Source of the DNA: Micromonospora olivasterospora
Lineage (GTDB): Bacteria > Actinomycetota > Actinomycetes > Mycobacteriales > Micromonosporaceae
NCBI RefSeq assembly: GCF_007830265.1
Contig: NZ_VLKE01000001.1
Location: 2,976,001-3,040,000, forward strand
Direction of reading: 5' to 3'
DNA length: 64,000 nt
Positions 1-64,000 of this stretch are shown here, piece by piece. The position numbers were made by a program, and so were the translations under genes. Below the pieces are notes generated by a model that was not told where the DNA came from, did no database searches, and was given only the letters and a program-made list of their open reading frames with translations. Position 1 is the stretch's first letter; each line of letters starts with the position of its first letter.

Positions 1-203
1 TTCTTGGCCCGCACGAACACGGACAGCCCGGTCGAGTCGCAGAACGAGACGTCCGACAGGTCGAAGACGAGGCGGCTGCGACCCTTGTCGAGCAGATCCG
101 TGATCTGGTCCTGTAGCTGCGGTGCCGTCGCCATGTCGAGCTCGCCCGCGACCGACACGACGACCACGTCGCCGCGCTGTTCCGTGTGCACCGTCAGGGA
201 CAT
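1..203 (-). CDS. STAS-domain anti-sigma factor antagonist (3' end outside window)
   Basis: This is the first 67 codons of a small STAS protein of the SpoIIAA/RsbV family, which binds anti-sigma kinases when unphosphorylated. The visible protein has the family layout: a strand beginning MSLTVHTEQRGDVVVVSVAG, then GELDMATAP, then the phospho-acceptor loop DLSDVSFCDSTGLS, in which the Ser of CDSTG is the expected phosphorylation site. The ATG at 203 is preceded on the minus strand by an AGGAGGT ribosome binding site 3 bases or so upstream, which fixes the start. It is transcribed away from the rsbR-type operon across a 160-base divergent spacer, so it probably feeds the same partner-switching network. 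The C-terminus lies beyond base 1. Confidence 0.85.
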   Translation of the reverse strand, partial: MSLTVHTEQRGDVVVVSVAGELDMATAPQLQDQITDLLDKGRSRLVFDLSDVSFCDSTGLSVFVRAK

Positions 204-363
204 TCGGACCTCCTGTTATTCGGAGGAACCGTATCCCACAACGGGGGTGTGCCGCAGAACGGGCGCGGTACCGGTGCTCGACGCCATGCCGTTGCCGCAT
301 GACAAGTAGTTGGCCGCTACCCGGTGGTAGAGTCCGGCCGATCCAGGTCCGAGGAGGTTTGCC

Positions 364-1236
364 GTGGCGTTGAGCACGGAGGAAAGTAGCCGGCTCACCA
401 GGCTGCTCAACGAGCACGCCGAGCGGATCACGCAGCGCTGGACGGAGCTCGTCGCCGCGTCCCTGCGCGGCCGGCTGAGCCAGGGGGAGCTGCGCCGCCA
501 GGTGCAGGAGCTGCACCGGAGCATGGTCGACACCGGCGAGAGCGGCGCGTTCGACCTGGACGCGGAGTCCGGCGGGGAGCTGCGCGCGGTGCTGGCCGAG
601 CTGTCCCGGGGCCGGGCCCGGCAGGGGTTCAGCGCCACGGAGACGGCCGTCAGCGTGTACGCCCTCAAGGACGTCCTCCGCGAGCTGCTGGAGGTCGGGA
701 CGAACCGTGACACCCTCCGCGACTACGTGGCCTTCTCCTCGCTCATCGACCAGATGGGCCTGTTCACCTTCGAGAGCTACGTGCGGGCCCGGGAGGGCCT
801 GATCGCCGACCAGGCCGAGCAGCTGCTCGAACTCTCCACCCCGGTCGTCAAGATCTGGGAGGGGGTGGTGGCCGTCCCGCTGGTCGGCACGCTCGACTCG
901 GCCCGCGCCCAGGTCGTGATGGAGCGGCTGCTCCAGACCCTGGTCGACACCAGCTCGCCGTACGCGATCATCGACATCACCGGCGTGCCGGCGGTGGACA
1001 CCCAGGTGGCCCAGCACATCCTGAAGACGGTGGTGGCGGCCCGGCTGATGGGCGCCGACTGCATCATCTCCGGCATCCGGCCGCAGATCGCCCAGACCAT
1101 CGTGGCGCTCGGCATCGAGTTCGGGGACATCGCGACCAAGGCCAGCCTCGCCGACGCGCTGCGGCACGTGTTGCGGCTGAACGGCGTGGAGACCACCCGC
1201 GCCGCCGCCCGCCGCCAGCCGCGGCGGGAGTCCTGA
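364..1236 (+). CDS. RsbR-like stressosome protein (RsbRD N-terminal domain + STAS)
   Basis: A 290-residue protein of the RsbR family, the sensory scaffold of stressosomes that, with RsbS, holds the kinase RsbT. Residues about 1-150 form an all-helical RsbRD-type sensor and about 160-270 an STAS domain. The STAS part contains DITGVPAVDT (about 204-213) and IRPQIAQTIVALG (about 238-250); the two threonines that align with the phospho-acceptors of Bacillus subtilis RsbRA appear conserved. GAGGAGG lies just upstream of the GTG start. The stop overlaps the start of the RsbS-like gene, so the two are probably translationally coupled. Family assignment is firm; the signal sensed by the N-terminal domain is unknown. 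Confidence 0.88.
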   Translation: MALSTEESSRLTRLLNEHAERITQRWTELVAASLRGRLSQGELRRQVQELHRSMVDTGESGAFDLDAESGGELRAVLAELSRGRARQGFSATETAVSVYALKDVLRELLEVGTNRDTLRDYVAFSSLIDQMGLFTFESYVRAREGLIADQAEQLLELSTPVVKIWEGVVAVPLVGTLDSARAQVVMERLLQTLVDTSSPYAIIDITGVPAVDTQVAQHILKTVVAARLMGADCIISGIRPQIAQTIVALGIEFGDIATKASLADALRHVLRLNGVETTRAAARRQPRRES

Positions 1237-1652
1237 TGGAGCGCGTGCCGGTCCTGAAGATCGGTGACATCCTGCTCGTCTCGATCCAGGTCGACATGTC
1301 CGACCAGACGGCCCTCCAGCTCCAGGAGGACCTGGCCGAGCGGATCGTCGCCACCGGCTGCGACGGCGTGATCATCGACATCACCGCGCTGGACATCGTC
1401 GACTCGTTCGTCGGCCGGATGCTGTCCACCATCGCGTCGATCTCCAGGGTCCTGGACGCCGAGACGGTCGTGGTCGGGATGCGTCCCGCCGTCGCCATCA
1501 CGCTGGTCGAGCTCGGCCTGTCGCTGAACGGCATCCGTACGGCCCTGAACGTCGAGCGGGGCATGGAGCTGCTCGCGGCGGCGCGGGCCGACGAGTACGG
1601 CCACGACGACGAGGCGGACGAACCGGACGACGAGACGACGGCCACGAGATGA
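1236..1652 (+). CDS. RsbS-like single STAS-domain stressosome protein
   Basis: A 138-residue single-domain STAS protein matching RsbS, the stressosome core component that sequesters RsbT until phosphorylated. The segment DITALDIVDSFVGRML (about 48-63) carries Ser57 where B. subtilis RsbS has its phosphorylated Ser59. The last 20 residues are an acidic tail rich in Asp and Glu. The ATG start overlaps the stop of the RsbR-like gene and its own stop overlaps the next start by 4 bases, the arrangement expected for components needed in fixed ratio. Confidence 0.88.
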   Translation: MERVPVLKIGDILLVSIQVDMSDQTALQLQEDLAERIVATGCDGVIIDITALDIVDSFVGRMLSTIASISRVLDAETVVVGMRPAVAITLVELGLSLNGIRTALNVERGMELLAAARADEYGHDDEADEPDDETTATR

Positions 1653-2068
1653 CCGCCGGAGTCGACCTGGGCCACCCGCAGGCGCAGGCGATCCAGAGTG
1701 ACGAGGACGTGGTGCGGGTCCGTCAGCTGGTGCGGACGGTGGCGGTGGCGGCCCGGCTCTCCCTGGTCGACCAGACCAAGCTGGTCACCGCCGCCAGCGA
1801 GCTGGCCCGCAACACCCTGGTCTACGGCGGGGGCGGCACCGCCGAGGTGACGACCGTGGACAACGGGCTGCGGCGCGGGGTGCGCATCGTCTTCGCCGAC
1901 GCCGGCCCCGGCATCGCCGACCTCGACCTTGCCCTCACCGACGGCTACACCACCGGCGGCGGGCTGGGACTCGGGCTCAGCGGCGCCCGTCGGCTGGTCG
2001 ACGAGTTCGAGATCGACACCGAGCCGGGCCGGGGCACCCGGGTCACCGTCACCAAGTGGTCGCGATGA
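1649..2068 (+). CDS. RsbT-like serine/threonine kinase (GHKL ATPase)
   Basis: A 139-residue GHKL-fold kinase of the RsbT/RsbW type. In B. subtilis RsbT phosphorylates RsbR and RsbS, is released from the stressosome, and activates the phosphatase RsbU. The ATP-binding boxes are visible: N-box SELARNTLVYGGGG (about 51-64), G1 box DAGPGIADLDLAL (about 84-96), and the glycine lid GGGLGLGLSGARRLVDEF (about 108-125). It follows the RsbR/RsbS pair in the canonical R-S-T order. The stop overlaps the next start within ATGA. Confidence 0.88.
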   Translation: MTAGVDLGHPQAQAIQSDEDVVRVRQLVRTVAVAARLSLVDQTKLVTAASELARNTLVYGGGGTAEVTTVDNGLRRGVRIVFADAGPGIADLDLALTDGYTTGGGLGLGLSGARRLVDEFEIDTEPGRGTRVTVTKWSR

Positions 2069-3081
2069 CCGCCGACCCCGTGTCCGACCACGGGCTCTGG
2101 TTCCGGGTCGAGAGCGGCAGCGCGGCGAGCGCCGTACGACGGGCCGCCGAGCGGCTGGGCCGGCAGCTCGACATCGGTGATCCCCGCATCGCCGACCTGG
2201 CCATCGTCGCGGCCGAGCTGACCAGCAACCTGGTCAAGTACGCCGAGGACGGGACGCTGTTGCTGCGCCCGGTGCGCCGGGCCGGCCGGGCCGGCGTGGA
2301 GCTGGTGACGATCGACTCCGGGCCGGGCATGGCCGACCTCACCCTCTCCTCCCGGGACGGGCACTCCACCGCCGGCACGCTCGGCATCGGGCTCGGCTCG
2401 ATCATGCGGCAGACCGACTGGTTCGACGGCTACTCGACGCCGGGCCGGGGAACCGTCCTCGCCGTGCGGGTCTGGCCGAGGGGCGCTCACCCGGCGTCGT
2501 CCTGGGCCGAGGGGCTGAGCCGGCCGCTCACCGGCGAGTCGGTCAGCGGCGACGGGTACGCCGTCCGGGTGGCCGAGGGACGGCACCAGGTGCTGGTCTG
2601 CGACGGCCTGGGCCACGGCCCGCTCGCCGCGCTCGCCACGGAGGCGGCGCAGGCCGCCTTCCGGGCCGCCCCGGCCGCGCCGCCGGACGAGGTGGTGCGC
2701 CACCTGCACCGCTCGATGTCGCACACCCGGGGCGCCGCGCTCGCGGTAGCCGAACTGGACGTGTACGCCGGGCTGCTCCGGTACGCCGGCCTCGGCAACA
2801 TCGCCGCCTCCGTCGTCGCCGTTGGCGAGCGGCGGCGCCGCCTGGTCTCCCTGCCCGGGATCGCCGGCCACCAGCGCCCGACCGTGCGCGCGTACGACTA
2901 CCCGTTCCCGCCTGGCGCGTCCCTCGTGATGCACAGTGACGGGGTGTCGGACCGCTGGCAGCTCGACGACTACCCGGGGTTGGCGGGGCGCGGCGCGCTG
3001 GTGGTGGCCGCGACCCTGTTGCGCGACGCCGGGCTGCGCCGCGACGACGCCTGCGTCCTGGTCGCCCGAGCGCCGTCATGA
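2065..3081 (+). CDS. GHKL ATPase / SpoIIE-type phosphatase fusion (RsbX-like)
   Basis: A 338-residue protein with two domains. Residues about 10-130 are a second GHKL ATPase (ELTSNLVKYAEDG, DSGPGMADL, GTLGIGLGSIMR). Residues about 150-335 are a PP2C/SpoIIE-type phosphatase resembling RsbX, with GDGYAVR, CDGLGHGPLAALA and MHSDGVSDR holding the metal-binding Asp and Gly residues. RsbX resets the stressosome by dephosphorylating RsbR and RsbS; the fusion to an ATPase suggests kinase and phosphatase activity toward the same STAS proteins. The ATG at 2065 overlaps the previous stop and was preferred to an in-frame GTG nine bases upstream. Confidence 0.82.
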   Translation: MTADPVSDHGLWFRVESGSAASAVRRAAERLGRQLDIGDPRIADLAIVAAELTSNLVKYAEDGTLLLRPVRRAGRAGVELVTIDSGPGMADLTLSSRDGHSTAGTLGIGLGSIMRQTDWFDGYSTPGRGTVLAVRVWPRGAHPASSWAEGLSRPLTGESVSGDGYAVRVAEGRHQVLVCDGLGHGPLAALATEAAQAAFRAAPAAPPDEVVRHLHRSMSHTRGAALAVAELDVYAGLLRYAGLGNIAASVVAVGERRRRLVSLPGIAGHQRPTVRAYDYPFPPGASLVMHSDGVSDRWQLDDYPGLAGRGALVVAATLLRDAGLRRDDACVLVARAPS

Positions 3082-4439
3082 CCACGCCCGTCCCCGTCGA
3101 CCCGCTGCTGCTGCGCATGACGCTGCGGATCGAGCACGACATCTTCCTCGTCCGGCAGCGGGGCCGGGAGGTCGCCGCAGCGGTCGGGCTGGAGCACCAG
3201 GACCAGGTCCGGCTGGCCACCGCCCTCAGCGAGGTGGCCCGGGACCTGCTGGGCGTCGCCGGCGGGGCGGACGTGACCTTCGTTGCCGTCCTCCACCAGC
3301 CCGGGCCGCCCAGCCTGCGGGTGGACCTGGCCCCGCTGCGCCCGTTGCCCGACGGCCGGTACGAGCCGCGGTCGGGCGCGGTGGCGCGACTGGTGGACAT
3401 GCTGGGCGTCGTGGACCGGAGGGGCGATACGGTCGTGAGGATGTCCCGCCGTGTCCCGCCCAGCGCGTCGGCGCTGACCCCGGAGCGACTCGCCGAGCTG
3501 CGTGCCCAGCTCGGCAGGACCGCCCCGGGCAGCGCCCTGGACGAGCTGGCCCTCCAGAACCAGCAGCTCGTCGCCGCCCTCGACGAGGTGCGCAGCCAGC
3601 GGGACGAGTTGGCCGTGCTCAACGAGGAACTCCAGGAGACCAACCGGGGCGTGCTGGCCCTCTACAACCAGCTCACCGAGGAGCTGGAGGAGACCAACCG
3701 GGGCGTGGTGGCCCTCTACGCGGAGCTGGACGAGAAGTCCGCCCAGCTCCGGTCGGCCAGCGAGGCGAAGAGCCGGTTCCTGGCCAACGTCAGCCACGAG
3801 CTGCGCGCCCCGGTGACCGCGATCATCGGGCTGACCCGGCTGCTGGCCGACTCCGCGTCCGATCCGCTCACGGCCGAGCAGACCCGCCAGGTCGGGCTCG
3901 TCCGATCCTCGGCCACCGACCTGCTCAGCCTGGTCAACGAGCTGCTCGACCTGACCAAGGCCGAGTCCGGGCGGCTTGAGCCAGACTGGGCCGAGGTGGA
4001 CCTGCGGGCCGTGTTCGGCCAGCTCCGCGGCACGTTGCGGGCGCTGGCCAAGCCGGGCGTGGAACTGGTCGTCGAGGAGCCGCCGGCGCCGGGGACGCTC
4101 CGTTCCGACGAGGTGCTGCTCGCCCAGGTGCTGCGCAACCTGCTGCACAACGGGCTGAAGTTCACCGAGCGCGGGGAGGTCCGGCTGCGGGCGGAGGTCC
4201 GCGAGGGGTGGTGGCGACTGTCGGTCTCCGACACCGGTATCGGCATCGACCCGGAGCAGCACGAGCGGATCTTCGAGGAGTTCTACCAGGTGCCGGGGAG
4301 CAGCCGACCCGGTGGCACGGGCCTGGGCCTGCCGTACGCCCGGCGGGTGGTACGCCTGCTCGGCGGCACCCTTGAGCTGGACAGCGAGCCGGGCCGGGGC
4401 AGCACCTTCAGGGCGATCCTGCCGACAGGCGGAGCGTGA
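3078..4439 (+). CDS. Cytoplasmic sensor histidine kinase
   Basis: A 453-residue soluble kinase without membrane segments. The first 120 residues look like a degenerate GHKL/RsbT-like domain (LEHQDQVRLATALSEVARDLL). A coiled coil follows with a repeated heptad block, LQETNRGVLALYNQLTEEL then LEETNRGVVALYAELDE. HisKA has FLANVSHELRAPVTAIIG with the phospho-accepting His near residue 239. HATPase_c has NLLHNGLKFT, DTGIGIDPEQHERIFEEFYQ and GGTGLGLPYARR. The gene overlaps both neighbours by 4 bases (ATGA), so it is an operon member and most likely phosphorylates the receiver domain encoded next. Confidence 0.87.
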   Translation: MTTPVPVDPLLLRMTLRIEHDIFLVRQRGREVAAAVGLEHQDQVRLATALSEVARDLLGVAGGADVTFVAVLHQPGPPSLRVDLAPLRPLPDGRYEPRSGAVARLVDMLGVVDRRGDTVVRMSRRVPPSASALTPERLAELRAQLGRTAPGSALDELALQNQQLVAALDEVRSQRDELAVLNEELQETNRGVLALYNQLTEELEETNRGVVALYAELDEKSAQLRSASEAKSRFLANVSHELRAPVTAIIGLTRLLADSASDPLTAEQTRQVGLVRSSATDLLSLVNELLDLTKAESGRLEPDWAEVDLRAVFGQLRGTLRALAKPGVELVVEEPPAPGTLRSDEVLLAQVLRNLLHNGLKFTERGEVRLRAEVREGWWRLSVSDTGIGIDPEQHERIFEEFYQVPGSSRPGGTGLGLPYARRVVRLLGGTLELDSEPGRGSTFRAILPTGGA

Positions 4440-5983
4440 CGGTGGAGGGCCGCGCGGCGACCGTGCTGGTGGTCGACGACAGCAGCGCCAAGCGGTACCT
4501 GCTGGTGAGCTGGCTCGGCCGGGCGGGGTTCGCGACGCTGGAGGCGGAGACCGGCGGCGAGGCGCTGGCCCGGATCGGGGTGGACCCGATCGACCTGGTC
4601 GTGCTCGACGTACGGCTGCCCGACCTGAGCGGGTACGAGGTCTGCGAGCGGATCAAGACGGACCACCCCGCGACCCCGGTGATCCACGTCTCCGCGCACG
4701 CCGTCGACGCGGCGGACCGCACCCAGGGGCTGACCCGGGGCGCGGACGCGTACCTGGCCGAGCCGATCGAGCCGGAGGAACTAATCGCCACCGTCGGGGC
4801 GGTGCTGCGCTACTACCAGGCTCGGCAGCGGGCCGAGCTGCTCGCCGACCGGCTCACCAAACTTGCCCGGACCACCCTGGCGGTCAACTCGGCGCCGAGC
4901 TTCCCGCAGCTGATGACCGCCGCGGCGACCGGCGCCGCCGACATGTTCGGCACGCCGGCCGTGGTGTTGGCCGAGACGATCGACGGCATGTCCCTGGCCG
5001 CGACGACCAGCGGCCCGGGTGCGGTCCCGGTGCTGCGTCCCTGGCCGTTGGAGGAGGACGACGTGCCGATCGGGTCGACCCTGCGCGAGGGGGTGGACCC
5101 GGCCGAGTGGCCGATGCACGACTGGGAGGGGGAGAAGGAGCTGGCGGTCGGCGTCGCCCGGCCGCGCGCCGACCGTCCCCCGATCTACGTGGCGGTGCCG
5201 CCCCGGGCGCTGGTCGAGGAGGCGCCGGTGGTGCGCCAGCTCGCCCAGGCCGTGGCCGCGGCGGTGGAGGCGCAACGGTCGCTGCACGAGGAGCACCGGA
5301 TCGCGGTGACCCTGCAACGCAGCCTGCTGCCCCGCCGGCTGCCGCAGGTGGCCGGGCTGGACCTTGCCGTCCGGTACGAGCCGGCGAGCGCCCAGACCGA
5401 GGTCGGCGGGGACTTCTACGAGCTGGTGATGCTCGGCGACGAGCTGCTGGTGGCGATCGGCGACGTGGCCGGCCATTCGCTGCACGCCGCGACGGTGATG
5501 GCCGAGCTGCGGCACGCCGTGCGGGCGTACGCGATCGAGGGGCACCAGCCCGGGGCGATCCTGAATCGGGTCGACGAGCTGATGCGGGCCCTGCTCCCGG
5601 GCGAGCTGGCGACGGTCTGCGTGCTGCTGCTGCACCCCGGCACCGGCCGGATCCGACTGGCCAGCGCCGGGCACCTGCCGCCGCTGCTGACCCGGGACGG
5701 CGAGGTGGAGTACGTCCAGCACACCGCCCCGCTGCTCGGCGTCCGGGCGGAGCGCCCCGCCGACCTGGAGTTCGTCCTGCCGGCGGGGGCGACGCTGGTG
5801 TTCTACACCGACGGGTTGATCGAGCGCCGCGACGCGACCATCGACGACGGGCTGGCCGCGCTGGCCCGCTGCGCGCGGCGGGTGGACGACGACCTGGACG
5901 CGTACTGCCAGCGGCTGGTGGTCGAGCTGGCCCCGACGGAGATCCACGACGATGTCGCGGTCGTCGCCGTCCGCCGCCGGTAA
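4436..5983 (+). CDS. Response regulator fused to SpoIIE-type protein phosphatase
   Basis: A 515-residue effector. The receiver domain (about 7-125) has VLVVDDSSAKR, the phospho-accepting Asp in LVVLDVRLPDLSGYE, and a Ser-containing SAHA switch motif. A GAF-like or linker segment covers about 140-280. A SpoIIE/PP2C phosphatase fills the C-terminal half, with TLQRSLLPRRLPQ, TEVGGDFYELV, AIGDVAGHS and FYTDGLIERRD. This is the RsbU-like output expected at the end of a stressosome operon, dephosphorylating an RsbV-type STAS protein such as the one at 1-203 or 33249-33584. The GTG start lies within GTGA overlapping the kinase stop. Confidence 0.87.
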   Translation: MTVEGRAATVLVVDDSSAKRYLLVSWLGRAGFATLEAETGGEALARIGVDPIDLVVLDVRLPDLSGYEVCERIKTDHPATPVIHVSAHAVDAADRTQGLTRGADAYLAEPIEPEELIATVGAVLRYYQARQRAELLADRLTKLARTTLAVNSAPSFPQLMTAAATGAADMFGTPAVVLAETIDGMSLAATTSGPGAVPVLRPWPLEEDDVPIGSTLREGVDPAEWPMHDWEGEKELAVGVARPRADRPPIYVAVPPRALVEEAPVVRQLAQAVAAAVEAQRSLHEEHRIAVTLQRSLLPRRLPQVAGLDLAVRYEPASAQTEVGGDFYELVMLGDELLVAIGDVAGHSLHAATVMAELRHAVRAYAIEGHQPGAILNRVDELMRALLPGELATVCVLLLHPGTGRIRLASAGHLPPLLTRDGEVEYVQHTAPLLGVRAERPADLEFVLPAGATLVFYTDGLIERRDATIDDGLAALARCARRVDDDLDAYCQRLVVELAPTEIHDDVAVVAVRRR

Positions 5984-6126
5984 GCAGGTAAAAGCCTCTT
6001 CTGACACGCGGGCCCGCTGGTTCACACCGTGCTGATTGGACGGTTACCGTGGGCGTGGCCACCGCGTGCACGGCCGACGCGCCGAGGCCGCCATCCCCGC
6101 ACGTCCGACCGGTACGGAGGCTGTCC

Positions 6127-6936
6127 GTGGAACTGTCGCCCATGCTCGAACACTTCGCCGAGGAGTTGCGGCTGGCCCGGGCGGTCGCCGGGCTGTCCCA
6201 GGCGGCCCTGGCCGAGGCGGTCAGCTACTCGGCGGCGCTGGTCGCCAAGATCGAGCAGGGGGACCGCCGGCCGAGCGCCGACTTCGCCCGCCGCTGCGAC
6301 ACCGTGCTCGGCACGGAGGGCCGCCTCGCCCGCATCCAGCGCCGGATCAGCCGCGAGTCGGTGGTGCCGTACTTCCGCGAGTACGCCGGGATCGAGGAGG
6401 AGGCGGTCGCGCTGCGCGGGTACGAGCCGCTCTACGTCCCGGGCCTGCTCCAGACCGAGGCGTACGCCCGCGCGGTCCTTTCTGGAAGCGGACTGCTCTC
6501 GGCCGAGGAGGTCGAGCGGCAGGTGGCCGCCCGGCTGGAGCGGCAGGAGATGCTGACCCGGGAGCACGCGCCGACACTGACCGTGGTGCTCGACGAGTCG
6601 GTGCTGCGCCGCACGGTCGGCAGCCCGGAGACCATGCGGGAGCAGGCGCGGCACCTGGCCAAGGTCGGGGAGTCGCTGCCCCGGGTGCGCATCCACGTGG
6701 TGCCGCTCGCCGTGGGCGCCTACGCCGGGCTCGAAGGCCCGTTCGTGATCGCCACGCCCCCGGTCGGGGAGGATATCGTCTATGTCGAGGATCAGCTCGG
6801 CGGGAAGGTGACGGACCGCCCCGAGGATCTGCGCCGGATCGTCGCCGTCTGGGAGTCGATCCGTGGTGAGGCGCTGCCCCACCAGCAGTCGATCGAGCTG
6901 ATCACGCGGATGACGGAGGCGGAGACGTGGACCTGA
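6127..6936 (+). CDS. XRE-family regulator with DUF5753 domain
   Basis: A 269-residue actinobacterial XRE regulator. The HTH is at about 8-65 (LARAVAGLSQAALAEAVSYS) and the DUF5753 sensor region follows (YFREYAGIEEEAVALRGYEP, VPGLLQTEAYARAVL). Such proteins are usually paired with a small DUF397 protein, as here; pairs of this kind act in Streptomyces developmental control. The GTG at 6127 was chosen because GGAGG (6116-6120) sits 6 bases upstream; an in-frame extension to 6049 is possible but has no ribosome binding site. The stop lies inside the start of the DUF397 gene. Confidence 0.85.
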   Translation: MELSPMLEHFAEELRLARAVAGLSQAALAEAVSYSAALVAKIEQGDRRPSADFARRCDTVLGTEGRLARIQRRISRESVVPYFREYAGIEEEAVALRGYEPLYVPGLLQTEAYARAVLSGSGLLSAEEVERQVAARLERQEMLTREHAPTLTVVLDESVLRRTVGSPETMREQARHLAKVGESLPRVRIHVVPLAVGAYAGLEGPFVIATPPVGEDIVYVEDQLGGKVTDRPEDLRRIVAVWESIRGEALPHQQSIELITRMTEAETWT

Positions 6937-7142
6937 CCGGCGTGAGCGCGGGCGGCGTGGACCTGACGGATGCCCGGTGGCGCACCAGCAGCCGGAGCAA
7001 CGGTACGGGCGGCAACTGCGTCGAGGTGGCCGGCAACCTGCCGGGCGTGGTGGCCGTACGCGACTCGAAGGACCGCGGCGGGCCGGTGCTGGCCTTCCGG
7101 CCGGCGGCCTGGCGGGCCTTCGTCAACCAGTTCGACCGCTGA
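6927..7142 (+). CDS. DUF397 domain protein
   Basis: A 71-residue protein with the DUF397 signature: ARWRTSSRSNGTGGNCVEVA, then VVAVRDSKDRGGPVLAF and a terminal WRAFVNQF. DUF397 proteins are small partners of DUF5753/XRE regulators in actinomycetes; a toxin-antitoxin-like or anti-regulator role has been suggested for some. It overlaps the preceding regulator gene by 10 bases, so the two are co-translated. Its 3' end overlaps the convergent AraC-type gene by 20 bases. Confidence 0.85.
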   Translation: MDLTGVSAGGVDLTDARWRTSSRSNGTGGNCVEVAGNLPGVVAVRDSKDRGGPVLAFRPAAWRAFVNQFDR

Positions 7143-7926
7143 CCGAGCGCGCGTACGCGGCCGGGGAGACCCCGGTCGCTGCGGTGAACTCGCGGACCAG
7201 GTGGGCCTGGTCGGCGTAACCCAGGTCGGCGGCGAGCCGCGCCCAGTCGACCGGCCCGCCGGCGGCCTGCTCGATCGCCTCCTGCACCCGGTACCGCCGG
7301 ATCACCCACTTCGGCCCGACGCCCACGTGGTCGAGGAAGAGGCGTTGCAGCCGGCGTACCGAAAGATCGTGCCGGCGGGCCAGGTCGGCGACCCGCAGCA
7401 GCCCCCGGTCGACGCGGATCTCCTCGGCCAGCGCCGTCGCCTCCGTCGCGGCCGGGTCGGGCCGCGGGTCCCAGGCGAGCAGCAGCGCGTCCAGGGTGGC
7501 GCGGCGCTCGTCGTCCGTACCCGCGCAGGCCTGCCGGCCCGCGACGAGGCCGGCGGGCACCGGGCGGCGCCGGCCGGTCAGCTCGGCGACGGGCCGCCGC
7601 CAGAACGGCCGGAACGCGCCCGGGCGGAACTGCACCCCGCTGACCCGGCCGGTGCCGGCCAGGGTGACCCGGAACAGCTCCCGCCCGACCCCGGCCACCT
7701 CGGCGGTTTGCGGGCCGGCGCCGACTCGCTGGAACACCAGGTTGACGGCCGGGTGCGGCAACACCCGCTGCTCGAAGGGCTCGGCCAGCTCCCAGTCGAT
7801 CAGCCAGTAGTGCTCGACGTACGGCCGCAGCGCGACGGCGGGCAGCCACCGCCGGAAGCGGACCTCGCGCCGCAGCCGGCCGGGGTCGAGGATGCCCCGG
7901 CTGTCCGCGCGCGGTTCGTGTCGCAT
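7123..7926 (-). CDS. AraC-family transcriptional regulator
   Basis: A 267-residue regulator. The N-terminal half is a DUF6597-like sensor (LRPYVEHYWLIDWEL, VLPHPAVNLVFQR). The C-terminal 100 residues are an AraC-type double HTH, with LARRHDLSVRRLQRLFLDHV as the first and LAADLGYADQAHLVREFTAA as the second helix-turn-helix. The start at 7926 lies only 31 bases from the divergent DinB-like gene, which is therefore its likeliest target along with itself. The 3' end overlaps the DUF397 gene by 20 bases on the opposite strand. Confidence 0.85.
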   Translation of the reverse strand: MRHEPRADSRGILDPGRLRREVRFRRWLPAVALRPYVEHYWLIDWELAEPFEQRVLPHPAVNLVFQRVGAGPQTAEVAGVGRELFRVTLAGTGRVSGVQFRPGAFRPFWRRPVAELTGRRRPVPAGLVAGRQACAGTDDERRATLDALLLAWDPRPDPAATEATALAEEIRVDRGLLRVADLARRHDLSVRRLQRLFLDHVGVGPKWVIRRYRVQEAIEQAAGGPVDWARLAADLGYADQAHLVREFTAATGVSPAAYARSVSGRTG

Positions 7927-7957
7927 TTCTTCAAGACCACCCGTTTACGCTGCCCTT

Positions 7958-8530
7958 ATGGCCACGAAGACTAGCGATCTGCTGGCGGCCGCCGCGCCGC
8001 GTACCGTCGCGGTGGTCCGCGCGATCACCGACGACCAGCTCGACCTGCCCACCCCCTGCGTGGAGTACACCGTCCGGGAACTGCTCAACCACCTCTACCA
8101 GGTGGTGGTCAACTTCCAGTCGCTGGCCGCGCGGCAGGCGGTGGACTGGTCGGAGAAGCCGGACTACCTGACCGACGGCTGGCGGGAGCGGTTCGCCGCC
8201 GAGACCGAACGGCTCGTCGAGGCGTGGGCGGACCCGGCCGCCGAGGAGGGCGTGTCGCCCGGCATGGGGCTGCCGCAGCAGACCGTCGGCGCGATGGCGC
8301 TGGCGGACCTCACCGTGCACGGATGGGACCTGGCCCGGGCCACCGGCCAGCCGTACGACGCCGAGCCGGCCGCGACGGACACGCTGCACGGCTTCATGGA
8401 CGCGATGGGCGACACGGGCCAGAAGATGGGCGCCTTCGGCGCGCCGGTGGACGCTCCGCCGGACGCCACCCCGCTCGACCGGATCCTCGCCCGGATGGGC
8501 CGCCACCCGGGTTGGACTCCCCGAGACTGA
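7958..8530 (+). CDS. TIGR03086-type metal-binding protein (DinB/mycothiol-dependent isomerase family)
   Basis: A 190-residue four-helix protein of the actinobacterial DinB-like family that includes mycothiol-dependent maleylpyruvate isomerase. Visible features are the N-terminal TPCVEYTVRELLNHLY with a potential metal-binding His, and ALADLTVHGWDLARATGQ with another conserved His. Members are used as mycothiol-dependent enzymes or have unknown substrates; none can be named here. The ATG at 7958 has no clear ribosome binding site and follows the divergent regulator start by only 31 bases, so transcription may be leaderless. Confidence 0.75.
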   Translation: MATKTSDLLAAAAPRTVAVVRAITDDQLDLPTPCVEYTVRELLNHLYQVVVNFQSLAARQAVDWSEKPDYLTDGWRERFAAETERLVEAWADPAAEEGVSPGMGLPQQTVGAMALADLTVHGWDLARATGQPYDAEPAATDTLHGFMDAMGDTGQKMGAFGAPVDAPPDATPLDRILARMGRHPGWTPRD

Positions 8531-8944
8531 GACCGGAGCGAATGGCCTGACGGGCGTAACTCCGCAGCCGGCGGTGATGCTGCTGCGACCGGGAGCCCGG
8601 CACCGGGCCCCGGGGCCACCAGCCCCAGGCGTCGCCAGCGGGAGACCAGCAGATGCAGCACCAACCGGCCGGGCGGTCCGCGATCGACTCGTACGGTCCC
8701 ACAACGGGTCATCAGCCATGATGGAACAACGGGCACGGACACTCCTGGCGATCACGAGCCGTAAGCTAGGCGTAAGCAGCTTCATGATCATGGTTGTCCG
8801 TGCCCGCCTCGTATCTGGGGCAGCGCGTCTGACCTATTTGCGCGGGCTCTTACGCGGAATGGCTCATTGCGTCCGGGGATTTACGAGGAGGCGTTCGGCC
8901 CGATCGAAATATTCGGCTCATCGCGTCGGCGGACATCGGCCACT
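8531..8944. other. Intergenic region; left edge of lower-GC island
   Basis: This 414-base stretch has no convincing gene. Open frames that cross it (for example 8574-9002 on the plus strand) have no recognisable domain, no ribosome binding site and actinobacterially atypical composition. Base composition falls visibly around 8700-8900 compared with the DNA to the left, and a 12-base inverted repeat lies at 8730-8806. I read it as scar tissue at the junction between the chromosomal backbone and the accessory genes that follow. Confidence 0.5.
8730..8806. repeat. 12-bp perfect inverted repeat with 53-base spacer
   Basis: CGGGCACGGACA at 8730-8741 is matched by its reverse complement TGTCCGTGCCCG at 8795-8806. 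The spacer contains two GTAAGC words and a TTCATGATCATGG palindromic stretch. The layout fits the ends of a tiny non-autonomous element or the remnant terminus of an insertion sequence; it is too widely spaced for an efficient terminator. No transposase gene accompanies it. Confidence 0.45.
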
Positions 8945-9658
8945 TCACGCTCCGCCGAGGCTGCCCCCGCCGTCAACGCGCAGCGTCTGGCCGGTGATGT
9001 AGCCGGCCTCGTCCGACAGCAGGAACGCGATCGCGGCGGCGATCTCCTCCGGGCGGCCGAACCGGCCCACCCGCGACGCGGCGCGGTACCGGGCGACGCT
9101 TTCCGAGCCTTCGGGGTTGTACTGCCAGAACAGCTTGGTCTCCGTCGGCCCGGGAGCGACCGAGTTGACGGTGATCCCCGCCGGGCCGAGTTCGTTCGCC
9201 CAGGCCCGGGAGAAGAACTCCAGGGCGGCCTTCGCCGCCCCGTACGCCGTGCGGTCCTGTAGGCCCACCGTCACCACGCTGGTGACGTTGACGATCCGGC
9301 CCCACCCTCGCGCCCGCATCGACGGCAATGCCGCCTGCGTCACTTGAACCGCGGCCCTGACGTGCAGGTCGTAGACCTCGGCCAAGTCGTCGAGGTCCAC
9401 CGCGCCGATCATGCCCGTACGACCGTTCCCGACGTTGTTGACGACGGCGTCGACGGGACCGCCGGAGAGCACCTTCTCCAGCGCGACGTCCGTCGCCCTG
9501 CGGTCGGCCAGGTTCACCTCGTAGAACTCCCCGGGAAACTCTGCGGGTGCGGACCGTGCCAGGCCGACCGGCACATGGCCGAGGCCCGCCAGCCGCTCCG
9601 CCAGGGAGTACCCGATTCCCTTTGACGCGCCGGTGATCAGCATCCTTCTCGTCGTCAT
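8945..9658 (-). CDS. Short-chain dehydrogenase/reductase
   Basis: A 237-residue classical SDR. It has the Rossmann motif TGASKGIG (about 8-15), NNVGNG in place of NNAG, the catalytic Ser in VNVTSVV, the YGAAK motif (YxxxK) and the C-terminal TGQTLRVDGGG. Such enzymes use NAD(P)H to reduce ketones or oxidise alcohols. A GA-rich ribosome binding site precedes the ATG. It is the last gene of the minus-strand set 14396-8945 but is separated from the ThDP gene by 138 bases and has higher GC, so co-transcription is likely but not certain. Its substrate may be the product of the ThDP or LeuA-like enzymes. Confidence 0.85.
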   Translation of the reverse strand: MTTRRMLITGASKGIGYSLAERLAGLGHVPVGLARSAPAEFPGEFYEVNLADRRATDVALEKVLSGGPVDAVVNNVGNGRTGMIGAVDLDDLAEVYDLHVRAAVQVTQAALPSMRARGWGRIVNVTSVVTVGLQDRTAYGAAKAALEFFSRAWANELGPAGITVNSVAPGPTETKLFWQYNPEGSESVARYRAASRVGRFGRPEEIAAAIAFLLSDEAGYITGQTLRVDGGGSLGGA

Positions 9659-9796
9659 CCCTCGCCCTTCCTGCTTCCAACTACTTTGGAGTGATCGATT
9701 TTGAGCGTCTGTTTAGCCCAGTGCGGATATGGGCGGCTGTTTCGCTGCTACAGTGGGGGCCCGCTGGTTCCCGTGGTGGCGCGACGAGGGGCAAGG

Positions 9797-11608
9797 CTAT
9801 GGGCCCGTGTCGTTTCTGGATGCTTCCGTCCCGCGCTCCGACGTTGCGTTCGGCGGAGAAGTTTCGTCTCGCGCTCCCAGATGCCGCACACGAGGGTTGT
9901 GACCCAGGGTCTGGTCGGTGTCCACGGGCACAGAAACCAGCACCGAGCGCCCGTTGGGGGTGCGACAATCGGCGAGGACTTCATCGAGGTTGGACAAATC
10001 CGGTTCCAGCCGCCATGCCTTCCACCTGTAGGCAATGGCTGCCGCGACGAAGTCGAGAGGCGGGAGCACACTGTGAAAGCGATCGCGTCCCACTTCGGGA
10101 GCGATCTTGTCGTATCCCTGTTGGATAATGCCGTAACCGCCGTTGTCGATGACGAACACGACTATCCCGAGATCAGCCACATCGGCCAAAGCGCCCCCGT
10201 AGAGACGGAAGCAGCCGTCGCCGGTGAAGCAGAACACGTCGGTGTGTGGCGAGGCGATTTTGGCCCCAACGGCGTGTCCGAAGGCGCTGCCCATCGTCGA
10301 CGCTTGGTGCGCACTGAAGACTTGAACGGCCCCGCTGGGTCGCTGAGTGACGAACTGTCGGTCCTTGTAGGCCAGGCACACGTCATCGAACACAAGTGTC
10401 CCGGGCCTCCATTGTCGATGCAGCCTGAGGAGCAGTTCGGCAAAGTCCACCGATCCTGGTGCCGGGGTATAGGGCGGTGTGGGGTCGTTGAGATTGGTCG
10501 GGGCGTAGGGTTGGCGGATGCTGTCCACGGGCCCCTGCTCGAGGAGCGGTAGCACGGCGGCAAGGACCTGGCCGATGTCGCCCCTCACCAGCCGGTATTC
10601 CCCGGCGCATCGGTGCGCGAACCCGCCGTTGCGGCTACCGTACGGGTTTTGCCAGGCGGTAATGTGCACCACGGTTCCGGCTTTGATCCGCTCCATGCCC
10701 AGCACGTACTCACCGGGATCGAGGCCCAGAGCAATGACCACGTCATCGGATGTCAGGCTCTGCCATAGCTCGTTCGCCCGGTCGTTGCCGCCGAAGCCGA
10801 TGCAGCCATAGGCGAAGGGACTGTCGGCGGATACCGCGCTCGCCGCGCTCTGCGACCACACGGTGGGTGCGCCGAACGTGTGAGCTAGCCGCTTCGTCAG
10901 GCTTGCTACTCCTGGGCAACGGGCTACCTCTTCCCCCACGAAGAGAACCACCCTGCGCCCCCGTACCAACGACCGCAGGTGCCGTTCCAACGCTGACGCG
11001 TCCACCTGCGGCCCCAGGGAATCCAATTCGCTTTCCGGAATGTCGCAGGTGGGCATCGCAGAGTTTAGGGCTTCCGGGGCCACAGCGAGAACGACCGGAC
11101 GCGAATCGCTGAGCAACCGCCTCGCCTTCTCGAGTTGCGTATCGATGTCGTGGATGTCTTCGATCAGAAGGCACCCGTCCCCAATCTCGGCCCTCAGTTG
11201 TGCGACAATGTTCATGCCTTCGGGCGTCACATCTTGGAGGGGGGCCAAGCCCGCAGACGTGCCGGCATTGAGGCCGACCAGATATACGGCGGGGATATTG
11301 TGCATCTTCGCATCGCTGATTCCGCACGAGGCCAGCTTCGTAGCGCCTCCTGCCGTGGCGACTGCGGCAGCGATACGGCCCGTCGCTAGATAGTGGCCAA
11401 CGGGGACGAAGCCGGCGACGAACTCGTTCAGTGTCAGCAAGAAGGGGCGTTTGTCATCAGCGTCGGGCCGACAGTCGTCAGCACCGGCCGCCGAACGGAA
11501 GGGTTCGAGCTGGGTGGTGAAACGCAGAATATTGCCGCCTGTGACACCGGCATAGCAGGTCACACCCATGTTCCGGAGCAGGGCAATAATTCGGCTGCTT
11601 CCGTCCAT
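9797..11608 (-). CDS. Thiamine diphosphate-dependent decarboxylase/synthase-like enzyme
   Basis: A 603-residue member of the acetolactate synthase / 2-keto acid decarboxylase superfamily. The N-terminal pyrimidine domain carries the activating Glu in LTLNEFVAGFVPVGHY (about 60). A central domain follows. The C-terminal PP domain has the ThDP/Mg motif FTGDGCFRLYGGALADVADL ending in FVIDNGGYGIIQQG. Such enzymes decarboxylate 2-keto acids or form acyloins; substrate cannot be read from sequence. GGAGAGAAGG lies upstream of the ATG. It follows a second LeuA gene by 82 bases on the same strand, suggesting it acts on a branched keto acid. The last 30 residues are a Ser/Thr/Glu-rich tail. GC is lower than in flanking genes, consistent with transfer. 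Confidence 0.8.
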   Translation of the reverse strand: MDGSSRIIALLRNMGVTCYAGVTGGNILRFTTQLEPFRSAAGADDCRPDADDKRPFLLTLNEFVAGFVPVGHYLATGRIAAAVATAGGATKLASCGISDAKMHNIPAVYLVGLNAGTSAGLAPLQDVTPEGMNIVAQLRAEIGDGCLLIEDIHDIDTQLEKARRLLSDSRPVVLAVAPEALNSAMPTCDIPESELDSLGPQVDASALERHLRSLVRGRRVVLFVGEEVARCPGVASLTKRLAHTFGAPTVWSQSAASAVSADSPFAYGCIGFGGNDRANELWQSLTSDDVVIALGLDPGEYVLGMERIKAGTVVHITAWQNPYGSRNGGFAHRCAGEYRLVRGDIGQVLAAVLPLLEQGPVDSIRQPYAPTNLNDPTPPYTPAPGSVDFAELLLRLHRQWRPGTLVFDDVCLAYKDRQFVTQRPSGAVQVFSAHQASTMGSAFGHAVGAKIASPHTDVFCFTGDGCFRLYGGALADVADLGIVVFVIDNGGYGIIQQGYDKIAPEVGRDRFHSVLPPLDFVAAAIAYRWKAWRLEPDLSNLDEVLADCRTPNGRSVLVSVPVDTDQTLGHNPRVRHLGARDETSPPNATSERGTEASRNDTGP

Positions 11609-11690
11609 TCCTTCTCTCCAAGAGCAGATGGGGCGTTCATGCGGGCGGTAGCCGGTCAGTGCAATCGAGTCGCACGGGGCTATCTGGGCA

Positions 11691-13496
11691 TCAAAAAGTT
11701 CTTGAACCCCTCAAAGCGCGATTTACCGACGAGGTCAACGCACGCAGCACCGCGTCGCCGATGTTATCCGCTAGGCCGGCACCCCACGTGGCGCCGCGTT
11801 CGGTTACCACCCTGCTGTAGGCCGCGATCTCGCCGCACTCCTCGGCGCGGGCGGCCTGAGTGATAACATCGGCCGTCTCAATCTGGATGCCGCATTGAGC
11901 CATAGCCACCTTGAACGCGGACAACTGGTCGATGCCGGCGCCTTCTCCGTGGATTTCCCGACCGTCGACGGTGTACAGGACGTGGACACAGACCCTGTCA
12001 TCGCCATCATCAGGGTGACCAGAATGGTCCGTAACCCGGAGGTAGTCGTCCGTTTTCAGATACTCCTCGGCGAACACCTCCCACAGCAGCTTGGGGCCAA
12101 CCTCCTGCCCTCGAGCGTCGCTGATTTTCTGCACCGCCTCCGACAGTTCCGCTTGCAGGGGGCGCGGCAACTCCAAGCGGAAAACGGTCTTGAGGACGTA
12201 GGCGATGCCGCCTTTGCCCGACTGACTGTTGATCCGCACGACTGCCTCGTAGGACCGCCCCAGATCCTGGGGGTCGATCGGGAGGTAGGGCACGCGCCAG
12301 GGCTGTTCTCCCGGGGCTGTCCCGGCCTTGAGCGCAGCCTGCTCCAGCGCGTCGAAGCCCTTCTTGATCGCATCCTGGTGTGTTCCTGAGAAGGCCGTGT
12401 ACACGAGATTGCCACTGTAGGGATGGCGATCGTGAACGGGCATCTGAGTGCACCATTCGACGACCCGGCGAATGCCATCGATGTCGGAGAAGTCTAATTG
12501 CGGATCGATTCCCCGCGTAAGAAGGTTGAGTGCCAGGGTCACCAGACAGACGTTGCCTGTCCTCTCGCCATTGCCAAACAGCGTTCCCTCGACTCGATCG
12601 GCGCCGGCCATCATCGCCAGTTCTGCCGAGGCGACCGCCGTGCCACGGTCGTTGTGGGGATGGACCGAGAGAATGATTGAGCCACGATTGTCGAGGTTCC
12701 GGTGCATCCACTCGATCTGGTCCGCGTACACGTTGGGTGTGTCAACCTCCACAGTGGACGGTAGGTTGAGCGTGACCGGGCGGTCCGGAGTGGCACACCA
12801 TCGTGCCGCGACGGCATTGCAGAGTGCCAGGGCGAACTCAGGTTCGGTGAGATTGAACGCCTCAGGTGAATACTCGAACCGTACAGCCGCGGAGGGCATA
12901 CGGTCCGCGCCGCGAAGCACCCGCTCGGCGGCATCCAGTGCTAACTGGGTTATTCGCTCTTCGTCCAACGCGAAAACAACCTTGCGCCACTCTGGCGCGG
13001 TGGCATTGCAAAGGTGTACGATGGCATTTCTGACACCTGCCAGGGACTCGAATGTCCGATCAATCAGTTCCGCGCGGGCGGGTGTGAATACAGAGATGGT
13101 GACGTCGTCGGGAATGAGATCACGTTCGACGAGCTGGCGGACAAAGTCGAAATCGGTGGCACTTGCCGACGGGTAACCGACCTCGATCTCCTTGAAACCC
13201 ATCGCCACCAGCAACGCAAACAGCTTGCTCTTGCGCGTCGGGTCCATCGGGTTGGGTAGAGCCTGATTGCCGTCGCGCAGGTCGACCGAACACCATAGCG
13301 GGGCGTTCTCGATAACCCGCGACGGCCACCGACGCTCTACTGCGGCCGCAGCGATTTGTGGTTCGGGGCGACGGTACCGGGCGGTCGGTGGCGAGAAGCT
13401 GAGTTGCGGGTTCCACCATGGTTGGCCTTGTCGGGCCAGGCGTGCGGGCAGCCGGAGTTCGGGCAGTGGCGGTTCCTCGAGATAGCTGGTGGACAT
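11691..13496 (-). CDS. 2-isopropylmalate synthase paralogue (LeuA-like)
   Basis: A 601-residue homologue of actinobacterial alpha-isopropylmalate synthase, which condenses acetyl-CoA with 2-ketoisovalerate in leucine synthesis. Catalytic-domain motifs are intact: VDLRDGNQAL, FKEIEVGYPSAS, HPHNDRGTA and FGNGERTGNVCLVTL, followed by PYLPIDPQDLGRSYEAVVR with NSQSGKGG. The C-terminal LeuA dimer/allosteric domain is also present but divergent. The second Met (13496) is preferred because GAGGAAGG lies 8 bases upstream; the ATG at 13514 overlaps the methyltransferase stop. The neighbours are not leucine genes and the GC is low, so this is likely a pathway-specific copy making an isopropylmalate-like building block rather than the housekeeping leuA. 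Confidence 0.85.
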   Translation of the reverse strand: MSTSYLEEPPLPELRLPARLARQGQPWWNPQLSFSPPTARYRRPEPQIAAAAVERRWPSRVIENAPLWCSVDLRDGNQALPNPMDPTRKSKLFALLVAMGFKEIEVGYPSASATDFDFVRQLVERDLIPDDVTISVFTPARAELIDRTFESLAGVRNAIVHLCNATAPEWRKVVFALDEERITQLALDAAERVLRGADRMPSAAVRFEYSPEAFNLTEPEFALALCNAVAARWCATPDRPVTLNLPSTVEVDTPNVYADQIEWMHRNLDNRGSIILSVHPHNDRGTAVASAELAMMAGADRVEGTLFGNGERTGNVCLVTLALNLLTRGIDPQLDFSDIDGIRRVVEWCTQMPVHDRHPYSGNLVYTAFSGTHQDAIKKGFDALEQAALKAGTAPGEQPWRVPYLPIDPQDLGRSYEAVVRINSQSGKGGIAYVLKTVFRLELPRPLQAELSEAVQKISDARGQEVGPKLLWEVFAEEYLKTDDYLRVTDHSGHPDDGDDRVCVHVLYTVDGREIHGEGAGIDQLSAFKVAMAQCGIQIETADVITQAARAEECGEIAAYSRVVTERGATWGAGLADNIGDAVLRALTSSVNRALRGSRTF

Positions 13497-13514
13497 GTTG
13501 TTGGCCTTCCTCAT

Positions 13515-14396
13515 TCAGTTGCCTTGCGGCACGCGCGTGGGGGGTTTTAGCGTCTTCAGGTATTCGCGCAGGGTGGGACGCTGCCCCCATGCCGCGACAC
13601 TCGCGATGCACAGGTCGTCGAACGAAGGGTCCTCAACTTGGTTGGCGAACGTCGCAAGATCGGCTGCGGTGATCCCGAACTGCTCATCCAGGTCGGCCGC
13701 AATGTGCTCGGCGGTGAGCCGCCACGCTCGTCCCATCGGCGTGCCGCCGACACCGTGGCTCGATGCGTGAACCCCCGTATGGATCAGCCCATTCGCACGC
13801 AACTGCGCGGGGAATGACCGCGACCATTCGTAGTCACTTCCCATCCGTTTGGTGGCGACCGCCATGATCGCCTTGCTGACCCTGCGGTACAGCGGATTCG
13901 GCGATGAGTCGAACGGGAACGGCCCGGTGTCTTCGAGAAGCAGCCAGCCACCTGGTGCCAGCCAGCGCACCACCTTGGCGAGCATGGCGTCACGGTCGAT
14001 GAGGTGCTCAAACACAAACCTGGAACAGATCAGATTGAAGCTGCCCTCCGGGAAGGCGTCGACAGTCACATCGTGCGTGATGACTTGCAGGTTCGACGGA
14101 CGTCCCTCTTCGGGGATCAAACTGGTATCGAGATCGGTGGCGATCACCTCGCCATGAGGACACTGGGTCGCCAGCCAGTGTGCGATCGTGCCGACGCCAG
14201 ATCCGATCTCCAAGCAGTTCCAGTCGGACTGGATGCCGAGGCGTTCGATCCGGTGGATAGTGTCCTGGTCGAACGCTTCGGCCAGGGCAGTCAATCGCTC
14301 TGCCTCCGCATTGTGGCTATGCGTGAAGAGAAGATGACCATAAGGCGCTGCCGTCAAAGCCATAGCTTCGGACGTATACAAGCCGGCCATTGTCAC
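13515..14396 (-). CDS. Class I SAM-dependent methyltransferase
   Basis: A 293-residue methyltransferase. The SAM-binding motif I is CLEIGSGVGTIAHWLA (about 60-75), followed by the acidic VIATDLD (motif II) and FNLICSRFVFEHLIDRD. It is first in the minus-strand set and overlaps or abuts the LeuA-like gene. A carboxyl- or O-methylation step on the LeuA-derived acid is one possibility: the belactosin/cystargolide beta-lactone pathways combine an isopropylmalate synthase with a methyltransferase, but that is only an analogy. The GTG at 14396 is preceded by GAGGTGG; an ATG six bases further in is an alternative. Confidence 0.8.
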   Translation of the reverse strand: MTMAGLYTSEAMALTAAPYGHLLFTHSHNAEAERLTALAEAFDQDTIHRIERLGIQSDWNCLEIGSGVGTIAHWLATQCPHGEVIATDLDTSLIPEEGRPSNLQVITHDVTVDAFPEGSFNLICSRFVFEHLIDRDAMLAKVVRWLAPGGWLLLEDTGPFPFDSSPNPLYRRVSKAIMAVATKRMGSDYEWSRSFPAQLRANGLIHTGVHASSHGVGGTPMGRAWRLTAEHIAADLDEQFGITAADLATFANQVEDPSFDDLCIASVAAWGQRPTLREYLKTLKPPTRVPQGN

Positions 14397-14684
14397 CTAA
14401 CCACCTCTTACAGATACCGAAACGGGTTAGCGGGCAGGCGCAGCCCACCCTCAGCAATAGGGTTCGACATCCCCCTGGCGGGGATATGGGAAGAGTCGCA
14501 AACGTGGCTCGCCTCACGATACCCGCAACGCGATAAGTGGGGAAGATTTTCGTCGCATCTGATGCTTTGCAGCGCACGCAGCCACGACAAATGTCGAAAA
14601 TTCGGGTTTATCCACGGAGCCTTCCGAGTAACGGTGGAAGGACTTACAGTGGTCTACCCGGCCGACGGTTAAAGACTGGTGACA
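14397..14684. promoter_or_regulatory. Divergent AT-richer spacer holding the island promoter region
   Basis: This 288-base gene-free stretch lies upstream of the minus-strand methyltransferase operon. It has clearly lower GC than the chromosome average. It contains a CCCCCTGGCGGGG hairpin (about 14471-14483) and CCTTCC...GGAAGG arms around 14621-14642. The TATC element in CGGTATCTGT on the minus strand just above the ribosome binding site is a possible -10 box. No regulator gene is encoded nearby, so control of the cluster is not visible from here. Confidence 0.45.
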
Positions 14685-14902
14685 GTAAGCATTCAGGCCA
14701 TTCGCGAGGCGTGATGGTGAGTGTGGGGATGCGCGGATCGCCGAGTTGGTGGACAGGCTGGCCCGGTTGGCGCATCTGCTGTCGCGGAACTCGTCCAATT
14801 CGTCGCTGCCGCCGTCGCGGACGATGATGCGGGTCGCACGCCGCCCAGGCCGAGCCCGGGCAGTGCCGCGAAACGGGTCCGGGGCAAGCAGCCGGGTGCG
14901 CC
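14685..14902 (+). mobile_element. IS66-family transposase fragment with left terminus (decayed)
   Basis: Translation from about 14722 reads DARIAELVDRLARLAHLLSR then NSSNSSLPPS, the N-terminal signature of IS66 TnpC (leucine-rich coil then NSxNSSxPPS). A one-base deletion near 14820 shifts the frame, after which DDAGRTPPR and KRVRGKQPGAP continue the typical IS66 linker. The homology stops abruptly at about 14902. GTAAGC at 14685 matches the GTAA-type start of IS66 inverted repeats and may be the original left end. Only about 60 of the roughly 500 codons remain, so this is a dead remnant marking the right edge of the lower-GC island. Confidence 0.75.
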
Positions 14903-14956
14903 ACTGGGCCCACGCCCGATCGCCCGGAGCTGCTGGCCCTGCTCGCCGTCGCGCTG

Positions 14957-16132
14957 GTGCTGGGGATCGTCCGGCTCGCCGTGCAGGTGGCCTGTGCCCA
15001 GCTCCACGTGCGGCGGGTCCGCCGGCCCCGGGGACACCGGCCGGTGGTGAACGTGCCGGTGTCGGTAATCGTGCCCGCGTACAACGAGGCGGCGAACATC
15101 GCGGCCACCGTGCGGTCGCTGGTCGGCAGCGCGTACCCGGCGCTGGAGGTGATCGTCGTGGACGACGGCTCCACCGACGACACCGCCGGCATCGTGGAAC
15201 GGCTGCGGCTGCGCGGCGTACGGGTGATCCGGCAGGCCAACGCCGGCAAGCCGGCGGCGCTGAACACCGGCATCCGGGCGGCTCGGGCGGAACTGCTGGT
15301 GCTGGTCGACGGGGACACCGTGTTCCAGCCCGACACCGTCCACCGGCTCGTGCAGGGCTTCGCCGACCCGACCGTGGGCGCGATCTCCGGCAACACGAAG
15401 GTCGCCAACCGGCGGCGCCTGCTCGGCCGCTGGCAGCACCTGGAATACGTCATCGGCTTCAACCTCGACCGCCGGATGTACGACGTGCTGGAGTGCATGC
15501 CGACGATCCCCGGCGCGATCGGCGCGTTCCGCCGGGAGGTGCTGCTCGCCGTCGGCGGCGTTCCCGCGGACACCCTCGCCGAGGACACCGACCTGACCAT
15601 GCGGGTGCTCCGGGCCGGCTGGCGGGTGGTGTACGAGGAGAAGGCGATCGCCTGGACCGAGGCCCCGTCGACGCTGCGCCAGCTCTGGCGGCAGCGGTAC
15701 CGCTGGTGCTACGGGACGATGCAGGCGATGTGGAAGCACCGGCACGCCCTGCGCGAGCCGGGATCCGGCGGCCGGCTCGGCCGGCGCGGCCTGCCGTACC
15801 TGACCGTGTTCCAGATCGTGCTGCCGCTGGCCGCCCCGGCCGTCGACGTGTTCGCTGTCTACGGCCTGCTCTTCCTGCCGTGGGCGTCGCTCGCCCTGGC
15901 CTGCGTCGGGCTGCTGCTGCTCCAGGGCCTGACCGCCGCGTACGCGCTGCGGCTGGACGGGGAGCGGTACGGGCCGCTGTGGTCGCTGCCGCTCCAGCAA
16001 CTCGTCTACCGCCAGGTGATGTACCTGGTGGTGGTGCAGTCGGTGGTGACGGCGCTGATCGGCAACCGGCTGCGCTGGCAGCGGATGATCCGCACCGGCG
16101 ACGCGGCGGCCCTGGTCGGCGCGCAACGGTGA
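14957..16132 (+). CDS. Membrane-bound family 2 glycosyltransferase, possibly 5'-truncated
   Basis: A processive-type GT2 enzyme (NodC/PgaC-like) of 391 residues. After an N-terminal hydrophobic helix the catalytic domain shows VSVIVPAYNEAANI, VIVVDDGSTDDTAG, LVLVDGDTVFQPD (DxD), EDTDLTMRVL (ED) and the QRYRWCYG (QxxRW) motif. Two or three C-terminal membrane segments follow. It would polymerise or transfer a sugar from a nucleotide sugar at the membrane. The reading frame stays open upstream of 14957 into the junction with the IS66 fragment (about 14903), with PELLALLAVALVLG forming part of the first helix. The original start and promoter may therefore have been lost; the GTG at 14957 has no clear ribosome binding site. 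Confidence 0.8.
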   Translation: MLGIVRLAVQVACAQLHVRRVRRPRGHRPVVNVPVSVIVPAYNEAANIAATVRSLVGSAYPALEVIVVDDGSTDDTAGIVERLRLRGVRVIRQANAGKPAALNTGIRAARAELLVLVDGDTVFQPDTVHRLVQGFADPTVGAISGNTKVANRRRLLGRWQHLEYVIGFNLDRRMYDVLECMPTIPGAIGAFRREVLLAVGGVPADTLAEDTDLTMRVLRAGWRVVYEEKAIAWTEAPSTLRQLWRQRYRWCYGTMQAMWKHRHALREPGSGGRLGRRGLPYLTVFQIVLPLAAPAVDVFAVYGLLFLPWASLALACVGLLLLQGLTAAYALRLDGERYGPLWSLPLQQLVYRQVMYLVVVQSVVTALIGNRLRWQRMIRTGDAAALVGAQR

Positions 16133-16198
16133 GGCGGCGACCGTCGCGCCAGGGATCCGTCCTTCCCCTCCCGGGCCGGGAGGTCGCAGGATAGCCGG

Positions 16199-17143
16199 AT
16201 GGACCTCGTGCCGATCGACGACATCCGGGCCGCCGCCGCCGACATCGCCGCGACCGTGCTCCGTACGCCGCTGCTGCGAACCCGCTGGGACGACGAGCTG
16301 TGGCTGAAGCCGGAGAACCTGCAACCGGTCGGGTCGTTCAAGCTGCGCGGGGCCACCCACGCGGTCGCCCGCCTCGACCCGGCCCGGCGCGAGCGGGGCG
16401 TGGTCACCCACTCGTCGGGCAACCACGGCCAGGCCCTCGCGTACGCGGCCCGCGCGGCCGGGATCCCCTGCACGGTGGTGGTGCCGGAGGGCGCCCCGGA
16501 GGTGAAGGTGGCCCAGATCCGCGCGCTGGGTGCGACGGTGCTGCTGGTGCCGCCCGCGCGGCGGTTGGTCGAGGCGCAGCGGGTGGCCGCCGAGACCGGG
16601 GCGGAGCTGGTGCCGCCGTTCGACGACCCGCGGATCATCGCCGGCCAGGGCACCATCGGCCTGGAGATCCTCGACGACCTGCCCGGCGTGGAGGTGGTGC
16701 TGGTCCCGGTCGGCGGCGGCGGCCTCTCCTCCGGGGTGGCCACGGCGGTCAAGGCGCTGCGCCCGGCGACCGCCGTGATCGGCGTGGAGCCGCTCCTCGC
16801 CGCCGACGCCCGCGACTCGCTCGCCGCCGGGCGGCTCGTGCCATGGGACGTGGCGGACACCTACCGCACCTGCGCGGACGGGCTGCGTACCGGCCTGTCC
16901 GAGCTGACCCTCGCCCACCTGCGGGAACGGCTCGACGGCATCGTCACGGTGACCGAGGAGGAGATCCGCGCGGCGGTGGGCCGGCTGGCCCGCGACGCCC
17001 GGCTGGTGGTCGAGCCGAGCGGCGCGGTGGCCGCCGCCGCCCGGCTGTTCCGCCCCGACGAGCTGCCGGCCGGGCGTACGGTCGCGGTGCTGACCGGCGG
17101 CAACGTCGACCCGGCGCTGCTCGCCGACCTCGTCGCCGCCTGA
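16199..17143 (+). CDS. PLP-dependent serine/threonine dehydratase-like enzyme
   Basis: A 314-residue fold type II PLP enzyme. The cofactor Lys is in PVGSFKLRGA (about 51), the substrate loop is SSGNHGQALAYAA, and the phosphate-binding glycine loop is VGGGGLSSG. A length near 310 and the lack of an ACT domain place it with catabolic threonine dehydratases and serine racemases rather than biosynthetic IlvA. It would deaminate L-serine or L-threonine to a 2-keto acid. It stands alone between the glycosyltransferase and oligopeptidase B, so context adds nothing. Confidence 0.82.
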   Translation: MDLVPIDDIRAAAADIAATVLRTPLLRTRWDDELWLKPENLQPVGSFKLRGATHAVARLDPARRERGVVTHSSGNHGQALAYAARAAGIPCTVVVPEGAPEVKVAQIRALGATVLLVPPARRLVEAQRVAAETGAELVPPFDDPRIIAGQGTIGLEILDDLPGVEVVLVPVGGGGLSSGVATAVKALRPATAVIGVEPLLAADARDSLAAGRLVPWDVADTYRTCADGLRTGLSELTLAHLRERLDGIVTVTEEEIRAAVGRLARDARLVVEPSGAVAAAARLFRPDELPAGRTVAVLTGGNVDPALLADLVAA

Positions 17144-17179
17144 CGCCGCCGCGAGGCCGGAAGCAGCCGGCCGCCTTCC

Positions 17180-19273
17180 TCACACTCCCAGGCGGTCGAG
17201 GATCCAGGCGTTGATGAACGCCTCCTCACGCCAGGAGTCGTACCGGCCGCTGGGCCCGCCGTGACCGGCGCCCATCTCGGTCTTGAGGAGGTAGTCGCCC
17301 TGCGGCGCCACCGCGCGCAGCCGGGCGATCCACTTCGCCGGCTCGTGGTAGAGCACGCGGGTGTCGTTCAGGCTGGTCACCGCGAGGATGGCCGGGTAGT
17401 CCAGCGGGGCCACGTTCTCGTACGGCGTGTACGACTTCATGTACGCGTACACCTCCGGGTCGGCCAGCGGGTTGCCCCACTCCTCCCACTCGGTGACGGT
17501 CAGCGGCAGCGACGGGTCGAGGATCGAGGTGAGCGCGTCCACGAAGGGCACCTGCGCGACGATGCCGGCGAAGGCGTCCGGGGCCAGGTTCGCCACCGCG
17601 CCCATGAGCAGGCCGCCGGCCGAGGCGCCCCGGGCGACCAGCCGGTCGGGCGAGGTCCAGCCGGACTTGGCCAGGTGCCGGGCGCACGCGACGAAGTCGG
17701 TGAAGGTGTTCTTCTTGGCCAGCAGCTTGCCCTGGTCGTACCAGCGCCGGCCCAGCTCGCCGCCGCCCCGGATGTGCGCGACAGCGAAGACCACCCCGCG
17801 GTCCAGCAGGGACAGCCGGGCCACCGAGAACCACGGGTCCATGCTCGACTCGTACGAGCCGTACCCGTAGATCTCGCAGGGGGCGGAGCCGTCGCGCGGG
17901 GTGCCGACCCGGCACACCAGTGAGATCGGCACGCGGGTGCCGTCGTCGGCGAGGGCCCACTCGCGGTGCTGCTCGTAGTCGGCCGGGTCGTACTCGCGGC
18001 CGTCCGGGCCGGGCAGGACGGGCTTGCGGCGACGGAGCACCAGCTCGCGGGTGACGAGGTCGTAGTCGTACACCGAGTCCGGGGTGACCAGCGAGGCGTA
18101 GCGCACCCGCACCTGCCGGGTCCGGTACTCCGGGTTGGCGTGCAGCCCGACGCTGTAGATCGGCTCGGGGAAGTCGATGTCGTGGCCCTCGCCGCCGCCG
18201 ATCGGCAGCACCCGCAGGCTGGTGAGGCCGTTCGTGCGCAGCGAGACGACCAGGTGGTCGGCGAACGCGTCGACCGCCTCCAGCCGGGTGCCGGGGGTGT
18301 GCGGGATCAGCGGGACCCAGTCGCCCGGCGCGTCGGCCGAGGTGTACGCCAGCGCGAAGTCCTCGGCCTCGTGGTTGTGCAGGATCAGGAACCGGTGCCC
18401 GTGGTGCTCCACCGAGTACTCGACGCCCTGCCGGCGCGGGGCGACGACGGCCGGCTCGCCGGTGGGGTTGCCGGCCGGGATGACCAGCACCTCGCTGGTG
18501 ACCTTGCTGTGGATGTCGACGAGGATGAACTTCTCCGACCGGGTCAGCTCGACGCCGACCCAGAAGCGTTCGTCGTCCTCCTGGTGGACCACCACGTCCT
18601 CGCCGGCCGGCGCGCCGATCCGGTGCCGCCAGACCCGGTTCGGCCGCCAGGCGTCGTCCACGGTGACGTAGAAGAGCACCGAGGCGTCGGCCGACCAGGC
18701 GGTGCCGTAAAAGGTGTCGGGCACCTCGTCGGCCAGCACCTCACCGGTGGTCAGGTCCTTCACCCGCAGGGTGAACCGCTCGTCGCCGGCGAAGTCCGTC
18801 GAGTACGCCAGCCAGCGCCCGTCCGGGCTGACGTCGAACGTCCCCAGGGCGAAGAAGTCGTGGCCGTCGGCGAGCAGGTTGCCGTCGAGCAGCACCTCCT
18901 CGCCCTCCAGCGGGGTGCCGTCCAGGCTCGTCGGCGGCTCGGTCTCGCCGTCGCGGACCGCCCGCCGGCAGTGCACGCTGTACTGCTGGCCCTCGACCGT
19001 GCGCGTGTAGTACCAGTAGCCGCCCTTGCGGACCGGCACCGTCAGGTCGGTCTCCTGGACGCGCCGGCGGGTCTCCTCGAACAGCGTTTCGCGCAGCGCC
19101 TCCAGGTGCGCCGTCCGCGCCTCGGTGTACGCGTTCTCCGCCGTGAGGTAGGCGATCGTCTTGGGGTCGTCCTTGGCGTGCAGCCAGGCGTACTCGTCGA
19201 CGACCGTGTCGCCGTGGTGGGTGCGCTCGGTGGGGACGCGCTGGGCGACGGGCGGCGTGGTCTCGGTGGTCAC
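17180..19273 (-). CDS. ptrB: Oligopeptidase B (prolyl oligopeptidase family S9A)
   Basis: A 697-residue cytosolic serine peptidase cleaving short peptides after Arg/Lys. The N-terminal beta-propeller region begins RVPTERTHHGDTVVDEYAW, a typical family start. The C-terminal alpha/beta-hydrolase domain has GYGSYE, the HIRGGGELG motif, the nucleophile in RGASAGGLLMG (GxSxGG), and the final catalytic His in GAGHGGPSGR. The GTG at 19273 gives the usual family length; the frame extends further upstream, but that part runs through the divergent spacer. No signal peptide. It is transcribed divergently from the GlcE-like gene. Confidence 0.9.
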   Translation of the reverse strand: MTTETTPPVAQRVPTERTHHGDTVVDEYAWLHAKDDPKTIAYLTAENAYTEARTAHLEALRETLFEETRRRVQETDLTVPVRKGGYWYYTRTVEGQQYSVHCRRAVRDGETEPPTSLDGTPLEGEEVLLDGNLLADGHDFFALGTFDVSPDGRWLAYSTDFAGDERFTLRVKDLTTGEVLADEVPDTFYGTAWSADASVLFYVTVDDAWRPNRVWRHRIGAPAGEDVVVHQEDDERFWVGVELTRSEKFILVDIHSKVTSEVLVIPAGNPTGEPAVVAPRRQGVEYSVEHHGHRFLILHNHEAEDFALAYTSADAPGDWVPLIPHTPGTRLEAVDAFADHLVVSLRTNGLTSLRVLPIGGGEGHDIDFPEPIYSVGLHANPEYRTRQVRVRYASLVTPDSVYDYDLVTRELVLRRRKPVLPGPDGREYDPADYEQHREWALADDGTRVPISLVCRVGTPRDGSAPCEIYGYGSYESSMDPWFSVARLSLLDRGVVFAVAHIRGGGELGRRWYDQGKLLAKKNTFTDFVACARHLAKSGWTSPDRLVARGASAGGLLMGAVANLAPDAFAGIVAQVPFVDALTSILDPSLPLTVTEWEEWGNPLADPEVYAYMKSYTPYENVAPLDYPAILAVTSLNDTRVLYHEPAKWIARLRAVAPQGDYLLKTEMGAGHGGPSGRYDSWREEAFINAWILDRLGV

Positions 19274-19352
19274 GCCGGTCAGGTTACCGGCCCCCGCGCG
19301 CCCGCGCCCGCCCCGCGCGCCACCCCGCTCGCGCGACTCGCCGACGGACCGT

Positions 19353-19368
19353 TCGAACACATGTACGA
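19353..19368. promoter_or_regulatory. LexA-type SOS box
   Basis: TCGAACACATGTACGA matches the actinobacterial/Gram-positive SOS box TCGAACNNNNGTTCGA with a single mismatch in the second half-site. It lies in the 80-base divergent spacer between oligopeptidase B and the GlcE-like oxidoreductase, right at the possible first ATG of the latter. If LexA binds here, the oxidoreductase or both genes would be induced by DNA damage. Confidence 0.6.
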
Positions 19369-20734
19369 TGACCGGCATGGCGGCAGCGGCAAGTTCGATC
19401 GACCGGTCCGGGGCAATGAGCATCACGCGTCGACTCACCGAGATCTGTGGCCCGCCCTTCGCCCGGTTCGCCGGCGCGGCCGACGAGGTCGCCGGCCGGC
19501 CGGCCCGGTGGGTGGCGGTGCCCGGCAACCCGCAGGCCGCGGCCGAGGTGCTGCGGCTGGCCGCCGCCCACGACCTGACGGTGGTGCCCCGCGGCGCCGG
19601 CACGAAGATCGACTGGGGTGCGGCACCGGAGCAGGTCGACATCCTGCTCGACACCGGCCGGCTGGCCGGGATCGGCCACCAGCAGCCGGGCGCCCCGGTG
19701 GCCGACGTCGGCGCGGGCACCCCGCTGCGGGCGGTGCAGGCGACCCTGGAGCGTACCGGGCAGCGGCTGGCCCTCGACGCGCCCTCGCCGGGCGCCACCG
19801 TCGGCGGGGTGCTGGCCGCCGACGAGGCGGGCCCGCTGCGGCACCGCCACGGCGGCCCCTGCGACCAGCTCGTCAGCGTGCGCTACCTGGACGCCGACGG
19901 TGAGCTGGTCAGTGCCGGCGGCGGCCGGCGTGGCCTGGAGCTGGCCCGGCTGCTCTGCGGGTCCCAGGGCACGCTCGGGGTGCTGGTCTCGGCCACGCTG
20001 CGGGTGCAGCCCGTGCCGGCCAGTCGGTTCTGGGTCGTCCGGCCGGTGTGGACGCCGCTGGAGGTCTACGACGTGGTCCGCGCGGTGCTGGCCGCCCGGC
20101 TGGATCCGGCGGCCGTCGAGCTGGACCTGCCCGCCCGGGCCACCCGGGTGCACCCGTCGGTCCACCCCGACCACCCGTCGATGGCGGCCCGCGCCCGCCA
20201 CCCCTCGATGTTCCGGCGCCGGCTGGGCGTGACGGGGGCGGGCAGCCTGGCGGTGCTCCTGGAGGGCGGCCCCGCGGATGTCCACGAGCGGGCCGAACGC
20301 CTGCTCGCGGTGCTCGGCGACGGGGCGAGCGTGGAGCACTCGGCCCCGCCGTGGTGGCGGCGCTACCCCTTCGGCCCCGGCGAGACCGCGCTGCGCATCG
20401 AGGTGCCGATCACCGACCTGCACGCGGCGGTATACGCGCTGCGGGACGCGGCCGGCGGCCCGGTGCCGGTCCGGGGCTCCGCCGGCCAGGGAGTGGTGCA
20501 CGCGGCCCTGCCCAATTCCCTGCCGCCCGAGCGGGTGGCGTCCATCGTCACCGCGGTGCGCGGGGTGCTGCTCGCCCGGCACGGCCGGTGCGTGGTGGTC
20601 GCGGCGCCCGCCCCGGTGCGGCAGGCGGTCGACCTCTGGGGCGAGCTGACGAGTCTGCCCCGGCTCCGGGCGGCGAAGGCCCACCTCGACCCCCACCAGC
20701 GCCTGGCCCCGGCCGCCTCCCCGGCGGCCTGTGA
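19368..20734 (+). CDS. GlcE-like FAD-binding oxidoreductase (apparent frameshift near 3' end)
   Basis: An FAD-binding (PCMH/VAO-fold) protein of about 440-456 residues resembling glycolate oxidase subunit GlcE. It has TVVPRGAGTKIDWG, VADVGAGTPLRAVQATLE, SPGATVGGVLAADEAGPLRHR and CGSQGTLGVLVSATLRVQ. The frame as given runs on past the normal end into simple repeats up to 20945. Adding one C to the CCCC run at 20707-20710 yields a normal C-terminus, DPHQRLAPGRLPGGL, and a stop at 20732-20734, so I end it there. Starts at 19368, 19377 and 19416 are possible; the last lies clear of the SOS box. No glcD or glcF is adjacent. Confidence 0.75.
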
Positions 20735-20760
20735 CGCGCCCCCGGCGCTGGTGCTGGCCG

Positions 20761-20796
20761 CCCCCCGCACCCCCGCACCCCCCGCACCCCCGCACG
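20761..20796. repeat. C/A-rich 17-bp direct repeat
   Basis: CCCCCCGCACCCCCGCA is repeated twice head to tail just downstream of the GlcE-like gene. It is simple-sequence DNA with no coding meaning. It lies between the gene end and a dispersed palindrome. Confidence 0.6.
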
Positions 20797-20800
20797 CCGC

Positions 20801-20867
20801 GATCTTGCACTTTCGGCCCTTGATTCGCGTTATTAGCCCGAATTGCCGGGGCCAAAACTGCAAGTCA
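20801..20867. repeat. Dispersed palindromic repeat (type GATCTTGCACTTT)
   Basis: GATCTTGCACTTTCGGCCC (20801-20819) is followed after a 29-base spacer by GGGGCCAAAACTGCAAGTC (20849-20867). The arms pair with only a few mismatches. Extragenic palindromes beginning GATCTTGCACTTT are, to my recollection, common in Micromonospora genomes; here it sits between a gene end and the IS110 left flank. It may act as a terminator. Confidence 0.6.
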
Positions 20868-20973
20868 CCCGGTCTTTTCGGGACGCCTCGCAGGCGTGAA
20901 AATGGTGGACAGGTCGCCCGCCGACGCCGATCGATCTTGGTCTAGTTGAGGCCGTCTGCAAGTCTGGCGCCGC

Positions 20974-22239
20974 GTGTGTGCGGTCGATGTGGCCAAGGAG
21001 TCGGGGATGGTGTGTACCCGGCTACCCGCCGCGGGTGGGCGGCGGGTGAGCCGGGTGTGGCAGGTGACGGCGACCACGAACGCGGTCAGTGACCTTGCCG
21101 CCGATCTGGTGGCGGCGGGGGTGGAGAAGGTCACCGTGGAAAGCACGTCGGACTACTGGCGGATCTGGTTCTACCTGTTCGAGGCAGCCGGGTTGGACGT
21201 GCAGTTGGTCAACGCCCGTGACGTCAAGAACGTGCCCGGGCGGCCGAAGACCGACAAGCTGGACGCGGTGTGGTTGGCCAAGCTCACCGAGAAGGGCCTG
21301 TTGCGGCCCTCGTTCGTGCCTGCGGCTCCGGTGCGGGTGTTGCGTGACTACACCCGGATGCGGGTGGATCTGGTCCGGGACCGGACCCGCTACTGGTCGA
21401 GGTTGGAGAAACTGCTTGAAGACGCCCTGATCAAGGTGTCGTCGGTGGCCTCCACCCTGCGGACGGTGTCGACGCGGGACATGGTTGAGGCGTTGATCGC
21501 CGGTCAACGTGATCCGGCGACCCTCGCCTCGCTGGCCCACGGAGCGCTGCGCCGCAAACGCAACGCCCTCATCGAGGCACTCACCGGCCGCTTCGACGAC
21601 CATCACGGCGAGTTGGCCCGGATCCTGCTCGACCAGATCGACCGCCTCGACACCGAGATCGCGAAACTCACCACACGGATCGGGCAGATACTCGACGACA
21701 TCGACCCACCGTCCCAGCCGGGCGGCGGCGACGGCGACACCCCGGCGCCAGACGCCCGGCGGCGCCTGGCCGAGATCCCGGGCATCAGCACCGAGTCCGC
21801 GCAACTGATCATCGCCGAGATCGGTCTGGACATGACACGGTTCCCCACCGCGGCGCACCTGGTGTCCTGGGCGAAGCTGTGTCCGCGCACCATCCAGTCC
21901 GGTACCAGCCTCACCGCGGGCAAGACAGGCAAAGGCAATCCGTACCTCAAAGGCGCCCTCGGTATGGCCGCAGCCACCGTCGCCCGCGGCAAGGGAACGT
22001 TCCTGTCCGAACGCTACCGGCGTCTGGTCACACGTCGAGGCAGAGGCAAGGCCAAGGTCGCCGTCGCCCGCTCCATCCTCGTGATCATCTGGCACCTGCT
22101 CAACGACCCAACCGCCCGTTACCACGATCTCGGCGCCGACTTCCACGAACGCCGTATCAACACCACCCGGAAGATCAACAGCCTGGTCCGGCAACTCGAA
22201 GCCCTCGGCCACACCGTCACCCTGCAACCGACAACCTGA
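20974..22239 (+). mobile_element. IS110-family transposase
   Basis: A full-length 421-residue IS110-type transposase that recombines DNA with a RuvC-like DEDD domain and a C-terminal Tnp_20 domain holding a catalytic Ser. The DEDD residues are seen in AVDVAKESG, VTVESTSDYW and DKLDAVWLAKL. The Tnp_20 part reads EIPGISTESAQLIIAEIG, then WAKLCPRTIQSGTSL and GNPYLKGALGMAA. The GTG at 20974 is the only start after an in-frame stop at 20947. IS110 elements lack long terminal repeats and make no target duplication, so exact ends cannot be set. Flanking non-coding DNA would hold the guide (bridge/seek) RNA. Confidence 0.9.
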
Positions 22240-22260
22240 CCCCACACCCCCACCCCGCCC

Positions 22261-22288
22261 GGGCTGGCCATCAACACCGGGCCAGCCC
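22261..22288. terminator. Stem-loop after IS110 transposase
   Basis: GGGCTGGCC (22261-22269) and GGCCAGCCC (22280-22288) form a perfect 9-bp stem with a 10-base loop, 21 bases after the transposase stop. There is no U-tract. It may be a terminator or a structural element of the IS right end. Confidence 0.6.
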
Positions 22289-22408
22289 ACCGCGCCCAAA
22301 ACCCGTCGTGGTACAGGTCATTTACCGGTCAGATCGCGGGAGCTGGGTGGGGGTGGGGGCGGGGCGGGGCGCGGGGGCGGGGAGGGGGCGGGAGGGGGTC
22401 AGAGGGGG

Positions 22409-24499
22409 TTAGAGGCGGTCGTTGCGGAGGACCAGGATTGCTATGTCGTCGCGGGGGGCCTCGACCGAGAAACCGATCGCGGCGGAGCGCAGCCGGGCCG
22501 CGACCACGTCGGCCGAATGGCCGGCCAGCGGGGCGGCCGACTCGCGCAGCCGCTCGGTGCCGAACAGCTCCCGGCCCCGGCGGCGCTCGGTCACCCCGTC
22601 CGTGTAGAAGACCAGCGCCTCGCCGGGAGCGAGCGGGATCTCGGCGGTCGGCGAGGCGATCGAGTCGAGCAGGCCGAGCGCCGTGCCGCCGCTGCCGACG
22701 AAGTCGGCCCCGCCGGTGGAGCGCAGCAGCACCGGCCGGTCGTGGCCGGCCAGGTGCAGGGACACGTCGAGCTGGTCGCCGTCGCCCGGCCCGACCGCCG
22801 CCATGGCCAGGGTGCAGTACCGCCCGCTGCCCCGCTCGACCAGCGTCTCGTTGAGCCGGCCCAGCACCTCGGGCAGCGGCTTGCCGTCGGCGACCAGCAC
22901 CCGGATCACGTCCCGGACCAGCCCGGTGACCGCCGCCGCCTCGACGCCCTTGCCGGAGACGTCGCCGATCACCACCAGCCAGCGCCCCCCGGGCAGCGGC
23001 AGCACATCGTAGAAGTCGCCGCCGACCTCGGCGTCGCCGCCCGTCGGGACGTACTCGGCGGCGAAGCCGATGCCCTCGACCACCGGCAGCACCGGCGGCA
23101 GGAGCGACTGCTGGAGGGTGTGCGCGACGCGGCGGCGCTCGGCGTGGATGCGGGCGTTCTCGATGGCCAGGGCGGCCCGCCGGGCCACGTCCTCCAGCAC
23201 GGCGACCTCGTCCGGGTCGTGCCGGTGCCGCTGGTGGCGGCCGACCGCCAGGGTGCCCAGCCGCTGGCCGCGCGCCACCAGTGGCACGGCGAAGCCCTCC
23301 ATCGGCCCGCCGAGCGGCACCTGCGACCCGATCCGGGACGCCTCGCGTAGCCGCGCCTGCATCGAGTCCGGGCCGGTCTCCCGGAGCACCTTGTGCAACT
23401 GCGGCAGCACGGCCTCGTCGGCGTGGGTGGCCGCGGCCAGCCGCAGCCGCCCCCACTCGTCGGCGGTGTGCACCGCGCACCACTGGCCGAGCCGGGGCAC
23501 CACGAGCTGCGGGATCAGCGCCATGGTCAGTTCGACGTCGAGGGACTGGGCCAGCAGCTCGCTCGCCTCCGCCAGGAACGTCAGCCAGGCCTGCCGGCGT
23601 ACGTCGGCCCGGCGCAGCCGGTCGTTCTCCAGGTGCAGCGAGAGCCGCTCGGCGGTGAGCACGGCGAGCGGGCGCGCGTACGTGGAGGGCGCCGCGTCCA
23701 GCTCCAGCTCCCCGGCGTACGGCCGGTGCACCGCCAGCGGCACCCGGAGCAGCTCGTTGCCCTCGCGCGGGGCGCGGCCGTAGCGGGCCAGCACCTGCCT
23801 GCCCTGCCCGTCGCCCCGGTCCAGGCGTACCGCGCCGCCGGCCGCGCCGACCATCTCGGCCAGCCGGGCGAGCAGGTCGGTGGCGAAGTCGGGCAGCGGG
23901 TCCTCGGCGTACGGCTCGGGGGCGGTCTGCATCAGCTCGCTGACCGCCCCGGCGCTCGGCCCGGGGTGCTCGGCCGGGGCGCCCCCACCGGCGGCCGCGG
24001 CGGCCGGACCGACGGCGACGCCCGCCCCCGGCGTGGCGGCCCGCTGCTCGGCGCCGGCGTCGGGGCGGTCCAGCCGGAACCACACCCCCTTGCCGGTGGG
24101 CAGGTACGTGGTGCCCCACCGGCTGGCGAAGTGGTCGACCAGCAGCAGCCCCCGGCCCCGCTCCGAGACCTCGCCGATCTCCGCGCTGTCGTTGCGGACG
24201 CCGACGTTCAGCTCGTCGACCGTGCCGGGGGCGAAGTCGGAGACGGTGACGGTGAGCCCGACATCGTCCGCGACGACCTCGATGTCCAGTTCGGTGCGGG
24301 CGTGCTCGACGGCGTTGGTGGTGAGCTCGGTGGTCAGCAGCAGGGCCTCGTTGAGCAGGTCGTCGAGGTACGCGGCGGCGAGCACGGACCGGACCAGGGC
24401 GCGCGCAGCGGCCGGCGTCCGGCGGTCGGCGGGCAGCCGTACGCGCCGGACGCGCTCGTCCGGACCGCCGATCCCCGCCGGCCCCACCTCCGGTGACAT
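22409..24499 (-). CDS. ATPase-GAF-SpoIIE phosphatase (RsbU/partner-switching regulator)
   Basis: A 696-residue cytosolic regulator. Residues about 20-130 are a GHKL ATPase (LTTELTTNAVEHARTEL, GRGLLLVDHFASRWG). A Pro/Ala/Gly linker follows, then GAF-type sensor segments (about 215-440). The C-terminal 230 residues are a SpoIIE phosphatase (TLQQSLLPPVLPVVEG, AEVGGDFYDVLPLPGG, VIGDVSGKGVEAAAVTG, FYTDGVTERRRG, PRDDIAILVL). It can both phosphorylate and dephosphorylate STAS antagonists in principle. The ATG at 24499 has GGAGG 9 bases upstream; longer in-frame starts would translate the 21-bp repeats. It is divergent from the HAMP-array kinase gene and may share its control. Confidence 0.87.
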   Translation of the reverse strand: MSPEVGPAGIGGPDERVRRVRLPADRRTPAAARALVRSVLAAAYLDDLLNEALLLTTELTTNAVEHARTELDIEVVADDVGLTVTVSDFAPGTVDELNVGVRNDSAEIGEVSERGRGLLLVDHFASRWGTTYLPTGKGVWFRLDRPDAGAEQRAATPGAGVAVGPAAAAAGGGAPAEHPGPSAGAVSELMQTAPEPYAEDPLPDFATDLLARLAEMVGAAGGAVRLDRGDGQGRQVLARYGRAPREGNELLRVPLAVHRPYAGELELDAAPSTYARPLAVLTAERLSLHLENDRLRRADVRRQAWLTFLAEASELLAQSLDVELTMALIPQLVVPRLGQWCAVHTADEWGRLRLAAATHADEAVLPQLHKVLRETGPDSMQARLREASRIGSQVPLGGPMEGFAVPLVARGQRLGTLAVGRHQRHRHDPDEVAVLEDVARRAALAIENARIHAERRRVAHTLQQSLLPPVLPVVEGIGFAAEYVPTGGDAEVGGDFYDVLPLPGGRWLVVIGDVSGKGVEAAAVTGLVRDVIRVLVADGKPLPEVLGRLNETLVERGSGRYCTLAMAAVGPGDGDQLDVSLHLAGHDRPVLLRSTGGADFVGSGGTALGLLDSIASPTAEIPLAPGEALVFYTDGVTERRRGRELFGTERLRESAAPLAGHSADVVAARLRSAAIGFSVEAPRDDIAILVLRNDRL

Positions 24500-24526
24500 C
24501 CCTCGTATCCTCCACCGCCGCCCCAC

Positions 24527-24589
24527 CGGAAGCCAAGCCGTACCGGTCGGAAGCCAAGCCGTACCGGTCGGAAGCCAAGCCGTACCGGT
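24527..24589. repeat. Three perfect 21-bp tandem repeats in a divergent promoter region
   Basis: CGGAAGCCAAGCCGTACCGGT occurs three times without a mismatch (24527-24547, 24548-24568, 24569-24589). The array sits 27 bases above the phosphatase start and about 145 bases above the kinase start. A period of two helical turns would put three protein sites on one DNA face, as in an iterated operator. Each unit ends in the palindrome ACCGGT. Confidence 0.85.
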
Positions 24590-24732
24590 GAGCTGGATCG
24601 ATCCGACGGGCGTGGCGGGCCTGCGGCGGCGCGACATCGACAGTCACGCGGGCACAATGGTGGGATGGCCAGTGCGTCGGCATGCGCCCGGCATGCCCGG
24701 ATGCGCCGGCGGCCCCCGAAACTGAGCGAGGA

Positions 24733-27700
24733 ATGATGACCACGGCGAAAAACTCCGCAGCCGCGGACCCCTCCGCGCCGGATCAGGCCGCCATGCTCAG
24801 CGAGCTGGCGGAGGCGTTGCGCCGGGTGCGCACCGGCGACCTGAAGGTGCGCCTGCCCCGCCGCGCGGGCGTGGCCGGCGAGGTGGCGGACGCGTTCAAC
24901 GACGTGGTGGCGCTCCAGGAGCGGCAGCACCTCGACCTGCGCCGGATCAGCCGGATCGTCGGCCGGGACGGCCGGCTCACCGAGCGCCTCGACGAGGAGG
25001 GGCTGGAGGGTTCCTGGGCCGAGGGCCAGCGGGCCGTCAACTCGCTGATCGACGACCTGGGCCGCCCGACGACGGAGATCGCCCGGGTGATCGTGGCGGT
25101 GGCCGACGGGGACCTCTCCCAGCAGATGGCGCTGGAGATCGACGGTCGGCCGCTGCGCGGCGAGTACCTGCGGATCGGCCGCACGGTCAACACCATGGTC
25201 GACCAGCTCTCGTCCTTCTCCAACGAGGTGACCCGCGTCGCCCGGGAGGTGGGCACCGAGGGCGAGCTGGGCGGCCAGGCCGACGTCCGCGGCGTGGCCG
25301 GCACCTGGAAGGACCTCACCGACTCGGTGAACACCATGGCGTCGAACCTGACGTACCAGGTGCGGTCGATCTCACAGGTGGCCACGGCGGTGGCCCGGGG
25401 CGACCTGTCGCAGAAGATCACGGTGTCGGCGAAGGGCGAGGTCGCCGACCTGGCGCACACCATCAACTCGCTCACCGACACGCTGCGCCTGTTCGCCGAG
25501 CAGGTGACCCGGGTGGCCCGGGAGGTGGGCACCGAGGGGAAGCTCGGCGGCCAGGCTGAGGTGCCGAACGTCGCGGGCACCTGGAAGGACCTGACCGACA
25601 GCGTCAACTCGATGGCGTCGAACCTGACCGCGCAGGTGCGCAACATCGCCCAGGTCTCGACCGCCGTCGCGCGGGGTGACCTGTCGCAGAAGATCACCGT
25701 CGCCGCGCAGGGCGAGATACTGGAACTCAAGGACACCGTGAACACGATGGTGGATCAGCTGTCGTCGTTCGCGGACGAGGTGACCCGGGTGGCCCGCGAG
25801 GTGGGCATCGAGGGCAAGCTGGGCGGCCAGGCCCAGGTGCGCGGCGTCTCGGGCACCTGGCGCGATCTCACCGAGAACGTCAACCAGCTCGCCGGCAACC
25901 TGACCAGCCAGGTCCGCAACATCTCCCAGGTGTCCACGGCGGTGGCGAAGGGTGACCTGTCGCAGAAGATCACCGTGGATGCCCAGGGCGAGATCCTGGA
26001 GCTGAAGAACACCGTGAACACGATGGTGGATCAGCTGTCGTCGTTCGCGGACGAGGTGACCCGGGTGGCCCGCGAGGTGGGCACGGAGGGCAACCTGGGC
26101 GGTCAGGCGCAGGTCAAGGGCGTTTCGGGTACGTGGCGGGACCTGACGGACAACGTGAACTCGATGGCGTCGAACCTGACGTCGCAGGTGCGCAACATCG
26201 CCTCCGTCACCACGGCGGTGGCGAAGGGTGACCTGTCGCAGAAGATCACGGTCGACGCCCGGGGCGAGATCCTGGAGCTGAAGTCGACGGTGAACACGAT
26301 GGTGGATCAGCTGTCGTCGTTCGCGGACGAGGTGACCCGGGTGGCCCGCGAGGTGGGCACCGAGGGCAAGCTGGGCGGGCAGGCCCAGGTGCGCGGCGTC
26401 GCCGGGACCTGGCGCGACCTGACCGACAACGTGAACTCGATGGCGTCGAACCTCACGGCGCAGGTGCGCAACATCGCCCAGGTGTCCACGGCGGTGGCGA
26501 AGGGTGACCTGTCGCAGAAGATCACGGTCGACGCGCAGGGCGAGATCCTGGAGCTGAAGTCGACGGTGAACACGATGGTGGATCAGCTGTCGTCGTTCGC
26601 GGACGAGGTGACCCGGGTGGCCCGCGAGGTGGGCACCGAGGGCAAGCTGGGCGGTCAGGCGCAGGTCAAGGGCGTTTCGGGTACGTGGCGGGACCTGACG
26701 GACAACGTGAACTCGATGGCGTCGAACCTGACGTCGCAGGTGCGCAACATCGCCTCCGTCACCACCGCCGTGGCGAACGGCGACCTGTCGCAGAAGATCA
26801 CCGTGGACGCGCAGGGCGAGATCCTGGAGCTGAAGAACACCGTCAACACGATGGTGGATCAGCTGTCGTCGTTCGCGGACGAGGTGACCCGGGTGGCCCG
26901 CGAGGTGGGCACCGAGGGCAAGCTGGGCGGTCAGGCGCAGGTCAAGGGCGTCTCGGGCACCTGGCGGGACCTGACGGAGAACGTCAACCAGCTCGCCTCG
27001 ACGCTCACCACCCAGCTGCGGGCCATCGCCCAGGTGTCGACCTCGGTGACCCGGGGCGACCTGACCCAGCGGATCGCCGTCGAGGCGCAGGGCGAGGTCG
27101 CCGAGCTGAAGGACAACATCAACCAGATGATCGTCACCCTCCGGGAGACGACGAAGAAGAACGCCGAGCAGGGCTGGCTCGACTCGAACCTGGCCCGGAT
27201 CGGCGGCCTGCTCCAGGGCCAGCGCGACCTCGGCGAGGTCTGCCGGATGATCATGTTGGAGGTGACCCCGCTGGTGGACGCGCAGCTCGGCGCGTTCTTC
27301 CTGGCGGACGCCTCCGACGGCAGCATGCGGCTGCGGCTCACGGCCTCGTACGGGTACGTCGCGCGCGGCCACGACGTCACGTTCGGGCCGGGCGAGGGGC
27401 TGGTCGGGCAGGCCGCGCTCTCTCGCCGGACGATCCGGGTGAGCGCCGCCCCGGACGGCCGGCTCACGCTGCGTTCCGGGCTGGCCGACACCCCGCCGGC
27501 CGACCTGGTGGTGCTGCCCGTGCTGTTCGAGGGCGAGCTGCTCGGGGTGATCGAGTTCGCGAACGTGGCCGCGTTCTCCGACCTGCACCTGGCGTTCCTG
27601 GAGCGGCTGGTGCTCACCATCGGCGTGGCGGTCAACACCATCCAGGCCAACCGGCGTACGGAGGAACTGCTGGCCCAGTCCCAGCGGCTGGCGCACGAGC

Positions 27701-29103
27701 TCCAGGAGCAGTCGGCCGAGCTGCAGCGCACCAACGCCGAACTGGAGGACAAGGCCAAGCTCCTGTCGGAGCAGAAGGGCAACATCGAGACGAAGAACCG
27801 GGAGATCGAGCTGGCCCGGCTCGGCCTGGAGGAGAAGGCGCGGCAGCTCACCCGGGCCTCGGCGTACAAGTCGGAGTTCCTGGCCAACATGAGCCACGAG
27901 CTGCGTACGCCGCTGAACTCCCTGCTGCTGCTGTCCCGGCTGCTGGTGGAGAACTCGGAGCGCAACCTCACCCCGAAGCAGATCGAGTTCGCCCGGACGA
28001 TCCACAGCGCCGGGTCGGACCTGCTCTCGCTGATCGACGACATCCTCGACCTGTCCAAGATCGAGGCGGGCCGGATGGACGTGGAGCCGACCGAGGTCCG
28101 GTTCGACGAGATTCGCGCGTACGTCGAGCAGGCCTTCGCCCGGCTGGCCGAGGAGAAGGGTCTCGACTTCCACGTACGGGTCGCCGACGATCTGCCTCCG
28201 GCGCTGGTCACCGACGCCCAGCGGCTGCAGCAGATCCTGCGCAACCTGCTCTCCAACGCGGTCAAGTTCACCGACGACGGGGCGGTGACGCTGAAGATCG
28301 CGCCCGCGCCGGAGAACGCCGTGTTCGACGTGCCGGCCCTGACCAACGCCCGGCAGGTGATCGCCTTCACGGTGATCGACACCGGCATCGGGATCTCCGA
28401 CGACAAACTGTCCCTGATCTTCGAGGCGTTCCAGCAGGCGGACGGCACGACCAGCCGCCGCTACGGCGGCACGGGGCTGGGCCTGTCGATCAGCCGGGAC
28501 CTGGCCCGCCTGCTCGGCGGCGCGATCGCCGTGGCGTCGGCGCCCGGCGCGGGGTCGACGTTCACGCTGTACGTGCCGGACGTGCTGGCGCCGGACGCGG
28601 TGGTCGCCCCGGCGCCGCCGTCGCCGGCCCGGGCGGGCCTGCCGTCGTCGCTGCTGATGCCGCCGCCCGAGCTGCCGGAGCCGGCCGAGACGCCGGCCAC
28701 CCGCCGCCTGGAGGGCGTCACCGTGCTGATCGTCGACGACGACGTGCGGAACGTCTTCGCGCTGACGAGTGCATTGGAACTGCACGGGATGACCGTGCTG
28801 TACTCGGACAACGGGGCGGACGGCGTCCGCCTGCTGGCCGAGCATCCGGAGGTGGACATCGTGCTGATGGATGCGATGATGCCCGACCAGGACGGATACG
28901 AGACCACCCGGCAGATCCGACGTAACCATCGGTTCGCCGACCTCCCGGTCGTCTTCCTGACCGCGAAGGCGATGCCGGGCGACCGCGAGTCCGCACTCGC
29001 GGCGGGGGGCAGCGACTACATCACCAAACCGGTCGACCTGGACGAGCTGATCGAGTTGATGGCGTCCTGGGTGAGCGACGGCCGAGGCGAGGAGAATCTG
29101 TGA
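24733..29103 (+). CDS. Hybrid histidine kinase with seven tandem HAMP units (OsaA/group III-like)
   Basis: A 1456-residue soluble hybrid kinase with no membrane segment. Two diverged HAMP-like units (about 10-150) are followed by seven near-identical 92-residue HAMP repeats (about 153-796), each carrying [24 protein letters not shown] and GDLSQKITV. Then come a GAF domain (about 815-985), a coiled coil, HisKA with the phospho-His in [16 protein letters not shown] (about 1055), HATPase_c ([27 protein letters not shown]) and a receiver with Asp in [16 protein letters not shown] (about 1378). This is the architecture of fungal group III osmosensing kinases and of Streptomyces OsaA; function as an osmotic or envelope-stress sensor is inference. 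The ATG at 24733 or 24736 follows GAGCGAGGA. The stop overlaps the response regulator start. Confidence 0.9.
25189..27120. repeat. Seven in-frame 276-bp tandem repeats inside the kinase gene
   Basis: The unit from one AACACGATGGTG-type block to the next recurs seven times at exactly 276-bp spacing. Copies four to seven share long identical DNA stretches, for example around 26028-26080, 26304-26360, 26580-26630 and 26856-26910. The repeats encode HAMP signal-relay units. Near-identity at the DNA level, beyond protein need, indicates recent duplication or gene conversion; unequal crossing over could change copy number in steps of 92 codons without breaking the frame. Confidence 0.92.
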
Positions 29104-29654
29104 GCCAGACGGCCAAGGCGCTGCTGGTCGACGACCGGCGGGAGAACCTGATGGCCCTGGAGGCCATCCTCCAAGGGCTTCCGGTGCAGTCGGTCGCCGT
29201 GGAGAGCGGCGAGGCGGCACTCAAACAGCTGCTGGTGGACGACTTCGCGGTCATCCTGCTGGACGCGCAGATGCCGGACATGGACGGCTTCGAGACCGCC
29301 AGCCACATCAAGCGGCGGGAGCGCACCCGGCACGTACCGATCATCTTCCTGACGGCGGCGGACAAGGACGCCCAGCTCGCCCTGCGCGGGTACGCGGTCG
29401 GCGCGGTGGACTACCTGACCAAGCCGTTCGACCCGTGGGTGCTGCGGGCCAAGGTGTCGGTCTTCGTCGAGCTGTGGGTGAAGACCCGCCAGCTCGCCGC
29501 CCAGTCGGACCTGGTCCGGGAGCGCGAGGCGCAGTGGCGCGTGCTCACCGACGCGGTGGACGAGGCGAGTGCCCTGCTCCGCGCCGACGACCCCGAGTCC
29601 CGGGCCCGGGCGCTGGACCTGCTCGAACAGGCCCGCTGGGGCAACCCGGACTGA
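29100..29654 (+). CDS. Response regulator with C-terminal coiled coil (OsaB-like)
   Basis: A 184-residue protein: receiver domain (about 5-122) with LLVDDRRENLMAL, phospho-Asp in FAVILLDAQMPDMDGFE, FLTAADKD and the Lys of VDYLTKPFDP. A 60-residue helical tail follows (TRQLAAQSDLVREREAQWRV) and there is no DNA-binding domain. The GTG start overlaps the kinase stop (GTGA), so it is the cognate partner of the HAMP-array kinase. Streptomyces OsaB also has a receiver followed by a coiled-coil extension and no HTH, which makes the OsaAB comparison reasonable but unproved. Confidence 0.85.
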   Translation: MSQTAKALLVDDRRENLMALEAILQGLPVQSVAVESGEAALKQLLVDDFAVILLDAQMPDMDGFETASHIKRRERTRHVPIIFLTAADKDAQLALRGYAVGAVDYLTKPFDPWVLRAKVSVFVELWVKTRQLAAQSDLVREREAQWRVLTDAVDEASALLRADDPESRARALDLLEQARWGNPD

Positions 29655-29657
29655 CCT

Positions 29658-29821
29658 GTCCGGCGGGCGGTGGCCCACCGAGCCGAGCTTGTCAGGTCAG
29701 GCGGGGCCCGCCGCGCCGACGGTGTCAGGCGGGCGGTGGCCGCCGCGCTGATCCTGTCAGGCGGGCGGTGGCCCGCCGCGTTGATCCTGTCAGGCGGGCG
29801 GTGGCCCGCCGTGGCCGGTGG
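29658..29821. repeat. Five degenerate 33-bp repeats, each a hairpin, between convergent genes
   Basis: Units starting at about 29658, 29691, 29724, 29756 and 29789 share GTCAGGCGGGCGGTGGCCCG. The core GGCGGGC-GGTG-GCCCGCC folds into a 7-bp stem. The array fills the spacer between the convergent response regulator and GbsR/MarR genes. The final copy supplies the last codons of the GbsR/MarR protein (HGGPPPA). Serial hairpins here would act as a bidirectional terminator. Confidence 0.8.
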
Positions 29822-30296
29822 CGGCGCGGCGGGCCCGCCACCGCGCGCCGAGCGAGTCGATCTCCTCCTGGACGAAGAGGAAGAAGTCCAGCATCTCGGC
29901 GACCCGCTCCCCGGCCGGGGTGGTCCGCCCGAGCGCGTCGACGCCCCCGCCGGCGATGTCGATGAAGTTCTTGTAGAGGCCGGTCTTGGTGATCGTGGCC
30001 TCGTACCAGGGGTTGTCCGGCACCCGGTAGCGGTCCCGGCGGGAGCGCGGCACCGGCTCCCGGATCAGCATCCCGAACTGGGTCAGGTACCGGACCGCGC
30101 CGGAGACCGCCGCCGCGCTGACCCCGAGCCGCTCGCCGATCTCGGCGGCGGTCAGCGGGTCGTCCGCGCTCATCACCGCGAACAGCACGCGGGCGGCCAT
30201 CCGGGGGAACCCGACCTCCGCGAAGGCCATGGCCATCCTCTCGACGAAGAGGTGGACCTCCTCCTCGTTGGGGCGGGTCGGGTCGGCGGCGGTCAT
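29790..30296 (-). CDS. GbsR/MarR-type winged-helix regulator
   Basis: A 168-residue regulator with one winged helix at about 20-95 (AARVLFAVMSADDPLTAAEI, LGVSAAAVSGAVRYLTQFG), followed by a helical dimerisation region. It is divergent from an ABC exporter operon across 93 bases that contain a perfect palindrome, so it is almost certainly the local repressor. The ATG at 30296 follows CCAGGA. Its C-terminal codons lie inside the 33-bp hairpin repeat array, so the tail has probably been rewritten by repeat expansion. Confidence 0.85.
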   Translation of the reverse strand: MTAADPTRPNEEEVHLFVERMAMAFAEVGFPRMAARVLFAVMSADDPLTAAEIGERLGVSAAAVSGAVRYLTQFGMLIREPVPRSRRDRYRVPDNPWYEATITKTGLYKNFIDIAGGGVDALGRTTPAGERVAEMLDFFLFVQEEIDSLGARWRARRAATGHGGPPPA

Positions 30297-30353
30297 TCCT
30301 GGCTGCTCCTCGGCGTCCGTCGGGTATCTGATGGTGCCCCAGCTCCCACAGTC

Positions 30354-30369
30354 TTCACAAGTTTGTGAA
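30354..30369. promoter_or_regulatory. Palindromic operator for the GbsR/MarR regulator
   Basis: TTCACAAGTTTGTGAA is a perfect 7+2+7 inverted repeat in the divergent spacer, 20 bases before the ABC ATPase start. Size and symmetry fit a MarR-family dimer site. Binding would block the exporter promoter and autoregulate the repressor. Confidence 0.75.
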
Positions 30370-30389
30370 ACAAGCGTAGCTTCCGAAGT

Positions 30390-31292
30390 ATGGAAACTCC
30401 CATAGAGGTTTCCGGCCTGGTCAAGACCTTCGGCCGGACCCGGGCGCTCGACGGACTCGACCTCACCGTCCGCGCCGGCGAGGTGCACGGCTTCCTCGGC
30501 CCCAACGGCGCCGGCAAGTCCACCACCATCCGGGTGCTGCTCGGCCTGCTGCGAGCGGACGCGGGGGCCGTCCGCCTGCTCGGCGGCGACCCGTGGCGGG
30601 ACGCCGTCGCCCTGCACCGCCGCCTGGCGTACGTGCCGGGCGACGTGACCCTCTGGCCCAACCTGACCGGGGGCGAGGTGATCGACCTGCTCGGGCGGAT
30701 GCGCGGCGGCGTCGACCGCGCCCGCCGCGACGAGCTGCTGGAGTCGTTCGAGTTGGACCCGCGCAAGAAGGGCCGGGCGTACTCGAAGGGCAACCGGCAG
30801 AAGGTCGGCCTGGTCGCCGCCCTCGCCTCCGACGCCGAGCTGCTGATCCTCGACGAGCCGACCTCCGGGCTGGACCCGCTCATGGAGGAGGTCTTCCAGC
30901 ACTGGGTGGGCCGGGCCCGCGACCAGGGGCGCACCGTGCTGCTCTCCAGCCACATCCTCGGCGAGGTCGAGGCGCTCTGCGACCGGGTGACGATCATCCG
31001 CAACGGCCGCGCCGTGGAGACCGGCACCCTGACCGAGCTGCGCCACCTCCAGCGCACCTCCGTCGACGCCGACCTGGCCGGGCCGCCGCACGGGCTGGCC
31101 GACCTGCCCGGCGTACACGACCTGCGCATCGACGGCCACCGGGTCCGCTTCGACGTGGACACCCCGGCCCTCGACGGCGCGCTGCGCAGGCTGACCGAGA
31201 TCGGCGTACGGAGCCTGGTGAGCCGGCCGCCGACGCTGGAGGAGCTGTTCCTGCGGCACTACGAGGCCGTGCCTGAGGTGGCTTCCCGGTGA
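30390..31292 (+). CDS. ABC exporter ATP-binding protein
   Basis: A 300-residue ATPase of the drug/antibiotic export group (DrrA-like). Walker A is [12 protein letters not shown] (about 35-46), the signature is degenerate, [10 protein letters not shown], Walker B is [15 protein letters not shown], and the switch His is in [13 protein letters not shown]-terminal domain of about 80 residues is typical of the group. It pairs with the permease downstream. The stop codon overlaps the first GTG of a series of short repeated ORFs that separates the two genes. Confidence 0.88.
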
Positions 31293-31534
31293 GCGCGAGG
31301 AGTGAGCGGGGTTTGCGAGCCCCGCAGTCGCGAACGAAAGGTGGCACCCGGTGAGTGCGAGGAGTGAGCGGGGTTTGCGAGCCCCGCAGTCGCGAACGAA
31401 AGGTGGCACCCGGTGAGTGCGAGGAGTGAGCGGGGTTTGCGAGCCCCGCAGTCGCGAACGAAAGGTGGCACCCGGTGAGCGCGAGGAGTGAGCGGGGTTT
31501 GCGAGCCCCGCAGTCGCGAACGAAAGGTGGCACC
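31289..31534 (+). repeat. Four 62-bp tandem repeats forming overlapping mini-ORFs
   Basis: A 62-bp unit beginning GTGAGCGCGAGGAGTGAGCG recurs at 31289, 31351, 31413 and 31475. Each unit holds a GTG start, a GCGGGG-loop-CCCCGC hairpin and an AAAGGTGG ribosome binding site at its end. Because 62 is not a multiple of three, each GTG opens a 21-codon ORF ([20 protein letters not shown] plus Arg) whose TGA overlaps the next GTG. The ATPase stop overlaps the first, and the fourth reads in frame into the permease. The chain may couple translation from ATPase to permease. Confidence 0.85.
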
Positions 31535-33118
31535 GTGACCGGCACCCGGCATCTCGCCCGGCTGATCCTGCGCCGGGACCGCGTCCTGCTGCCGATCTGG
31601 GTGCTGCTGATCGCGGCGCTGCCGGCGAGCTACGCCACGACGTACGCCGAGCTGTACCCGAGCGCCGCCGAGCGGGCCGCGTACGCGGCCACCACCGCCG
31701 GCAACCCGTCGATCGTGGCGTTGCTCGGCCCGGTCCACGGCGACAGCGTCGGCGCGCTCGCGGCCCAGCGCGCCGGGCTGCTGCCCCTGATCGTGGGGCT
31801 GATCAGCCTGCTCGTCGTCGTCCGGCACACCCGCGCCGAGGAGGAGGCGGGCCGGCGGGAGTTGCTCGGCGCCACGGTCCTCGGCCGGTACGCCGGGCTC
31901 GCCGCCGCGCTGCTCGTGACGTACGCCGCGGACCTGCTGCTCGGGCTGCTCGTCGCCGGTGGCCTGGTCGCCACCGGCCTGGCGGCGGCCGGCTCACTGG
32001 CGTTCGGGCTGTCGGTCGCCCTGACCGGGATCGCCTTCGCCACCGTGGGCGCCCTCGCGGCGCAGCTCACCGAGAGCGCGGGCGGCGCCCGGGGGTTGGG
32101 CGTCGGGGTGCTCGGGGTGGCGTACCTGCTCCGGCTGGCTGGGGACGCCGGCGGGACGGAGTGGCTGAGCCTGCTCTCCCCGCTGGGCTGGGCCCAGCGC
32201 ACCCGCCCGTACGCCGGGGAGCGCTGGTGGCCGCTGGCGCTGCTGGCCGGGCTGGCCGTGCTGGTGGGTGTGCTGGCGTTCCGGCTCTCGGCCCGCCGGG
32301 ACCTCGGGGCCGGCGTGCTGCCGGCGCGACTCGGCCCGGCCGCCGCCGGCCCGGCCCTCGCCGGCCCCTGGGGGCTGGCCTGGCGGCTGAACCGGGTCGC
32401 GCTGCTCGGCTGGGCCGTCGGAGCGGCTGCGCTCGGCGCGGTGCTGGGCGGCGCCGCCGAGGCGGCCGGGGACGCGGTACGGGGCAACGAGGCCGCCGCC
32501 CGGCTGCTCGAGCGCCTGGGCGGTTCGGCGTCGGTCGCCGAGGCGTACCTCGGGGCGACCCTGAGCATCACCGCGCTCGCCGCGGCCGGCCACGGCATCC
32601 AGGCCGCCCTGCGGATGCGTACCGAGGAGGCCGGGCAGCGCGCGGAGCCGGTGCTCGCCAGCGGCGTGAGCCGGTCCCGGTGGTTGCTCGGCCACCTCGG
32701 GTTCGCGCTGCTCGGGCCGGCGGTGATGCTGACGGTGACCGGCCTGGTCACCGGGCTCGCCTACGGGCTCAGCGTCGGCGACGTGGCCGGCAGGGTGCCG
32801 CGGCTGACCGGGGCGGCGCTGGCCCAGGTGCCGGCGGTCTGGGTGCTGGTCGGGCTCGCCGTGCTGCTGTTCGGCCTGCTGCCCCGGATCAGCGTCGGGG
32901 CGGCCTGGGGGGCGCTCGCCGCCTGCCTGCTGCTCGGCCAGCTCGGCGCGATCCTGGACCTGAGCCGGTGGCTGCTGGACCTGTCCCCGTTCACCCACAC
33001 CCCGCAGGTCCTCGGCGGCCCGGTCTCCGCCCCCCCGCTGCTGGCGCTGACCGCCACTGCCGCCGCCCTGGCTCTGGCGGGCCTGGCCGCCTTCCGTCAC
33101 CGCGACGTCCCGACCTGA
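31535..33118 (+). CDS. ABC exporter permease (polyketide/drug exporter type)
   Basis: A 527-residue integral membrane protein with about twelve hydrophobic segments in two similar halves, as in TnrB/tetronasin-type exporters. It begins with a basic stretch (TRHLARLILRRDR) followed by VLLPIWVLLIAALPASYA. The GTG at 31535 follows AAAGGTGG; an upstream in-frame GTG at 31475 would add 20 residues encoded by the last 62-bp repeat. It works with the ATPase at 30390 and is presumably induced when the GbsR/MarR regulator binds a ligand. Confidence 0.85.
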   Translation: MTGTRHLARLILRRDRVLLPIWVLLIAALPASYATTYAELYPSAAERAAYAATTAGNPSIVALLGPVHGDSVGALAAQRAGLLPLIVGLISLLVVVRHTRAEEEAGRRELLGATVLGRYAGLAAALLVTYAADLLLGLLVAGGLVATGLAAAGSLAFGLSVALTGIAFATVGALAAQLTESAGGARGLGVGVLGVAYLLRLAGDAGGTEWLSLLSPLGWAQRTRPYAGERWWPLALLAGLAVLVGVLAFRLSARRDLGAGVLPARLGPAAAGPALAGPWGLAWRLNRVALLGWAVGAAALGAVLGGAAEAAGDAVRGNEAAARLLERLGGSASVAEAYLGATLSITALAAAGHGIQAALRMRTEEAGQRAEPVLASGVSRSRWLLGHLGFALLGPAVMLTVTGLVTGLAYGLSVGDVAGRVPRLTGAALAQVPAVWVLVGLAVLLFGLLPRISVGAAWGALAACLLLGQLGAILDLSRWLLDLSPFTHTPQVLGGPVSAPPLLALTATAAALALAGLAAFRHRDVPT

Positions 33119-33168
33119 CCGCAGGGCCGCGGCGCGCGTCGGGCCCGGGGGCCGGCGAGGGCCTCGTC

Positions 33169-33222
33169 GATCATGGAGTTGGCGGCGTTTCCGATCTCCG
33201 CGGTGCCGCCAACGCCATGATC
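33169..33222. repeat. Dispersed palindromic repeat (type GATCATGGAGTTGGCGGC)
   Basis: GATCATGGAGTTGGCGGC (33169-33186) faces GCCGCCAACGCCATGATC (33205-33222); 17 of 18 positions pair. It lies between the permease and the convergent STAS gene, where it can serve as a terminator for both. I recognise this palindrome type as frequent in Micromonospora intergenic DNA, which supports the taxonomic guess. Confidence 0.65.
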
Positions 33223-33248
33223 AATAGCAGGGGAGACGGGGTCGGGCG

Positions 33249-33584
33249 TCAGCCCGCCGGGTGGCCGTTGCGGATCATCAGGGCCGAACGGAGGCCGGTG
33301 ATGTCCAGGACGCGGAGCAGGAAGTCGCCCACGTTGGTCAGGACGAGCAGGCTCTGGGAGCGGCTGGCCTTGCGGCTCAGCACGACCAGGGTGCCCAGCC
33401 CCTGGGAGTCGCAGAAGGTGACCCCGCCCAGGTCGAGGACGACCCGCGGGGGCGCATCGGTGAGCACCTCGTTGACGACGGTCGACAGTTGGGCGGCCGT
33501 GAGCATGTCGATCTCACCGGCAAGGCGAAGCACGACTTCATCGCCTGTCCGATGTACCGTGATGGACAGTTCGGCACGATCCAC
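33249..33584 (-). CDS. STAS-domain anti-sigma factor antagonist
   Basis: A 111-residue single STAS protein (RsbV/SpoIIAA type). LRLAGEIDMLTAAQL and the phospho-acceptor loop DLGGVTFCDSQGLGTLVVL are clear; Ser of CDSQG is the expected site. It would be controlled by GHKL kinases and SpoIIE phosphatases such as those elsewhere in this window. It is transcribed toward the ABC exporter, away from hemL, and starts with GTG at 33584. Confidence 0.87.
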   Translation of the reverse strand: MDRAELSITVHRTGDEVVLRLAGEIDMLTAAQLSTVVNEVLTDAPPRVVLDLGGVTFCDSQGLGTLVVLSRKASRSQSLLVLTNVGDFLLRVLDITGLRSALMIRNGHPAG

Positions 33585-33815
33585 CGCGTCAGCCTATCGC
33601 GATCTCGCCGGCCCGGCCCGTCGAGCCGACCAGACGTCGATCGAGGCTGCCCGACGCCGCCGACCGGCCGCCGCAGCCGGTCCCGGACGCCCGCCCGCCG
33701 GCCGTTCTCCGCCCCGCGCCGTCCCGGTCCGGGCCGCCGTCGCGCGTGAGCCCGGTAACCGCCGGCCCGGGGTGGCTGCCGATTCACCGTCCGACGCTGA
33801 CACAATGGCGGCATC

Positions 33816-35153
33816 GTGACCGACACCTTTTCCGCCGGATCCGGCCGTCACCCGGCCGACGCGCCGGCCTCCGAGGCCCTGTTCGACCGCGCCCGCGCCA
33901 TCGTGCCGGGCGGGGTGAACTCGCCCGTGCGCGCGTTCCGAGCCGTCGGCGGCACCCCGCGCTTCATGGTCCGGGGGGAGGGTCCCTGGCTCCATGACGC
34001 GGACGCCCGGCGCTACGTCGACCTGGTCTGCTCGTGGGGACCGTTGATCCTCGGGCACGCCCACCCGGAGGTGGTGGACGCCGTCCAGGCCGCCGCCGCC
34101 CGCGGCACCAGCTTCGGCACCCCCACCCCGGGTGAGGTGGAGTTGGCCGCCGAGATCGTCGGCCGTACCCCGGTCGAGCAGGTCCGGCTGGTCAACTCGG
34201 GCACCGAGGCCACCATGTCGGCGATCCGGCTGGCCCGGGGCTTCACCGGCCGCTCCAAGATCGTCAAGTTCGCGGGCTGCTACCACGGGCACGTCGACGC
34301 GCTGCTCGCCGCCGCCGGCTCCGGCGTGGCGACCCTCGGCCTGCCCGACTCGCCGGGCGTCACCGGCGCGGCGGCGAGCGAGACCATCGTGCTGCCGTAC
34401 AACGACCTCGCCGCCGTCGAGGAGGCGTTCGCCGCCGAGGGTCAGCACATCGCCGCCGTGATCACCGAGGCGGCGGCCGGCAACATGGGCGTGATCGCCC
34501 CGCGCGACGGGTTCAACCAGCAGCTCGCCCGGATCGCCCACGCGCACGGCGCGCTGCTGATCGTCGACGAGGTGATGACCGGGTTCCGGGTCTCCCACTC
34601 TGGCTGGCACGGCCTCGAACCGGTCGACGCCGACCTGTGGACGTACGGGAAGGTCATGGGCGGCGGCCTGCCGGCGGCCGCGTTCGGCGGGCGCGCGGAG
34701 ATCATGGCCCGGCTCGCCCCGGCCGGCCCGGTCTACCAGGCCGGCACGCTCTCGGGCAACCCGCTGGCCTGCGCCGCCGGGCTGGCCACGCTGCGGCTGG
34801 CCGACGAGGCGGTGTACCGGAAGCTCGACGACACGGCCGCCGTCGTGGGCAAGCTCGCCTCCGACGCGCTGGCCGCCGCCGGGGTCCCGCACCGGCTGTC
34901 GTACGCGGGCAACATGTTCTCGGTCTTCTTCACCGACGCCGAGGTGGTCGACTACGACAGCGCGCGGACGCAGGACGTCCCCGCGTTCACGGCGTTCTTC
35001 CACTCGATGCTCGCCAGCGGGGTGTATCTGCCGCCGAGCGCGTTCGAGGCGTGGTTCGTCTCGGCGGCGATCGACGACGCCGCTCTGGAGCAGATCGCCG
35101 CCGCGTTGCCGGTGGCGGCGAACGCGGCGGCAGCGGCGGGTCACGGGGGGTAG
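33816..35153 (+). CDS. hemL: Glutamate-1-semialdehyde 2,1-aminomutase
   Basis: A 445-residue PLP enzyme converting glutamate-1-semialdehyde to 5-aminolevulinate, the heme, corrin and siroheme precursor. Recognised by [19 protein letters not shown] near the N-terminus, [16 protein letters not shown], the [11 protein letters not shown] loop and the cofactor Lys in [17 protein letters not shown]. The C-terminal [19 protein letters not shown] is also diagnostic. The GTG start is preceded by CACAATGG, a possible -10 with a very short leader. It sits just upstream of cytochrome c maturation genes, a sensible pairing for heme supply. Confidence 0.95.
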
Positions 35154-35158
35154 CGGCG

Positions 35159-35806
35159 GTGAGCAAGACGGTGGTCCACGTGCTGCGGCACGGCGAGGTG
35201 CACAACCCGGATCAGATCCTCTACGGCCGGCTGCCCGGCTTCCGCCTGTCGGAGCTGGGCGTGCAGATGGCCAAGGCGGCGGCCCAGGGCCTCGCCGAGC
35301 GGGACGTGGTGCACGTGGTGGCCAGCCCGCTGGAGCGTGCGCAGCAGACCGCCGAGCCGATCGCCGCCCAGTTCGGCCTGCCCGTCGGGGTGGACGAGCG
35401 GCTGATCGAGAGCGCCAACTGGTTCGAGGGCAAGAAGGTCTCCCCGGGCGACGGGTCGTTCCGCGACCCGCGCAACTGGTGGGTGCTGCGCGACCCCGTC
35501 ACCCCGAGCTGGGGCGAGGCGTACCGGGCCATCGCCGAGCGCATGTTCGCCGCCCTGCACGCCGCCCGGGTCGCCGCCGAGGGGCGCGAGGCCGTGCTCG
35601 TCTCCCACCAGCTCCCCATCTGGACGCTGCGCCGGTACGTCGAGCGCAAGCGGCTCTGGCACGACCCCCGCAAGCGGCAGTGCGGCCTGGCCAGCCTCAC
35701 CTCGTTCCACTTCGACGGTGCCAAGGTTGCCGGGATCGGCTACTCCGAGCCCGCCGCCCACCTGATCGCCATCTCGCCGACCGCGCGGACGGCCAAGGGG
35801 GCCTGA
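35159..35806 (+). CDS. Histidine phosphatase family protein
   Basis: A 215-residue member of the phosphoglycerate mutase-like superfamily. The catalytic RHG is in VLRHGEVHNPDQ (about 8-11), and the second His lies in AVLVSHQLPIWTLRRYV. Such enzymes hydrolyse phosphomonoesters; the substrate is unknown. The gene begins 5 bases after the hemL stop with GTG and is followed 1 base later by the thioredoxin-like gene, a position common in actinobacteria between hemL and the ccs genes. Confidence 0.85.
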   Translation: MSKTVVHVLRHGEVHNPDQILYGRLPGFRLSELGVQMAKAAAQGLAERDVVHVVASPLERAQQTAEPIAAQFGLPVGVDERLIESANWFEGKKVSPGDGSFRDPRNWWVLRDPVTPSWGEAYRAIAERMFAALHAARVAAEGREAVLVSHQLPIWTLRRYVERKRLWHDPRKRQCGLASLTSFHFDGAKVAGIGYSEPAAHLIAISPTARTAKGA

Positions 35807-35807
35807 C

Positions 35808-36383
35808 ATGCGAGCCCGGAGGTGGATCGGGGGACTCCTCGCGGCCGTGGCGACCACGGCGGCGCTGGCCGGCTGCACCGGCGAGAGCCAGGAGCAGCGC
35901 TGCGCGACCCGCGACGGCGTCATCGAGTGCGCCCCCGACCAGCGCTCCGCCGCCCCGAAGCTGGCCGGTGAGCTGCTCACCGGCGGCGGCTACGACGTCG
36001 CCACGGCCCGCGGCCAGGTGGTCGTGCTCAACTTCTGGGGCTCCTGGTGCGCGCCCTGCCGGGCCGAGGCGGACGACCTGGAGGCCGTCCACCAGGCCAC
36101 CAAGGGCTCCGGCGTGACCTTCCTCGGCATCAACGTGCAGGACAACCGGGACAAGGCCCTCGCGTTCGAGAAGGGCCGGGTCACCTACCCCAGCCTCTTC
36201 GACCCGCCGAGCCGGCTCGCCCTCGCCTTCGACATCTCGCCCACCACCATCCCCACCACGGTCCTGCTTGACCGCGACGGCCGGGTGGCCGTGGTGATCC
36301 GGTCGGCGGTCACCCGGGAGAAGCTGCAGCCGATCGTCGAGCGGATCGCCGCCGAGAAGCCGGCACCAGACGGTTCCCGCTGA
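35808..36383 (+). CDS. TlpA/ResA-like thiol-disulfide oxidoreductase (lipoprotein)
   Basis: A 191-residue membrane-anchored thioredoxin that reduces apocytochrome c cysteines outside the membrane in system II maturation. A lipoprotein signal ends ALAGC (Cys about 23). The thioredoxin domain holds the active site WGSWCAPCRAEADD (about 77-82) and the cis-Pro in TTIPTTVLLDRDG. It overlaps ccdA, its likely electron donor, by one base in TGATG. Often called CcsX in actinobacteria. Confidence 0.88.
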   Translation: MRARRWIGGLLAAVATTAALAGCTGESQEQRCATRDGVIECAPDQRSAAPKLAGELLTGGGYDVATARGQVVVLNFWGSWCAPCRAEADDLEAVHQATKGSGVTFLGINVQDNRDKALAFEKGRVTYPSLFDPPSRLALAFDISPTTIPTTVLLDRDGRVAVVIRSAVTREKLQPIVERIAAEKPAPDGSR

Positions 36384-37216
36384 TGGGCGAGACCTTCCAC
36401 GACCTCGCGCAGAGCGGCCCGCTGCTGCTGGCGGTCGGCGCGGCGGCGCTCGCCGGGCTGGTCAGCTTCCTCTCCCCGTGCGTCCTGCCACTGGTCCCCG
36501 GTTACCTCTCGTACGTCACCGGCCTGGCCGGCGCCGACCTGGAGGGCCGGGGGACGGGCCAGCCGGACGTGACGCCCGCCGGGGGCGGCGGCGTGGCGGT
36601 GCGCGAGGCGACCCGCGAGCGGGCCCGTACGGCGGCGGTCAAGGGCCGGGTGCTCGCCGGGACGCTGCTGTTCATCGGCGGCTTCACCGTCGTCTTCACC
36701 GCCACCGCGATCCTGTTCGCCAGCGTCGGCAAGGTTTTCATCCGCTACGAGCGGGCCCTGGAGATCGTCGTCGGCGCGCTGGTCGTCGTGCTCGGGCTGG
36801 CCTTCGTCGGGCTGATCCCCGGCCTGCAACGGGAGTTCCGCATCCACCGGCTGCCGTCCGCCGGCCTCGCCGGGGCGCCGGTCTTCGGCGCGGTCTTCGC
36901 GCTGAGCTGGATGCCCTGCACCGGCCCGACGCTCGGCGCGGTGCTCGGCATGGCCACGCCCGGCGGGCAGACCGACCGGGCCGTGGTGCTCGCGGTGGCG
37001 TACTGCCTCGGGCTGGGGATACCGTTCGTCGTCTTCGGGCTGGGCTTCCACCGCCTGCTCGGGGTGTTCCGCGCCGTCCGGCGCAACAGCCGCTGGGTCA
37101 CCCGGGTCGGGGGCGTGCTGCTGATCCTCATCGGCCTCGCGCTGGTCACCGGCGGGTGGACCAACTTCGTGATCTGGTTGCAGACGACCGTCGGCGTGGG
37201 CGAGGTGAGCATCTGA
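36383..37216 (+). CDS. ccdA: Cytochrome c biogenesis protein CcdA
   Basis: A 277-residue polytopic protein (about six membrane segments) of the DsbD/CcdA family that carries reducing equivalents across the membrane to the ResA-like protein. The paired redox Cys are visible in FLSPCVLPLVPGYLSYVTG (helix 1) and LSWMPCTGPTLGAVLG (helix 4). A charged loop of about 35 residues lies between helices 1 and 2. Overlaps at both ends place it in the ccs operon. Confidence 0.92.
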   Translation: MGETFHDLAQSGPLLLAVGAAALAGLVSFLSPCVLPLVPGYLSYVTGLAGADLEGRGTGQPDVTPAGGGGVAVREATRERARTAAVKGRVLAGTLLFIGGFTVVFTATAILFASVGKVFIRYERALEIVVGALVVVLGLAFVGLIPGLQREFRIHRLPSAGLAGAPVFGAVFALSWMPCTGPTLGAVLGMATPGGQTDRAVVLAVAYCLGLGIPFVVFGLGFHRLLGVFRAVRRNSRWVTRVGGVLLILIGLALVTGGWTNFVIWLQTTVGVGEVSI

Positions 37217-38883
37217 TGACGACCGTGGCGGACCGGCCCACCACGCCGGCCCCCGAGGCGCCCCGCCGCCGGCCCAACCCGGTGCTGACCCTGCTGCGCA
37301 ACTCGTGGCGGCAGCTCACCAGCATGCGTACGGCGCTGATCCTGCTCTTCCTGCTCGCCGTCGCGGCCATCCCCGGCTCGGTGCTGCCGCAGCGCGGCGT
37401 CAACCCGGAGAAGGTCAACGAGTACTTCGTCGACCACCCCGACCTGGCCCCCCGGCTGGACCGGATCGGCGCGTTCGAGGTCTTCGGGTCGGTCTGGTTC
37501 TCCGCGATCTACCTGCTGCTGTTCACGTCCCTGATCGGCTGCATCGTGCCCCGGCTGCGCGACCACGTCCGCGCGTTGCGCGCGCAGCCGCCGGCCGCGC
37601 CGAGGCGCCTGGACCGGCTGCCCCAGCACGCCACGCTCGCCGTGGCCACCGACGCCGAGGCCATCGCCGCCGAGCTGCGCCGGCGCCGCTGGCGGGTCGT
37701 GGTACGCGGCACGGAGGTCTCCGCCGAGAAGGGGTACCTCAAGGAGACCGGCAATCTGCTCTTCCACGTCTCGCTGGTCGCGGTGCTGCTCGGGGTCGCG
37801 CTCGGCTCCTGGTACGGCTGGCACGGCAACCGCCTGCTGGTGGCCGGCGCGGAGAACGAGTTCTGCAACACCCGGCAGCAGTACGCCGAGGCCAAGCTCG
37901 GCCCCCGCGTCGACAGCGCCGACCTGCCCCCGTTCTGCCTGACGCTGGACCACTTCGACGCGCGGTTCCTGGAGTCCGGGCAGCCGGACTACTATCGGGC
38001 CACCGTCGACGTGACGGACAAGGACGGCAAGCCCATCCGGGCGGCGGCGTCGTTCTCGGTCAACGACCCGTTGCGCCTCGGCGACGCCAACGTCTACCTG
38101 CTCGGCCACGGGTACGCGCCGATCCTGCGCTACACCGACCGGTACGGCAACTCCCAGACCAGCGCGATCCCGTTCCTGACCACCGGGGACGCCACCCTCA
38201 CCAGCGAGGGCGTGGCACCGTTCCCGGACGTCAACGTCGACCCGAAGACCGGCCAGCGCGATCCGAACCTCCAGGTCGCCTTCGAGGGGCTGTACCTGCC
38301 CACCGCGCCGCAGCAGGGGCCGTTCAACCGGTCGGAGTTCCCGACCGAGCGCAACCCGGCGGTGGTGCTGGTCGCGTACCGGGGGAACCTGGGCATGGAC
38401 GCCGGCATCCCCGGCTCGGTGTACAAGCTCGACCAGCGCCAGGTCACCAACGGCAAGCTCAAGCAGGTCGGCAACAAGAAGCTGGCCGTCGGCGAGAAGT
38501 GGACGCTGGACGACGGCAGCGTGCTGGAGTTCCTCGGCACCAAGCCGTACGTCACCCTGTCGGTGCGGTACGACCCCGGCTCCACGCTGCTGCTGGCCAG
38601 CTCGGCGGTGTTGCTGATCGGCCTGATGGGCGCCCTGTTCGGCAGGCGCCGCCGGGTCTGGTTCCGGGTGACGCCCGCCCCGGCGGGCGACGCCGGCGAC
38701 CCCGCCGGCGGATCTCCGACGAGCGGTAGTAGCTTGGTGGAGGCCGGTGGCCTGCCGCGCACCGACTATCCCGGGTTCGCCGACGAGTTCGCGCAGCTCG
38801 TCGCCGCCGTGCGCGGCGACGGGGAGCCGGCCGGGCGGCCCGACGCCGGGCGCCCCGCCGGGACGCGAGAAGGAGCCGAGTGA
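37216..38883 (+). CDS. resB: Cytochrome c biogenesis protein ResB (Ccs1)
   Basis: A 555-residue membrane protein forming, with CcsB, the system II heme handling and ligation complex. Three N-terminal hydrophobic segments (LILLFLLAVAAIPGSVLPQR, FSAIYLLLFTSLIGCIVPR, LLFHVSLVAVLLGVALG) precede a large extracytoplasmic domain. A fourth segment (LLLASSAVLLIGLMGALFG) comes near the C-terminus, followed by a polar tail. GSVLPQRGVNP and GCIVPRLRDH are family hallmarks. It overlaps ccdA at TGATG and ccsB at its 3' end. Confidence 0.92.
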   Translation: MTTVADRPTTPAPEAPRRRPNPVLTLLRNSWRQLTSMRTALILLFLLAVAAIPGSVLPQRGVNPEKVNEYFVDHPDLAPRLDRIGAFEVFGSVWFSAIYLLLFTSLIGCIVPRLRDHVRALRAQPPAAPRRLDRLPQHATLAVATDAEAIAAELRRRRWRVVVRGTEVSAEKGYLKETGNLLFHVSLVAVLLGVALGSWYGWHGNRLLVAGAENEFCNTRQQYAEAKLGPRVDSADLPPFCLTLDHFDARFLESGQPDYYRATVDVTDKDGKPIRAAASFSVNDPLRLGDANVYLLGHGYAPILRYTDRYGNSQTSAIPFLTTGDATLTSEGVAPFPDVNVDPKTGQRDPNLQVAFEGLYLPTAPQQGPFNRSEFPTERNPAVVLVAYRGNLGMDAGIPGSVYKLDQRQVTNGKLKQVGNKKLAVGEKWTLDDGSVLEFLGTKPYVTLSVRYDPGSTLLLASSAVLLIGLMGALFGRRRRVWFRVTPAPAGDAGDPAGGSPTSGSSLVEAGGLPRTDYPGFADEFAQLVAAVRGDGEPAGRPDAGRPAGTREGAE

Positions 38884-39871
38884 TGTCCGCACTCTCCGAC
38901 CACCTGGTCACGTTCGCGACCCTGGCGTACCTGGTCGCGATGATCTGCCACGCCGTCGAGTACGCCCTGGGTGACGCCCGGGCCCGCCTCGCCGCCCCGG
39001 CCGCCGCGCCCGCGCGCGAGCTGGTCGGCGCCGGGGTCGGCGGCTCCGGCGGCGTCGTCAAGGCCCCGCCGAGCCGGTCGCGCCCGCTGCCCCGGCCGAC
39101 CGCCCGGCGCGGCGGGCCCGGCTGGCCGGCCTCCTCGGAGTCGGGGTCACCGCGCTCGCCGCGGCGCTGCACCTGGCGGCCACGGCCACCCGCGGGATGG
39201 CCGCCGGCCGGATGCCGTGGGGCAACATGTACGAGTACGTGCTCACGGTCTCGTTCATCGGGGTCGCCGCGTGGCTCGTCGTGCTCTGGAAGCGCCCCTC
39301 GCTGCGCCGGCTGGGGCTTTTCCTCACCCTCGTCATGGTGCTGCTGTTGGCGTTCGCCGAGCTGAAGCTCTACGTCGAGGTGGTGCCGCTGATGCCGGCG
39401 CTGCAGTCGTACTGGTTCGTCGTCCACGTCTCGACGATCATCTTCGCCTCCGGCGTCTTCCTGCTGGGCGTGGTGCCGGCCGTCGCGTTCCTCATGCGCA
39501 ACGGGTACGAGCAGGGCAGGCGCAGCTTCCCGTACACCCTGGCCCGGCGGCTGCCGGCGGCGGCCGGCCTGGAGCGGCTGACCTTCGCGCTGCACGCCTT
39601 CTCGTTCCCGCTGTTCACCTTCGCGGTGATCGCCGGGGCCATCTGGGCGGAGGCCGCGTGGGGCCGGCCGTGGGGCTGGGACCCGAAGGAGACCTGGGCG
39701 TTCATTTCGTGGGTGGTGTACGCCGGCTACCTGCACGCCCGGGCCACCCCGAGCGTGCGGCGCAACGTCGCCACCTGGATCGCGGTGCTCGGATTCCTCA
39801 CCATGCTGATGAACCTGTTCGGCGTGAACTTCTTCTTCACCGGCCTGCACTCGTACGCCGGGGTCAACTGA
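38883..39871 (+). pseudogene. ccsB: Cytochrome c biogenesis protein CcsB, interrupted by a one-base frameshift
   Basis: CcsB presents heme to apocytochrome c. The N-terminal part in the first frame (MSALSDHLVTFATLAYLVAM, AVEYALGDARARLAAPA) is normal. The rest, including MPWGNMYEYVLT and the heme-binding WDPKETWAFISWVVYAGYLH, is in another frame. Adding one C to CCCC at 39064-39067 restores a continuous protein through KAPAEPVAPAAPADRPARRA. Since ResB and the other partners are intact and system II is needed for the cytochrome bcc branch, a base missing from the assembly is more likely than true loss. An ATG at 39197 would give only the C-terminal 224 residues. Confidence 0.82.
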
Positions 39872-39896
39872 GCACATAGGCCGACGCAGGGCCGAG

Positions 39897-39912
39897 GTAC
39901 AGTTTTCTGTAC
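39897..39912. promoter_or_regulatory. YefM-type palindromic operator
   Basis: GTACAGTTTTCTGTAC is a perfect inverted repeat 19 bases upstream of the antitoxin start. Its right arm contains TGTACA, the hexamer recognised by YefM in other bacteria. It marks autoregulation of the module. Confidence 0.75.
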
Positions 39913-39931
39913 ACGCGCCACGGAGGTGACC

Positions 39932-40207
39932 ATGCGGACCGTGAACTTCACCCAGCTACGTCAGAACCTGGCCGCCGAGCTCGACAGCGTCATCAACGAC
40001 GCGGAGGAAGTCGTGGTGACCCGGTCGGGCCACGAGCCGGTCGTCATCGTCCCCCTCGCCGAGTACGAGGCGATGAAGGAGACCGAGTATCTCCTCCGTA
40101 ACCCGAGCAACGCCGCGGCGCTGCGCCGGTCGATCGCGGAACTCGGGCGAGGCGACGCCGAGGAGCGGGAACTCATGGACCCGGCCTCGGTTCGTGATGT
40201 CGCGTGA
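39932..40207 (+). CDS. YefM/Phd-family antitoxin
   Basis: A 91-residue antitoxin that represses its own promoter and neutralises a YoeB-type RNase. The Phd/YefM N-terminal DNA-binding fold is clear: MRTVNFTQLRQNLAAELDSV, VVVTRSGHEPVVIVPLAEYE and ETEYLLRNPSNAAALRRSI, the last being the toxin-binding segment. The ATG at 39932 follows GGAGG; a GTG six bases earlier is in frame. The stop overlaps the toxin start by 4 bases. Confidence 0.9.
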   Translation: MRTVNFTQLRQNLAAELDSVINDAEEVVVTRSGHEPVVIVPLAEYEAMKETEYLLRNPSNAAALRRSIAELGRGDAEERELMDPASVRDVA

Positions 40208-40569
40208 GGCTGGTCTTCACGCCGACGGCATGGAGCCAGTACCTCAGTCACACCGACCGTAAGTTGGTCAAACGGATCAACGATCTCATTGCCGACGTCA
40301 TGCGTAACGGCTACGAGGGCATCGGCAAGCCGGAACCGCTTCGCGGGGAGTTGTCGGGCTTCTGGTCCAGGCGGATCGATCGCGAGCACCGGCTGGTGTA
40401 CCGGATAAACAACGCCGGGGTGCCGACGTCTGGCGCCGGTCCCGGCGCCGGTACGACAGCGCCGTGCTCGGGCCCACGTTCGAGGAGATCGTCCGCCAGT
40501 GGGCTCTTCAATTCGCCGATCCCGAACTCCTCGGCGGGATCGTGGCGGAGGCGAGCGCGGCGACGCTGA
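40204..40569 (+). CDS. YoeB-like toxin with replaced C-terminus (probably inactive)
   Basis: The first about 73 residues match YoeB: MRLVFTPTAWSQYLSHTDRK, LVKRINDLIADV, EGIGKPEPLRGELSGFWSRR and IDREHRLVYRI. YoeB normally ends after about 84 residues with QCRYHY, whose His-Tyr pair is catalytic. Here that end is absent and the frame continues into 45 unrelated Gly/Ala/Ser/Arg residues read from a degraded ATPase gene. The conserved Glu and Arg remain but the essential C-terminal residues are missing, so the RNase is predicted dead. The junction is near base 40420. Confidence 0.8.
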   Translation: MRLVFTPTAWSQYLSHTDRKLVKRINDLIADVMRNGYEGIGKPEPLRGELSGFWSRRIDREHRLVYRINNAGVPTSGAGPGAGTTAPCSGPRSRRSSASGLFNSPIPNSSAGSWRRRARRR

Positions 40570-40874
40570 CCGACCCGTCCAGTCGTACCAGCCACGAGCT
40601 GGACCTGGTCGCGCTCGGTGAGCCGCCCTTCGGTGACGGGGCACGCCCGGTGCTCGCGATCGGCGAGGTCAAGTGGGGGCGGACGCTGGGCCGGCCCGAC
40701 CTGGAGCGCCTGGCGCGGGTGCGCGACCTGCTGGCGGGGCGGGCGGGAGTCGACGCGTCGGACGCCCGCCTGCTGCTGGCCAGCGCGACCGGCTTCACCG
40801 AGGAGTTGGCGCGGACGGCCGACGGCCGGCGGGACGTGGTGCTGGTGGACGCCGCCCGCCTGTACGCGGACTGA
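40420..40874 (+). pseudogene. 3' remnant of a DUF234/archaeal-type AAA ATPase gene
   Basis: From about 40422, in a frame different from the toxin, the sequence reads DVWRRSRRRYDSAVLGPTFE, EIVRQWALQF and then HELDLVALGE, VLAIGEVKWGRTLGRPDLER and LLLASATGFTEELA. This is the C-terminal DUF234 part (nuclease-like, with an IGEVKW core) of large P-loop ATPases. The ATPase domain itself is missing. A GTG at 40464 would allow a 136-residue peptide. A deletion appears to have joined the end of this gene to the middle of the toxin gene. Confidence 0.7.
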
Positions 40875-40937
40875 GGCGGGCCGGGTCACACCACCCGGCT
40901 TGGCTCGCCGGACGGCCGGTGGGGGAGACTGGCAGGC

Positions 40938-42401
40938 ATGGCGGCTCGTGGCTTCCCGTACACCGATCTCAAGGACTTCCTCGCGGCGCTGGAGCGGGCG
41001 GGGGAGCTGCGGCGGGTGAGCGTCCCGGTCGACCCGACGCTGGAGATCAGCGAGATCGTGACCCGGACGGTGCGGGCCGGCGGGCCGGCGCTGCTGTTCG
41101 AGCGCCCCACCCGGGGCGAGATGCCGGTGGCGGTCAACCTCTTCGGCACCGAGAAGCGGATGGCGATGGCGCTCGGCGTCGACTCGCTGGACGAGATCGG
41201 CCAGCGGATCGGCGCGCTGGTCAAGCCGGAGCTGCCGGTCGGCTGGTCGGGCATCCGCGAGGGCCTCGGCAAGGTGCTCCAGCTCAAGTCCGTGCCGCCG
41301 CGCAAGGTGAGGACCGCCCCCTGCCAGCAGGTGGTCTACCGGGGCGACGACGTCGACCTGAACCGGCTGCCCGGCCTCCAGGTGTGGCCCGGCGACGGCG
41401 GGGTCTTCCACAACTTCGGGCTGACCCACACCAAGCACCCGGAGACCGGCAAGCGCAACCTCGGCCTGTACCGGCTCCAGCAGCACTCCCGCAACACCCT
41501 CGGGATGCACTGGCAGATCCACAAGGACTCCACCGCGCACCACGCGGTCGCCGAGCGGCTGGGGCAGCGGCTGCCGGTCGCGGTGGCGATCGGCTGCGAC
41601 CCCGTCGTCTCGTACGCGGCCAGCGCGCCGCTGCCCAGCGACATCGACGAGTACCTGTTCGCCGGGTTCCTGCGCGGCGAGCGGGTGGAAATGGTGGACT
41701 GCCTGACCGTCCCGCTCCAGGTGCCGGCGCACGCCCAGGTGGTGCTGGAGGGCTACCTGGAGCCCGGGGAGCGGCTGCCCGAGGGGCCGTTCGGGGACCA
41801 CACCGGCTTCTACACCCCCGTCGAGCCGTTCCCCGTGCTGCACGTCGAGGCGATGACCATGCAGCGCGACCCGGTCTACCACTCGATCGTCACCTCGAAG
41901 CCGCCGCAGGAGGACCACGGCCTCGGCAAGGCCACCGAGCGGATCTTCCAGCCGCTGCTCAAGCTGCTGATCCCGGACATCGTCGACTACGATCTGCCGG
42001 CCGCCGGAGTGTTCCACAACTGCGCGATCGTGTCGATCCGCAAGCGGTACCCGAAGCACGCCCAGAAGGTGATGAACGCGATCTGGGGCGCCCACCTCAT
42101 GTCGCTGACCAAGCTGATCGTGGTCGTCGACGAGGACTGCGACGTGCACGACTACCACGAGGTCGCCTTCCGCGCGTTCGGCAACGTCGACTACGCCCGG
42201 GACCTGCTGCTCACCGAGGGGCCCGTCGACCACCTCGACCACTCGTCGTACCAGCAGTTCTGGGGCGGCAAGGCGGGCGTCGACGCCACCCGGAAGCTGC
42301 CGGAGGAGGGCTACACCCGGGGCTGGCCGGAGGAGATGACCATGTCGCCGGAGGTCGTCTCCCTGGTCGACAAACGCTGGAAGGAGTACGGGATCCGATG
42401 A
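40938..42401 (+). CDS. UbiD-family decarboxylase, menaquinone biosynthesis type
   Basis: A 487-residue prenylated-FMN-dependent decarboxylase. Family landmarks: YTDLKDFLAALERAGELRRV, PALLFERPTRGEMPVAVNLF, HWQIHKDSTAHH, and the catalytic region EGPFGDHTGFYTPVEPFPVL with the E-x-P-F-G-D signature. In genomes with the futalosine route, the UbiD-like enzyme removes the carboxyl group of the prenylated 1,4-dihydroxy-6-naphthoate product. The adjacent UbiA-like gene overlaps its stop and ubiX, which makes its cofactor, is nearby, so this role is likely. Confidence 0.9.
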   Translation: MAARGFPYTDLKDFLAALERAGELRRVSVPVDPTLEISEIVTRTVRAGGPALLFERPTRGEMPVAVNLFGTEKRMAMALGVDSLDEIGQRIGALVKPELPVGWSGIREGLGKVLQLKSVPPRKVRTAPCQQVVYRGDDVDLNRLPGLQVWPGDGGVFHNFGLTHTKHPETGKRNLGLYRLQQHSRNTLGMHWQIHKDSTAHHAVAERLGQRLPVAVAIGCDPVVSYAASAPLPSDIDEYLFAGFLRGERVEMVDCLTVPLQVPAHAQVVLEGYLEPGERLPEGPFGDHTGFYTPVEPFPVLHVEAMTMQRDPVYHSIVTSKPPQEDHGLGKATERIFQPLLKLLIPDIVDYDLPAAGVFHNCAIVSIRKRYPKHAQKVMNAIWGAHLMSLTKLIVVVDEDCDVHDYHEVAFRAFGNVDYARDLLLTEGPVDHLDHSSYQQFWGGKAGVDATRKLPEEGYTRGWPEEMTMSPEVVSLVDKRWKEYGIR

Positions 42402-43309
42402 CCGCGGTGCTGGAGCCCGTCGAACGCCCGGGCCGGGTGAAATCGTTCCTCCGGCTGGTCGCGATCGAGCACTCGGTCTTCGCGCTGCCGTTCGCGTACC
42501 TGTCGGCGCTGACCGCGATGCAGGTCCACGGCGGGCGGGTGCGCTGGCTGGACCTGCTGCTGATCACCGTGGCGATGGTCGGGGCGCGGACGTTCGCGAT
42601 GGCCGCCAACCGCATCCTCGACCGGCGGATCGACGCCCGGAACCCGCGTACCGCGAACCGGGAACTGGTCACCGGCGCGGTGAGCGTGCGGACGGCCTGG
42701 ACCGGCGCGGCCGTCGCGCTGGTCGTCTTCCTGGCCGCCGCCGCCCTGCTCAACCCGCTCTGCCTGGTGCTCGCGCCGCTGGCGGTGGTGCCGCTGGTCG
42801 TCTACCCGTACGGCAAGCGGTTCACCAACTGGCCGCACGCCATCCTGGCGGTCGCCCAGGCGGTCGGCCCGGTCGGCGCCTGGCTCGCGGTCACCGGCAC
42901 CCTCGACGGCTCGGGGCCGGCGTGGCTGCTCGGCGCGGCCGTCGGCCTGTGGATCGGCGGCTTCGACCTGATCTACGCCTGCCAGGACGCCGACGTCGAC
43001 CGGAAGATCGGCGTGCACAGCGTCCCGGCCCGGTACGGGCTGCGCTTCGCCCTGCACGCCTCCACCGTCGCGCACGTGGTGACGTTCGCGCTGTTCATCT
43101 GGTTCGGCGCGCTGATCGGGTTCGGCTGGCTCTGGTGGATCGGGCTGGCGCTGACGGCCGTCGCGTTCGGCTACCAGCACCTGGTGGTCAGCCCGACCGA
43201 CCTGGGCCGCGTCAACCGGGCGTTCTTCACCGCCAACGGGTTCGTCGGCATCGCGCTGTTCGTCTTCGCCCTGCTCGACCTGGTCGTCCGCCTCGGCCTG
43301 CGCCCCTGA
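42398..43309 (+). CDS. mqnP: UbiA-family prenyltransferase (MqnP-like)
   Basis: A 303-residue integral membrane prenyltransferase with about eight hydrophobic helices. The two Asp-rich motifs are NRILDRRIDARNPRT (first, binding diphosphate) and DLIYACQDADVDRKIG (second). The length and the phrase AIEHSVFALPFAYLSA resemble MqnP, which prenylates 1,4-dihydroxy-6-naphthoate in the futalosine pathway. The start ATG overlaps the UbiD-like stop. It is convergent with the terpene synthase gene, 10 bases away. Confidence 0.87.
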   Translation: MTAVLEPVERPGRVKSFLRLVAIEHSVFALPFAYLSALTAMQVHGGRVRWLDLLLITVAMVGARTFAMAANRILDRRIDARNPRTANRELVTGAVSVRTAWTGAAVALVVFLAAAALLNPLCLVLAPLAVVPLVVYPYGKRFTNWPHAILAVAQAVGPVGAWLAVTGTLDGSGPAWLLGAAVGLWIGGFDLIYACQDADVDRKIGVHSVPARYGLRFALHASTVAHVVTFALFIWFGALIGFGWLWWIGLALTAVAFGYQHLVVSPTDLGRVNRAFFTANGFVGIALFVFALLDLVVRLGLRP

Positions 43310-43319
43310 CCCGCGCCCC

Positions 43320-44276
43320 TCACCGCACCGCGTAGCGGGCGCTCTCCAGGGTCCAGTCGACGGTGCCCCGGACGGCGTCGGCCACCCCGTCGAGGTGGGC
43401 GGCGACGGCCTCGTCCAGCCCCGGGCCGAACGACGGCACCGCCGCGCGCAGCGCCACGAACTGGCTCATCGTCGCCCGCCAGCGCTCGGCGGCCAGGTCG
43501 ACCGCCTCGGTTACCGGGACGCCCCGCTCGGCGGCCAGCGCCAGGACCAGGTTGTGCCCGCCCGCGGTGGCCCGGTCCCGCTCCAGCGAGGCGATGTCGT
43601 TGTACCAGGAGAGCAGGTCGTTGCCGGCGTCGGCGAGCCGGAGTAGCGCCGGGTGGTGGTAGACCGCGTCGGGCAGCGGTCGGCCGCTGACGAACTCGAT
43701 CAGCGGGTACGCCACGTACGCCGCCGAGGTGGCGCGGCGCAGCTCGACGTACCCGGCCACGTCCGGCGGCCGGCCGGCCGCCTTCTCCAGCGCCTCCCGC
43801 CACGCGCCGTGCAGGTGGTGGCCGACCGCGGCGGCGAACCGCAGCCGCCAGCGGACGGGCATCCGGCGGCGCGGCTCCCGCCAGGCCCGCACCAGCAGCC
43901 GGCGCAGCGGGCCCGTGAGCCCCGGATGGCGGGCCCGGGGACCCTCCCGCAGCACCGAGAGTGCCCCGTCGCGCAGCGCGCGGATCTGACCGGGGGTCAG
44001 CCGGCCCGGCCCGTCACAGGCGTCGTCGACGAGGAAGAACCAGGTGAACAGGGCGGCCAGCGAGCGCAGGTCCGGCTCGGTTGCCCTCGGGTAGAGCCGG
44101 CCGGCGTACCGGGCGAAGGCGGCGCGGGACAGCCGGTCCAGGGCCGGGCGGTCCAGCGGCAGGCCGAGGCCGGGCAACTGCCCGTCGAGCCACCGCTGCA
44201 CCCCGTCGGCGTGCGGCGACAGCCGAGGCGGGATCGGGCATTCGGAGCGTAGCGACCAGAGGACCGCGTGAATCAT
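43320..44276 (-). CDS. Class I terpene synthase
   Basis: A 318-residue bacterial terpene cyclase. The Asp-rich metal motif is FFLVDDACDGPG (DDxxD, about 82-86) and the second metal motif is the NSE-like NDLLSWYNDIASLERD (about 220-235); a basic RY pair follows near the end (ESARYAVR). The ATG at 44276 has GGAGG 9 bases upstream. No prenyl diphosphate synthase, P450 or methyltransferase gene is next to it, so it probably draws on a general farnesyl or geranyl diphosphate pool. It is divergent from ubiX and inserted within the menaquinone genes. Product cannot be predicted. Confidence 0.87.
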   Translation of the reverse strand: MIHAVLWSLRSECPIPPRLSPHADGVQRWLDGQLPGLGLPLDRPALDRLSRAAFARYAGRLYPRATEPDLRSLAALFTWFFLVDDACDGPGRLTPGQIRALRDGALSVLREGPRARHPGLTGPLRRLLVRAWREPRRRMPVRWRLRFAAAVGHHLHGAWREALEKAAGRPPDVAGYVELRRATSAAYVAYPLIEFVSGRPLPDAVYHHPALLRLADAGNDLLSWYNDIASLERDRATAGGHNLVLALAAERGVPVTEAVDLAAERWRATMSQFVALRAAVPSFGPGLDEAVAAHLDGVADAVRGTVDWTLESARYAVR

Positions 44277-44350
44277 TTTCCGATTCCTCCCCGTGTGGGC
44301 GCGCTTGCCCCGAAAGCATGGCAGGTCGGCCCGGCGCGTGAGCGGCCGGG

Positions 44351-44369
44351 CTGTGTGTGTGTATGTATG
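44351..44369. repeat. Short TG/TATG microsatellite
   Basis: CTGTGTGTGTGTATGTATGG lies in the 139-base divergent spacer between the terpene synthase and ubiX. It is a simple TG-repeat stretch in otherwise GC-rich DNA, perhaps part of the promoter of either gene. Confidence 0.55.
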
Positions 44370-44415
44370 GGGGGCGCTCGTCGCCGGCCCCGCTCGACCA
44401 GGCAGGCTGGACCGT

Positions 44416-45045
44416 ATGCGCGAACCATGGGTGGTGGGGGTCTCCGGGGCCTCGGGTACGCCGTACGCGGCGGCGGTCATCCGCGGGCTGCTCGACGCGG
44501 GCGAACCCGTGGACCTGATCGTCTCCCGGGCCGCCCGCCTGACCATCCTCGACGAAACCGGACGGGGCTTCCGCGACGGGCACTGGGCGGACGACCTGGC
44601 GGCCTGGCTCGGGCGCGACCTGTCCGGCGACGACCTGCGGCACTGGCCCGCCGGTGATCTCGCCGCCGGCCCCAGCAGCGGCTCCTACCGGGTGCGCGGC
44701 ATGGCGGTCGTCCCGGCGAGCACGGCGGCCTGCGCCGGCATCGCCATCGGGCTCTCGAAGGATCTGTTGCAGCGCGCGGCGGAGGTCAACCTCAAGGAGC
44801 GCCGGCCGGTGGTGGTGGTGCCACGCGAGACGCCCGTGACCCGCAGCCACCTGGAGCACCTGATCGCCCTGCTCGACGCCGGGGCGGTGGTGCTGCCCGC
44901 CAGTCCCGGATTCTACGGCGCCGGGGCGTCCGCCTCGGCCCAGCAGCTCGTCGACTTCGTGGCGGGCAAGGTGCTCGACGCGCTGGGCGTCCCGCACACC
45001 CTGTTCCGGCGCTGGGCCGGCGAGCTGGGCGCGGACCGCGCCTGA
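44416..45045 (+). CDS. ubiX: Flavin prenyltransferase UbiX
   Basis: A 209-residue enzyme joining a dimethylallyl group to FMN to make the cofactor of UbiD decarboxylases. The flavin-binding GVSGASGTPYAAAV (about 9-22), the central MAVVPASTAACAGIAIGLSK and RPVVVVPRETPVTRSHLEHL are diagnostic. The UbiD-like gene two kilobases upstream is its natural client. A terminator hairpin lies 38 bases downstream. Confidence 0.93.
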   Translation: MREPWVVGVSGASGTPYAAAVIRGLLDAGEPVDLIVSRAARLTILDETGRGFRDGHWADDLAAWLGRDLSGDDLRHWPAGDLAAGPSSGSYRVRGMAVVPASTAACAGIAIGLSKDLLQRAAEVNLKERRPVVVVPRETPVTRSHLEHLIALLDAGAVVLPASPGFYGAGASASAQQLVDFVAGKVLDALGVPHTLFRRWAGELGADRA

Positions 45046-45083
45046 CCCGGCGCGGGGTCCGCACGCGGATCGGGTGGCCGGCA

Positions 45084-45108
45084 CGCGGACCGGACGTACC
45101 GGTCCGCG
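45084..45108. terminator. Bidirectional terminator between ubiX and bldC
   Basis: CGCGGACCGG-ACGTA-CCGGTCCGCG is a perfect 10-bp stem with a 5-base loop between two convergent genes. No U-tract is needed to suspect termination in high-GC actinobacteria. Confidence 0.75.
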
Positions 45109-45127
45109 CCCCGTGTGGTTCACCCGG

Positions 45128-45400
45128 TCAGTACATCCCGGCGTTGGCCGGGCCGGCTCCCGGGCCCGGCGAGGTGGCCGGGCCGGCGTTGCGGGGCCTG
45201 CCCATGTCGTCGGACTCCTCCAGCATGCCCTCCCCCTCGAGCAGGGCCCGCACCTCGGATTCCCGGAATCGACGATGCCCGCCTGGAGTCCGGATGCTGC
45301 CTATCCGGCCGGCCGCCGCCCACCTGGTCACGGTCTTCGGATCCACCCGGAACAGCGCGGCGACCTCACCCGGTGTCAGCAGGCGATCTCCAGTGTCCAC
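45128..45400 (-). CDS. bldC: BldC-type MerR-like DNA-binding protein
   Basis: A 90-residue small regulator. The winged-helix core LLTPGEVAALFRVDPKTVTR, WAAAGRIGSIRTPGGHRRFR and ESEVRALLEG matches Streptomyces BldC almost residue for residue. BldC binds head-to-tail on direct repeats and delays development. The GTG at 45400 follows GAGGAGGGGG. It carries a 25-residue Pro/Gly/Ala-rich C-terminal tail that Streptomyces BldC lacks. An in-frame extension to 45490 is possible but lacks a good ribosome binding site. Confidence 0.9.
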   Translation of the reverse strand: MDTGDRLLTPGEVAALFRVDPKTVTRWAAAGRIGSIRTPGGHRRFRESEVRALLEGEGMLEESDDMGRPRNAGPATSPGPGAGPANAGMY

Positions 45401-45668
45401 AGCCCCCTCCTCGCGTCGACGAAGCCCCCGGCTGAACACACTGCCCCCGGCTGGTGCGAGCCCAGAGCCGTCATGAGGGACGTATGGCAATTACAGCACC
45501 AGCGACCTGGCCTGTCCGCCAAACGCGAAAAACGCACTGAGTGGGAAGTTAGTCAATGGTACTGGCGCGGTTCCCTCTTCACTCGGGGTCTGCGGACTCT
45601 CACCTTCTGCTCTCTGCAACGTGAGCCGGACGCCGAACGTTACGCCCGAACGACTAGGGTCACAGGAC

Positions 45669-46127
45669 GTGGACGCCATCGACCGGAGCCTCGTGGAGCT
45701 GCTGCGCGGCAACGCCCGACTCTCCTACGCCGAGTTGGCCCGCCAGGTCGGCCTGTCCGCCCCCGCGGTGCACGAGCGCGTCGGCAAGCTGGAGTCCAGC
45801 GGGGTGATCCGGGCGTACCGGGCCGAGGTGGAGCCCGAGGCGATCGGCCTGGGCGTGACCGCGCTGATCGGCATCGTCGAGGACTCCGGCGGGGACACCG
45901 ACGACGTGCTGGAGACGTTCCGGCGGATGCCGGAGATCGAGTCCTGTTACTTCATGGCCGGCGTCGAGTCGTTCCTGCTCAAGGCCCGGGTGGGCACGAT
46001 CGCCGAGCTCGAGCAGCTGATCGTACGGCTGAACCGGACGCCCGGGGTGGCCTCCACCCGGACGGGGATCGCGCTGTCGACGAAGTGGGAGAACCGCCCG
46101 CAGCCGATCGAGCCGCCCTCGGCCTGA
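45669..46127 (+). CDS. Lrp/AsnC-family transcriptional regulator
   Basis: A 152-residue regulator: HTH at about 3-50 (DAIDRSLVELLRGNARLSYA, ELARQVGLSAPAVHERVGKL) and an AsnC ligand/oligomerisation domain (about 65-145). The GTG at 45669 is favoured because TAGGGT, a good -10 box, lies 13 bases upstream, implying a nearly leaderless message; GTG at 45621 would extend it by 16 residues. The nearby PLP cysteine desulfhydrase-like gene suggests an amino-acid (perhaps cysteine) responsive switch. Confidence 0.87.
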   Translation: MDAIDRSLVELLRGNARLSYAELARQVGLSAPAVHERVGKLESSGVIRAYRAEVEPEAIGLGVTALIGIVEDSGGDTDDVLETFRRMPEIESCYFMAGVESFLLKARVGTIAELEQLIVRLNRTPGVASTRTGIALSTKWENRPQPIEPPSA

Positions 46128-46158
46128 CGGGCGCGTGCTCCAGGGTCACCGTGCGCCG

Positions 46159-46587
46159 ATGAGGACGACAGGGCGGGGCGCGGCCGTGGTCACCGGGGCC
46201 GCCGGCGGGCTCGGCCGCGGGATCGCCGCCGCGCTGCACGCCGACGGGTGGCAGGTGCTCCTCACCGACCTGGACGCCGACGCCGTGGCGGCCGTGGCCG
46301 CGCCGCTCGGCGGCTGGTCCCGGGCGCTGGACGTGCGGGACGAGGCCGCCTGCGTCGAGGTCGCCGCGGCGGCTGCGGGCCGGGTGGCCGGCGGGCTCGG
46401 GCTCTGGGTGAACAACGCCGGCGTCCTGACCACCGGGCCCGCCTGGACGCACGACGCGTCGACCCGGCGGCGGCTCGTGGAGGTGAACGCGCTCGGCGCC
46501 ATGACCGGGACCCTCGCCGCCCTGGCCGCGCGGGCGGCGCGGCAGGCCCGCCGGGCCCGACCGGACACGAGCCCACCTCGCTTGTAA
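46159..46587 (+). pseudogene. Truncated short-chain dehydrogenase
   Basis: Only the N-terminal half of an SDR is present: AAVVTGAAGGLGRGIAAAL (nucleotide-binding), LLTDLDADAV, LWVNNAGVLTTGP and [14 protein letters not shown]. After about residue 125 homology ends in an Ala/Arg-rich stretch and a stop, without the catalytic Ser and YxxxK. The next gene begins 10 bases later, so the loss is a deletion of about 130 codons, not a frameshift. It is almost certainly non-functional. Confidence 0.75.
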
Positions 46588-46597
46588 CGTTGCCGGC

Positions 46598-47692
46598 GTG
46601 ACTCATCTCGACCGGTGCGACGAGGCCAGCCGGACGTGGGTGACCGAGGCGATCGCCGCGGTCGAGGCCGACGCCAACCGGTCCGCCGACACCCACCTGC
46701 TGCCGTTCCCGCTGCCGCGGGAGTGGGGCATCGACCTCTACCTCAAGGACGAGTCGGTGCACCCGACCGGGTCGCTGAAGCACCGGCTGGCCCGCTCGCT
46801 GTTCCTGTACGGGCTCTGCAACGGCTGGATCGGCCCGGGTACGACGATCGTCGAGGCGTCCTCCGGTTCGACGGCGGTCTCCGAGGCGTACTTCGCCCGG
46901 ATGCTCGGGCTGCCGTTCATCGCGGTCATGCCGGCGTCCACGTCGCCCGAGAAGATCGCCCAGATCGAGTTCCAGGGCGGGCGCTGCCACCTGGTCGACG
47001 ACCCGGCCAAGGTGGTGGTCGAGGCGCGCTGGCTGGCCGAGGACTCGGGCGGCCGCTTCATGGACCAGTTCACGTACGCCGAGCGGGCCACCGACTGGCG
47101 GGGCAACAACAACATCGCCGAGTCGATCTACGCGCAGCTCGCGCTGGAGCGGCACCCCGTACCGGCGTGGATCGTGGTCGGCGCGGGCACGGGCGGCACC
47201 AGCGCCACCATCGGCCGCTACACCCGGTACCGTCGGCTGCCGACCAAGCTCTGCGTGGTCGACCCGGAGAACTCGGCGTTCTACCCGGCGTGGCAGGCCG
47301 GCGACTGGTCGGTGCGCACCGGCCAGGGCTCCCGGATCGAGGGGATCGGCCGGCCCGGCGTGGAGCTGTCCTTCCTGCCCAGCGTGGTGGACCGGATGGT
47401 CCAGGTGCCGGACGCCGCGTCGCTGGCCGCCATGCGGGCCGGCTCCGGCCTGCTCGGACGGCGGGTCGGCGGCTCCACCGGCACCAACCTCTGGGGCGCG
47501 TTCGGCCTCATCGCCGGGATGCTCGCCGAGGGCCGTACCGGCTCGGTGGTCACCCTGATCTGCGACCCCGGCGACCGGTACGCCGACACGTACTACGACG
47601 ACCGTTGGGTGGCCGAGCAGGGCCTCGACCTCGCCCCGCACCTGGCCACGATCGACCGCTTCCTCGTCACCGGCGCCTGGCCGGCGGGATAG
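46598..47692 (+). CDS. PLP-dependent cysteine synthase-family protein (Cds1-like L-cysteine desulfhydrase)
   Basis: A 364-residue fold type II PLP enzyme similar to Mycobacterium tuberculosis Cds1 (Rv3684), which degrades L-cysteine to sulfide, pyruvate and ammonia. The cofactor Lys is in [14 protein letters not shown] (about 57), the substrate loop in [16 protein letters not shown], and the phosphate-binding loop in [21 protein letters not shown] lies a few bases before the GTG start (46598), fitting a leaderless promoter created or exposed at the deletion in the SDR. Sulfide made this way supports respiration and redox balance. Confidence 0.82.
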
Positions 47693-47696
47693 GGCG

Positions 47697-48326
47697 TCAG
47701 CGGGGGGCGACGCGCTCGGCGAGGCCGGGGTAGCGGACCACCCAGCCGTCCGCGTCGACGTCGAGGTCGGCGGTGAACGTGTCGCTGGCGAAGCGGATCC
47801 GGCCCGGGCCGAGGGCCGTGTAGACCTGCTCGGCGGCGACCACCGTCAGGCTGGGCACCAGCACCCACGCCACGGTGACCCGGCGGGCCGTCTCCGGCGT
47901 CGCCGAGACGAGCCCGAGCCGGCGTACCGGCAGGATGTTGAACAGCACCGAACCGCCGAGGTCGACGTCGACGGCGTCGACCAGCCGGCCCGGGTCGTCG
48001 GCGCCCGGCAGCCCGGCCGGGGGATGCCCGGCGGCGCGCAGCGCCGCGTCCAGGTCGCCCTGCTCCGACGCGGTCGCCCGCCATCGGCCGTCGCCCGCCT
48101 CCAGCCGTACGCCCCGCTGCCAGCCCGCGCCCTCCGCCTCCACCTCCACCCGCGTGGTGACCCAGTCGGGGCCGGTCGTGAGCTGGTAGCGGCACGTGTA
48201 GGGGATCGGGTCGACGGCGAGCGCGACACCCCGCGCCCGCAGCCCGCCGCGGTCGTCGAGCACCGCGTGTTCGGCACCGGCGGTGTCCGTCCGGGTCCAG
48301 AGGATCGACTTCGGCAAGGTCGCCAT
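47697..48326 (-). CDS. Putative glycolipid-binding family protein (PF06475-like)
   Basis: A 209-residue protein recognised by SILWTRTDTAGAEHAVLDD near the start, then YTCRYQLTTGPDWVTTRVEV, and YPGLAERV at the end. The family (YfaZ/glycolipid-binding-like beta-barrel) has no firm function. No signal peptide or membrane segment. The ATG at 48326 gives the usual start; the stop is 5 bases from that of the convergent Cds1-like gene. Confidence 0.7.
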   Translation of the reverse strand: MATLPKSILWTRTDTAGAEHAVLDDRGGLRARGVALAVDPIPYTCRYQLTTGPDWVTTRVEVEAEGAGWQRGVRLEAGDGRWRATASEQGDLDAALRAAGHPPAGLPGADDPGRLVDAVDVDLGGSVLFNILPVRRLGLVSATPETARRVTVAWVLVPSLTVVAAEQVYTALGPGRIRFASDTFTADLDVDADGWVVRYPGLAERVAPR

Positions 48327-48374
48327 GGACCGGACGTTACGCCATCCGTCGGGCACCGGCCGCACATGCGAGGA

Positions 48375-48406
48375 CGCCGCCGCGGAGCGCGGGCTCCGCG
48401 GCGGCG
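48375..48406 (-). terminator. Strong terminator hairpin downstream of the helicase gene
   Basis: CGCCGCCGCGGAGC and GCTCCGCGGCGGCG form a perfect 14-bp stem with a GCGG loop. It lies 20 bases past the helicase stop and 49 bases upstream of the next minus-strand gene, insulating the two. Confidence 0.8.
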
Positions 48407-48425
48407 TTCCAGGTGTCGTCCGGGA

Positions 48426-50264
48426 TCAGTGGGTACGCGCCGGCGGCCGTCCGCCGAACCCGCGCCGGTCCTCCCGCGGCCGGTCGTCGCGGCCGCGCCC
48501 CTCCGGGCGGAAGCCGCCCCGTCGGTCGCCGGTACGCGGGTCGCCGCCCCGCTCGCCCCGCTCCGTGAAGCGCCGCTCGCCCTGCGGGCGGTCGCCGAAG
48601 CGCCCCTCGCCCTGCGGGCGGTCGCCGAAACGCCCCTCGCCCTGCGGGCGGTCGCCGAAACGCCGCTCGCCCTGCGGGCGGTCGCCGAAACGCCCCTCGC
48701 CCCGCGCGTCCCGATCCGCGTAGCGTCCCTCGCCCCGTGGCCGGTCGCCGAAACGGCGCTCGCGGTCGGCGAAGCGGCGCTCATCGCGGTCACCGGGGTG
48801 GCGTTCGTCGCGGCTGCCGTGGCGCGCCTCGCCGCGGCCGTCCCGGTCCGCGTACCGCCGCTCGCCCCGCCCGTCCCGCTCGAAGCGGCGCGGGCCGGAC
48901 GGGCGGTCGCCGGACCGGCGCGGGGCCGGCGGCTCGTCGCGCACCGGGACGCCGCTGGGCTCGCGGGCGCCGGTCAGCTCGGCCAGCGCCGGGTCGCCGG
49001 CCCGGACCTGGGTCTGCGCCGGCTCGACACCGGCCTTCTCCAGCATCGCGAGGGTGGTCCGCCGCTGCTTGGGCAGCACCAGCGTGGCCACCGCCCCGGA
49101 CTCGCCGGCCCGGGCGGTACGCCCCGCGCGGTGCAGGTAGTCCTTCGGGTCCTTCGGCGGGTCCACGTGCAGCACCAGGGAGACCCCGTCGACGTGGATG
49201 CCCCGGGCCGCCACGTCGGTGGCGACCAGCACGTTCATCCGGCCCTCGCGGAACTCGGCGAGGGTGCGGGTACGCATCCGCTGGGTCTTGCCGCCGTGCA
49301 GGCCGCCGGCCCGTACACCGACCGCGGCGAGCTGCTGGACCAGCCGGTCCACCCCGAGCTGGGTACGGGCGAAGAGCATGGTCCGGCCGTCCCGGGCCGC
49401 GATGGACGCCGCGACGGCGAACTTGTCGTGCGGGGGGATCAGCAGCAGGTGGTGATCCATGGTGGACACCGCGGCGGTCGGCGGCGCGGTCGAGTGGGTC
49501 ACCGGGTCGGTCATGAACCGCTTGACCAGCGTGTCGACGTCACCGTCCAGGGTGGCCGAGAACAGCAGCCGCTGGGCGTCGGCCGGGGTCTTCGCCAGCA
49601 GCTCGGTGACCTCCGGCAGGAAGCCCATGTCGGCCATCTGGTCCGCCTCGTCGAGCACCGTCACCTCGACGTCGTCCAGCCGGCAGACGCCCCGGGCGAT
49701 GAGGTCGGCCAGCCGCCCCGGCGTGGCCACGACGATCTCCACGCCCCGGTTGAGCGCGTCGATCTGCCGGTCGTACGGCACGCCGCCCACGGCCGTCTTC
49801 AGGAACACGCCGACCGCCTTGCCGAGCGGCATGAGCGCGTCGTTGACCTGCATGGCCAGCTCCCGGGTGGGCACCAGTACCAGGGCCTTCGGGTGCAGCG
49901 GGCGGGCCCGCCCGCCGTCGGCGACCCGGGCGATCACCGGCAGGCCGAAGGCGAGGGTCTTGCCGGAGCCGGTCTGACCCCGGCCGAGGACGTCCCGCCC
50001 GGCCAGGGCGTCCGGGACGGTGGCCCGTTGGATCGGGAACGGGGTGGTGATGCCCTGCCGGTCGAGCGCCCGGACCAGCGGCCTGGGCAGCCCGAGCCCG
50101 GCGAAGTCGACGTCGGCTTCGGCTTCGGTCGTCGCGTCGGCCTCGTCGACCTGGGCCGCGCCGGTCGGGGCGTCCACGGCCTCGGCGGGGGCGGTGTCGG
50201 CGTTCTCCCCGGTCGGGGCGTCGAAAACGGACGGGAACGTGCTGGGATCAGCAAAGGTGGTCAA
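48426..50264 (-). CDS. DEAD-box RNA helicase with Arg/Gly-rich tail
   Basis: A 612-residue ATP-dependent RNA helicase. Motifs in order: Q motif FPIQRATVPDALAG, I GQTGSGKT, Ia PTRELAMQV, Ib ATPGRL, II VLDEADQMADMGF, III FSATL, V ATDVAARGIHVDG and VI HRAGRTARAG. The last 190 residues are a disordered basic tail of RxGDRPxGE-type repeats that would bind RNA. The start is taken as TTG at 50264, with AAAGG 6 bases upstream and the family start LTTFADPSTFPSVFD; an upstream ATG at 50345 lacks a ribosome binding site. Usual role: ribosome assembly or cold adaptation. Confidence 0.9.
   Translation of the reverse strand: MTTFADPSTFPSVFDAPTGENADTAPAEAVDAPTGAAQVDEADATTEAEADVDFAGLGLPRPLVRALDRQGITTPFPIQRATVPDALAGRDVLGRGQTGSGKTLAFGLPVIARVADGGRARPLHPKALVLVPTRELAMQVNDALMPLGKAVGVFLKTAVGGVPYDRQIDALNRGVEIVVATPGRLADLIARGVCRLDDVEVTVLDEADQMADMGFLPEVTELLAKTPADAQRLLFSATLDGDVDTLVKRFMTDPVTHSTAPPTAAVSTMDHHLLLIPPHDKFAVAASIAARDGRTMLFARTQLGVDRLVQQLAAVGVRAGGLHGGKTQRMRTRTLAEFREGRMNVLVATDVAARGIHVDGVSLVLHVDPPKDPKDYLHRAGRTARAGESGAVATLVLPKQRRTTLAMLEKAGVEPAQTQVRAGDPALAELTGAREPSGVPVRDEPPAPRRSGDRPSGPRRFERDGRGERRYADRDGRGEARHGSRDERHPGDRDERRFADRERRFGDRPRGEGRYADRDARGEGRFGDRPQGERRFGDRPQGEGRFGDRPQGEGRFGDRPQGERRFTERGERGGDPRTGDRRGGFRPEGRGRDDRPREDRRGFGGRPPARTH
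48571..48690. repeat. Four 30-bp in-frame repeats in the helicase tail
   Basis: The unit CGCCCCTCGCCCTGCGGGCG followed by GTCGCCGAAA recurs four times (48571, 48601, 48631, 48661) with one or two base changes. It encodes RFGDRPQGEG/R on the minus strand. Such units can change copy number by slippage without affecting the catalytic core. Confidence 0.85.
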
Positions 50265-50461
50265 GAAATGCCTTTCGAGCGGGGCGCATCTTCGCGATGG
50301 CCTGTCGCAGCTGAACGCCGCCGAATCGCCCGCAAGACCGCCCATGGGCGCGCGTTGCGCGCGCCAGGTCAGTGATCACTACAAGTGTACGGCGGCGCGG
50401 CGAACCCGCCACTGCACCGTCGGGCGGTAGTGGGCGGGCTCACCTCCCGGTCGGGCCGGCG

Positions 50462-52009
50462 TCAGCTGTCGAGCAGGCCGCCCATCAGGCCGTTCATCGC
50501 GTCCCCCGCCAGCAGCACGACGAGCAGCCCGATCGCGACCAGGACGGCCAGCGACGCCACGAGGACGATCACCACCTTCCTGGTGCTGGACCGGGGCGTG
50601 GGGGAGTCCGACCAGCCCTGCGCCAGGATGTGCCCCGTCAGCGAGCCGGAGGTCTCCAGCGACCCGCCGGGCGGGAGGGCGACCGTGGCGAACCCGGGGC
50701 CGTCCGTGCCGTAGGCGGCGCTGGCCAGGTCCACGGTCCCCGGGTCCGGGCGGCCTCCGGAACCCCAGGCGGGCGCGCGGCTCCCCGGCGCCCCGCCGCT
50801 CGGGCTGGTGGGCGTCGTCGACCAGGCGACGGTGGGCGAGGCGCCGTACGTCGTTGGCGTGGGGGTGGCGGGGGCCGCGTCGGGCGCGGGGTCGTGCGGG
50901 GTGGGCGGGCTGGTGGGCGTCGACCAGGCGACGGTGGGCGAGGCGCCGTACGTCGTTGGCGTGGGGTGGCGGGGCCGCGTCGGGCGCGGGGTCGTGCCGG
51001 GTCGCCGGGCTGGTGGGCGGCGGCCAGGACGGCAGCGCGGGCGCCGGAACGACCGGCGGCGGGGCGGCCGGCGCCTGCGCCGACGCGGTCATCGGCGGCG
51101 GCGGGAACGGCGGCGCCGGCCTCGGCGCGGGCGGCGGTGGAGCCGGCGGCACCGGCGGCGCGGGCGGCGGGCTGGGCGGACCGGGAACCGGCGGCGGGCT
51201 GGGCGGACCGGGAACCGGCGGCGGGCTCGGCGGCACCGGGCCGGGGCCGGGCGGCGGGAGCGGCCCGGGCCGGGCGGCTGCGGGCCGGGTGCCGGCGGCG
51301 TGGGCTGGGGCCGCGGCGGGGCCGGCGCAGGCGGTACGGGACCCGGTACGGGCGGCGTCGGTGGCACGGGCGGAACGGGACCGGGCACGGGCGGCGTGGG
51401 CGACGGCGGGTGCGGTCCCGGTACGGGCGGGAGGGGCGCCGGGGCGGGCTCCGGTTCCGGGGTGGGCGGCACGGGCGGCTCGGCGGGCTCCGGTGGCCGG
51501 GCCGGCTCCGGCGGTTCCGGGTTCACCGGGGCGGACCGGTACACCTTGGCACCGCCGGTCACCGGTCCGGCGGCCGCGTCCGCCCCGGGTGTGGCGACGC
51601 GCAGGCCCGGCACGGAGGCGCTGGCCCGGGCCGCACCGGCCGCCCCGGTTCGTTGGCCCGGCACGACGGAGGCCGGCGGTGCGCTCGCCGGGCTGGCGGG
51701 GCCCGCGGGTGCCGCCGGACCGCCGGCAGCGGCGGCTCCGCCGCCCAGGGTCGCGCCCGGCGCGCCCGCACGGTACGTCGTGCCGGTTCCGCCCCTGGCC
51801 GGCAGCGCCGCCCCCGCCGGGGGCGCGGTGACGGTGGCGACGCTGGCCCGGGCCCGGGCGGCGGTCGCACGCCCGGCCGGCTCGGCCCGGCCGTCGTCGG
51901 ACGCGTCCGCGCTCAGCGGGCCGTCAGCGAGCGGGGCTTCGGCCGGGTCGGCCGTACGGTCGGCGGGGCCGGAGTCGGCCGTCCGCGCCGGAACGTCTTG
52001 CTCGCCCAT
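50462..52009 (-). CDS. Pro/Ala-rich single-pass membrane protein (frameshifted as given)
   Basis: The ATG at 52009 follows GGAGGGCGACC. It opens a low-complexity protein (MGEQDVPARTADSGPADRTA, later PVNPEPPEPARPPEPAEPP). Near 51265 and again near 50963-50974 the natural Pro-rich frame moves to another phase, ending with LASAAYGTDGPGFATVALPP, GGSLETSG and a C-terminal membrane helix VVIVLVASLAVLVAIGLLVV. The second break lies in copy two of a 105-bp duplication; copy one has GGGGG where copy two has GGGG at two places. With those bases restored the frame is continuous. No domain is recognised; the long Pro-rich cytoplasmic region and one helix suggest an anchor or scaffold. Confidence 0.6.
50808..51012. 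repeat. About 105-bp tandem duplication in the Pro-rich gene
   Basis: The segment starting GTGGGCGTCGTCGACCAGGC at 50808 is repeated from 50913. It encodes TTYGASPTVAWST and DPAPDAAP on the minus strand. Copy two lacks one G in each of two G5 runs (50963-50966, 50971-50974) and three bases elsewhere, which breaks the reading frame in that copy only. Confidence 0.75.
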
Positions 52010-52138
52010 GGTCGCCCTCCGTGCCCGCACTCGCCCCGCCGGCCACGGCGTGAGGCCGCGGGGTTCTCCGTGTCACGGTGCCACATCCCGGCCCGGCCGC
52101 ACAGCCGGAGTGGACGGTTGCGGCAGGCCGACCGCGGC

Positions 52139-53672
52139 TCAGGCGTCCGGCGATCCGCTGGCGCTCGCCGCCGGGCTGCTCGCCTTCGCCGACTTCGACG
52201 GGTCACCGGACGACGACGCGGCCGGCGAACCCGCCGACGAAGTGGACGGCTGGCCGCTCGGGGCCCCCGTGGTGGTCGTCGGCTCGGGGGTCGCCGAGCC
52301 CGTGGGCGTGGGAGTGGGCGTCGGGGTCGTCGGCTTCGGCGTGACGCTGGGCGTCGGGGTCGGGGTCGTCGGCTTCGGCGTGACGCTGGGGGTGGGGTCG
52401 GCTTCGGCGTCGGCGGCTTGGTCGTCGGCGTGGGGCGGGCGTGGGCGGGGCGGGCACGGCCCCGACGACCCGGGTGGCGGCGTACATCCGGGACCAGGCG
52501 ACCTGGGAGATCTTCACGCGCTGGCCGGTGGTGGGGGCCTGCACCATCTTGCCGCCGCCGAGGTACATGCCCATGTGATAGATCGTCGTCCAGCTGCTGC
52601 CCGAGGCGAAGAAGATCAGGTCGCCGGGGAGCATGGCGTCGCGGCTCACGGCGCGGGCGCGGGTGGCGTAGTACTGGTCGCGGGAGACCCGGGGCAGCCC
52701 GTAGTAGCCCGCCGACCGGTACGCCGCGTACACCAGGCCGGAGCAGTCGAACGTGTCGGGGCCCTCGGCGGCCCACTCGTACCAGTCGCCGAGCTGGGCC
52801 AGGGCGTAGCGGACCGCGCCCAGCGCGGTGGGGTGCGCGACGAGGCCGTTGGCGCTCTGCCCCTGGACGTACGACGCGCCGAGCCGCTGCTCGACCGCCT
52901 CCTGCTGGCGCTCCAGCTCGATCAGCTGCTCGGCGTTGTCCTTGCGCAGCTTGAGCAGCTTCGTCTCCTGCTCGTGGAGCGACTTCTCCACGGCGGTGTA
53001 CTGCTCACGGACGGTGCGCATCCGCGGGTCGGCGGCTGTCCACGCCTGGTACGCGATCTGCTCGGCGGCGCGGGCCCGGCTCAGCTCGCCGGCGGCGGCG
53101 GTGGTCGCCCCGTCGGTCTGCTCGCCCCGGCTGAGCTGCCGGAGCAGGGAGAGGTCGCGCAGGTCCCGGGCGAACTCGCCGGGCGGCAGCGCGGCGGCGG
53201 CCTTCAGCGCGGCGGCCGCGGCGCGGTCGGCGCCCTCCTGCGCGCGGGCCAGGTTGTCGCGGGCGGTCTTCAGGTCACGGTCGGCGGTGGCGAACTGGGC
53301 CTCCGCGTCGGCGCGTTGCTGGCGCAGCCCGAGCAGTTGGTCGCCGAGGAGGCCGACCTGGGTCTCGGCGGCGGCGATGGCCGCGGCGAGCGGGCCGTTG
53401 CCGAGCGGCGCCACGGGGGAGGTCGGACCCGGCGTGCCGGTCAGTCCACCTGGGCCGGTCGCGCCGGGCAGCCGCAGGCCGCCGGCTGCCACGGGGCGGG
53501 AGCCGGTGTCGGGAACGACGTTGGGCAGCGGCGGTTCGGCGTACGCGGGGGCCGCGATCGCCGCCGCGGCGACCGCGCTGAGCAGCGCGGACCAGAGCGC
53601 CGGCCGGAGCACCGGGGAGATCAGTGGACGCCACCGTCGTTGCCGTTGTCGTCCCTGCCCGCTCTGCGCCAT
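52139..53672 (-). CDS. Secreted NlpC/P60 cell-wall hydrolase (frameshifted tail)
   Basis: A peptidoglycan endopeptidase. A signal peptide (WSALLSAVAAAAIAAPAYA) is followed by a long coiled coil (about 95-285), as in RipA-type hydrolases. The NlpC/P60 domain (about 295-410) has catalytic Cys in DTFDCSGLVYAAYRSAG and His in TIYHMGMYLGGGKMVQAP. As given, the frame ends at 52203 with a His/Asp/Arg-rich tail. Adding one base at each GGGG run at 52432-52435 and 52394-52397 gives a natural Thr/Pro tail (TPTPSVTPKPTTPTPTP) ending SASGSPDA at a stop at 52139-52141. GGGGAGCGG precedes the ATG. It likely cuts stem peptides during division or growth. Confidence 0.82.
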
Positions 53673-53905
53673 TCCGCTCCCCGTCCGGCGTGGTTCGGCC
53701 GCGCCCGTGGGGCGCGGTGGGGCACCGCGAAGTGGCCCGCCCCAACCTGTCTTACCGTACGGACGCAGCGATGTCGATGCGCGGAGGGTAACGACCGGCT
53801 GAGAGTACCGGTGAGGTACGTCGCTGCGGCCGACCGGGCGGCGGGCCTGTCGGCCATCCGACGTAGGCTCGAACCGGACCGCAGGTGGAAGGGACGTGGC
53901 TTTCG
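53673..53905. promoter_or_regulatory. Divergent spacer between the NlpC/P60 and mqnE genes
   Basis: This 233-base spacer holds the promoters of two divergent genes. GTAGGCT at about 53863 is a plausible -10 for mqnE. ACGCAGCGATGT (about 53763) and ACGTCGCTGCGG (about 53816) form imperfect inverted arms. No riboswitch consensus was recognised upstream of the hydrolase gene. Confidence 0.35.
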
Positions 53906-55075
53906 ATGGACGCCGGACTCAAGCGCGAGCTCGAAGCGAAGGTGCACGCGGGGGAGCGGCTGACCCGCGAGGACGGGATCGCCCTCTACTCGAGCGACGA
54001 CCTGACCTGGCTGGGCCGGCTGGCCCACCACCGGCGCACCGAGCTGAACGGCGACCGGGTCATGTTCAACGTCAACCGGCACCTGAACCTGACCAACGTC
54101 TGCTCCGCGTCGTGCGCGTACTGCTCCTTCCAGCGGAAGCCGGGCGAGAAGGACGCCTACACGATGCGCATCGACGAGGCGGTCCGCAAGGCCAAGGAGA
54201 TGGAGGACGAGCAGCTCACCGAGCTGCACATCGTGAACGGCCTGCACCCGACGCTGCCCTGGCGCTACTACCCGAAGGTGCTGCGCGAGCTGAAGGCGGC
54301 GCTGCCGAACGTCAGGCTCAAGGCGTTCACCGCGACCGAGGTGCAGTGGTTCGAGAAGATCAGCGGCCTGCCGGCCGACGCGATCCTCGACGAGCTGATG
54401 GACGCCGGCCTGGAGTCGCTGACGGGCGGCGGCGCGGAGATCTTCGACTGGGAGGTTCGCCAGCACATCGTCGACCACGCCTGCCACTGGGAGGACTGGT
54501 CGCGCATCCACCGGCTGGCGCACTCCAAGGGCATGAAGACGCCGTCCACCATGCTCTACGGCCACATCGAGGAGCCCCGGCACCGGGTCGACCACGTGCT
54601 GCGGCTGCGCGAGCTGCAGGACGAGACGGGCGGTTTCGTGGTCTTCATCCCCCTGCGCTACCAGCACGACTTCGTCGACTCGGCGGACGGCAAGATCCGT
54701 AACCGGATCCAGGCCCGCACGACGATGGCCTCGCCGGCCGAGTCGCTGAAGACGTTCGCGGTCTCCCGGCTGCTGTTCGACAACGTCCCGCACGTGAAGT
54801 GCTTCTGGGTGATGCACGGCCTGTCGGTGGCCCAGCTCTCGCTGAACTTCGGCGTGGACGACCTGGACGGCTCGGTCGTGGAATACAAGATCACCCACGA
54901 CGCCGACTCGTACGGCACCCCGAGCACCATGCACCGGGACGACCTGCTGCACCTGATCTGGGACGCCGGCTTCCGGCCGGTGGAGCGCAACACCCGCTAC
55001 GAGGTCGTCCGGGAGTACGACGCCGCCCCGTCGCTCGCCGAGCGGCGCGCCGAGCCGCAGCAGGTCTGGGCCTGA
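53906..55075 (+). CDS. mqnE: Aminofutalosine synthase MqnE (radical SAM)
   Basis: A 389-residue radical SAM enzyme that joins 3-[(1-carboxyvinyl)oxy]benzoate to SAM-derived adenosyl to make aminofutalosine, an early step of futalosine-route menaquinone synthesis. The Fe-S motif is NVCSASCAYCSFQRKPGEKD (CxxxCxxC). Further hallmarks are LHIVNGLHPTLPWRYY, ESLTGGGAEIFDWEVR and HLIWDAGFRPVERNTRYEV. The ATG at 53906 follows GGAAGGG; an in-frame GTG at 53885 is less likely. Menaquinone genes at 40938-45045 complete later steps. Confidence 0.93.
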   Translation: MDAGLKRELEAKVHAGERLTREDGIALYSSDDLTWLGRLAHHRRTELNGDRVMFNVNRHLNLTNVCSASCAYCSFQRKPGEKDAYTMRIDEAVRKAKEMEDEQLTELHIVNGLHPTLPWRYYPKVLRELKAALPNVRLKAFTATEVQWFEKISGLPADAILDELMDAGLESLTGGGAEIFDWEVRQHIVDHACHWEDWSRIHRLAHSKGMKTPSTMLYGHIEEPRHRVDHVLRLRELQDETGGFVVFIPLRYQHDFVDSADGKIRNRIQARTTMASPAESLKTFAVSRLLFDNVPHVKCFWVMHGLSVAQLSLNFGVDDLDGSVVEYKITHDADSYGTPSTMHRDDLLHLIWDAGFRPVERNTRYEVVREYDAAPSLAERRAEPQQVWA

Positions 55076-55089
55076 GCCGGTCCGACGAG

Positions 55090-55449
55090 ATGAGCGGCAC
55101 GGGTCAGCGCAGCCAGGGCGGGTTCCCCCGGCGGGACGCCGAGGGGCGGGTCGTCGCGTACGGCGACCTGCTCGGCATCGGTCTCGCGGGCGTGGTGATC
55201 GGGCTGCTGGCCCTGCTGGTGTTCGACTGGGGCTTCGCCACGGTCGGCGCGGGTGAGTTCGGCTTTGCCCGGGTGGCGGCGGCCCTGACGGCGGGCGTGG
55301 TCGCCGTGCTCGGCGGGATGCTGCTGATCGGCCAGGTCGCCGGACTGCCGCCGCTGCTCTCCGGCGGGCTGGCCGCCGCGGCGTTCACCCTGCTGTACGC
55401 GACGGTCTGGTTTCATGGCGTGCGTTGGCTCGGCCGCCGGACGGGCTGA
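55090..55449 (+). CDS. Small membrane protein of unknown function
   Basis: A 119-residue protein with three hydrophobic helices: DLLGIGLAGVVIGLLALLVF, AAALTAGVVAVLGGMLLIG and LAAAAFTLLYATVWF. A polar Gln/Arg-rich N-terminus faces the cytoplasm. It starts 14 bases after mqnE and is followed by a second small membrane protein gene. I do not recognise the family. Confidence 0.65.
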   Translation: MSGTGQRSQGGFPRRDAEGRVVAYGDLLGIGLAGVVIGLLALLVFDWGFATVGAGEFGFARVAAALTAGVVAVLGGMLLIGQVAGLPPLLSGGLAAAAFTLLYATVWFHGVRWLGRRTG

Positions 55450-55590
55450 ACGACGATGCCGGCCCCGGGCGCGAACCGGGCCGATCGATGATGCCGGCCC
55501 CGGGGCGCGCCCCGGGTTGACCAACGCCGGCCTGGGCACGCCCGGGCCGAACATCCGCCCGGGCGTCGCGGCGGGGAACGGAGAGGGAAC

Positions 55591-55872
55591 GTGAGCGCGG
55601 CGGTCAAGTACACGCTGGGCCGGATCGGGCTGTTCGTGGTGATCATCGCGGCGCTCTGGCCCGTCGAGATGAACATCTTCCTGAAGCTGATGCTGGCGCT
55701 GGTCTTCTCCGCCGCGCTCTCGTTCTTCCTGCTCCGCGGCTGGCGGGACGAGATGGCCGAGGAGATGGCCGGGGCGGCCGAGCGGCGCCGCGCCGAGAAG
55801 GAGCGGTTGCGCTCCGCGCTGGCCGGCGAGGACGAGCAGCCCAACCAGCGGCAGAGCGACGACGAGCGGTGA
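55591..55872 (+). CDS. DUF4229 membrane protein
   Basis: A 93-residue protein with two membrane helices (LGRIGLFVVIIAALWPVEM, LMLALVFSAALSFFLLRG) and a charged C-terminal helix (MAEEMAGAAERRRAEKERLR). This matches the small actinobacterial DUF4229 family, often next to menaquinone genes. Function unknown. The 140 bases before it contain repeated GATGCCGGCCCCGGG-type hairpins. Confidence 0.75.
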   Translation: MSAAVKYTLGRIGLFVVIIAALWPVEMNIFLKLMLALVFSAALSFFLLRGWRDEMAEEMAGAAERRRAEKERLRSALAGEDEQPNQRQSDDER

Positions 55873-55906
55873 CCGTGGCGCCGCCGCGGGCGGCGGTGCC
55901 ACGGTC
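55871..55906. terminator. Bidirectional terminator between DUF4229 and C39 peptidase genes
   Basis: GACCGTGGC (55871-55879) pairs with GCCACGGTC (55898-55906), and the inner CCGCCGCGGGCGGCGG extends the stem. It sits between convergent genes. Confidence 0.75.
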
Positions 55907-55920
55907 GATCCCGGACGCGA

Positions 55921-57261
55921 CTACCAGTTGGTGGAGCCGGGGACCTGCGGCCACGGCCGGTTGTCCGGCTTGACCAGGTACGCGATGCCACCCGAGCCGC
56001 CGGCCACGGTGCCGTTGGCCCGGTGGCGCCTGGTGCGCAGCCAGATCTGCTCGAACTGCTCGCGCTTGTAGACGTTGCGCACCTCGGCGTTGGACGACGA
56101 CGCCGGGTCGTTGACGATCACGTCACCGTCGGCGGTGAAGCCGACGACCACGAAGAGGTGGCCGGAGGTGCCGTAGTTCGACCCGTCCAGCTCCTCGGCG
56201 AGGAACGACTGCGACGTGATGACCGGGATGCCGGCCTTGATGAATCGCTCGACCTCGTCCAGCGAGTGCAGGCGGGTCACCCGGGCGTCGATGCCCGGGA
56301 AGGTCGCCGCGTACGCGGTGTTGAAGGGCCAGTTGCCGGCGCCCTCGTACTCGCTGTCCCAGGTCATCCGGGCGGCGTGGGCGACCTGCGGCTCGGTGTA
56401 GCCGGGGGTGATCCAGGACATGTCCTGGGCGGACGGCAGCTTGCCGTAGTACTCCAGCACCATCGTGGTCGACGTCGGGCTGCACCAGACCTGGCCGCCG
56501 CCGCCCCACTCCGGGTAGTTGCCGCGGTGGATCATCTGGGAGCGCGGCGGCACGGGCAGTTCGGTGCCCCACGCGATCCCGCCCTGGCTGGGCGTGACGG
56601 TGAACCGGTCGGGGATGTTGGAGCTCATCGCGCCGAGCATCCAGACCCGGGGCGACGCGGCCTGGCCGGGCTTGCGGTACAGGCTGAGCCGCAGCTGGTA
56701 CGACCGCAGCAGCACCCCGGCCTCGGCGTCGTCGATGGAGAACGTGTCCGTCCAGATGGTCGACCACGGGTCACCCTGACCGTCCAGGGTGGCCCGCTTG
56801 ATGTCCTGGTCGCCGGAGGCCCAGCGGCCCATCACGTACCACGGGGTCTGGTTGCCCGTGTTGTAGGTGCCCTGGAGCTCGACCTGCAGCCACGTGCCGG
56901 CCGGGGTGTCGGCGTTCCAGGACGCGACCAGCTCCGTCGCGTCGAAGCCGATCCGGGTCACCGGCGAGGTCCAGGTGGCGTACTCCCAGGTGCTGGTGGC
57001 GCCGGTGTGCTCGTCGGTGAAGTTGGTCGTGCCGGCGGGCCGGTCGATGGTGATTCCCGTGCGGTGACCGGGGAGGGCCCGGGTGCCCCGGTGCTCGCCG
57101 GAGCGCCAGTCGGGGTACGTGGACCACTCCTGGAAGGTGATCTGCTCGTCGTGCGCGACCACGGGCAGGTTGTTGTCGGCGTGGGCCGGCACGGCCGTGC
57201 CGACGAGGGTGAGCGCGGCGACGCCCGCGAGGGCGACCGCGCGTAGGGCTCTGCTGGCCAT
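55921..57261 (-). CDS. Secreted C39-like cysteine peptidase family protein
   Basis: A 446-residue exported protein. A Sec signal peptide (ALRAVALAGVAALTLVGTAV, cleavage after AHA near 28) is followed by a beta-rich N-terminal region and a C-terminal papain-like C39_2 domain. Catalytic residues: Cys in GGQVWCSPTSTTMVLEYYG (about 260), His in GTSGHLFVVVGF and Asp in VIVNDPASSS. It may process extracellular proteins or peptides; the target is unknown. The gene is divergent from the M14 carboxypeptidase gene, another secreted peptidase, across 216 bases. Confidence 0.85.
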   Translation of the reverse strand: MASRALRAVALAGVAALTLVGTAVPAHADNNLPVVAHDEQITFQEWSTYPDWRSGEHRGTRALPGHRTGITIDRPAGTTNFTDEHTGATSTWEYATWTSPVTRIGFDATELVASWNADTPAGTWLQVELQGTYNTGNQTPWYVMGRWASGDQDIKRATLDGQGDPWSTIWTDTFSIDDAEAGVLLRSYQLRLSLYRKPGQAASPRVWMLGAMSSNIPDRFTVTPSQGGIAWGTELPVPPRSQMIHRGNYPEWGGGGQVWCSPTSTTMVLEYYGKLPSAQDMSWITPGYTEPQVAHAARMTWDSEYEGAGNWPFNTAYAATFPGIDARVTRLHSLDEVERFIKAGIPVITSQSFLAEELDGSNYGTSGHLFVVVGFTADGDVIVNDPASSSNAEVRNVYKREQFEQIWLRTRRHRANGTVAGGSGGIAYLVKPDNRPWPQVPGSTNW

Positions 57262-57477
57262 GTGATCTCCGCGAGGTGAGGCGGGTCAGGGCATCTTTGC
57301 TGGTCACTATCCCGCTTGGCGGGAAGTTTCGCCAGATCCTGGCGGATGGAAAACGATTGCCGGCGGGACGACCGGGCCGGGATGGATTGGAGAGTGAAAG
57401 ATATTGATATGACCATGTGACGGGTGGTGAAGTGTGCAGCACGAAACGGGATCTCCCGTACTCCGAGGAGGTTGTCC
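57262..57477. promoter_or_regulatory. AT-richer divergent promoter region for two secreted peptidases
   Basis: This 216-base spacer contains inverted repeats TCCCGCTTGGCGGGA (about 57310) and CGCCAGATCCTGGCG (about 57330). An AT-rich GATATTGATATGACC block (about 57400) could hold a -10 for the carboxypeptidase gene. Shared control of the two exported peptidases is plausible. Confidence 0.4.
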
Positions 57478-58793
57478 ATGGGCATCCCCGCCCCCGTCCG
57501 CCTGCGCCGCGCGCTGGTGCTCGCCGCCGCCGCCGGCCTGGGCCTCGTCACCGTGGCCGCCGGGCCGGTCTCCGCGCGACCCGCCCCGACCGCGCCGCCG
57601 ACCCGGCCTCCGCCGAGTACCGGGTGCTCGGCCCGCGTACGCTGGCCGACCGCAACGCGGTGGCCCGCACCGGCGCCGCGATCGACTACGTCGAGCACGG
57701 CAAGCTGCACGTCACGGCCACCGCCGCCGAGGCGGCGGCGATCACCCGGCTCGGCTTCCGGCTGGAGAGGGAGTCCGCGCCCGCCCCCGCCGGGGACGTC
57801 GGCATCGCCGGCTTCCCGTCCGCCGACTCCAACTACCACGACTACGCCGAGCTGACCGCCAAGGTGAACCAGGTGGTCACCGACCACCCGGCCATCGCCC
57901 GCAAGTCCAGCCTCGGCCGCTCGTACGAGGGTCGCGACCTGATGGCCGTGAAGATCTCCGACAACGTCGGCACCGACGAGAACGAGCCGGAGATCCTGTT
58001 CAACTCCCAGCAGCACGCCCGCGAGCACCTGACCGTCGAGATGGCGATCTACCTGCTCGACCTCTTCACCGACAACTACGGCACCGACTCCCGGATCACC
58101 AACATCGTCAACACCCGGGAGCTCTGGATCGTCCCCACGGTCAACCCGGACGGCAGCGAGTACGACATCGCCACCGGCTCGTACCGGTCCTGGCGGAAGA
58201 ACCGGCAGCCCAACAGCGGCTCGTCGTACGTCGGCACCGACCTGAACCGCAACTGGGGCTACAACTGGGGCTGCTGCGGCGGCTCGTCCGGCTCCACGTC
58301 GTCGGAGACCTACCGCGGCCCGTCCGCCTTCTCGGCCCCCGAGAGCCAGGCACTGCGGAACTTCGTCAACAGCCGGGTCGTCGGCGGCGTGCAGCAGATC
58401 AAGGCCAACATCGACTTCCACACGTACTCGCAGCTGGTGCTCTGGCCGTTCGGCTACACCACGGCGAACACGCCCACCGGGATGACGCTGGACCAGTACA
58501 ACACCTTCGCCACGCTCGGCCAGCGGATGGCCGCCACCAACGGCTACACGCCCGAGCAGTCCAGCGACCTCTACATCACCGACGGCGACAGCCTCGACTG
58601 GCTGTGGGGGACTCACAAGATCTGGGCGTACACCTTCGAGATGTACCCCGGCTCGGCGTCCGGCGGCGGCTTCTACCCGCCCGACGAGGTGATCCCGCGG
58701 GAGACCTCCCGCAACCGGGAGGCCGTGCTCCTGCTCGCCGAGTACGCCGACTGCCCGTACCGGGTCATCAACAAACAGACCCAGTACTGCTGA
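57478..58793 (+). CDS. Secreted M14 zinc carboxypeptidase (one-base frameshift after signal peptide)
   Basis: A metallocarboxypeptidase of about 438 residues. The ATG at 57478, with GAGGAGG upstream, starts a signal peptide ([19 protein letters not shown]). The mature enzyme is in another frame; adding one C to CCCC at 57584-57587 joins them through [20 protein letters not shown]. Zinc ligands are in [12 protein letters not shown] (HxxE) and [17 protein letters not shown], and the catalytic Glu in [11 protein letters not shown] propeptide of about 75 residues precedes the catalytic domain. It would trim C-terminal residues from extracellular peptides. Confidence 0.85.
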
Positions 58794-58800
58794 CCGGACC

Positions 58801-58830
58801 GGCCCGTCCCGCGCCGACGCGGGACGGGCC
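58801..58830. terminator. Terminator hairpin after the M14 gene
   Basis: GGCCCGTCCCGCG-CCGA-CGCGGGACGGGCC is a perfect 13-bp stem with a 4-base loop, starting 7 bases after the stop codon and just before the cobalamin riboswitch. Confidence 0.85.
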
Positions 58831-58844
58831 CACGTCGGCGGGGT

Positions 58845-59060
58845 GCGACCGGGGCGTGCGCTACCGTGGCACCGACCAGCCCGCAGCGAAGCCGGTGCGA
58901 ACCCGGCGCTGTCCCGCAACTGTGATGCCCCAGCGGCGTCCGGCCCTCCCCGGGGCGGGCGCGGGGCCGGCCCGAGGCGGCCCGCCCCGACCCAGGCGTC
59001 GGCCTGTCGGCCGGCGCCGACGTGTGGGGCGAGCCAGGCCGCCTGCGGCGCGGTCGCGAC
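58845..59060 (+). ncRNA. Cobalamin riboswitch
   Basis: The conserved core GCCGGTGCGAACCCGGCGCT followed by GTCCCGCAACTGTGATGCC is present at 58891-58929, and the B12-box-like GAGCCAGGCCGCCTGC at about 59031-59046. Between them lies a long GC-rich variable arm. A GCGCCTTC...GAAGGGCGC hairpin (about 59063-59083) follows and could be the expression platform. It lies in the leader of the B12 ABC importer operon and should lower expression when adenosylcobalamin is plentiful. Confidence 0.92.
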
Positions 59061-59154
59061 AAGCGCCTTCGAGGAAGGGCGCCTCGCGGACGGGCGCCCG
59101 GCGACACGGCTCCTGTCGGCGAAGCACCACGCTCCTCGACCGACAGGAGGACAA

Positions 59155-60090
59155 GTGATCCGACGTACGCCCCGGCTGTTCGCCGCGACCCTCGCGGCGG
59201 CCGCGCTCGCGCTCGGTGCCTGCGCCGAGAAGACCGCCGACGCTCCCGAGCCCGGCGCCAGCTCGGCCGGCGCCGCCTTTCCGGCCACGGTCGGCGACCT
59301 GACGCTGGAGAAGCGCCCGGAGAAGATCGTCTCGCTCTCGCCGTCCGCGACCGAGATGCTCTTCGCCATCGGCGCCGGCAAGCAGGTCGCCGCCGCGGAC
59401 AACAACTCGAACTACCCGGCGGAGGCGCCGAAGAGCGACCTGTCCGGCTTCCAGCCGAACGCCGAGGCCATCGCCGCCAAGAGTCCCGACCTGGTGGTGC
59501 TCTCCAACGACACCAACAAGATCGTCGACCAGCTCACCACCCTGAAGATCCCGGTGCTGCTCACCCCGGCGGCGACCACGCTGGAGGACACCTACCGGCA
59601 GATCACCGACCTGGGCACGCTCACCGGCCACGCGACCGAGGCGGCCGACGTCACCACCCGGATGAAGGACGAGATCGCCAAGCTGACGAAGGACCTGCCG
59701 CAGCGGTCGAAGAAGCTGACCTACTACCACGAGCTGGGCCCCGAGCTGTACAGCGTGACCAGCAAGACGTTCATCGGCTCGATCTACGCCCTCGCCGGCC
59801 TGGAGAACATCGCCGACCCGTCGGACGCCGACGGCAAGAACGGCGGCTACCCGCAGCTGTCCCAGGAGGTCATCGTCAAGGCCAACCCGGACTTCGTCTT
59901 CCTGGCCGACACCAAGTGCTGCCAGCAGTCCGCCGACACGGTCAAGGCGCGTACCGGCTGGGCCGGCATCACCGCGGTGAAGAACAACCAGGTCGTCGCG
60001 CTCGACGACGACATCGCCTCCCGCTGGGGCCCGCGCGTGGTCGACCTGCTGCGGGCCGTCGTCGACGCCGTCGCCAGGGTGCCGGCGTGA
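59155..60090 (+). CDS. btuF: Cobalamin ABC transporter substrate-binding lipoprotein (BtuF-like)
   Basis: A 311-residue lipoprotein of the BtuF/FhuD class. Signal and lipobox: ATLAAAALALGACAEK. The periplasmic-binding-type fold shows PEKIVSLSPSATEMLFAIGA, AIAAKSPDLVVLSND, and EVIVKANPDFVFLADTKCC. The GTG start at 59155 follows CAGGAGGA. The cobalamin riboswitch in its leader fixes the substrate as a corrinoid rather than a siderophore. Confidence 0.88.
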   Translation: MIRRTPRLFAATLAAAALALGACAEKTADAPEPGASSAGAAFPATVGDLTLEKRPEKIVSLSPSATEMLFAIGAGKQVAAADNNSNYPAEAPKSDLSGFQPNAEAIAAKSPDLVVLSNDTNKIVDQLTTLKIPVLLTPAATTLEDTYRQITDLGTLTGHATEAADVTTRMKDEIAKLTKDLPQRSKKLTYYHELGPELYSVTSKTFIGSIYALAGLENIADPSDADGKNGGYPQLSQEVIVKANPDFVFLADTKCCQQSADTVKARTGWAGITAVKNNQVVALDDDIASRWGPRVVDLLRAVVDAVARVPA

Positions 60091-60162
60091 CCCTCGGCAG
60101 GCAGCCCGGCACGGTCCTCGCCGACGGGTCGGGCGGGACCCTCGTGACGGGGCGCTGACCGG

Positions 60163-61242
60163 GTGTCGAAGACGGGTACGGCCGACCTCCCCGCGGGCCG
60201 GCCGGCCGGGCTGCGGCCCGGCTGGCTGGCCGTGGGGGTCGTCGCGGTGCTGCTCGCGCTGGTCGCCGGCGTGTCGCTCGGGCCGGTCAGCCTGCCGCCC
60301 GGCAGCGTCGCCGCCGAACTGCTCAACCTGCTGCCCGGCGTGCGCCTCGACAGCGGGCTGACCGAGCGCGAGGTCGCGATCGTCACCGAGCTGCGGCTGC
60401 CCCGGGTGGTCCTCGGGCTGCTCGTCGGCGGGCTGCTCGCCCTGGCCGGCGGCTGCTACCAGGGCGTGTTCCGCAATCCGCTGGCCGACCCGTACCTGCT
60501 CGGGGTGGCGGCCGGGGCCGGGCTCGCGGTCACCGCCGTCATCGCCCTCGGCGCCGGGGCCGGCGGCGCGCTGAGCGGGCTCCCGCTGACCATCCCGCTG
60601 GCCGCGTTCGTCGGCTCGCTCGGGGCGGTCGCCATGACGTACCTGCTCGGGGCGGCCGGCGGGCGGGGCCGCTCCCCGGCCACCCTGATCCTGGCCGGGG
60701 TCGCGGTGTCCGCGTTCCTCTCCGCCGGGCAGACGTACCTGCTCCAGCGCAACTCCGACAGCATCCAGCAGGTCTACTCCTGGCTGCTCGGTCGGCTGGC
60801 CACCGCCGGCTGGCACGACGTCCGGCTGGTCCTGCCGTACTTCCTGCTCACCGCCCTGGTGGTGCTGCTGCACCGGCGCGAGCTGGACGTGCTCTCCGTC
60901 GGCGACGACGAGGCGGCCAGCCTGGGCCTGCACCCGCAGCGGTCCCGGTACCTGCTGATCGCCGCCGCGTCGCTCGGCACCGCCGCCGCCGTCTCCGCGT
61001 CCGGGCTGATCGGCTTCGTCGGCATCATCGTCCCGCACACCGTGCGGCTGCTCGCCGGCGCCAGCTACCGGGTGATCCTGCCGCTGTCCATGCTGTTCGG
61101 TGGGGCGTTCCTGGCGCTGACCGACGTGGTCGCCCGGACCGCCGCCGCCCCCGCCGAGATCCCGATCGGCGTGGTCACCGCGCTGCTCGGCGGGCCGTTC
61201 TTCGTTCTGGTCCTGCGCACCGCCCGGCGGGTGCTGACGTGA
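60163..61242 (+). CDS. btuC: Cobalamin ABC transporter permease (BtuC/FecCD family)
   Basis: A 359-residue integral membrane protein with about ten helices. Family motifs: ELRLPRVVLGLLVGGLLALA, GCYQGVFRNPLADPYLLGVA, AGVAVSAFLSAGQTYLLQ and SGLIGFVGIIVPHTVRLLAG. It forms the transmembrane channel with the ATPase encoded next, whose GTG overlaps its stop. Confidence 0.92.
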   Translation: MSKTGTADLPAGRPAGLRPGWLAVGVVAVLLALVAGVSLGPVSLPPGSVAAELLNLLPGVRLDSGLTEREVAIVTELRLPRVVLGLLVGGLLALAGGCYQGVFRNPLADPYLLGVAAGAGLAVTAVIALGAGAGGALSGLPLTIPLAAFVGSLGAVAMTYLLGAAGGRGRSPATLILAGVAVSAFLSAGQTYLLQRNSDSIQQVYSWLLGRLATAGWHDVRLVLPYFLLTALVVLLHRRELDVLSVGDDEAASLGLHPQRSRYLLIAAASLGTAAAVSASGLIGFVGIIVPHTVRLLAGASYRVILPLSMLFGGAFLALTDVVARTAAAPAEIPIGVVTALLGGPFFVLVLRTARRVLT

Positions 61243-62021
61243 CCGGGGCGCCCGCCGTCGAGGTGCGGAACCTGCACGTCAGCCTGGACAAGGCGCCGAT
61301 CCTGTTCGGCGTCGACCTGACCGTCGCCGCGGGCGAGTGGGTCGCCGTGATCGGCCCCAACGGCGCCGGCAAGTCGACCCTGCTGCGCGCCGTCGGTGGC
61401 CTGCTGCCCGCGCCGGGCGCCATCTCGCTCTTCGGTACGCCGAGCGAGGCGCTGCGCCGCCGCGACCGGGCCCGGGTCGTGGCCACGGTCGCCCAGTCCC
61501 CGGTCGTCCCCGCCGGCATGTCGGTGTTCGACTACGTGCTGCTCGGCCGGACCCCGTACGTCCCGCCGCTCGGGCGGGAGTCCGCCGCAGACCTGGCCGC
61601 CGTACGGGAGGTGCTGGACCGGCTGGACCTGGGCGGCTTCGCGCGCCGGGAGCTGGCCACCCTGTCCGGCGGCGAGCGGCAGCGCGTCTTCCTCGCCCGG
61701 GCGCTCGCCCAGGGGGCGACCCTGCTGCTGCTCGACGAGCCGACCAGTGCGCTGGACATCGGCCACCAGCAGGAGGTGCTGGAGCTCGTCGACCAGCTGC
61801 GCCGCGAGCACGGCCTCACCGTGCTCGCCACCATGCACGACCTCTCCCTCGCCGGCGAGTACGCCGACCGGATGGTCCTGCTGGCAGCCGGCCGGGTCGC
61901 CGCCGCCGGCCCGCCTCGCGACGTGCTGACCGAGGAGCTGCTGAGCAGGCACTACCGCGCCTCCGTCCGGGTCCTCCCCGGCGAGCACGGCCCCCTCGTC
62001 GTTCCCGTCCGCCCCCGGTGA
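61239..62021 (+). CDS. btuD: Cobalamin ABC transporter ATP-binding protein
   Basis: A 260-residue ATPase: Walker [15 protein letters not shown] (about 36-43), Q-loop AQSPVV, signature LSGGERQRVFLARAL, Walker B LLLLDEPTSALD, and switch His in TMHDLSLAGEYADR. It overlaps the permease gene by 4 bases (GTGA). Its C-terminus is typical of the FepC/BtuD group. Confidence 0.92.
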   Translation: MTGAPAVEVRNLHVSLDKAPILFGVDLTVAAGEWVAVIGPNGAGKSTLLRAVGGLLPAPGAISLFGTPSEALRRRDRARVVATVAQSPVVPAGMSVFDYVLLGRTPYVPPLGRESAADLAAVREVLDRLDLGGFARRELATLSGGERQRVFLARALAQGATLLLLDEPTSALDIGHQQEVLELVDQLRREHGLTVLATMHDLSLAGEYADRMVLLAAGRVAAAGPPRDVLTEELLSRHYRASVRVLPGEHGPLVVPVRPR

Positions 62022-62028
62022 CCAGCCC

Positions 62029-62796
62029 TCACCGGGGAGGCGTGACGATCGAGAAGAGGGCGCCCTGCGGGTCGCGGAGCGCGGCGACGCGGCCCTGCGG
62101 GATGTCGCGGGGCGGGACGAGGACGGTCCCGCCCAGCTCGGCCGCCCGCGCGGCGGTGGCCTCGGCGTCCGCCACCGCGAAGTAGACCGCCCAGTACGCC
62201 GGCAGGTCGTCGGGGAAGTCGTCGGCCAGCAGCGGCGGCATCATCCCGGCGACGACCCGCTCGCCCAGCCGCCACCCCGTGTACGTCACCGGTTCCGCCG
62301 ACTGCTCCTCCGGGTGCCAGCCGAAGACCAGCTCGTAGAAGACCTTCGCGCCGTCCGGGTCCGGCGTGATCAGCTCGTTCCAGCTCATCGCCCCGGGCAC
62401 GTCGAACACCTCGGCCCCCCGGTGGGCCATCGGCTGCCAGGCGCTGAACACCGCGCCGGCCGGGTCGGCGAACACGGCCATCCGCCCCTGGTCGAAGACG
62501 TCGAAGGGCGCCACCAGCACCTGCCCGCCGGCCTCGGCCACCCGGGTGCTGACCAGACCGGCGTCGTCCGTGGCCACGTACGTCGACCAGATCGGCACCT
62601 GGTCCGCGGTGGCCGGCGGTCCGGCGCCGGCCACCGCCCGCCCGTCCTTCAGGAACGTGGTGTAGCCGCCGGCCTCCGGCTGCGGGGCGACCCGTTCGGT
62701 CCAGCCGAACAGTTCCGGGTAGAAGCGCCGCGCGCCCGCCAGGTCCGGAGTGGCCAGGTCGGTCCAGCACGGAGTGCCAGGCGGGACGCTGCTCAC
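62029..62796 (-). CDS. VOC (glyoxalase/bleomycin-resistance) family protein, two-domain
   Basis: A 255-residue protein of two tandem VOC modules: PCWTDLATPDLAGARRFYPE then LFGW in the first, and SWNELITPDPDGAKVFYELV then FGWHPEE in the second. Similar two-domain actinobacterial proteins are annotated as hydroxylases or antibiotic-resistance-like proteins; no function can be assigned. The GTG at 62796 follows GAGGGG. It ends 8 bases from the convergent btuD stop. Confidence 0.8.
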   Translation of the reverse strand: MSSVPPGTPCWTDLATPDLAGARRFYPELFGWTERVAPQPEAGGYTTFLKDGRAVAGAGPPATADQVPIWSTYVATDDAGLVSTRVAEAGGQVLVAPFDVFDQGRMAVFADPAGAVFSAWQPMAHRGAEVFDVPGAMSWNELITPDPDGAKVFYELVFGWHPEEQSAEPVTYTGWRLGERVVAGMMPPLLADDFPDDLPAYWAVYFAVADAEATAARAAELGGTVLVPPRDIPQGRVAALRDPQGALFSIVTPPR

Positions 62797-62890
62797 GTTG
62801 ACCCCTCTCGGCAGGTGGCGACCCGGCGGGCGCCCTGCCGGCATCCTGGCACCGCCGCCCACCCCACCGGGCGGGATTCGGACAATCCGA

Positions 62891-64000
62891 TCAGCGCAGC
62901 GCCTCGGGGAGCGGGGCGGTGTGCAGCACGGCGAGCCGGGAGACCGCTCGGGTGAGCACCACGTACAGCCGGTTCAGGCCGCGCGGCTCGGCGGCCACGA
63001 TCGCGGCCGGCTCGACGACCACGACGTGGTCGTACTCCAGGCCCTTGACCATCGTCGCGGGCACCACGGTGACCCGCGCCGCGGCCTCCACGTCGTCGGC
63101 GGTCGCGGTGTCGATCCCGGCGTCGGCCAGCGCCGCGCGCAGGCCCGCGACCGCGTCGTCGGCGGCGATCACGCCGACCGAGCCGTCGTGGGCCAGCGCC
63201 GCGCGCACCTCGGCCACCGCCGCCGCGGCCAGGTCGGCCACCGCACGCACGTCCAGCGTCCCGTCGCGGCGCAGCGACTCGGCCGGCGGTACGTCCACCG
63301 AGAGCGCCGGCAGCAGCCGGTTGGCGAACGCCACCACGGCGGCGGGCACCCGGAAGCCGACGCTCAGCGGCACCACCGCCGCGTCGGGCTTGCCCAGGTG
63401 GGCGAGGGACGCCCGCCAGTCCCGGGCGGCCCACGGGGCGGTGCCCTGGGCCAGGTCGCCGAGCAGGGTGATCGAGCCGTGCTCGCTGCGCCGGGCGATG
63501 GCCCGGCACTGCATCGGGGAGAGGTCCTGCGCCTCGTCGACCACGACGTGCCCGAAGCTGGCGGGCCGTTCGAGCAGCCCGGCCGCCTCGTCGACCAGCA
63601 CGGCGTCGGCGGCCGCCCACTTCGCCGCCTTCGGGGTGCGCGGGGGTTTCGCCCAGGTCAGCAGCGCCTGCTCGGCCTCGGTGAGCACGCCGTCGGCCGC
63701 GGCGGCGAGCGCCGCGGGGTCGGCGAGCAGGGTGTGCACGAGCCCCTCCGGGGTGAGCGCCGGCCAGACCGCGTCGAGGAACTCGGTCACCGGCCGGCAC
63801 CTGCCCATCCGGCGGAGCCAGGCGTCGCTGGGCGACTCGGCGCGGCGGGCCTCGGCCTGGCGTTGCAGCAGGCTCACCACCCGGGCCCGGACCCGCTCCC
63901 GGCCGGTGGCGTACGGCAGCCCCTCCCGGCGGGTCTCCTCGACGACCCGGTGCAGCGGCTCCAGCCCGATCCGCCAGCGGAACGACCCGTCGGAGACCAT
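62891..64000 (-). CDS. HelD/UvrD-type superfamily I ATPase (5' end outside window)
   Basis: The C-terminal 369 residues of a larger protein. Walker B/motif II is VVVDEAQDLSPMQCRAIAR, motif III GSITLLGDLAQGTAPWAARD, motif V TMVKGLEYDHVVVVEPAAIV and motif VI NRLYVVLTRAVSRLAVLH. This matches HelD/HelR, the RNA-polymerase recycling factor of Gram-positives linked to rifampicin tolerance, better than UvrD or PcrA, which have different motif II neighbours. Walker A and the coiled-coil arm would lie beyond 64000. Confidence 0.8.
   Translation of the reverse strand: MVSDGSFRWRIGLEPLHRVVEETRREGLPYATGRERVRARVVSLLQRQAEARRAESPSDAWLRRMGRCRPVTEFLDAVWPALTPEGLVHTLLADPAALAAAADGVLTEAEQALLTWAKPPRTPKAAKWAAADAVLVDEAAGLLERPASFGHVVVDEAQDLSPMQCRAIARRSEHGSITLLGDLAQGTAPWAARDWRASLAHLGKPDAAVVPLSVGFRVPAAVVAFANRLLPALSVDVPPAESLRRDGTLDVRAVADLAAAAVAEVRAALAHDGSVGVIAADDAVAGLRAALADAGIDTATADDVEAAARVTVVPATMVKGLEYDHVVVVEPAAIVAAEPRGLNRLYVVLTRAVSRLAVLHTAPLPEALR

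Follow-up and report, generated by a model that had tools for sequence, protein, structure and literature searches.

Genes with changed reading frames

The window, which is the whole stretch of Micromonospora olivasterospora DNA analysed here, is 64,000 nucleotides long and corresponds to bases 2,976,001 to 3,040,000 of a 6,945,737-base contig, the genome being represented by two contigs (7.07 Mb). Five genes in the window change reading frame at least once, and their products are a GlcE-like FAD-binding oxidoreductase, a cytochrome c biogenesis protein (ccsB), a proline-rich membrane protein, an NlpC/P60 peptidase and an M14 zinc carboxypeptidase. The genes and the sites at which their frames change are listed in Table 1.

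The original prediction listed seven runs of four C or G, and proposed that each of the five genes becomes continuous when one base is added to these runs. All seven are indeed runs of exactly four C or G at the positions it gave, and the frames of all five genes change at them, though for ccsB and the proline-rich gene the change can be placed only to within tens of bases. An eighth site, in the proline-rich gene, was not listed and lies in a C3G3 palindrome; hence the C4/G4 context holds for the seven listed sites but is not a universal rule. There are 523 C or G runs of exactly four in the window (239 C and 284 G), and a run of four is therefore no sign by itself; the frame break is the sign. 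Loss of a base is the best reading of all eight breaks, of which seven are at runs of four and one is at the palindrome, in agreement with the claim that the errors go in one direction.

Table 1. Genes with frame changes in the window, the sites concerned and the evidence for each
Feature	Position	Strand	Evidence
GlcE-like FAD-binding oxidoreductase, frame-shifted at end	19416..20945	+	PF01565, E 1.7e-23
C4 run, one base short relative to relatives	20707..20710	+	5/5 syntenic relatives longer; tail comparison
ccsB (cytochrome c biogenesis), N-part in frame 3, C-part in frame 2	38883..39871	+	TIGR03144; relatives' alignments
C4 run at ccsB break	39064..39067	+	relatives' alignments; HMM shift at 39067
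Proline-rich membrane protein gene, two frame changes	50462..52009	-	three-frame translation compared with relatives
Duplicate repeat copy, G5...G5, in-window control	50841..50916	+	compared with copy at 50943, 102 bases away
G4 run (plus-strand spelling), G5 in duplicate	50963..50966	-	repeat copies at 50841 and 50943
G4 run (plus-strand spelling), G5 in duplicate	50971..50974	-	repeat copies at 50841 and 50943
Eighth, previously unlisted one-base loss, at GGCCCGGGC stretch (C3G3 palindrome)	51255..51271 (approximate)	-	frame change; relatives
NlpC/P60 peptidase gene	52142..53609	-	PF00877, E 2.5e-23; extent set by public protein P0243
Second NlpC/P60 break, G4 run (plus-strand spelling)	52394..52397	-	P0243 junction at 52393
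First NlpC/P60 break, G4 run (plus-strand spelling)	52432..52435	-	P0243 junction at 52431
M14 zinc carboxypeptidase gene	57478..58793	+	PF00246, E 6.5e-67; two-piece match to P0121
C4 run at M14 frame break	57584..57587	+	differs from 5/5 relatives; P0121 junction at 57588

Comparison with relatives and public proteins

The product of the GlcE-like gene also matches the GlcE and GlcD models, below their cut-offs. Relative to all five syntenic relatives (80 kb of each compared), one base is missing at 20705-20711. For the tail of the protein, 80 loci were taken, of which 4 were dropped as the match ended before residue 415 and 2 as the contig ended in the tail. The tail is in one frame in all 74 remaining loci, several of which lack the C run, and the window departs from it. 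In a protein search, the closest match among the best 120 of 557 was at 92 %, but the database is clustered at 90 % and an identical entry could therefore hide in the top cluster. The shifted frame extends to 20945, towards an IS110-family transposase gene (PF01548 and PF02371; 20974-22239, plus strand) that lies directly downstream. No alignment crosses this element in five relatives, and M. rubida has approximately 30 bases in its place. The element was ruled out as the cause of the shift because the homologous block in relatives continues past the break, to 20735-20748.

TIGR03144 matches 39197-39871 with 218.8 bits (cut-off 187.6), and the proteins of all five relatives match ccsB in two frames, with the break at about 39061-39095. 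As the linker is variable, the exact base is not fixed. Among the other genomes of the genus, 60 have a ccsB match. The open frame is at least 332 residues long in 56 of them, versus 298 in the window, and the 4 with a shorter frame have it at a contig end. The frame of the N-part was tested at 42 loci in 38 of these genomes, the other 22 being assessed by open-frame length only. It was in frame at 39 loci and cut by a contig edge at 3, which corresponds to 35 of the 38 genomes or, excluding the three that are cut, 35 of 35.

The proline-rich gene is a single open frame in each of the five relatives, whereas in the window its frame changes twice. One change, attributed to the eighth loss, separates the N-part from the proline-rich stretch, parts that share one frame in the relatives. 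The other, near 50965, would fit either one gain or two losses. Comparison of the repeat copies, which read G5...G5 at 50841 and G4...G4 at 50943, favours two losses, at 50963-50966 and 50971-50974, and bears out the earlier remark that a neighbouring duplicate still has the longer runs. On the favoured count, the gene would be missing three bases net.

In the M14 gene, the first 37 codons are in frame 1 and the remainder in frame 3. The frame at 57585-57589 differs from that of all five syntenic relatives, by one base in four of them and by an equivalent five-base difference in the other (G012). A public protein search with the C-part as query recovered P0121 (438 aa), which is 100 % identical over the whole query and corresponds to window positions 57478-57588 followed by 57588-58790 in another frame, with zero mismatches. 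Similarly, the NlpC/P60 frame as query recovered P0243 (491 aa), which corresponds to three consecutive pieces of that gene (53609-52431, 52431-52393 and 52393-52142), each read in the next frame, with a mismatch only at the start residue. Together the two proteins agree with the window at 928 of 929 residues, the exception being that start residue, and differ from it by three frame changes. For both, the contig given is 50,514 bases long, unlike the 6,945,737-base contig of the window, and it probably derives from the same strain or one almost identical to it, judging from the residue identity. On that footing, a longer run in another sequence of what appears to be the same DNA is found at three of the eight sites. 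Only these three are contradicted directly by public proteins; the other five breaks are read from homology alone or from the repeat within the window.

The junctions in the two public proteins fall at runs that the original prediction had named. The comparison with orthologues that had been proposed found the tested relatives intact (GlcE at 74/74 loci, ccsB in 35/35 genomes and the proline-rich gene in 5/5).

Probable consensus error and alternative explanations

As a separate public contig encodes two of the genes in one frame, with residues otherwise identical, the eight sites in short C/G runs at which the five genes change frame are very probably one-base consensus errors of the assembly and not mutations. 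The physical cause would be homopolymer undercalling left in a long-read consensus, and the five sites that no public protein contradicts presumably share the cause of the other three. The consensus would show four C or G where the true run has about five, and a miscalled run inside a gene would shift the frame, leaving the protein split, truncated or extended. Two proline-rich, GC-repeat stretches hold five of the eight sites, and polishing is probably hardest there. The shortened runs are most probably an ordinary artefact and not a biological feature. The original observation is confirmed and slightly extended, and the undercalling that it proposed is supported as its best explanation by the public proteins, the intact relatives, the reading of all the breaks as losses and printed precedent.

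That precedent includes the description, in section 10.1 of a 2016 Mar Drugs paper (PMC4849082), of PacBio consensus sequences of actinobacteria as prone to dropping one G or C. The artefact described there resembles the present case in that a homopolymer lacks one G or C and a coding frame shifts, as seen by codon-position GC and homologues. In contrast to it, one of the present sites lies in a C3G3 palindrome. According to PMC12007338, false deletions dominate the indel errors of bacterial long-read assembly and are commonest after four to five identical bases; in its test genome A/T runs were more error-prone than G/C runs, whereas C/G runs are affected here. For MinION assemblies, including that of a high-GC Pseudonocardia, PMC6325685 reports that indels remain over-represented at homopolymers.

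The alternative that the runs are truly short, through real one-base deletions in the sequenced culture that created true pseudogenes and were perhaps fixed in laboratory passage, takes the called sequence, with its shorter runs, at face value. It is also in line with the strict DNA counts described below, in which this genome does not clearly exceed one relative (6 versus 5), as real evolution would give. However, the public proteins place three frame changes in two genes against no residue change in the 928 residues compared, the breaks in the window are best read as losses only, and the five genes hit are unrelated and include ccsB, which is in frame in 35/35 tested genomes. Mutation fits poorly with three run-length changes in approximately 5 kb that leave the protein sequences otherwise unaltered, while consensus error fits this easily, and we regard real deletions as very improbable. 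A lineage in which C5/G5 runs slip often, so that several unrelated genes are off while the rest is identical to an intact sister, is likewise very improbable. Were the runs truly short, they would make a striking example of slippage in DNA of high GC content.

Homopolymeric tracts in which a change of run length alters the frame underlie phase variation in Neisseria, Helicobacter and others, and the known switching tracts are longer than runs of four or five. The genes in the window share with these systems a frame change by run length, several are affected in the same run type, and two encode NlpC/P60 and M14 peptidases, which are plausibly exported. Slippage-prone C/G runs that toggle these genes in mixed populations might thus be envisaged, but the runs here are short (four or five) and are missing from some relatives, all 74 GlcE loci are in frame, several of them without the C run, and GlcE-like proteins and ccsB are housekeeping types. 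Phase variation is accordingly very unlikely where undercalling is very probable, the same ranking that the original prediction gave. Programmed ribosomal frameshifting or transcriptional slippage that restores the proteins is extremely unlikely. Every break is at a run, like slippery sites, but NlpC/P60 and the proline-rich gene would each need two or more such events, and a frame break conserved across the family, as a programmed frameshift gene would have, was not seen among the tested relatives, which encode the same proteins in one frame.

With consensus error as the preferred reading, this assembly needs polishing before pseudogenes are counted or biosynthetic clusters are read from it. 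It would be unsafe to infer a loss of cytochrome c maturation (ccsB) from the unpolished assembly, and the relevance of the breaks is to annotation only.

Frame changes beyond the window and other features

A protein-based frame-break test covered 464 kb of this genome together with the corresponding parts of two relatives, of which 203 kb align three ways. Breaks were found at six loci here and at one in each relative; removal of a shared start-site lookalike (one here and the only one in M. rubida) leaves five versus 0 and 1. All five shift as a loss does, although the one near 280289 (coordinates of the joined 464 kb) could equally be a two-base gain. Within the window this test detected only two of the five genes, ccsB and M14. 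Beyond it, the sites are again short C/G runs, at about 175926 and 319971 (protein test) and at 329829 (strict DNA test) in the joined coordinates. The gene at about 175926 is of unknown type, and we take those at about 319971, at 329829 and near 280289 to be a metal P-type ATPase, a DUF2786-like gene and an ABC-transporter ATPase, respectively. Several other candidates were rejected as frameshifts, namely 12058, which lies inside an intact 607-aa frame, and three sites outside the window (271904, 276933 and 307617 in the joined coordinates) that resemble gene-start differences.

The strict DNA test counted lineage-specific, frame-changing indels in called coding DNA and found 6 here (4 losses and 2 gains) versus 1 and 5 in the two relatives. 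Single-base events anywhere are balanced, with 14 losses and 17 gains here and 8/6 and 16/16 in the relatives, and no loss bias was found among single-base events at large. A depletion of C/G runs of five was sought relative to M. rubida and none was found, both genomes having 176.7 per 100 kb (220.0 in the more GC-rich G006); any undercalling is therefore not gross. The errors would be few, occurring very roughly once in every few tens of kilobases, and would cluster in the two proline-rich stretches (5/8 of the sites in the window).

A codon-composition HMM with frameshift states was meant as a genome-wide counter. In 400 kb sampled across the genome, it gave 60 candidates (38 losses and 22 gains), or 15 per 100 kb. 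In the window the rate was 6.25 per 100 kb (3 losses and 1 gain), and five relatives gave between 1.25 and 6.9. While the frame shift is visible through homologues in all five genes, the HMM finds it only in ccsB and M14. It misses NlpC/P60 and the proline-rich gene, and near GlcE calls only a candidate gain at 20813, approximately 100 bases past the break; it also calls a candidate loss at 40424. As the scattered candidates come from composition only and many are in unusual regions, the HMM counts were not relied on. At one locus (L155, G000:C1:5880001-5900000) it places losses at 7976, 9476, 11030 and 12921, in almost identical sequence each time, where repeat units of a modular protein probably confuse it.

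Three further features of the window were recorded. A block on the minus strand (8945-14396), for which no alignment over 400 columns was found in five relatives, encodes a short-chain dehydrogenase, a thiamine-diphosphate enzyme, a 2-isopropylmalate synthase (NF002991, 770 bits) and a methyltransferase; three of its four frames fail a GC3-based filter, and it is possibly a small acquired biosynthetic cluster. A YoeB-like toxin-antitoxin protein (PF06769, profile positions 1-69 of 80) is encoded at 40204-40569 (plus strand), and its frame continues into a fragment at 40464-40874 (plus strand) that has no Pfam match. This locus gave no alignment over 400 columns in four of five relatives and possibly represents real decay. 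Finally, 24682-29103 (plus strand) encodes a 1473-aa hybrid histidine kinase with seven HAMP stretches in 276-base repeats, and is aligned in all five relatives.
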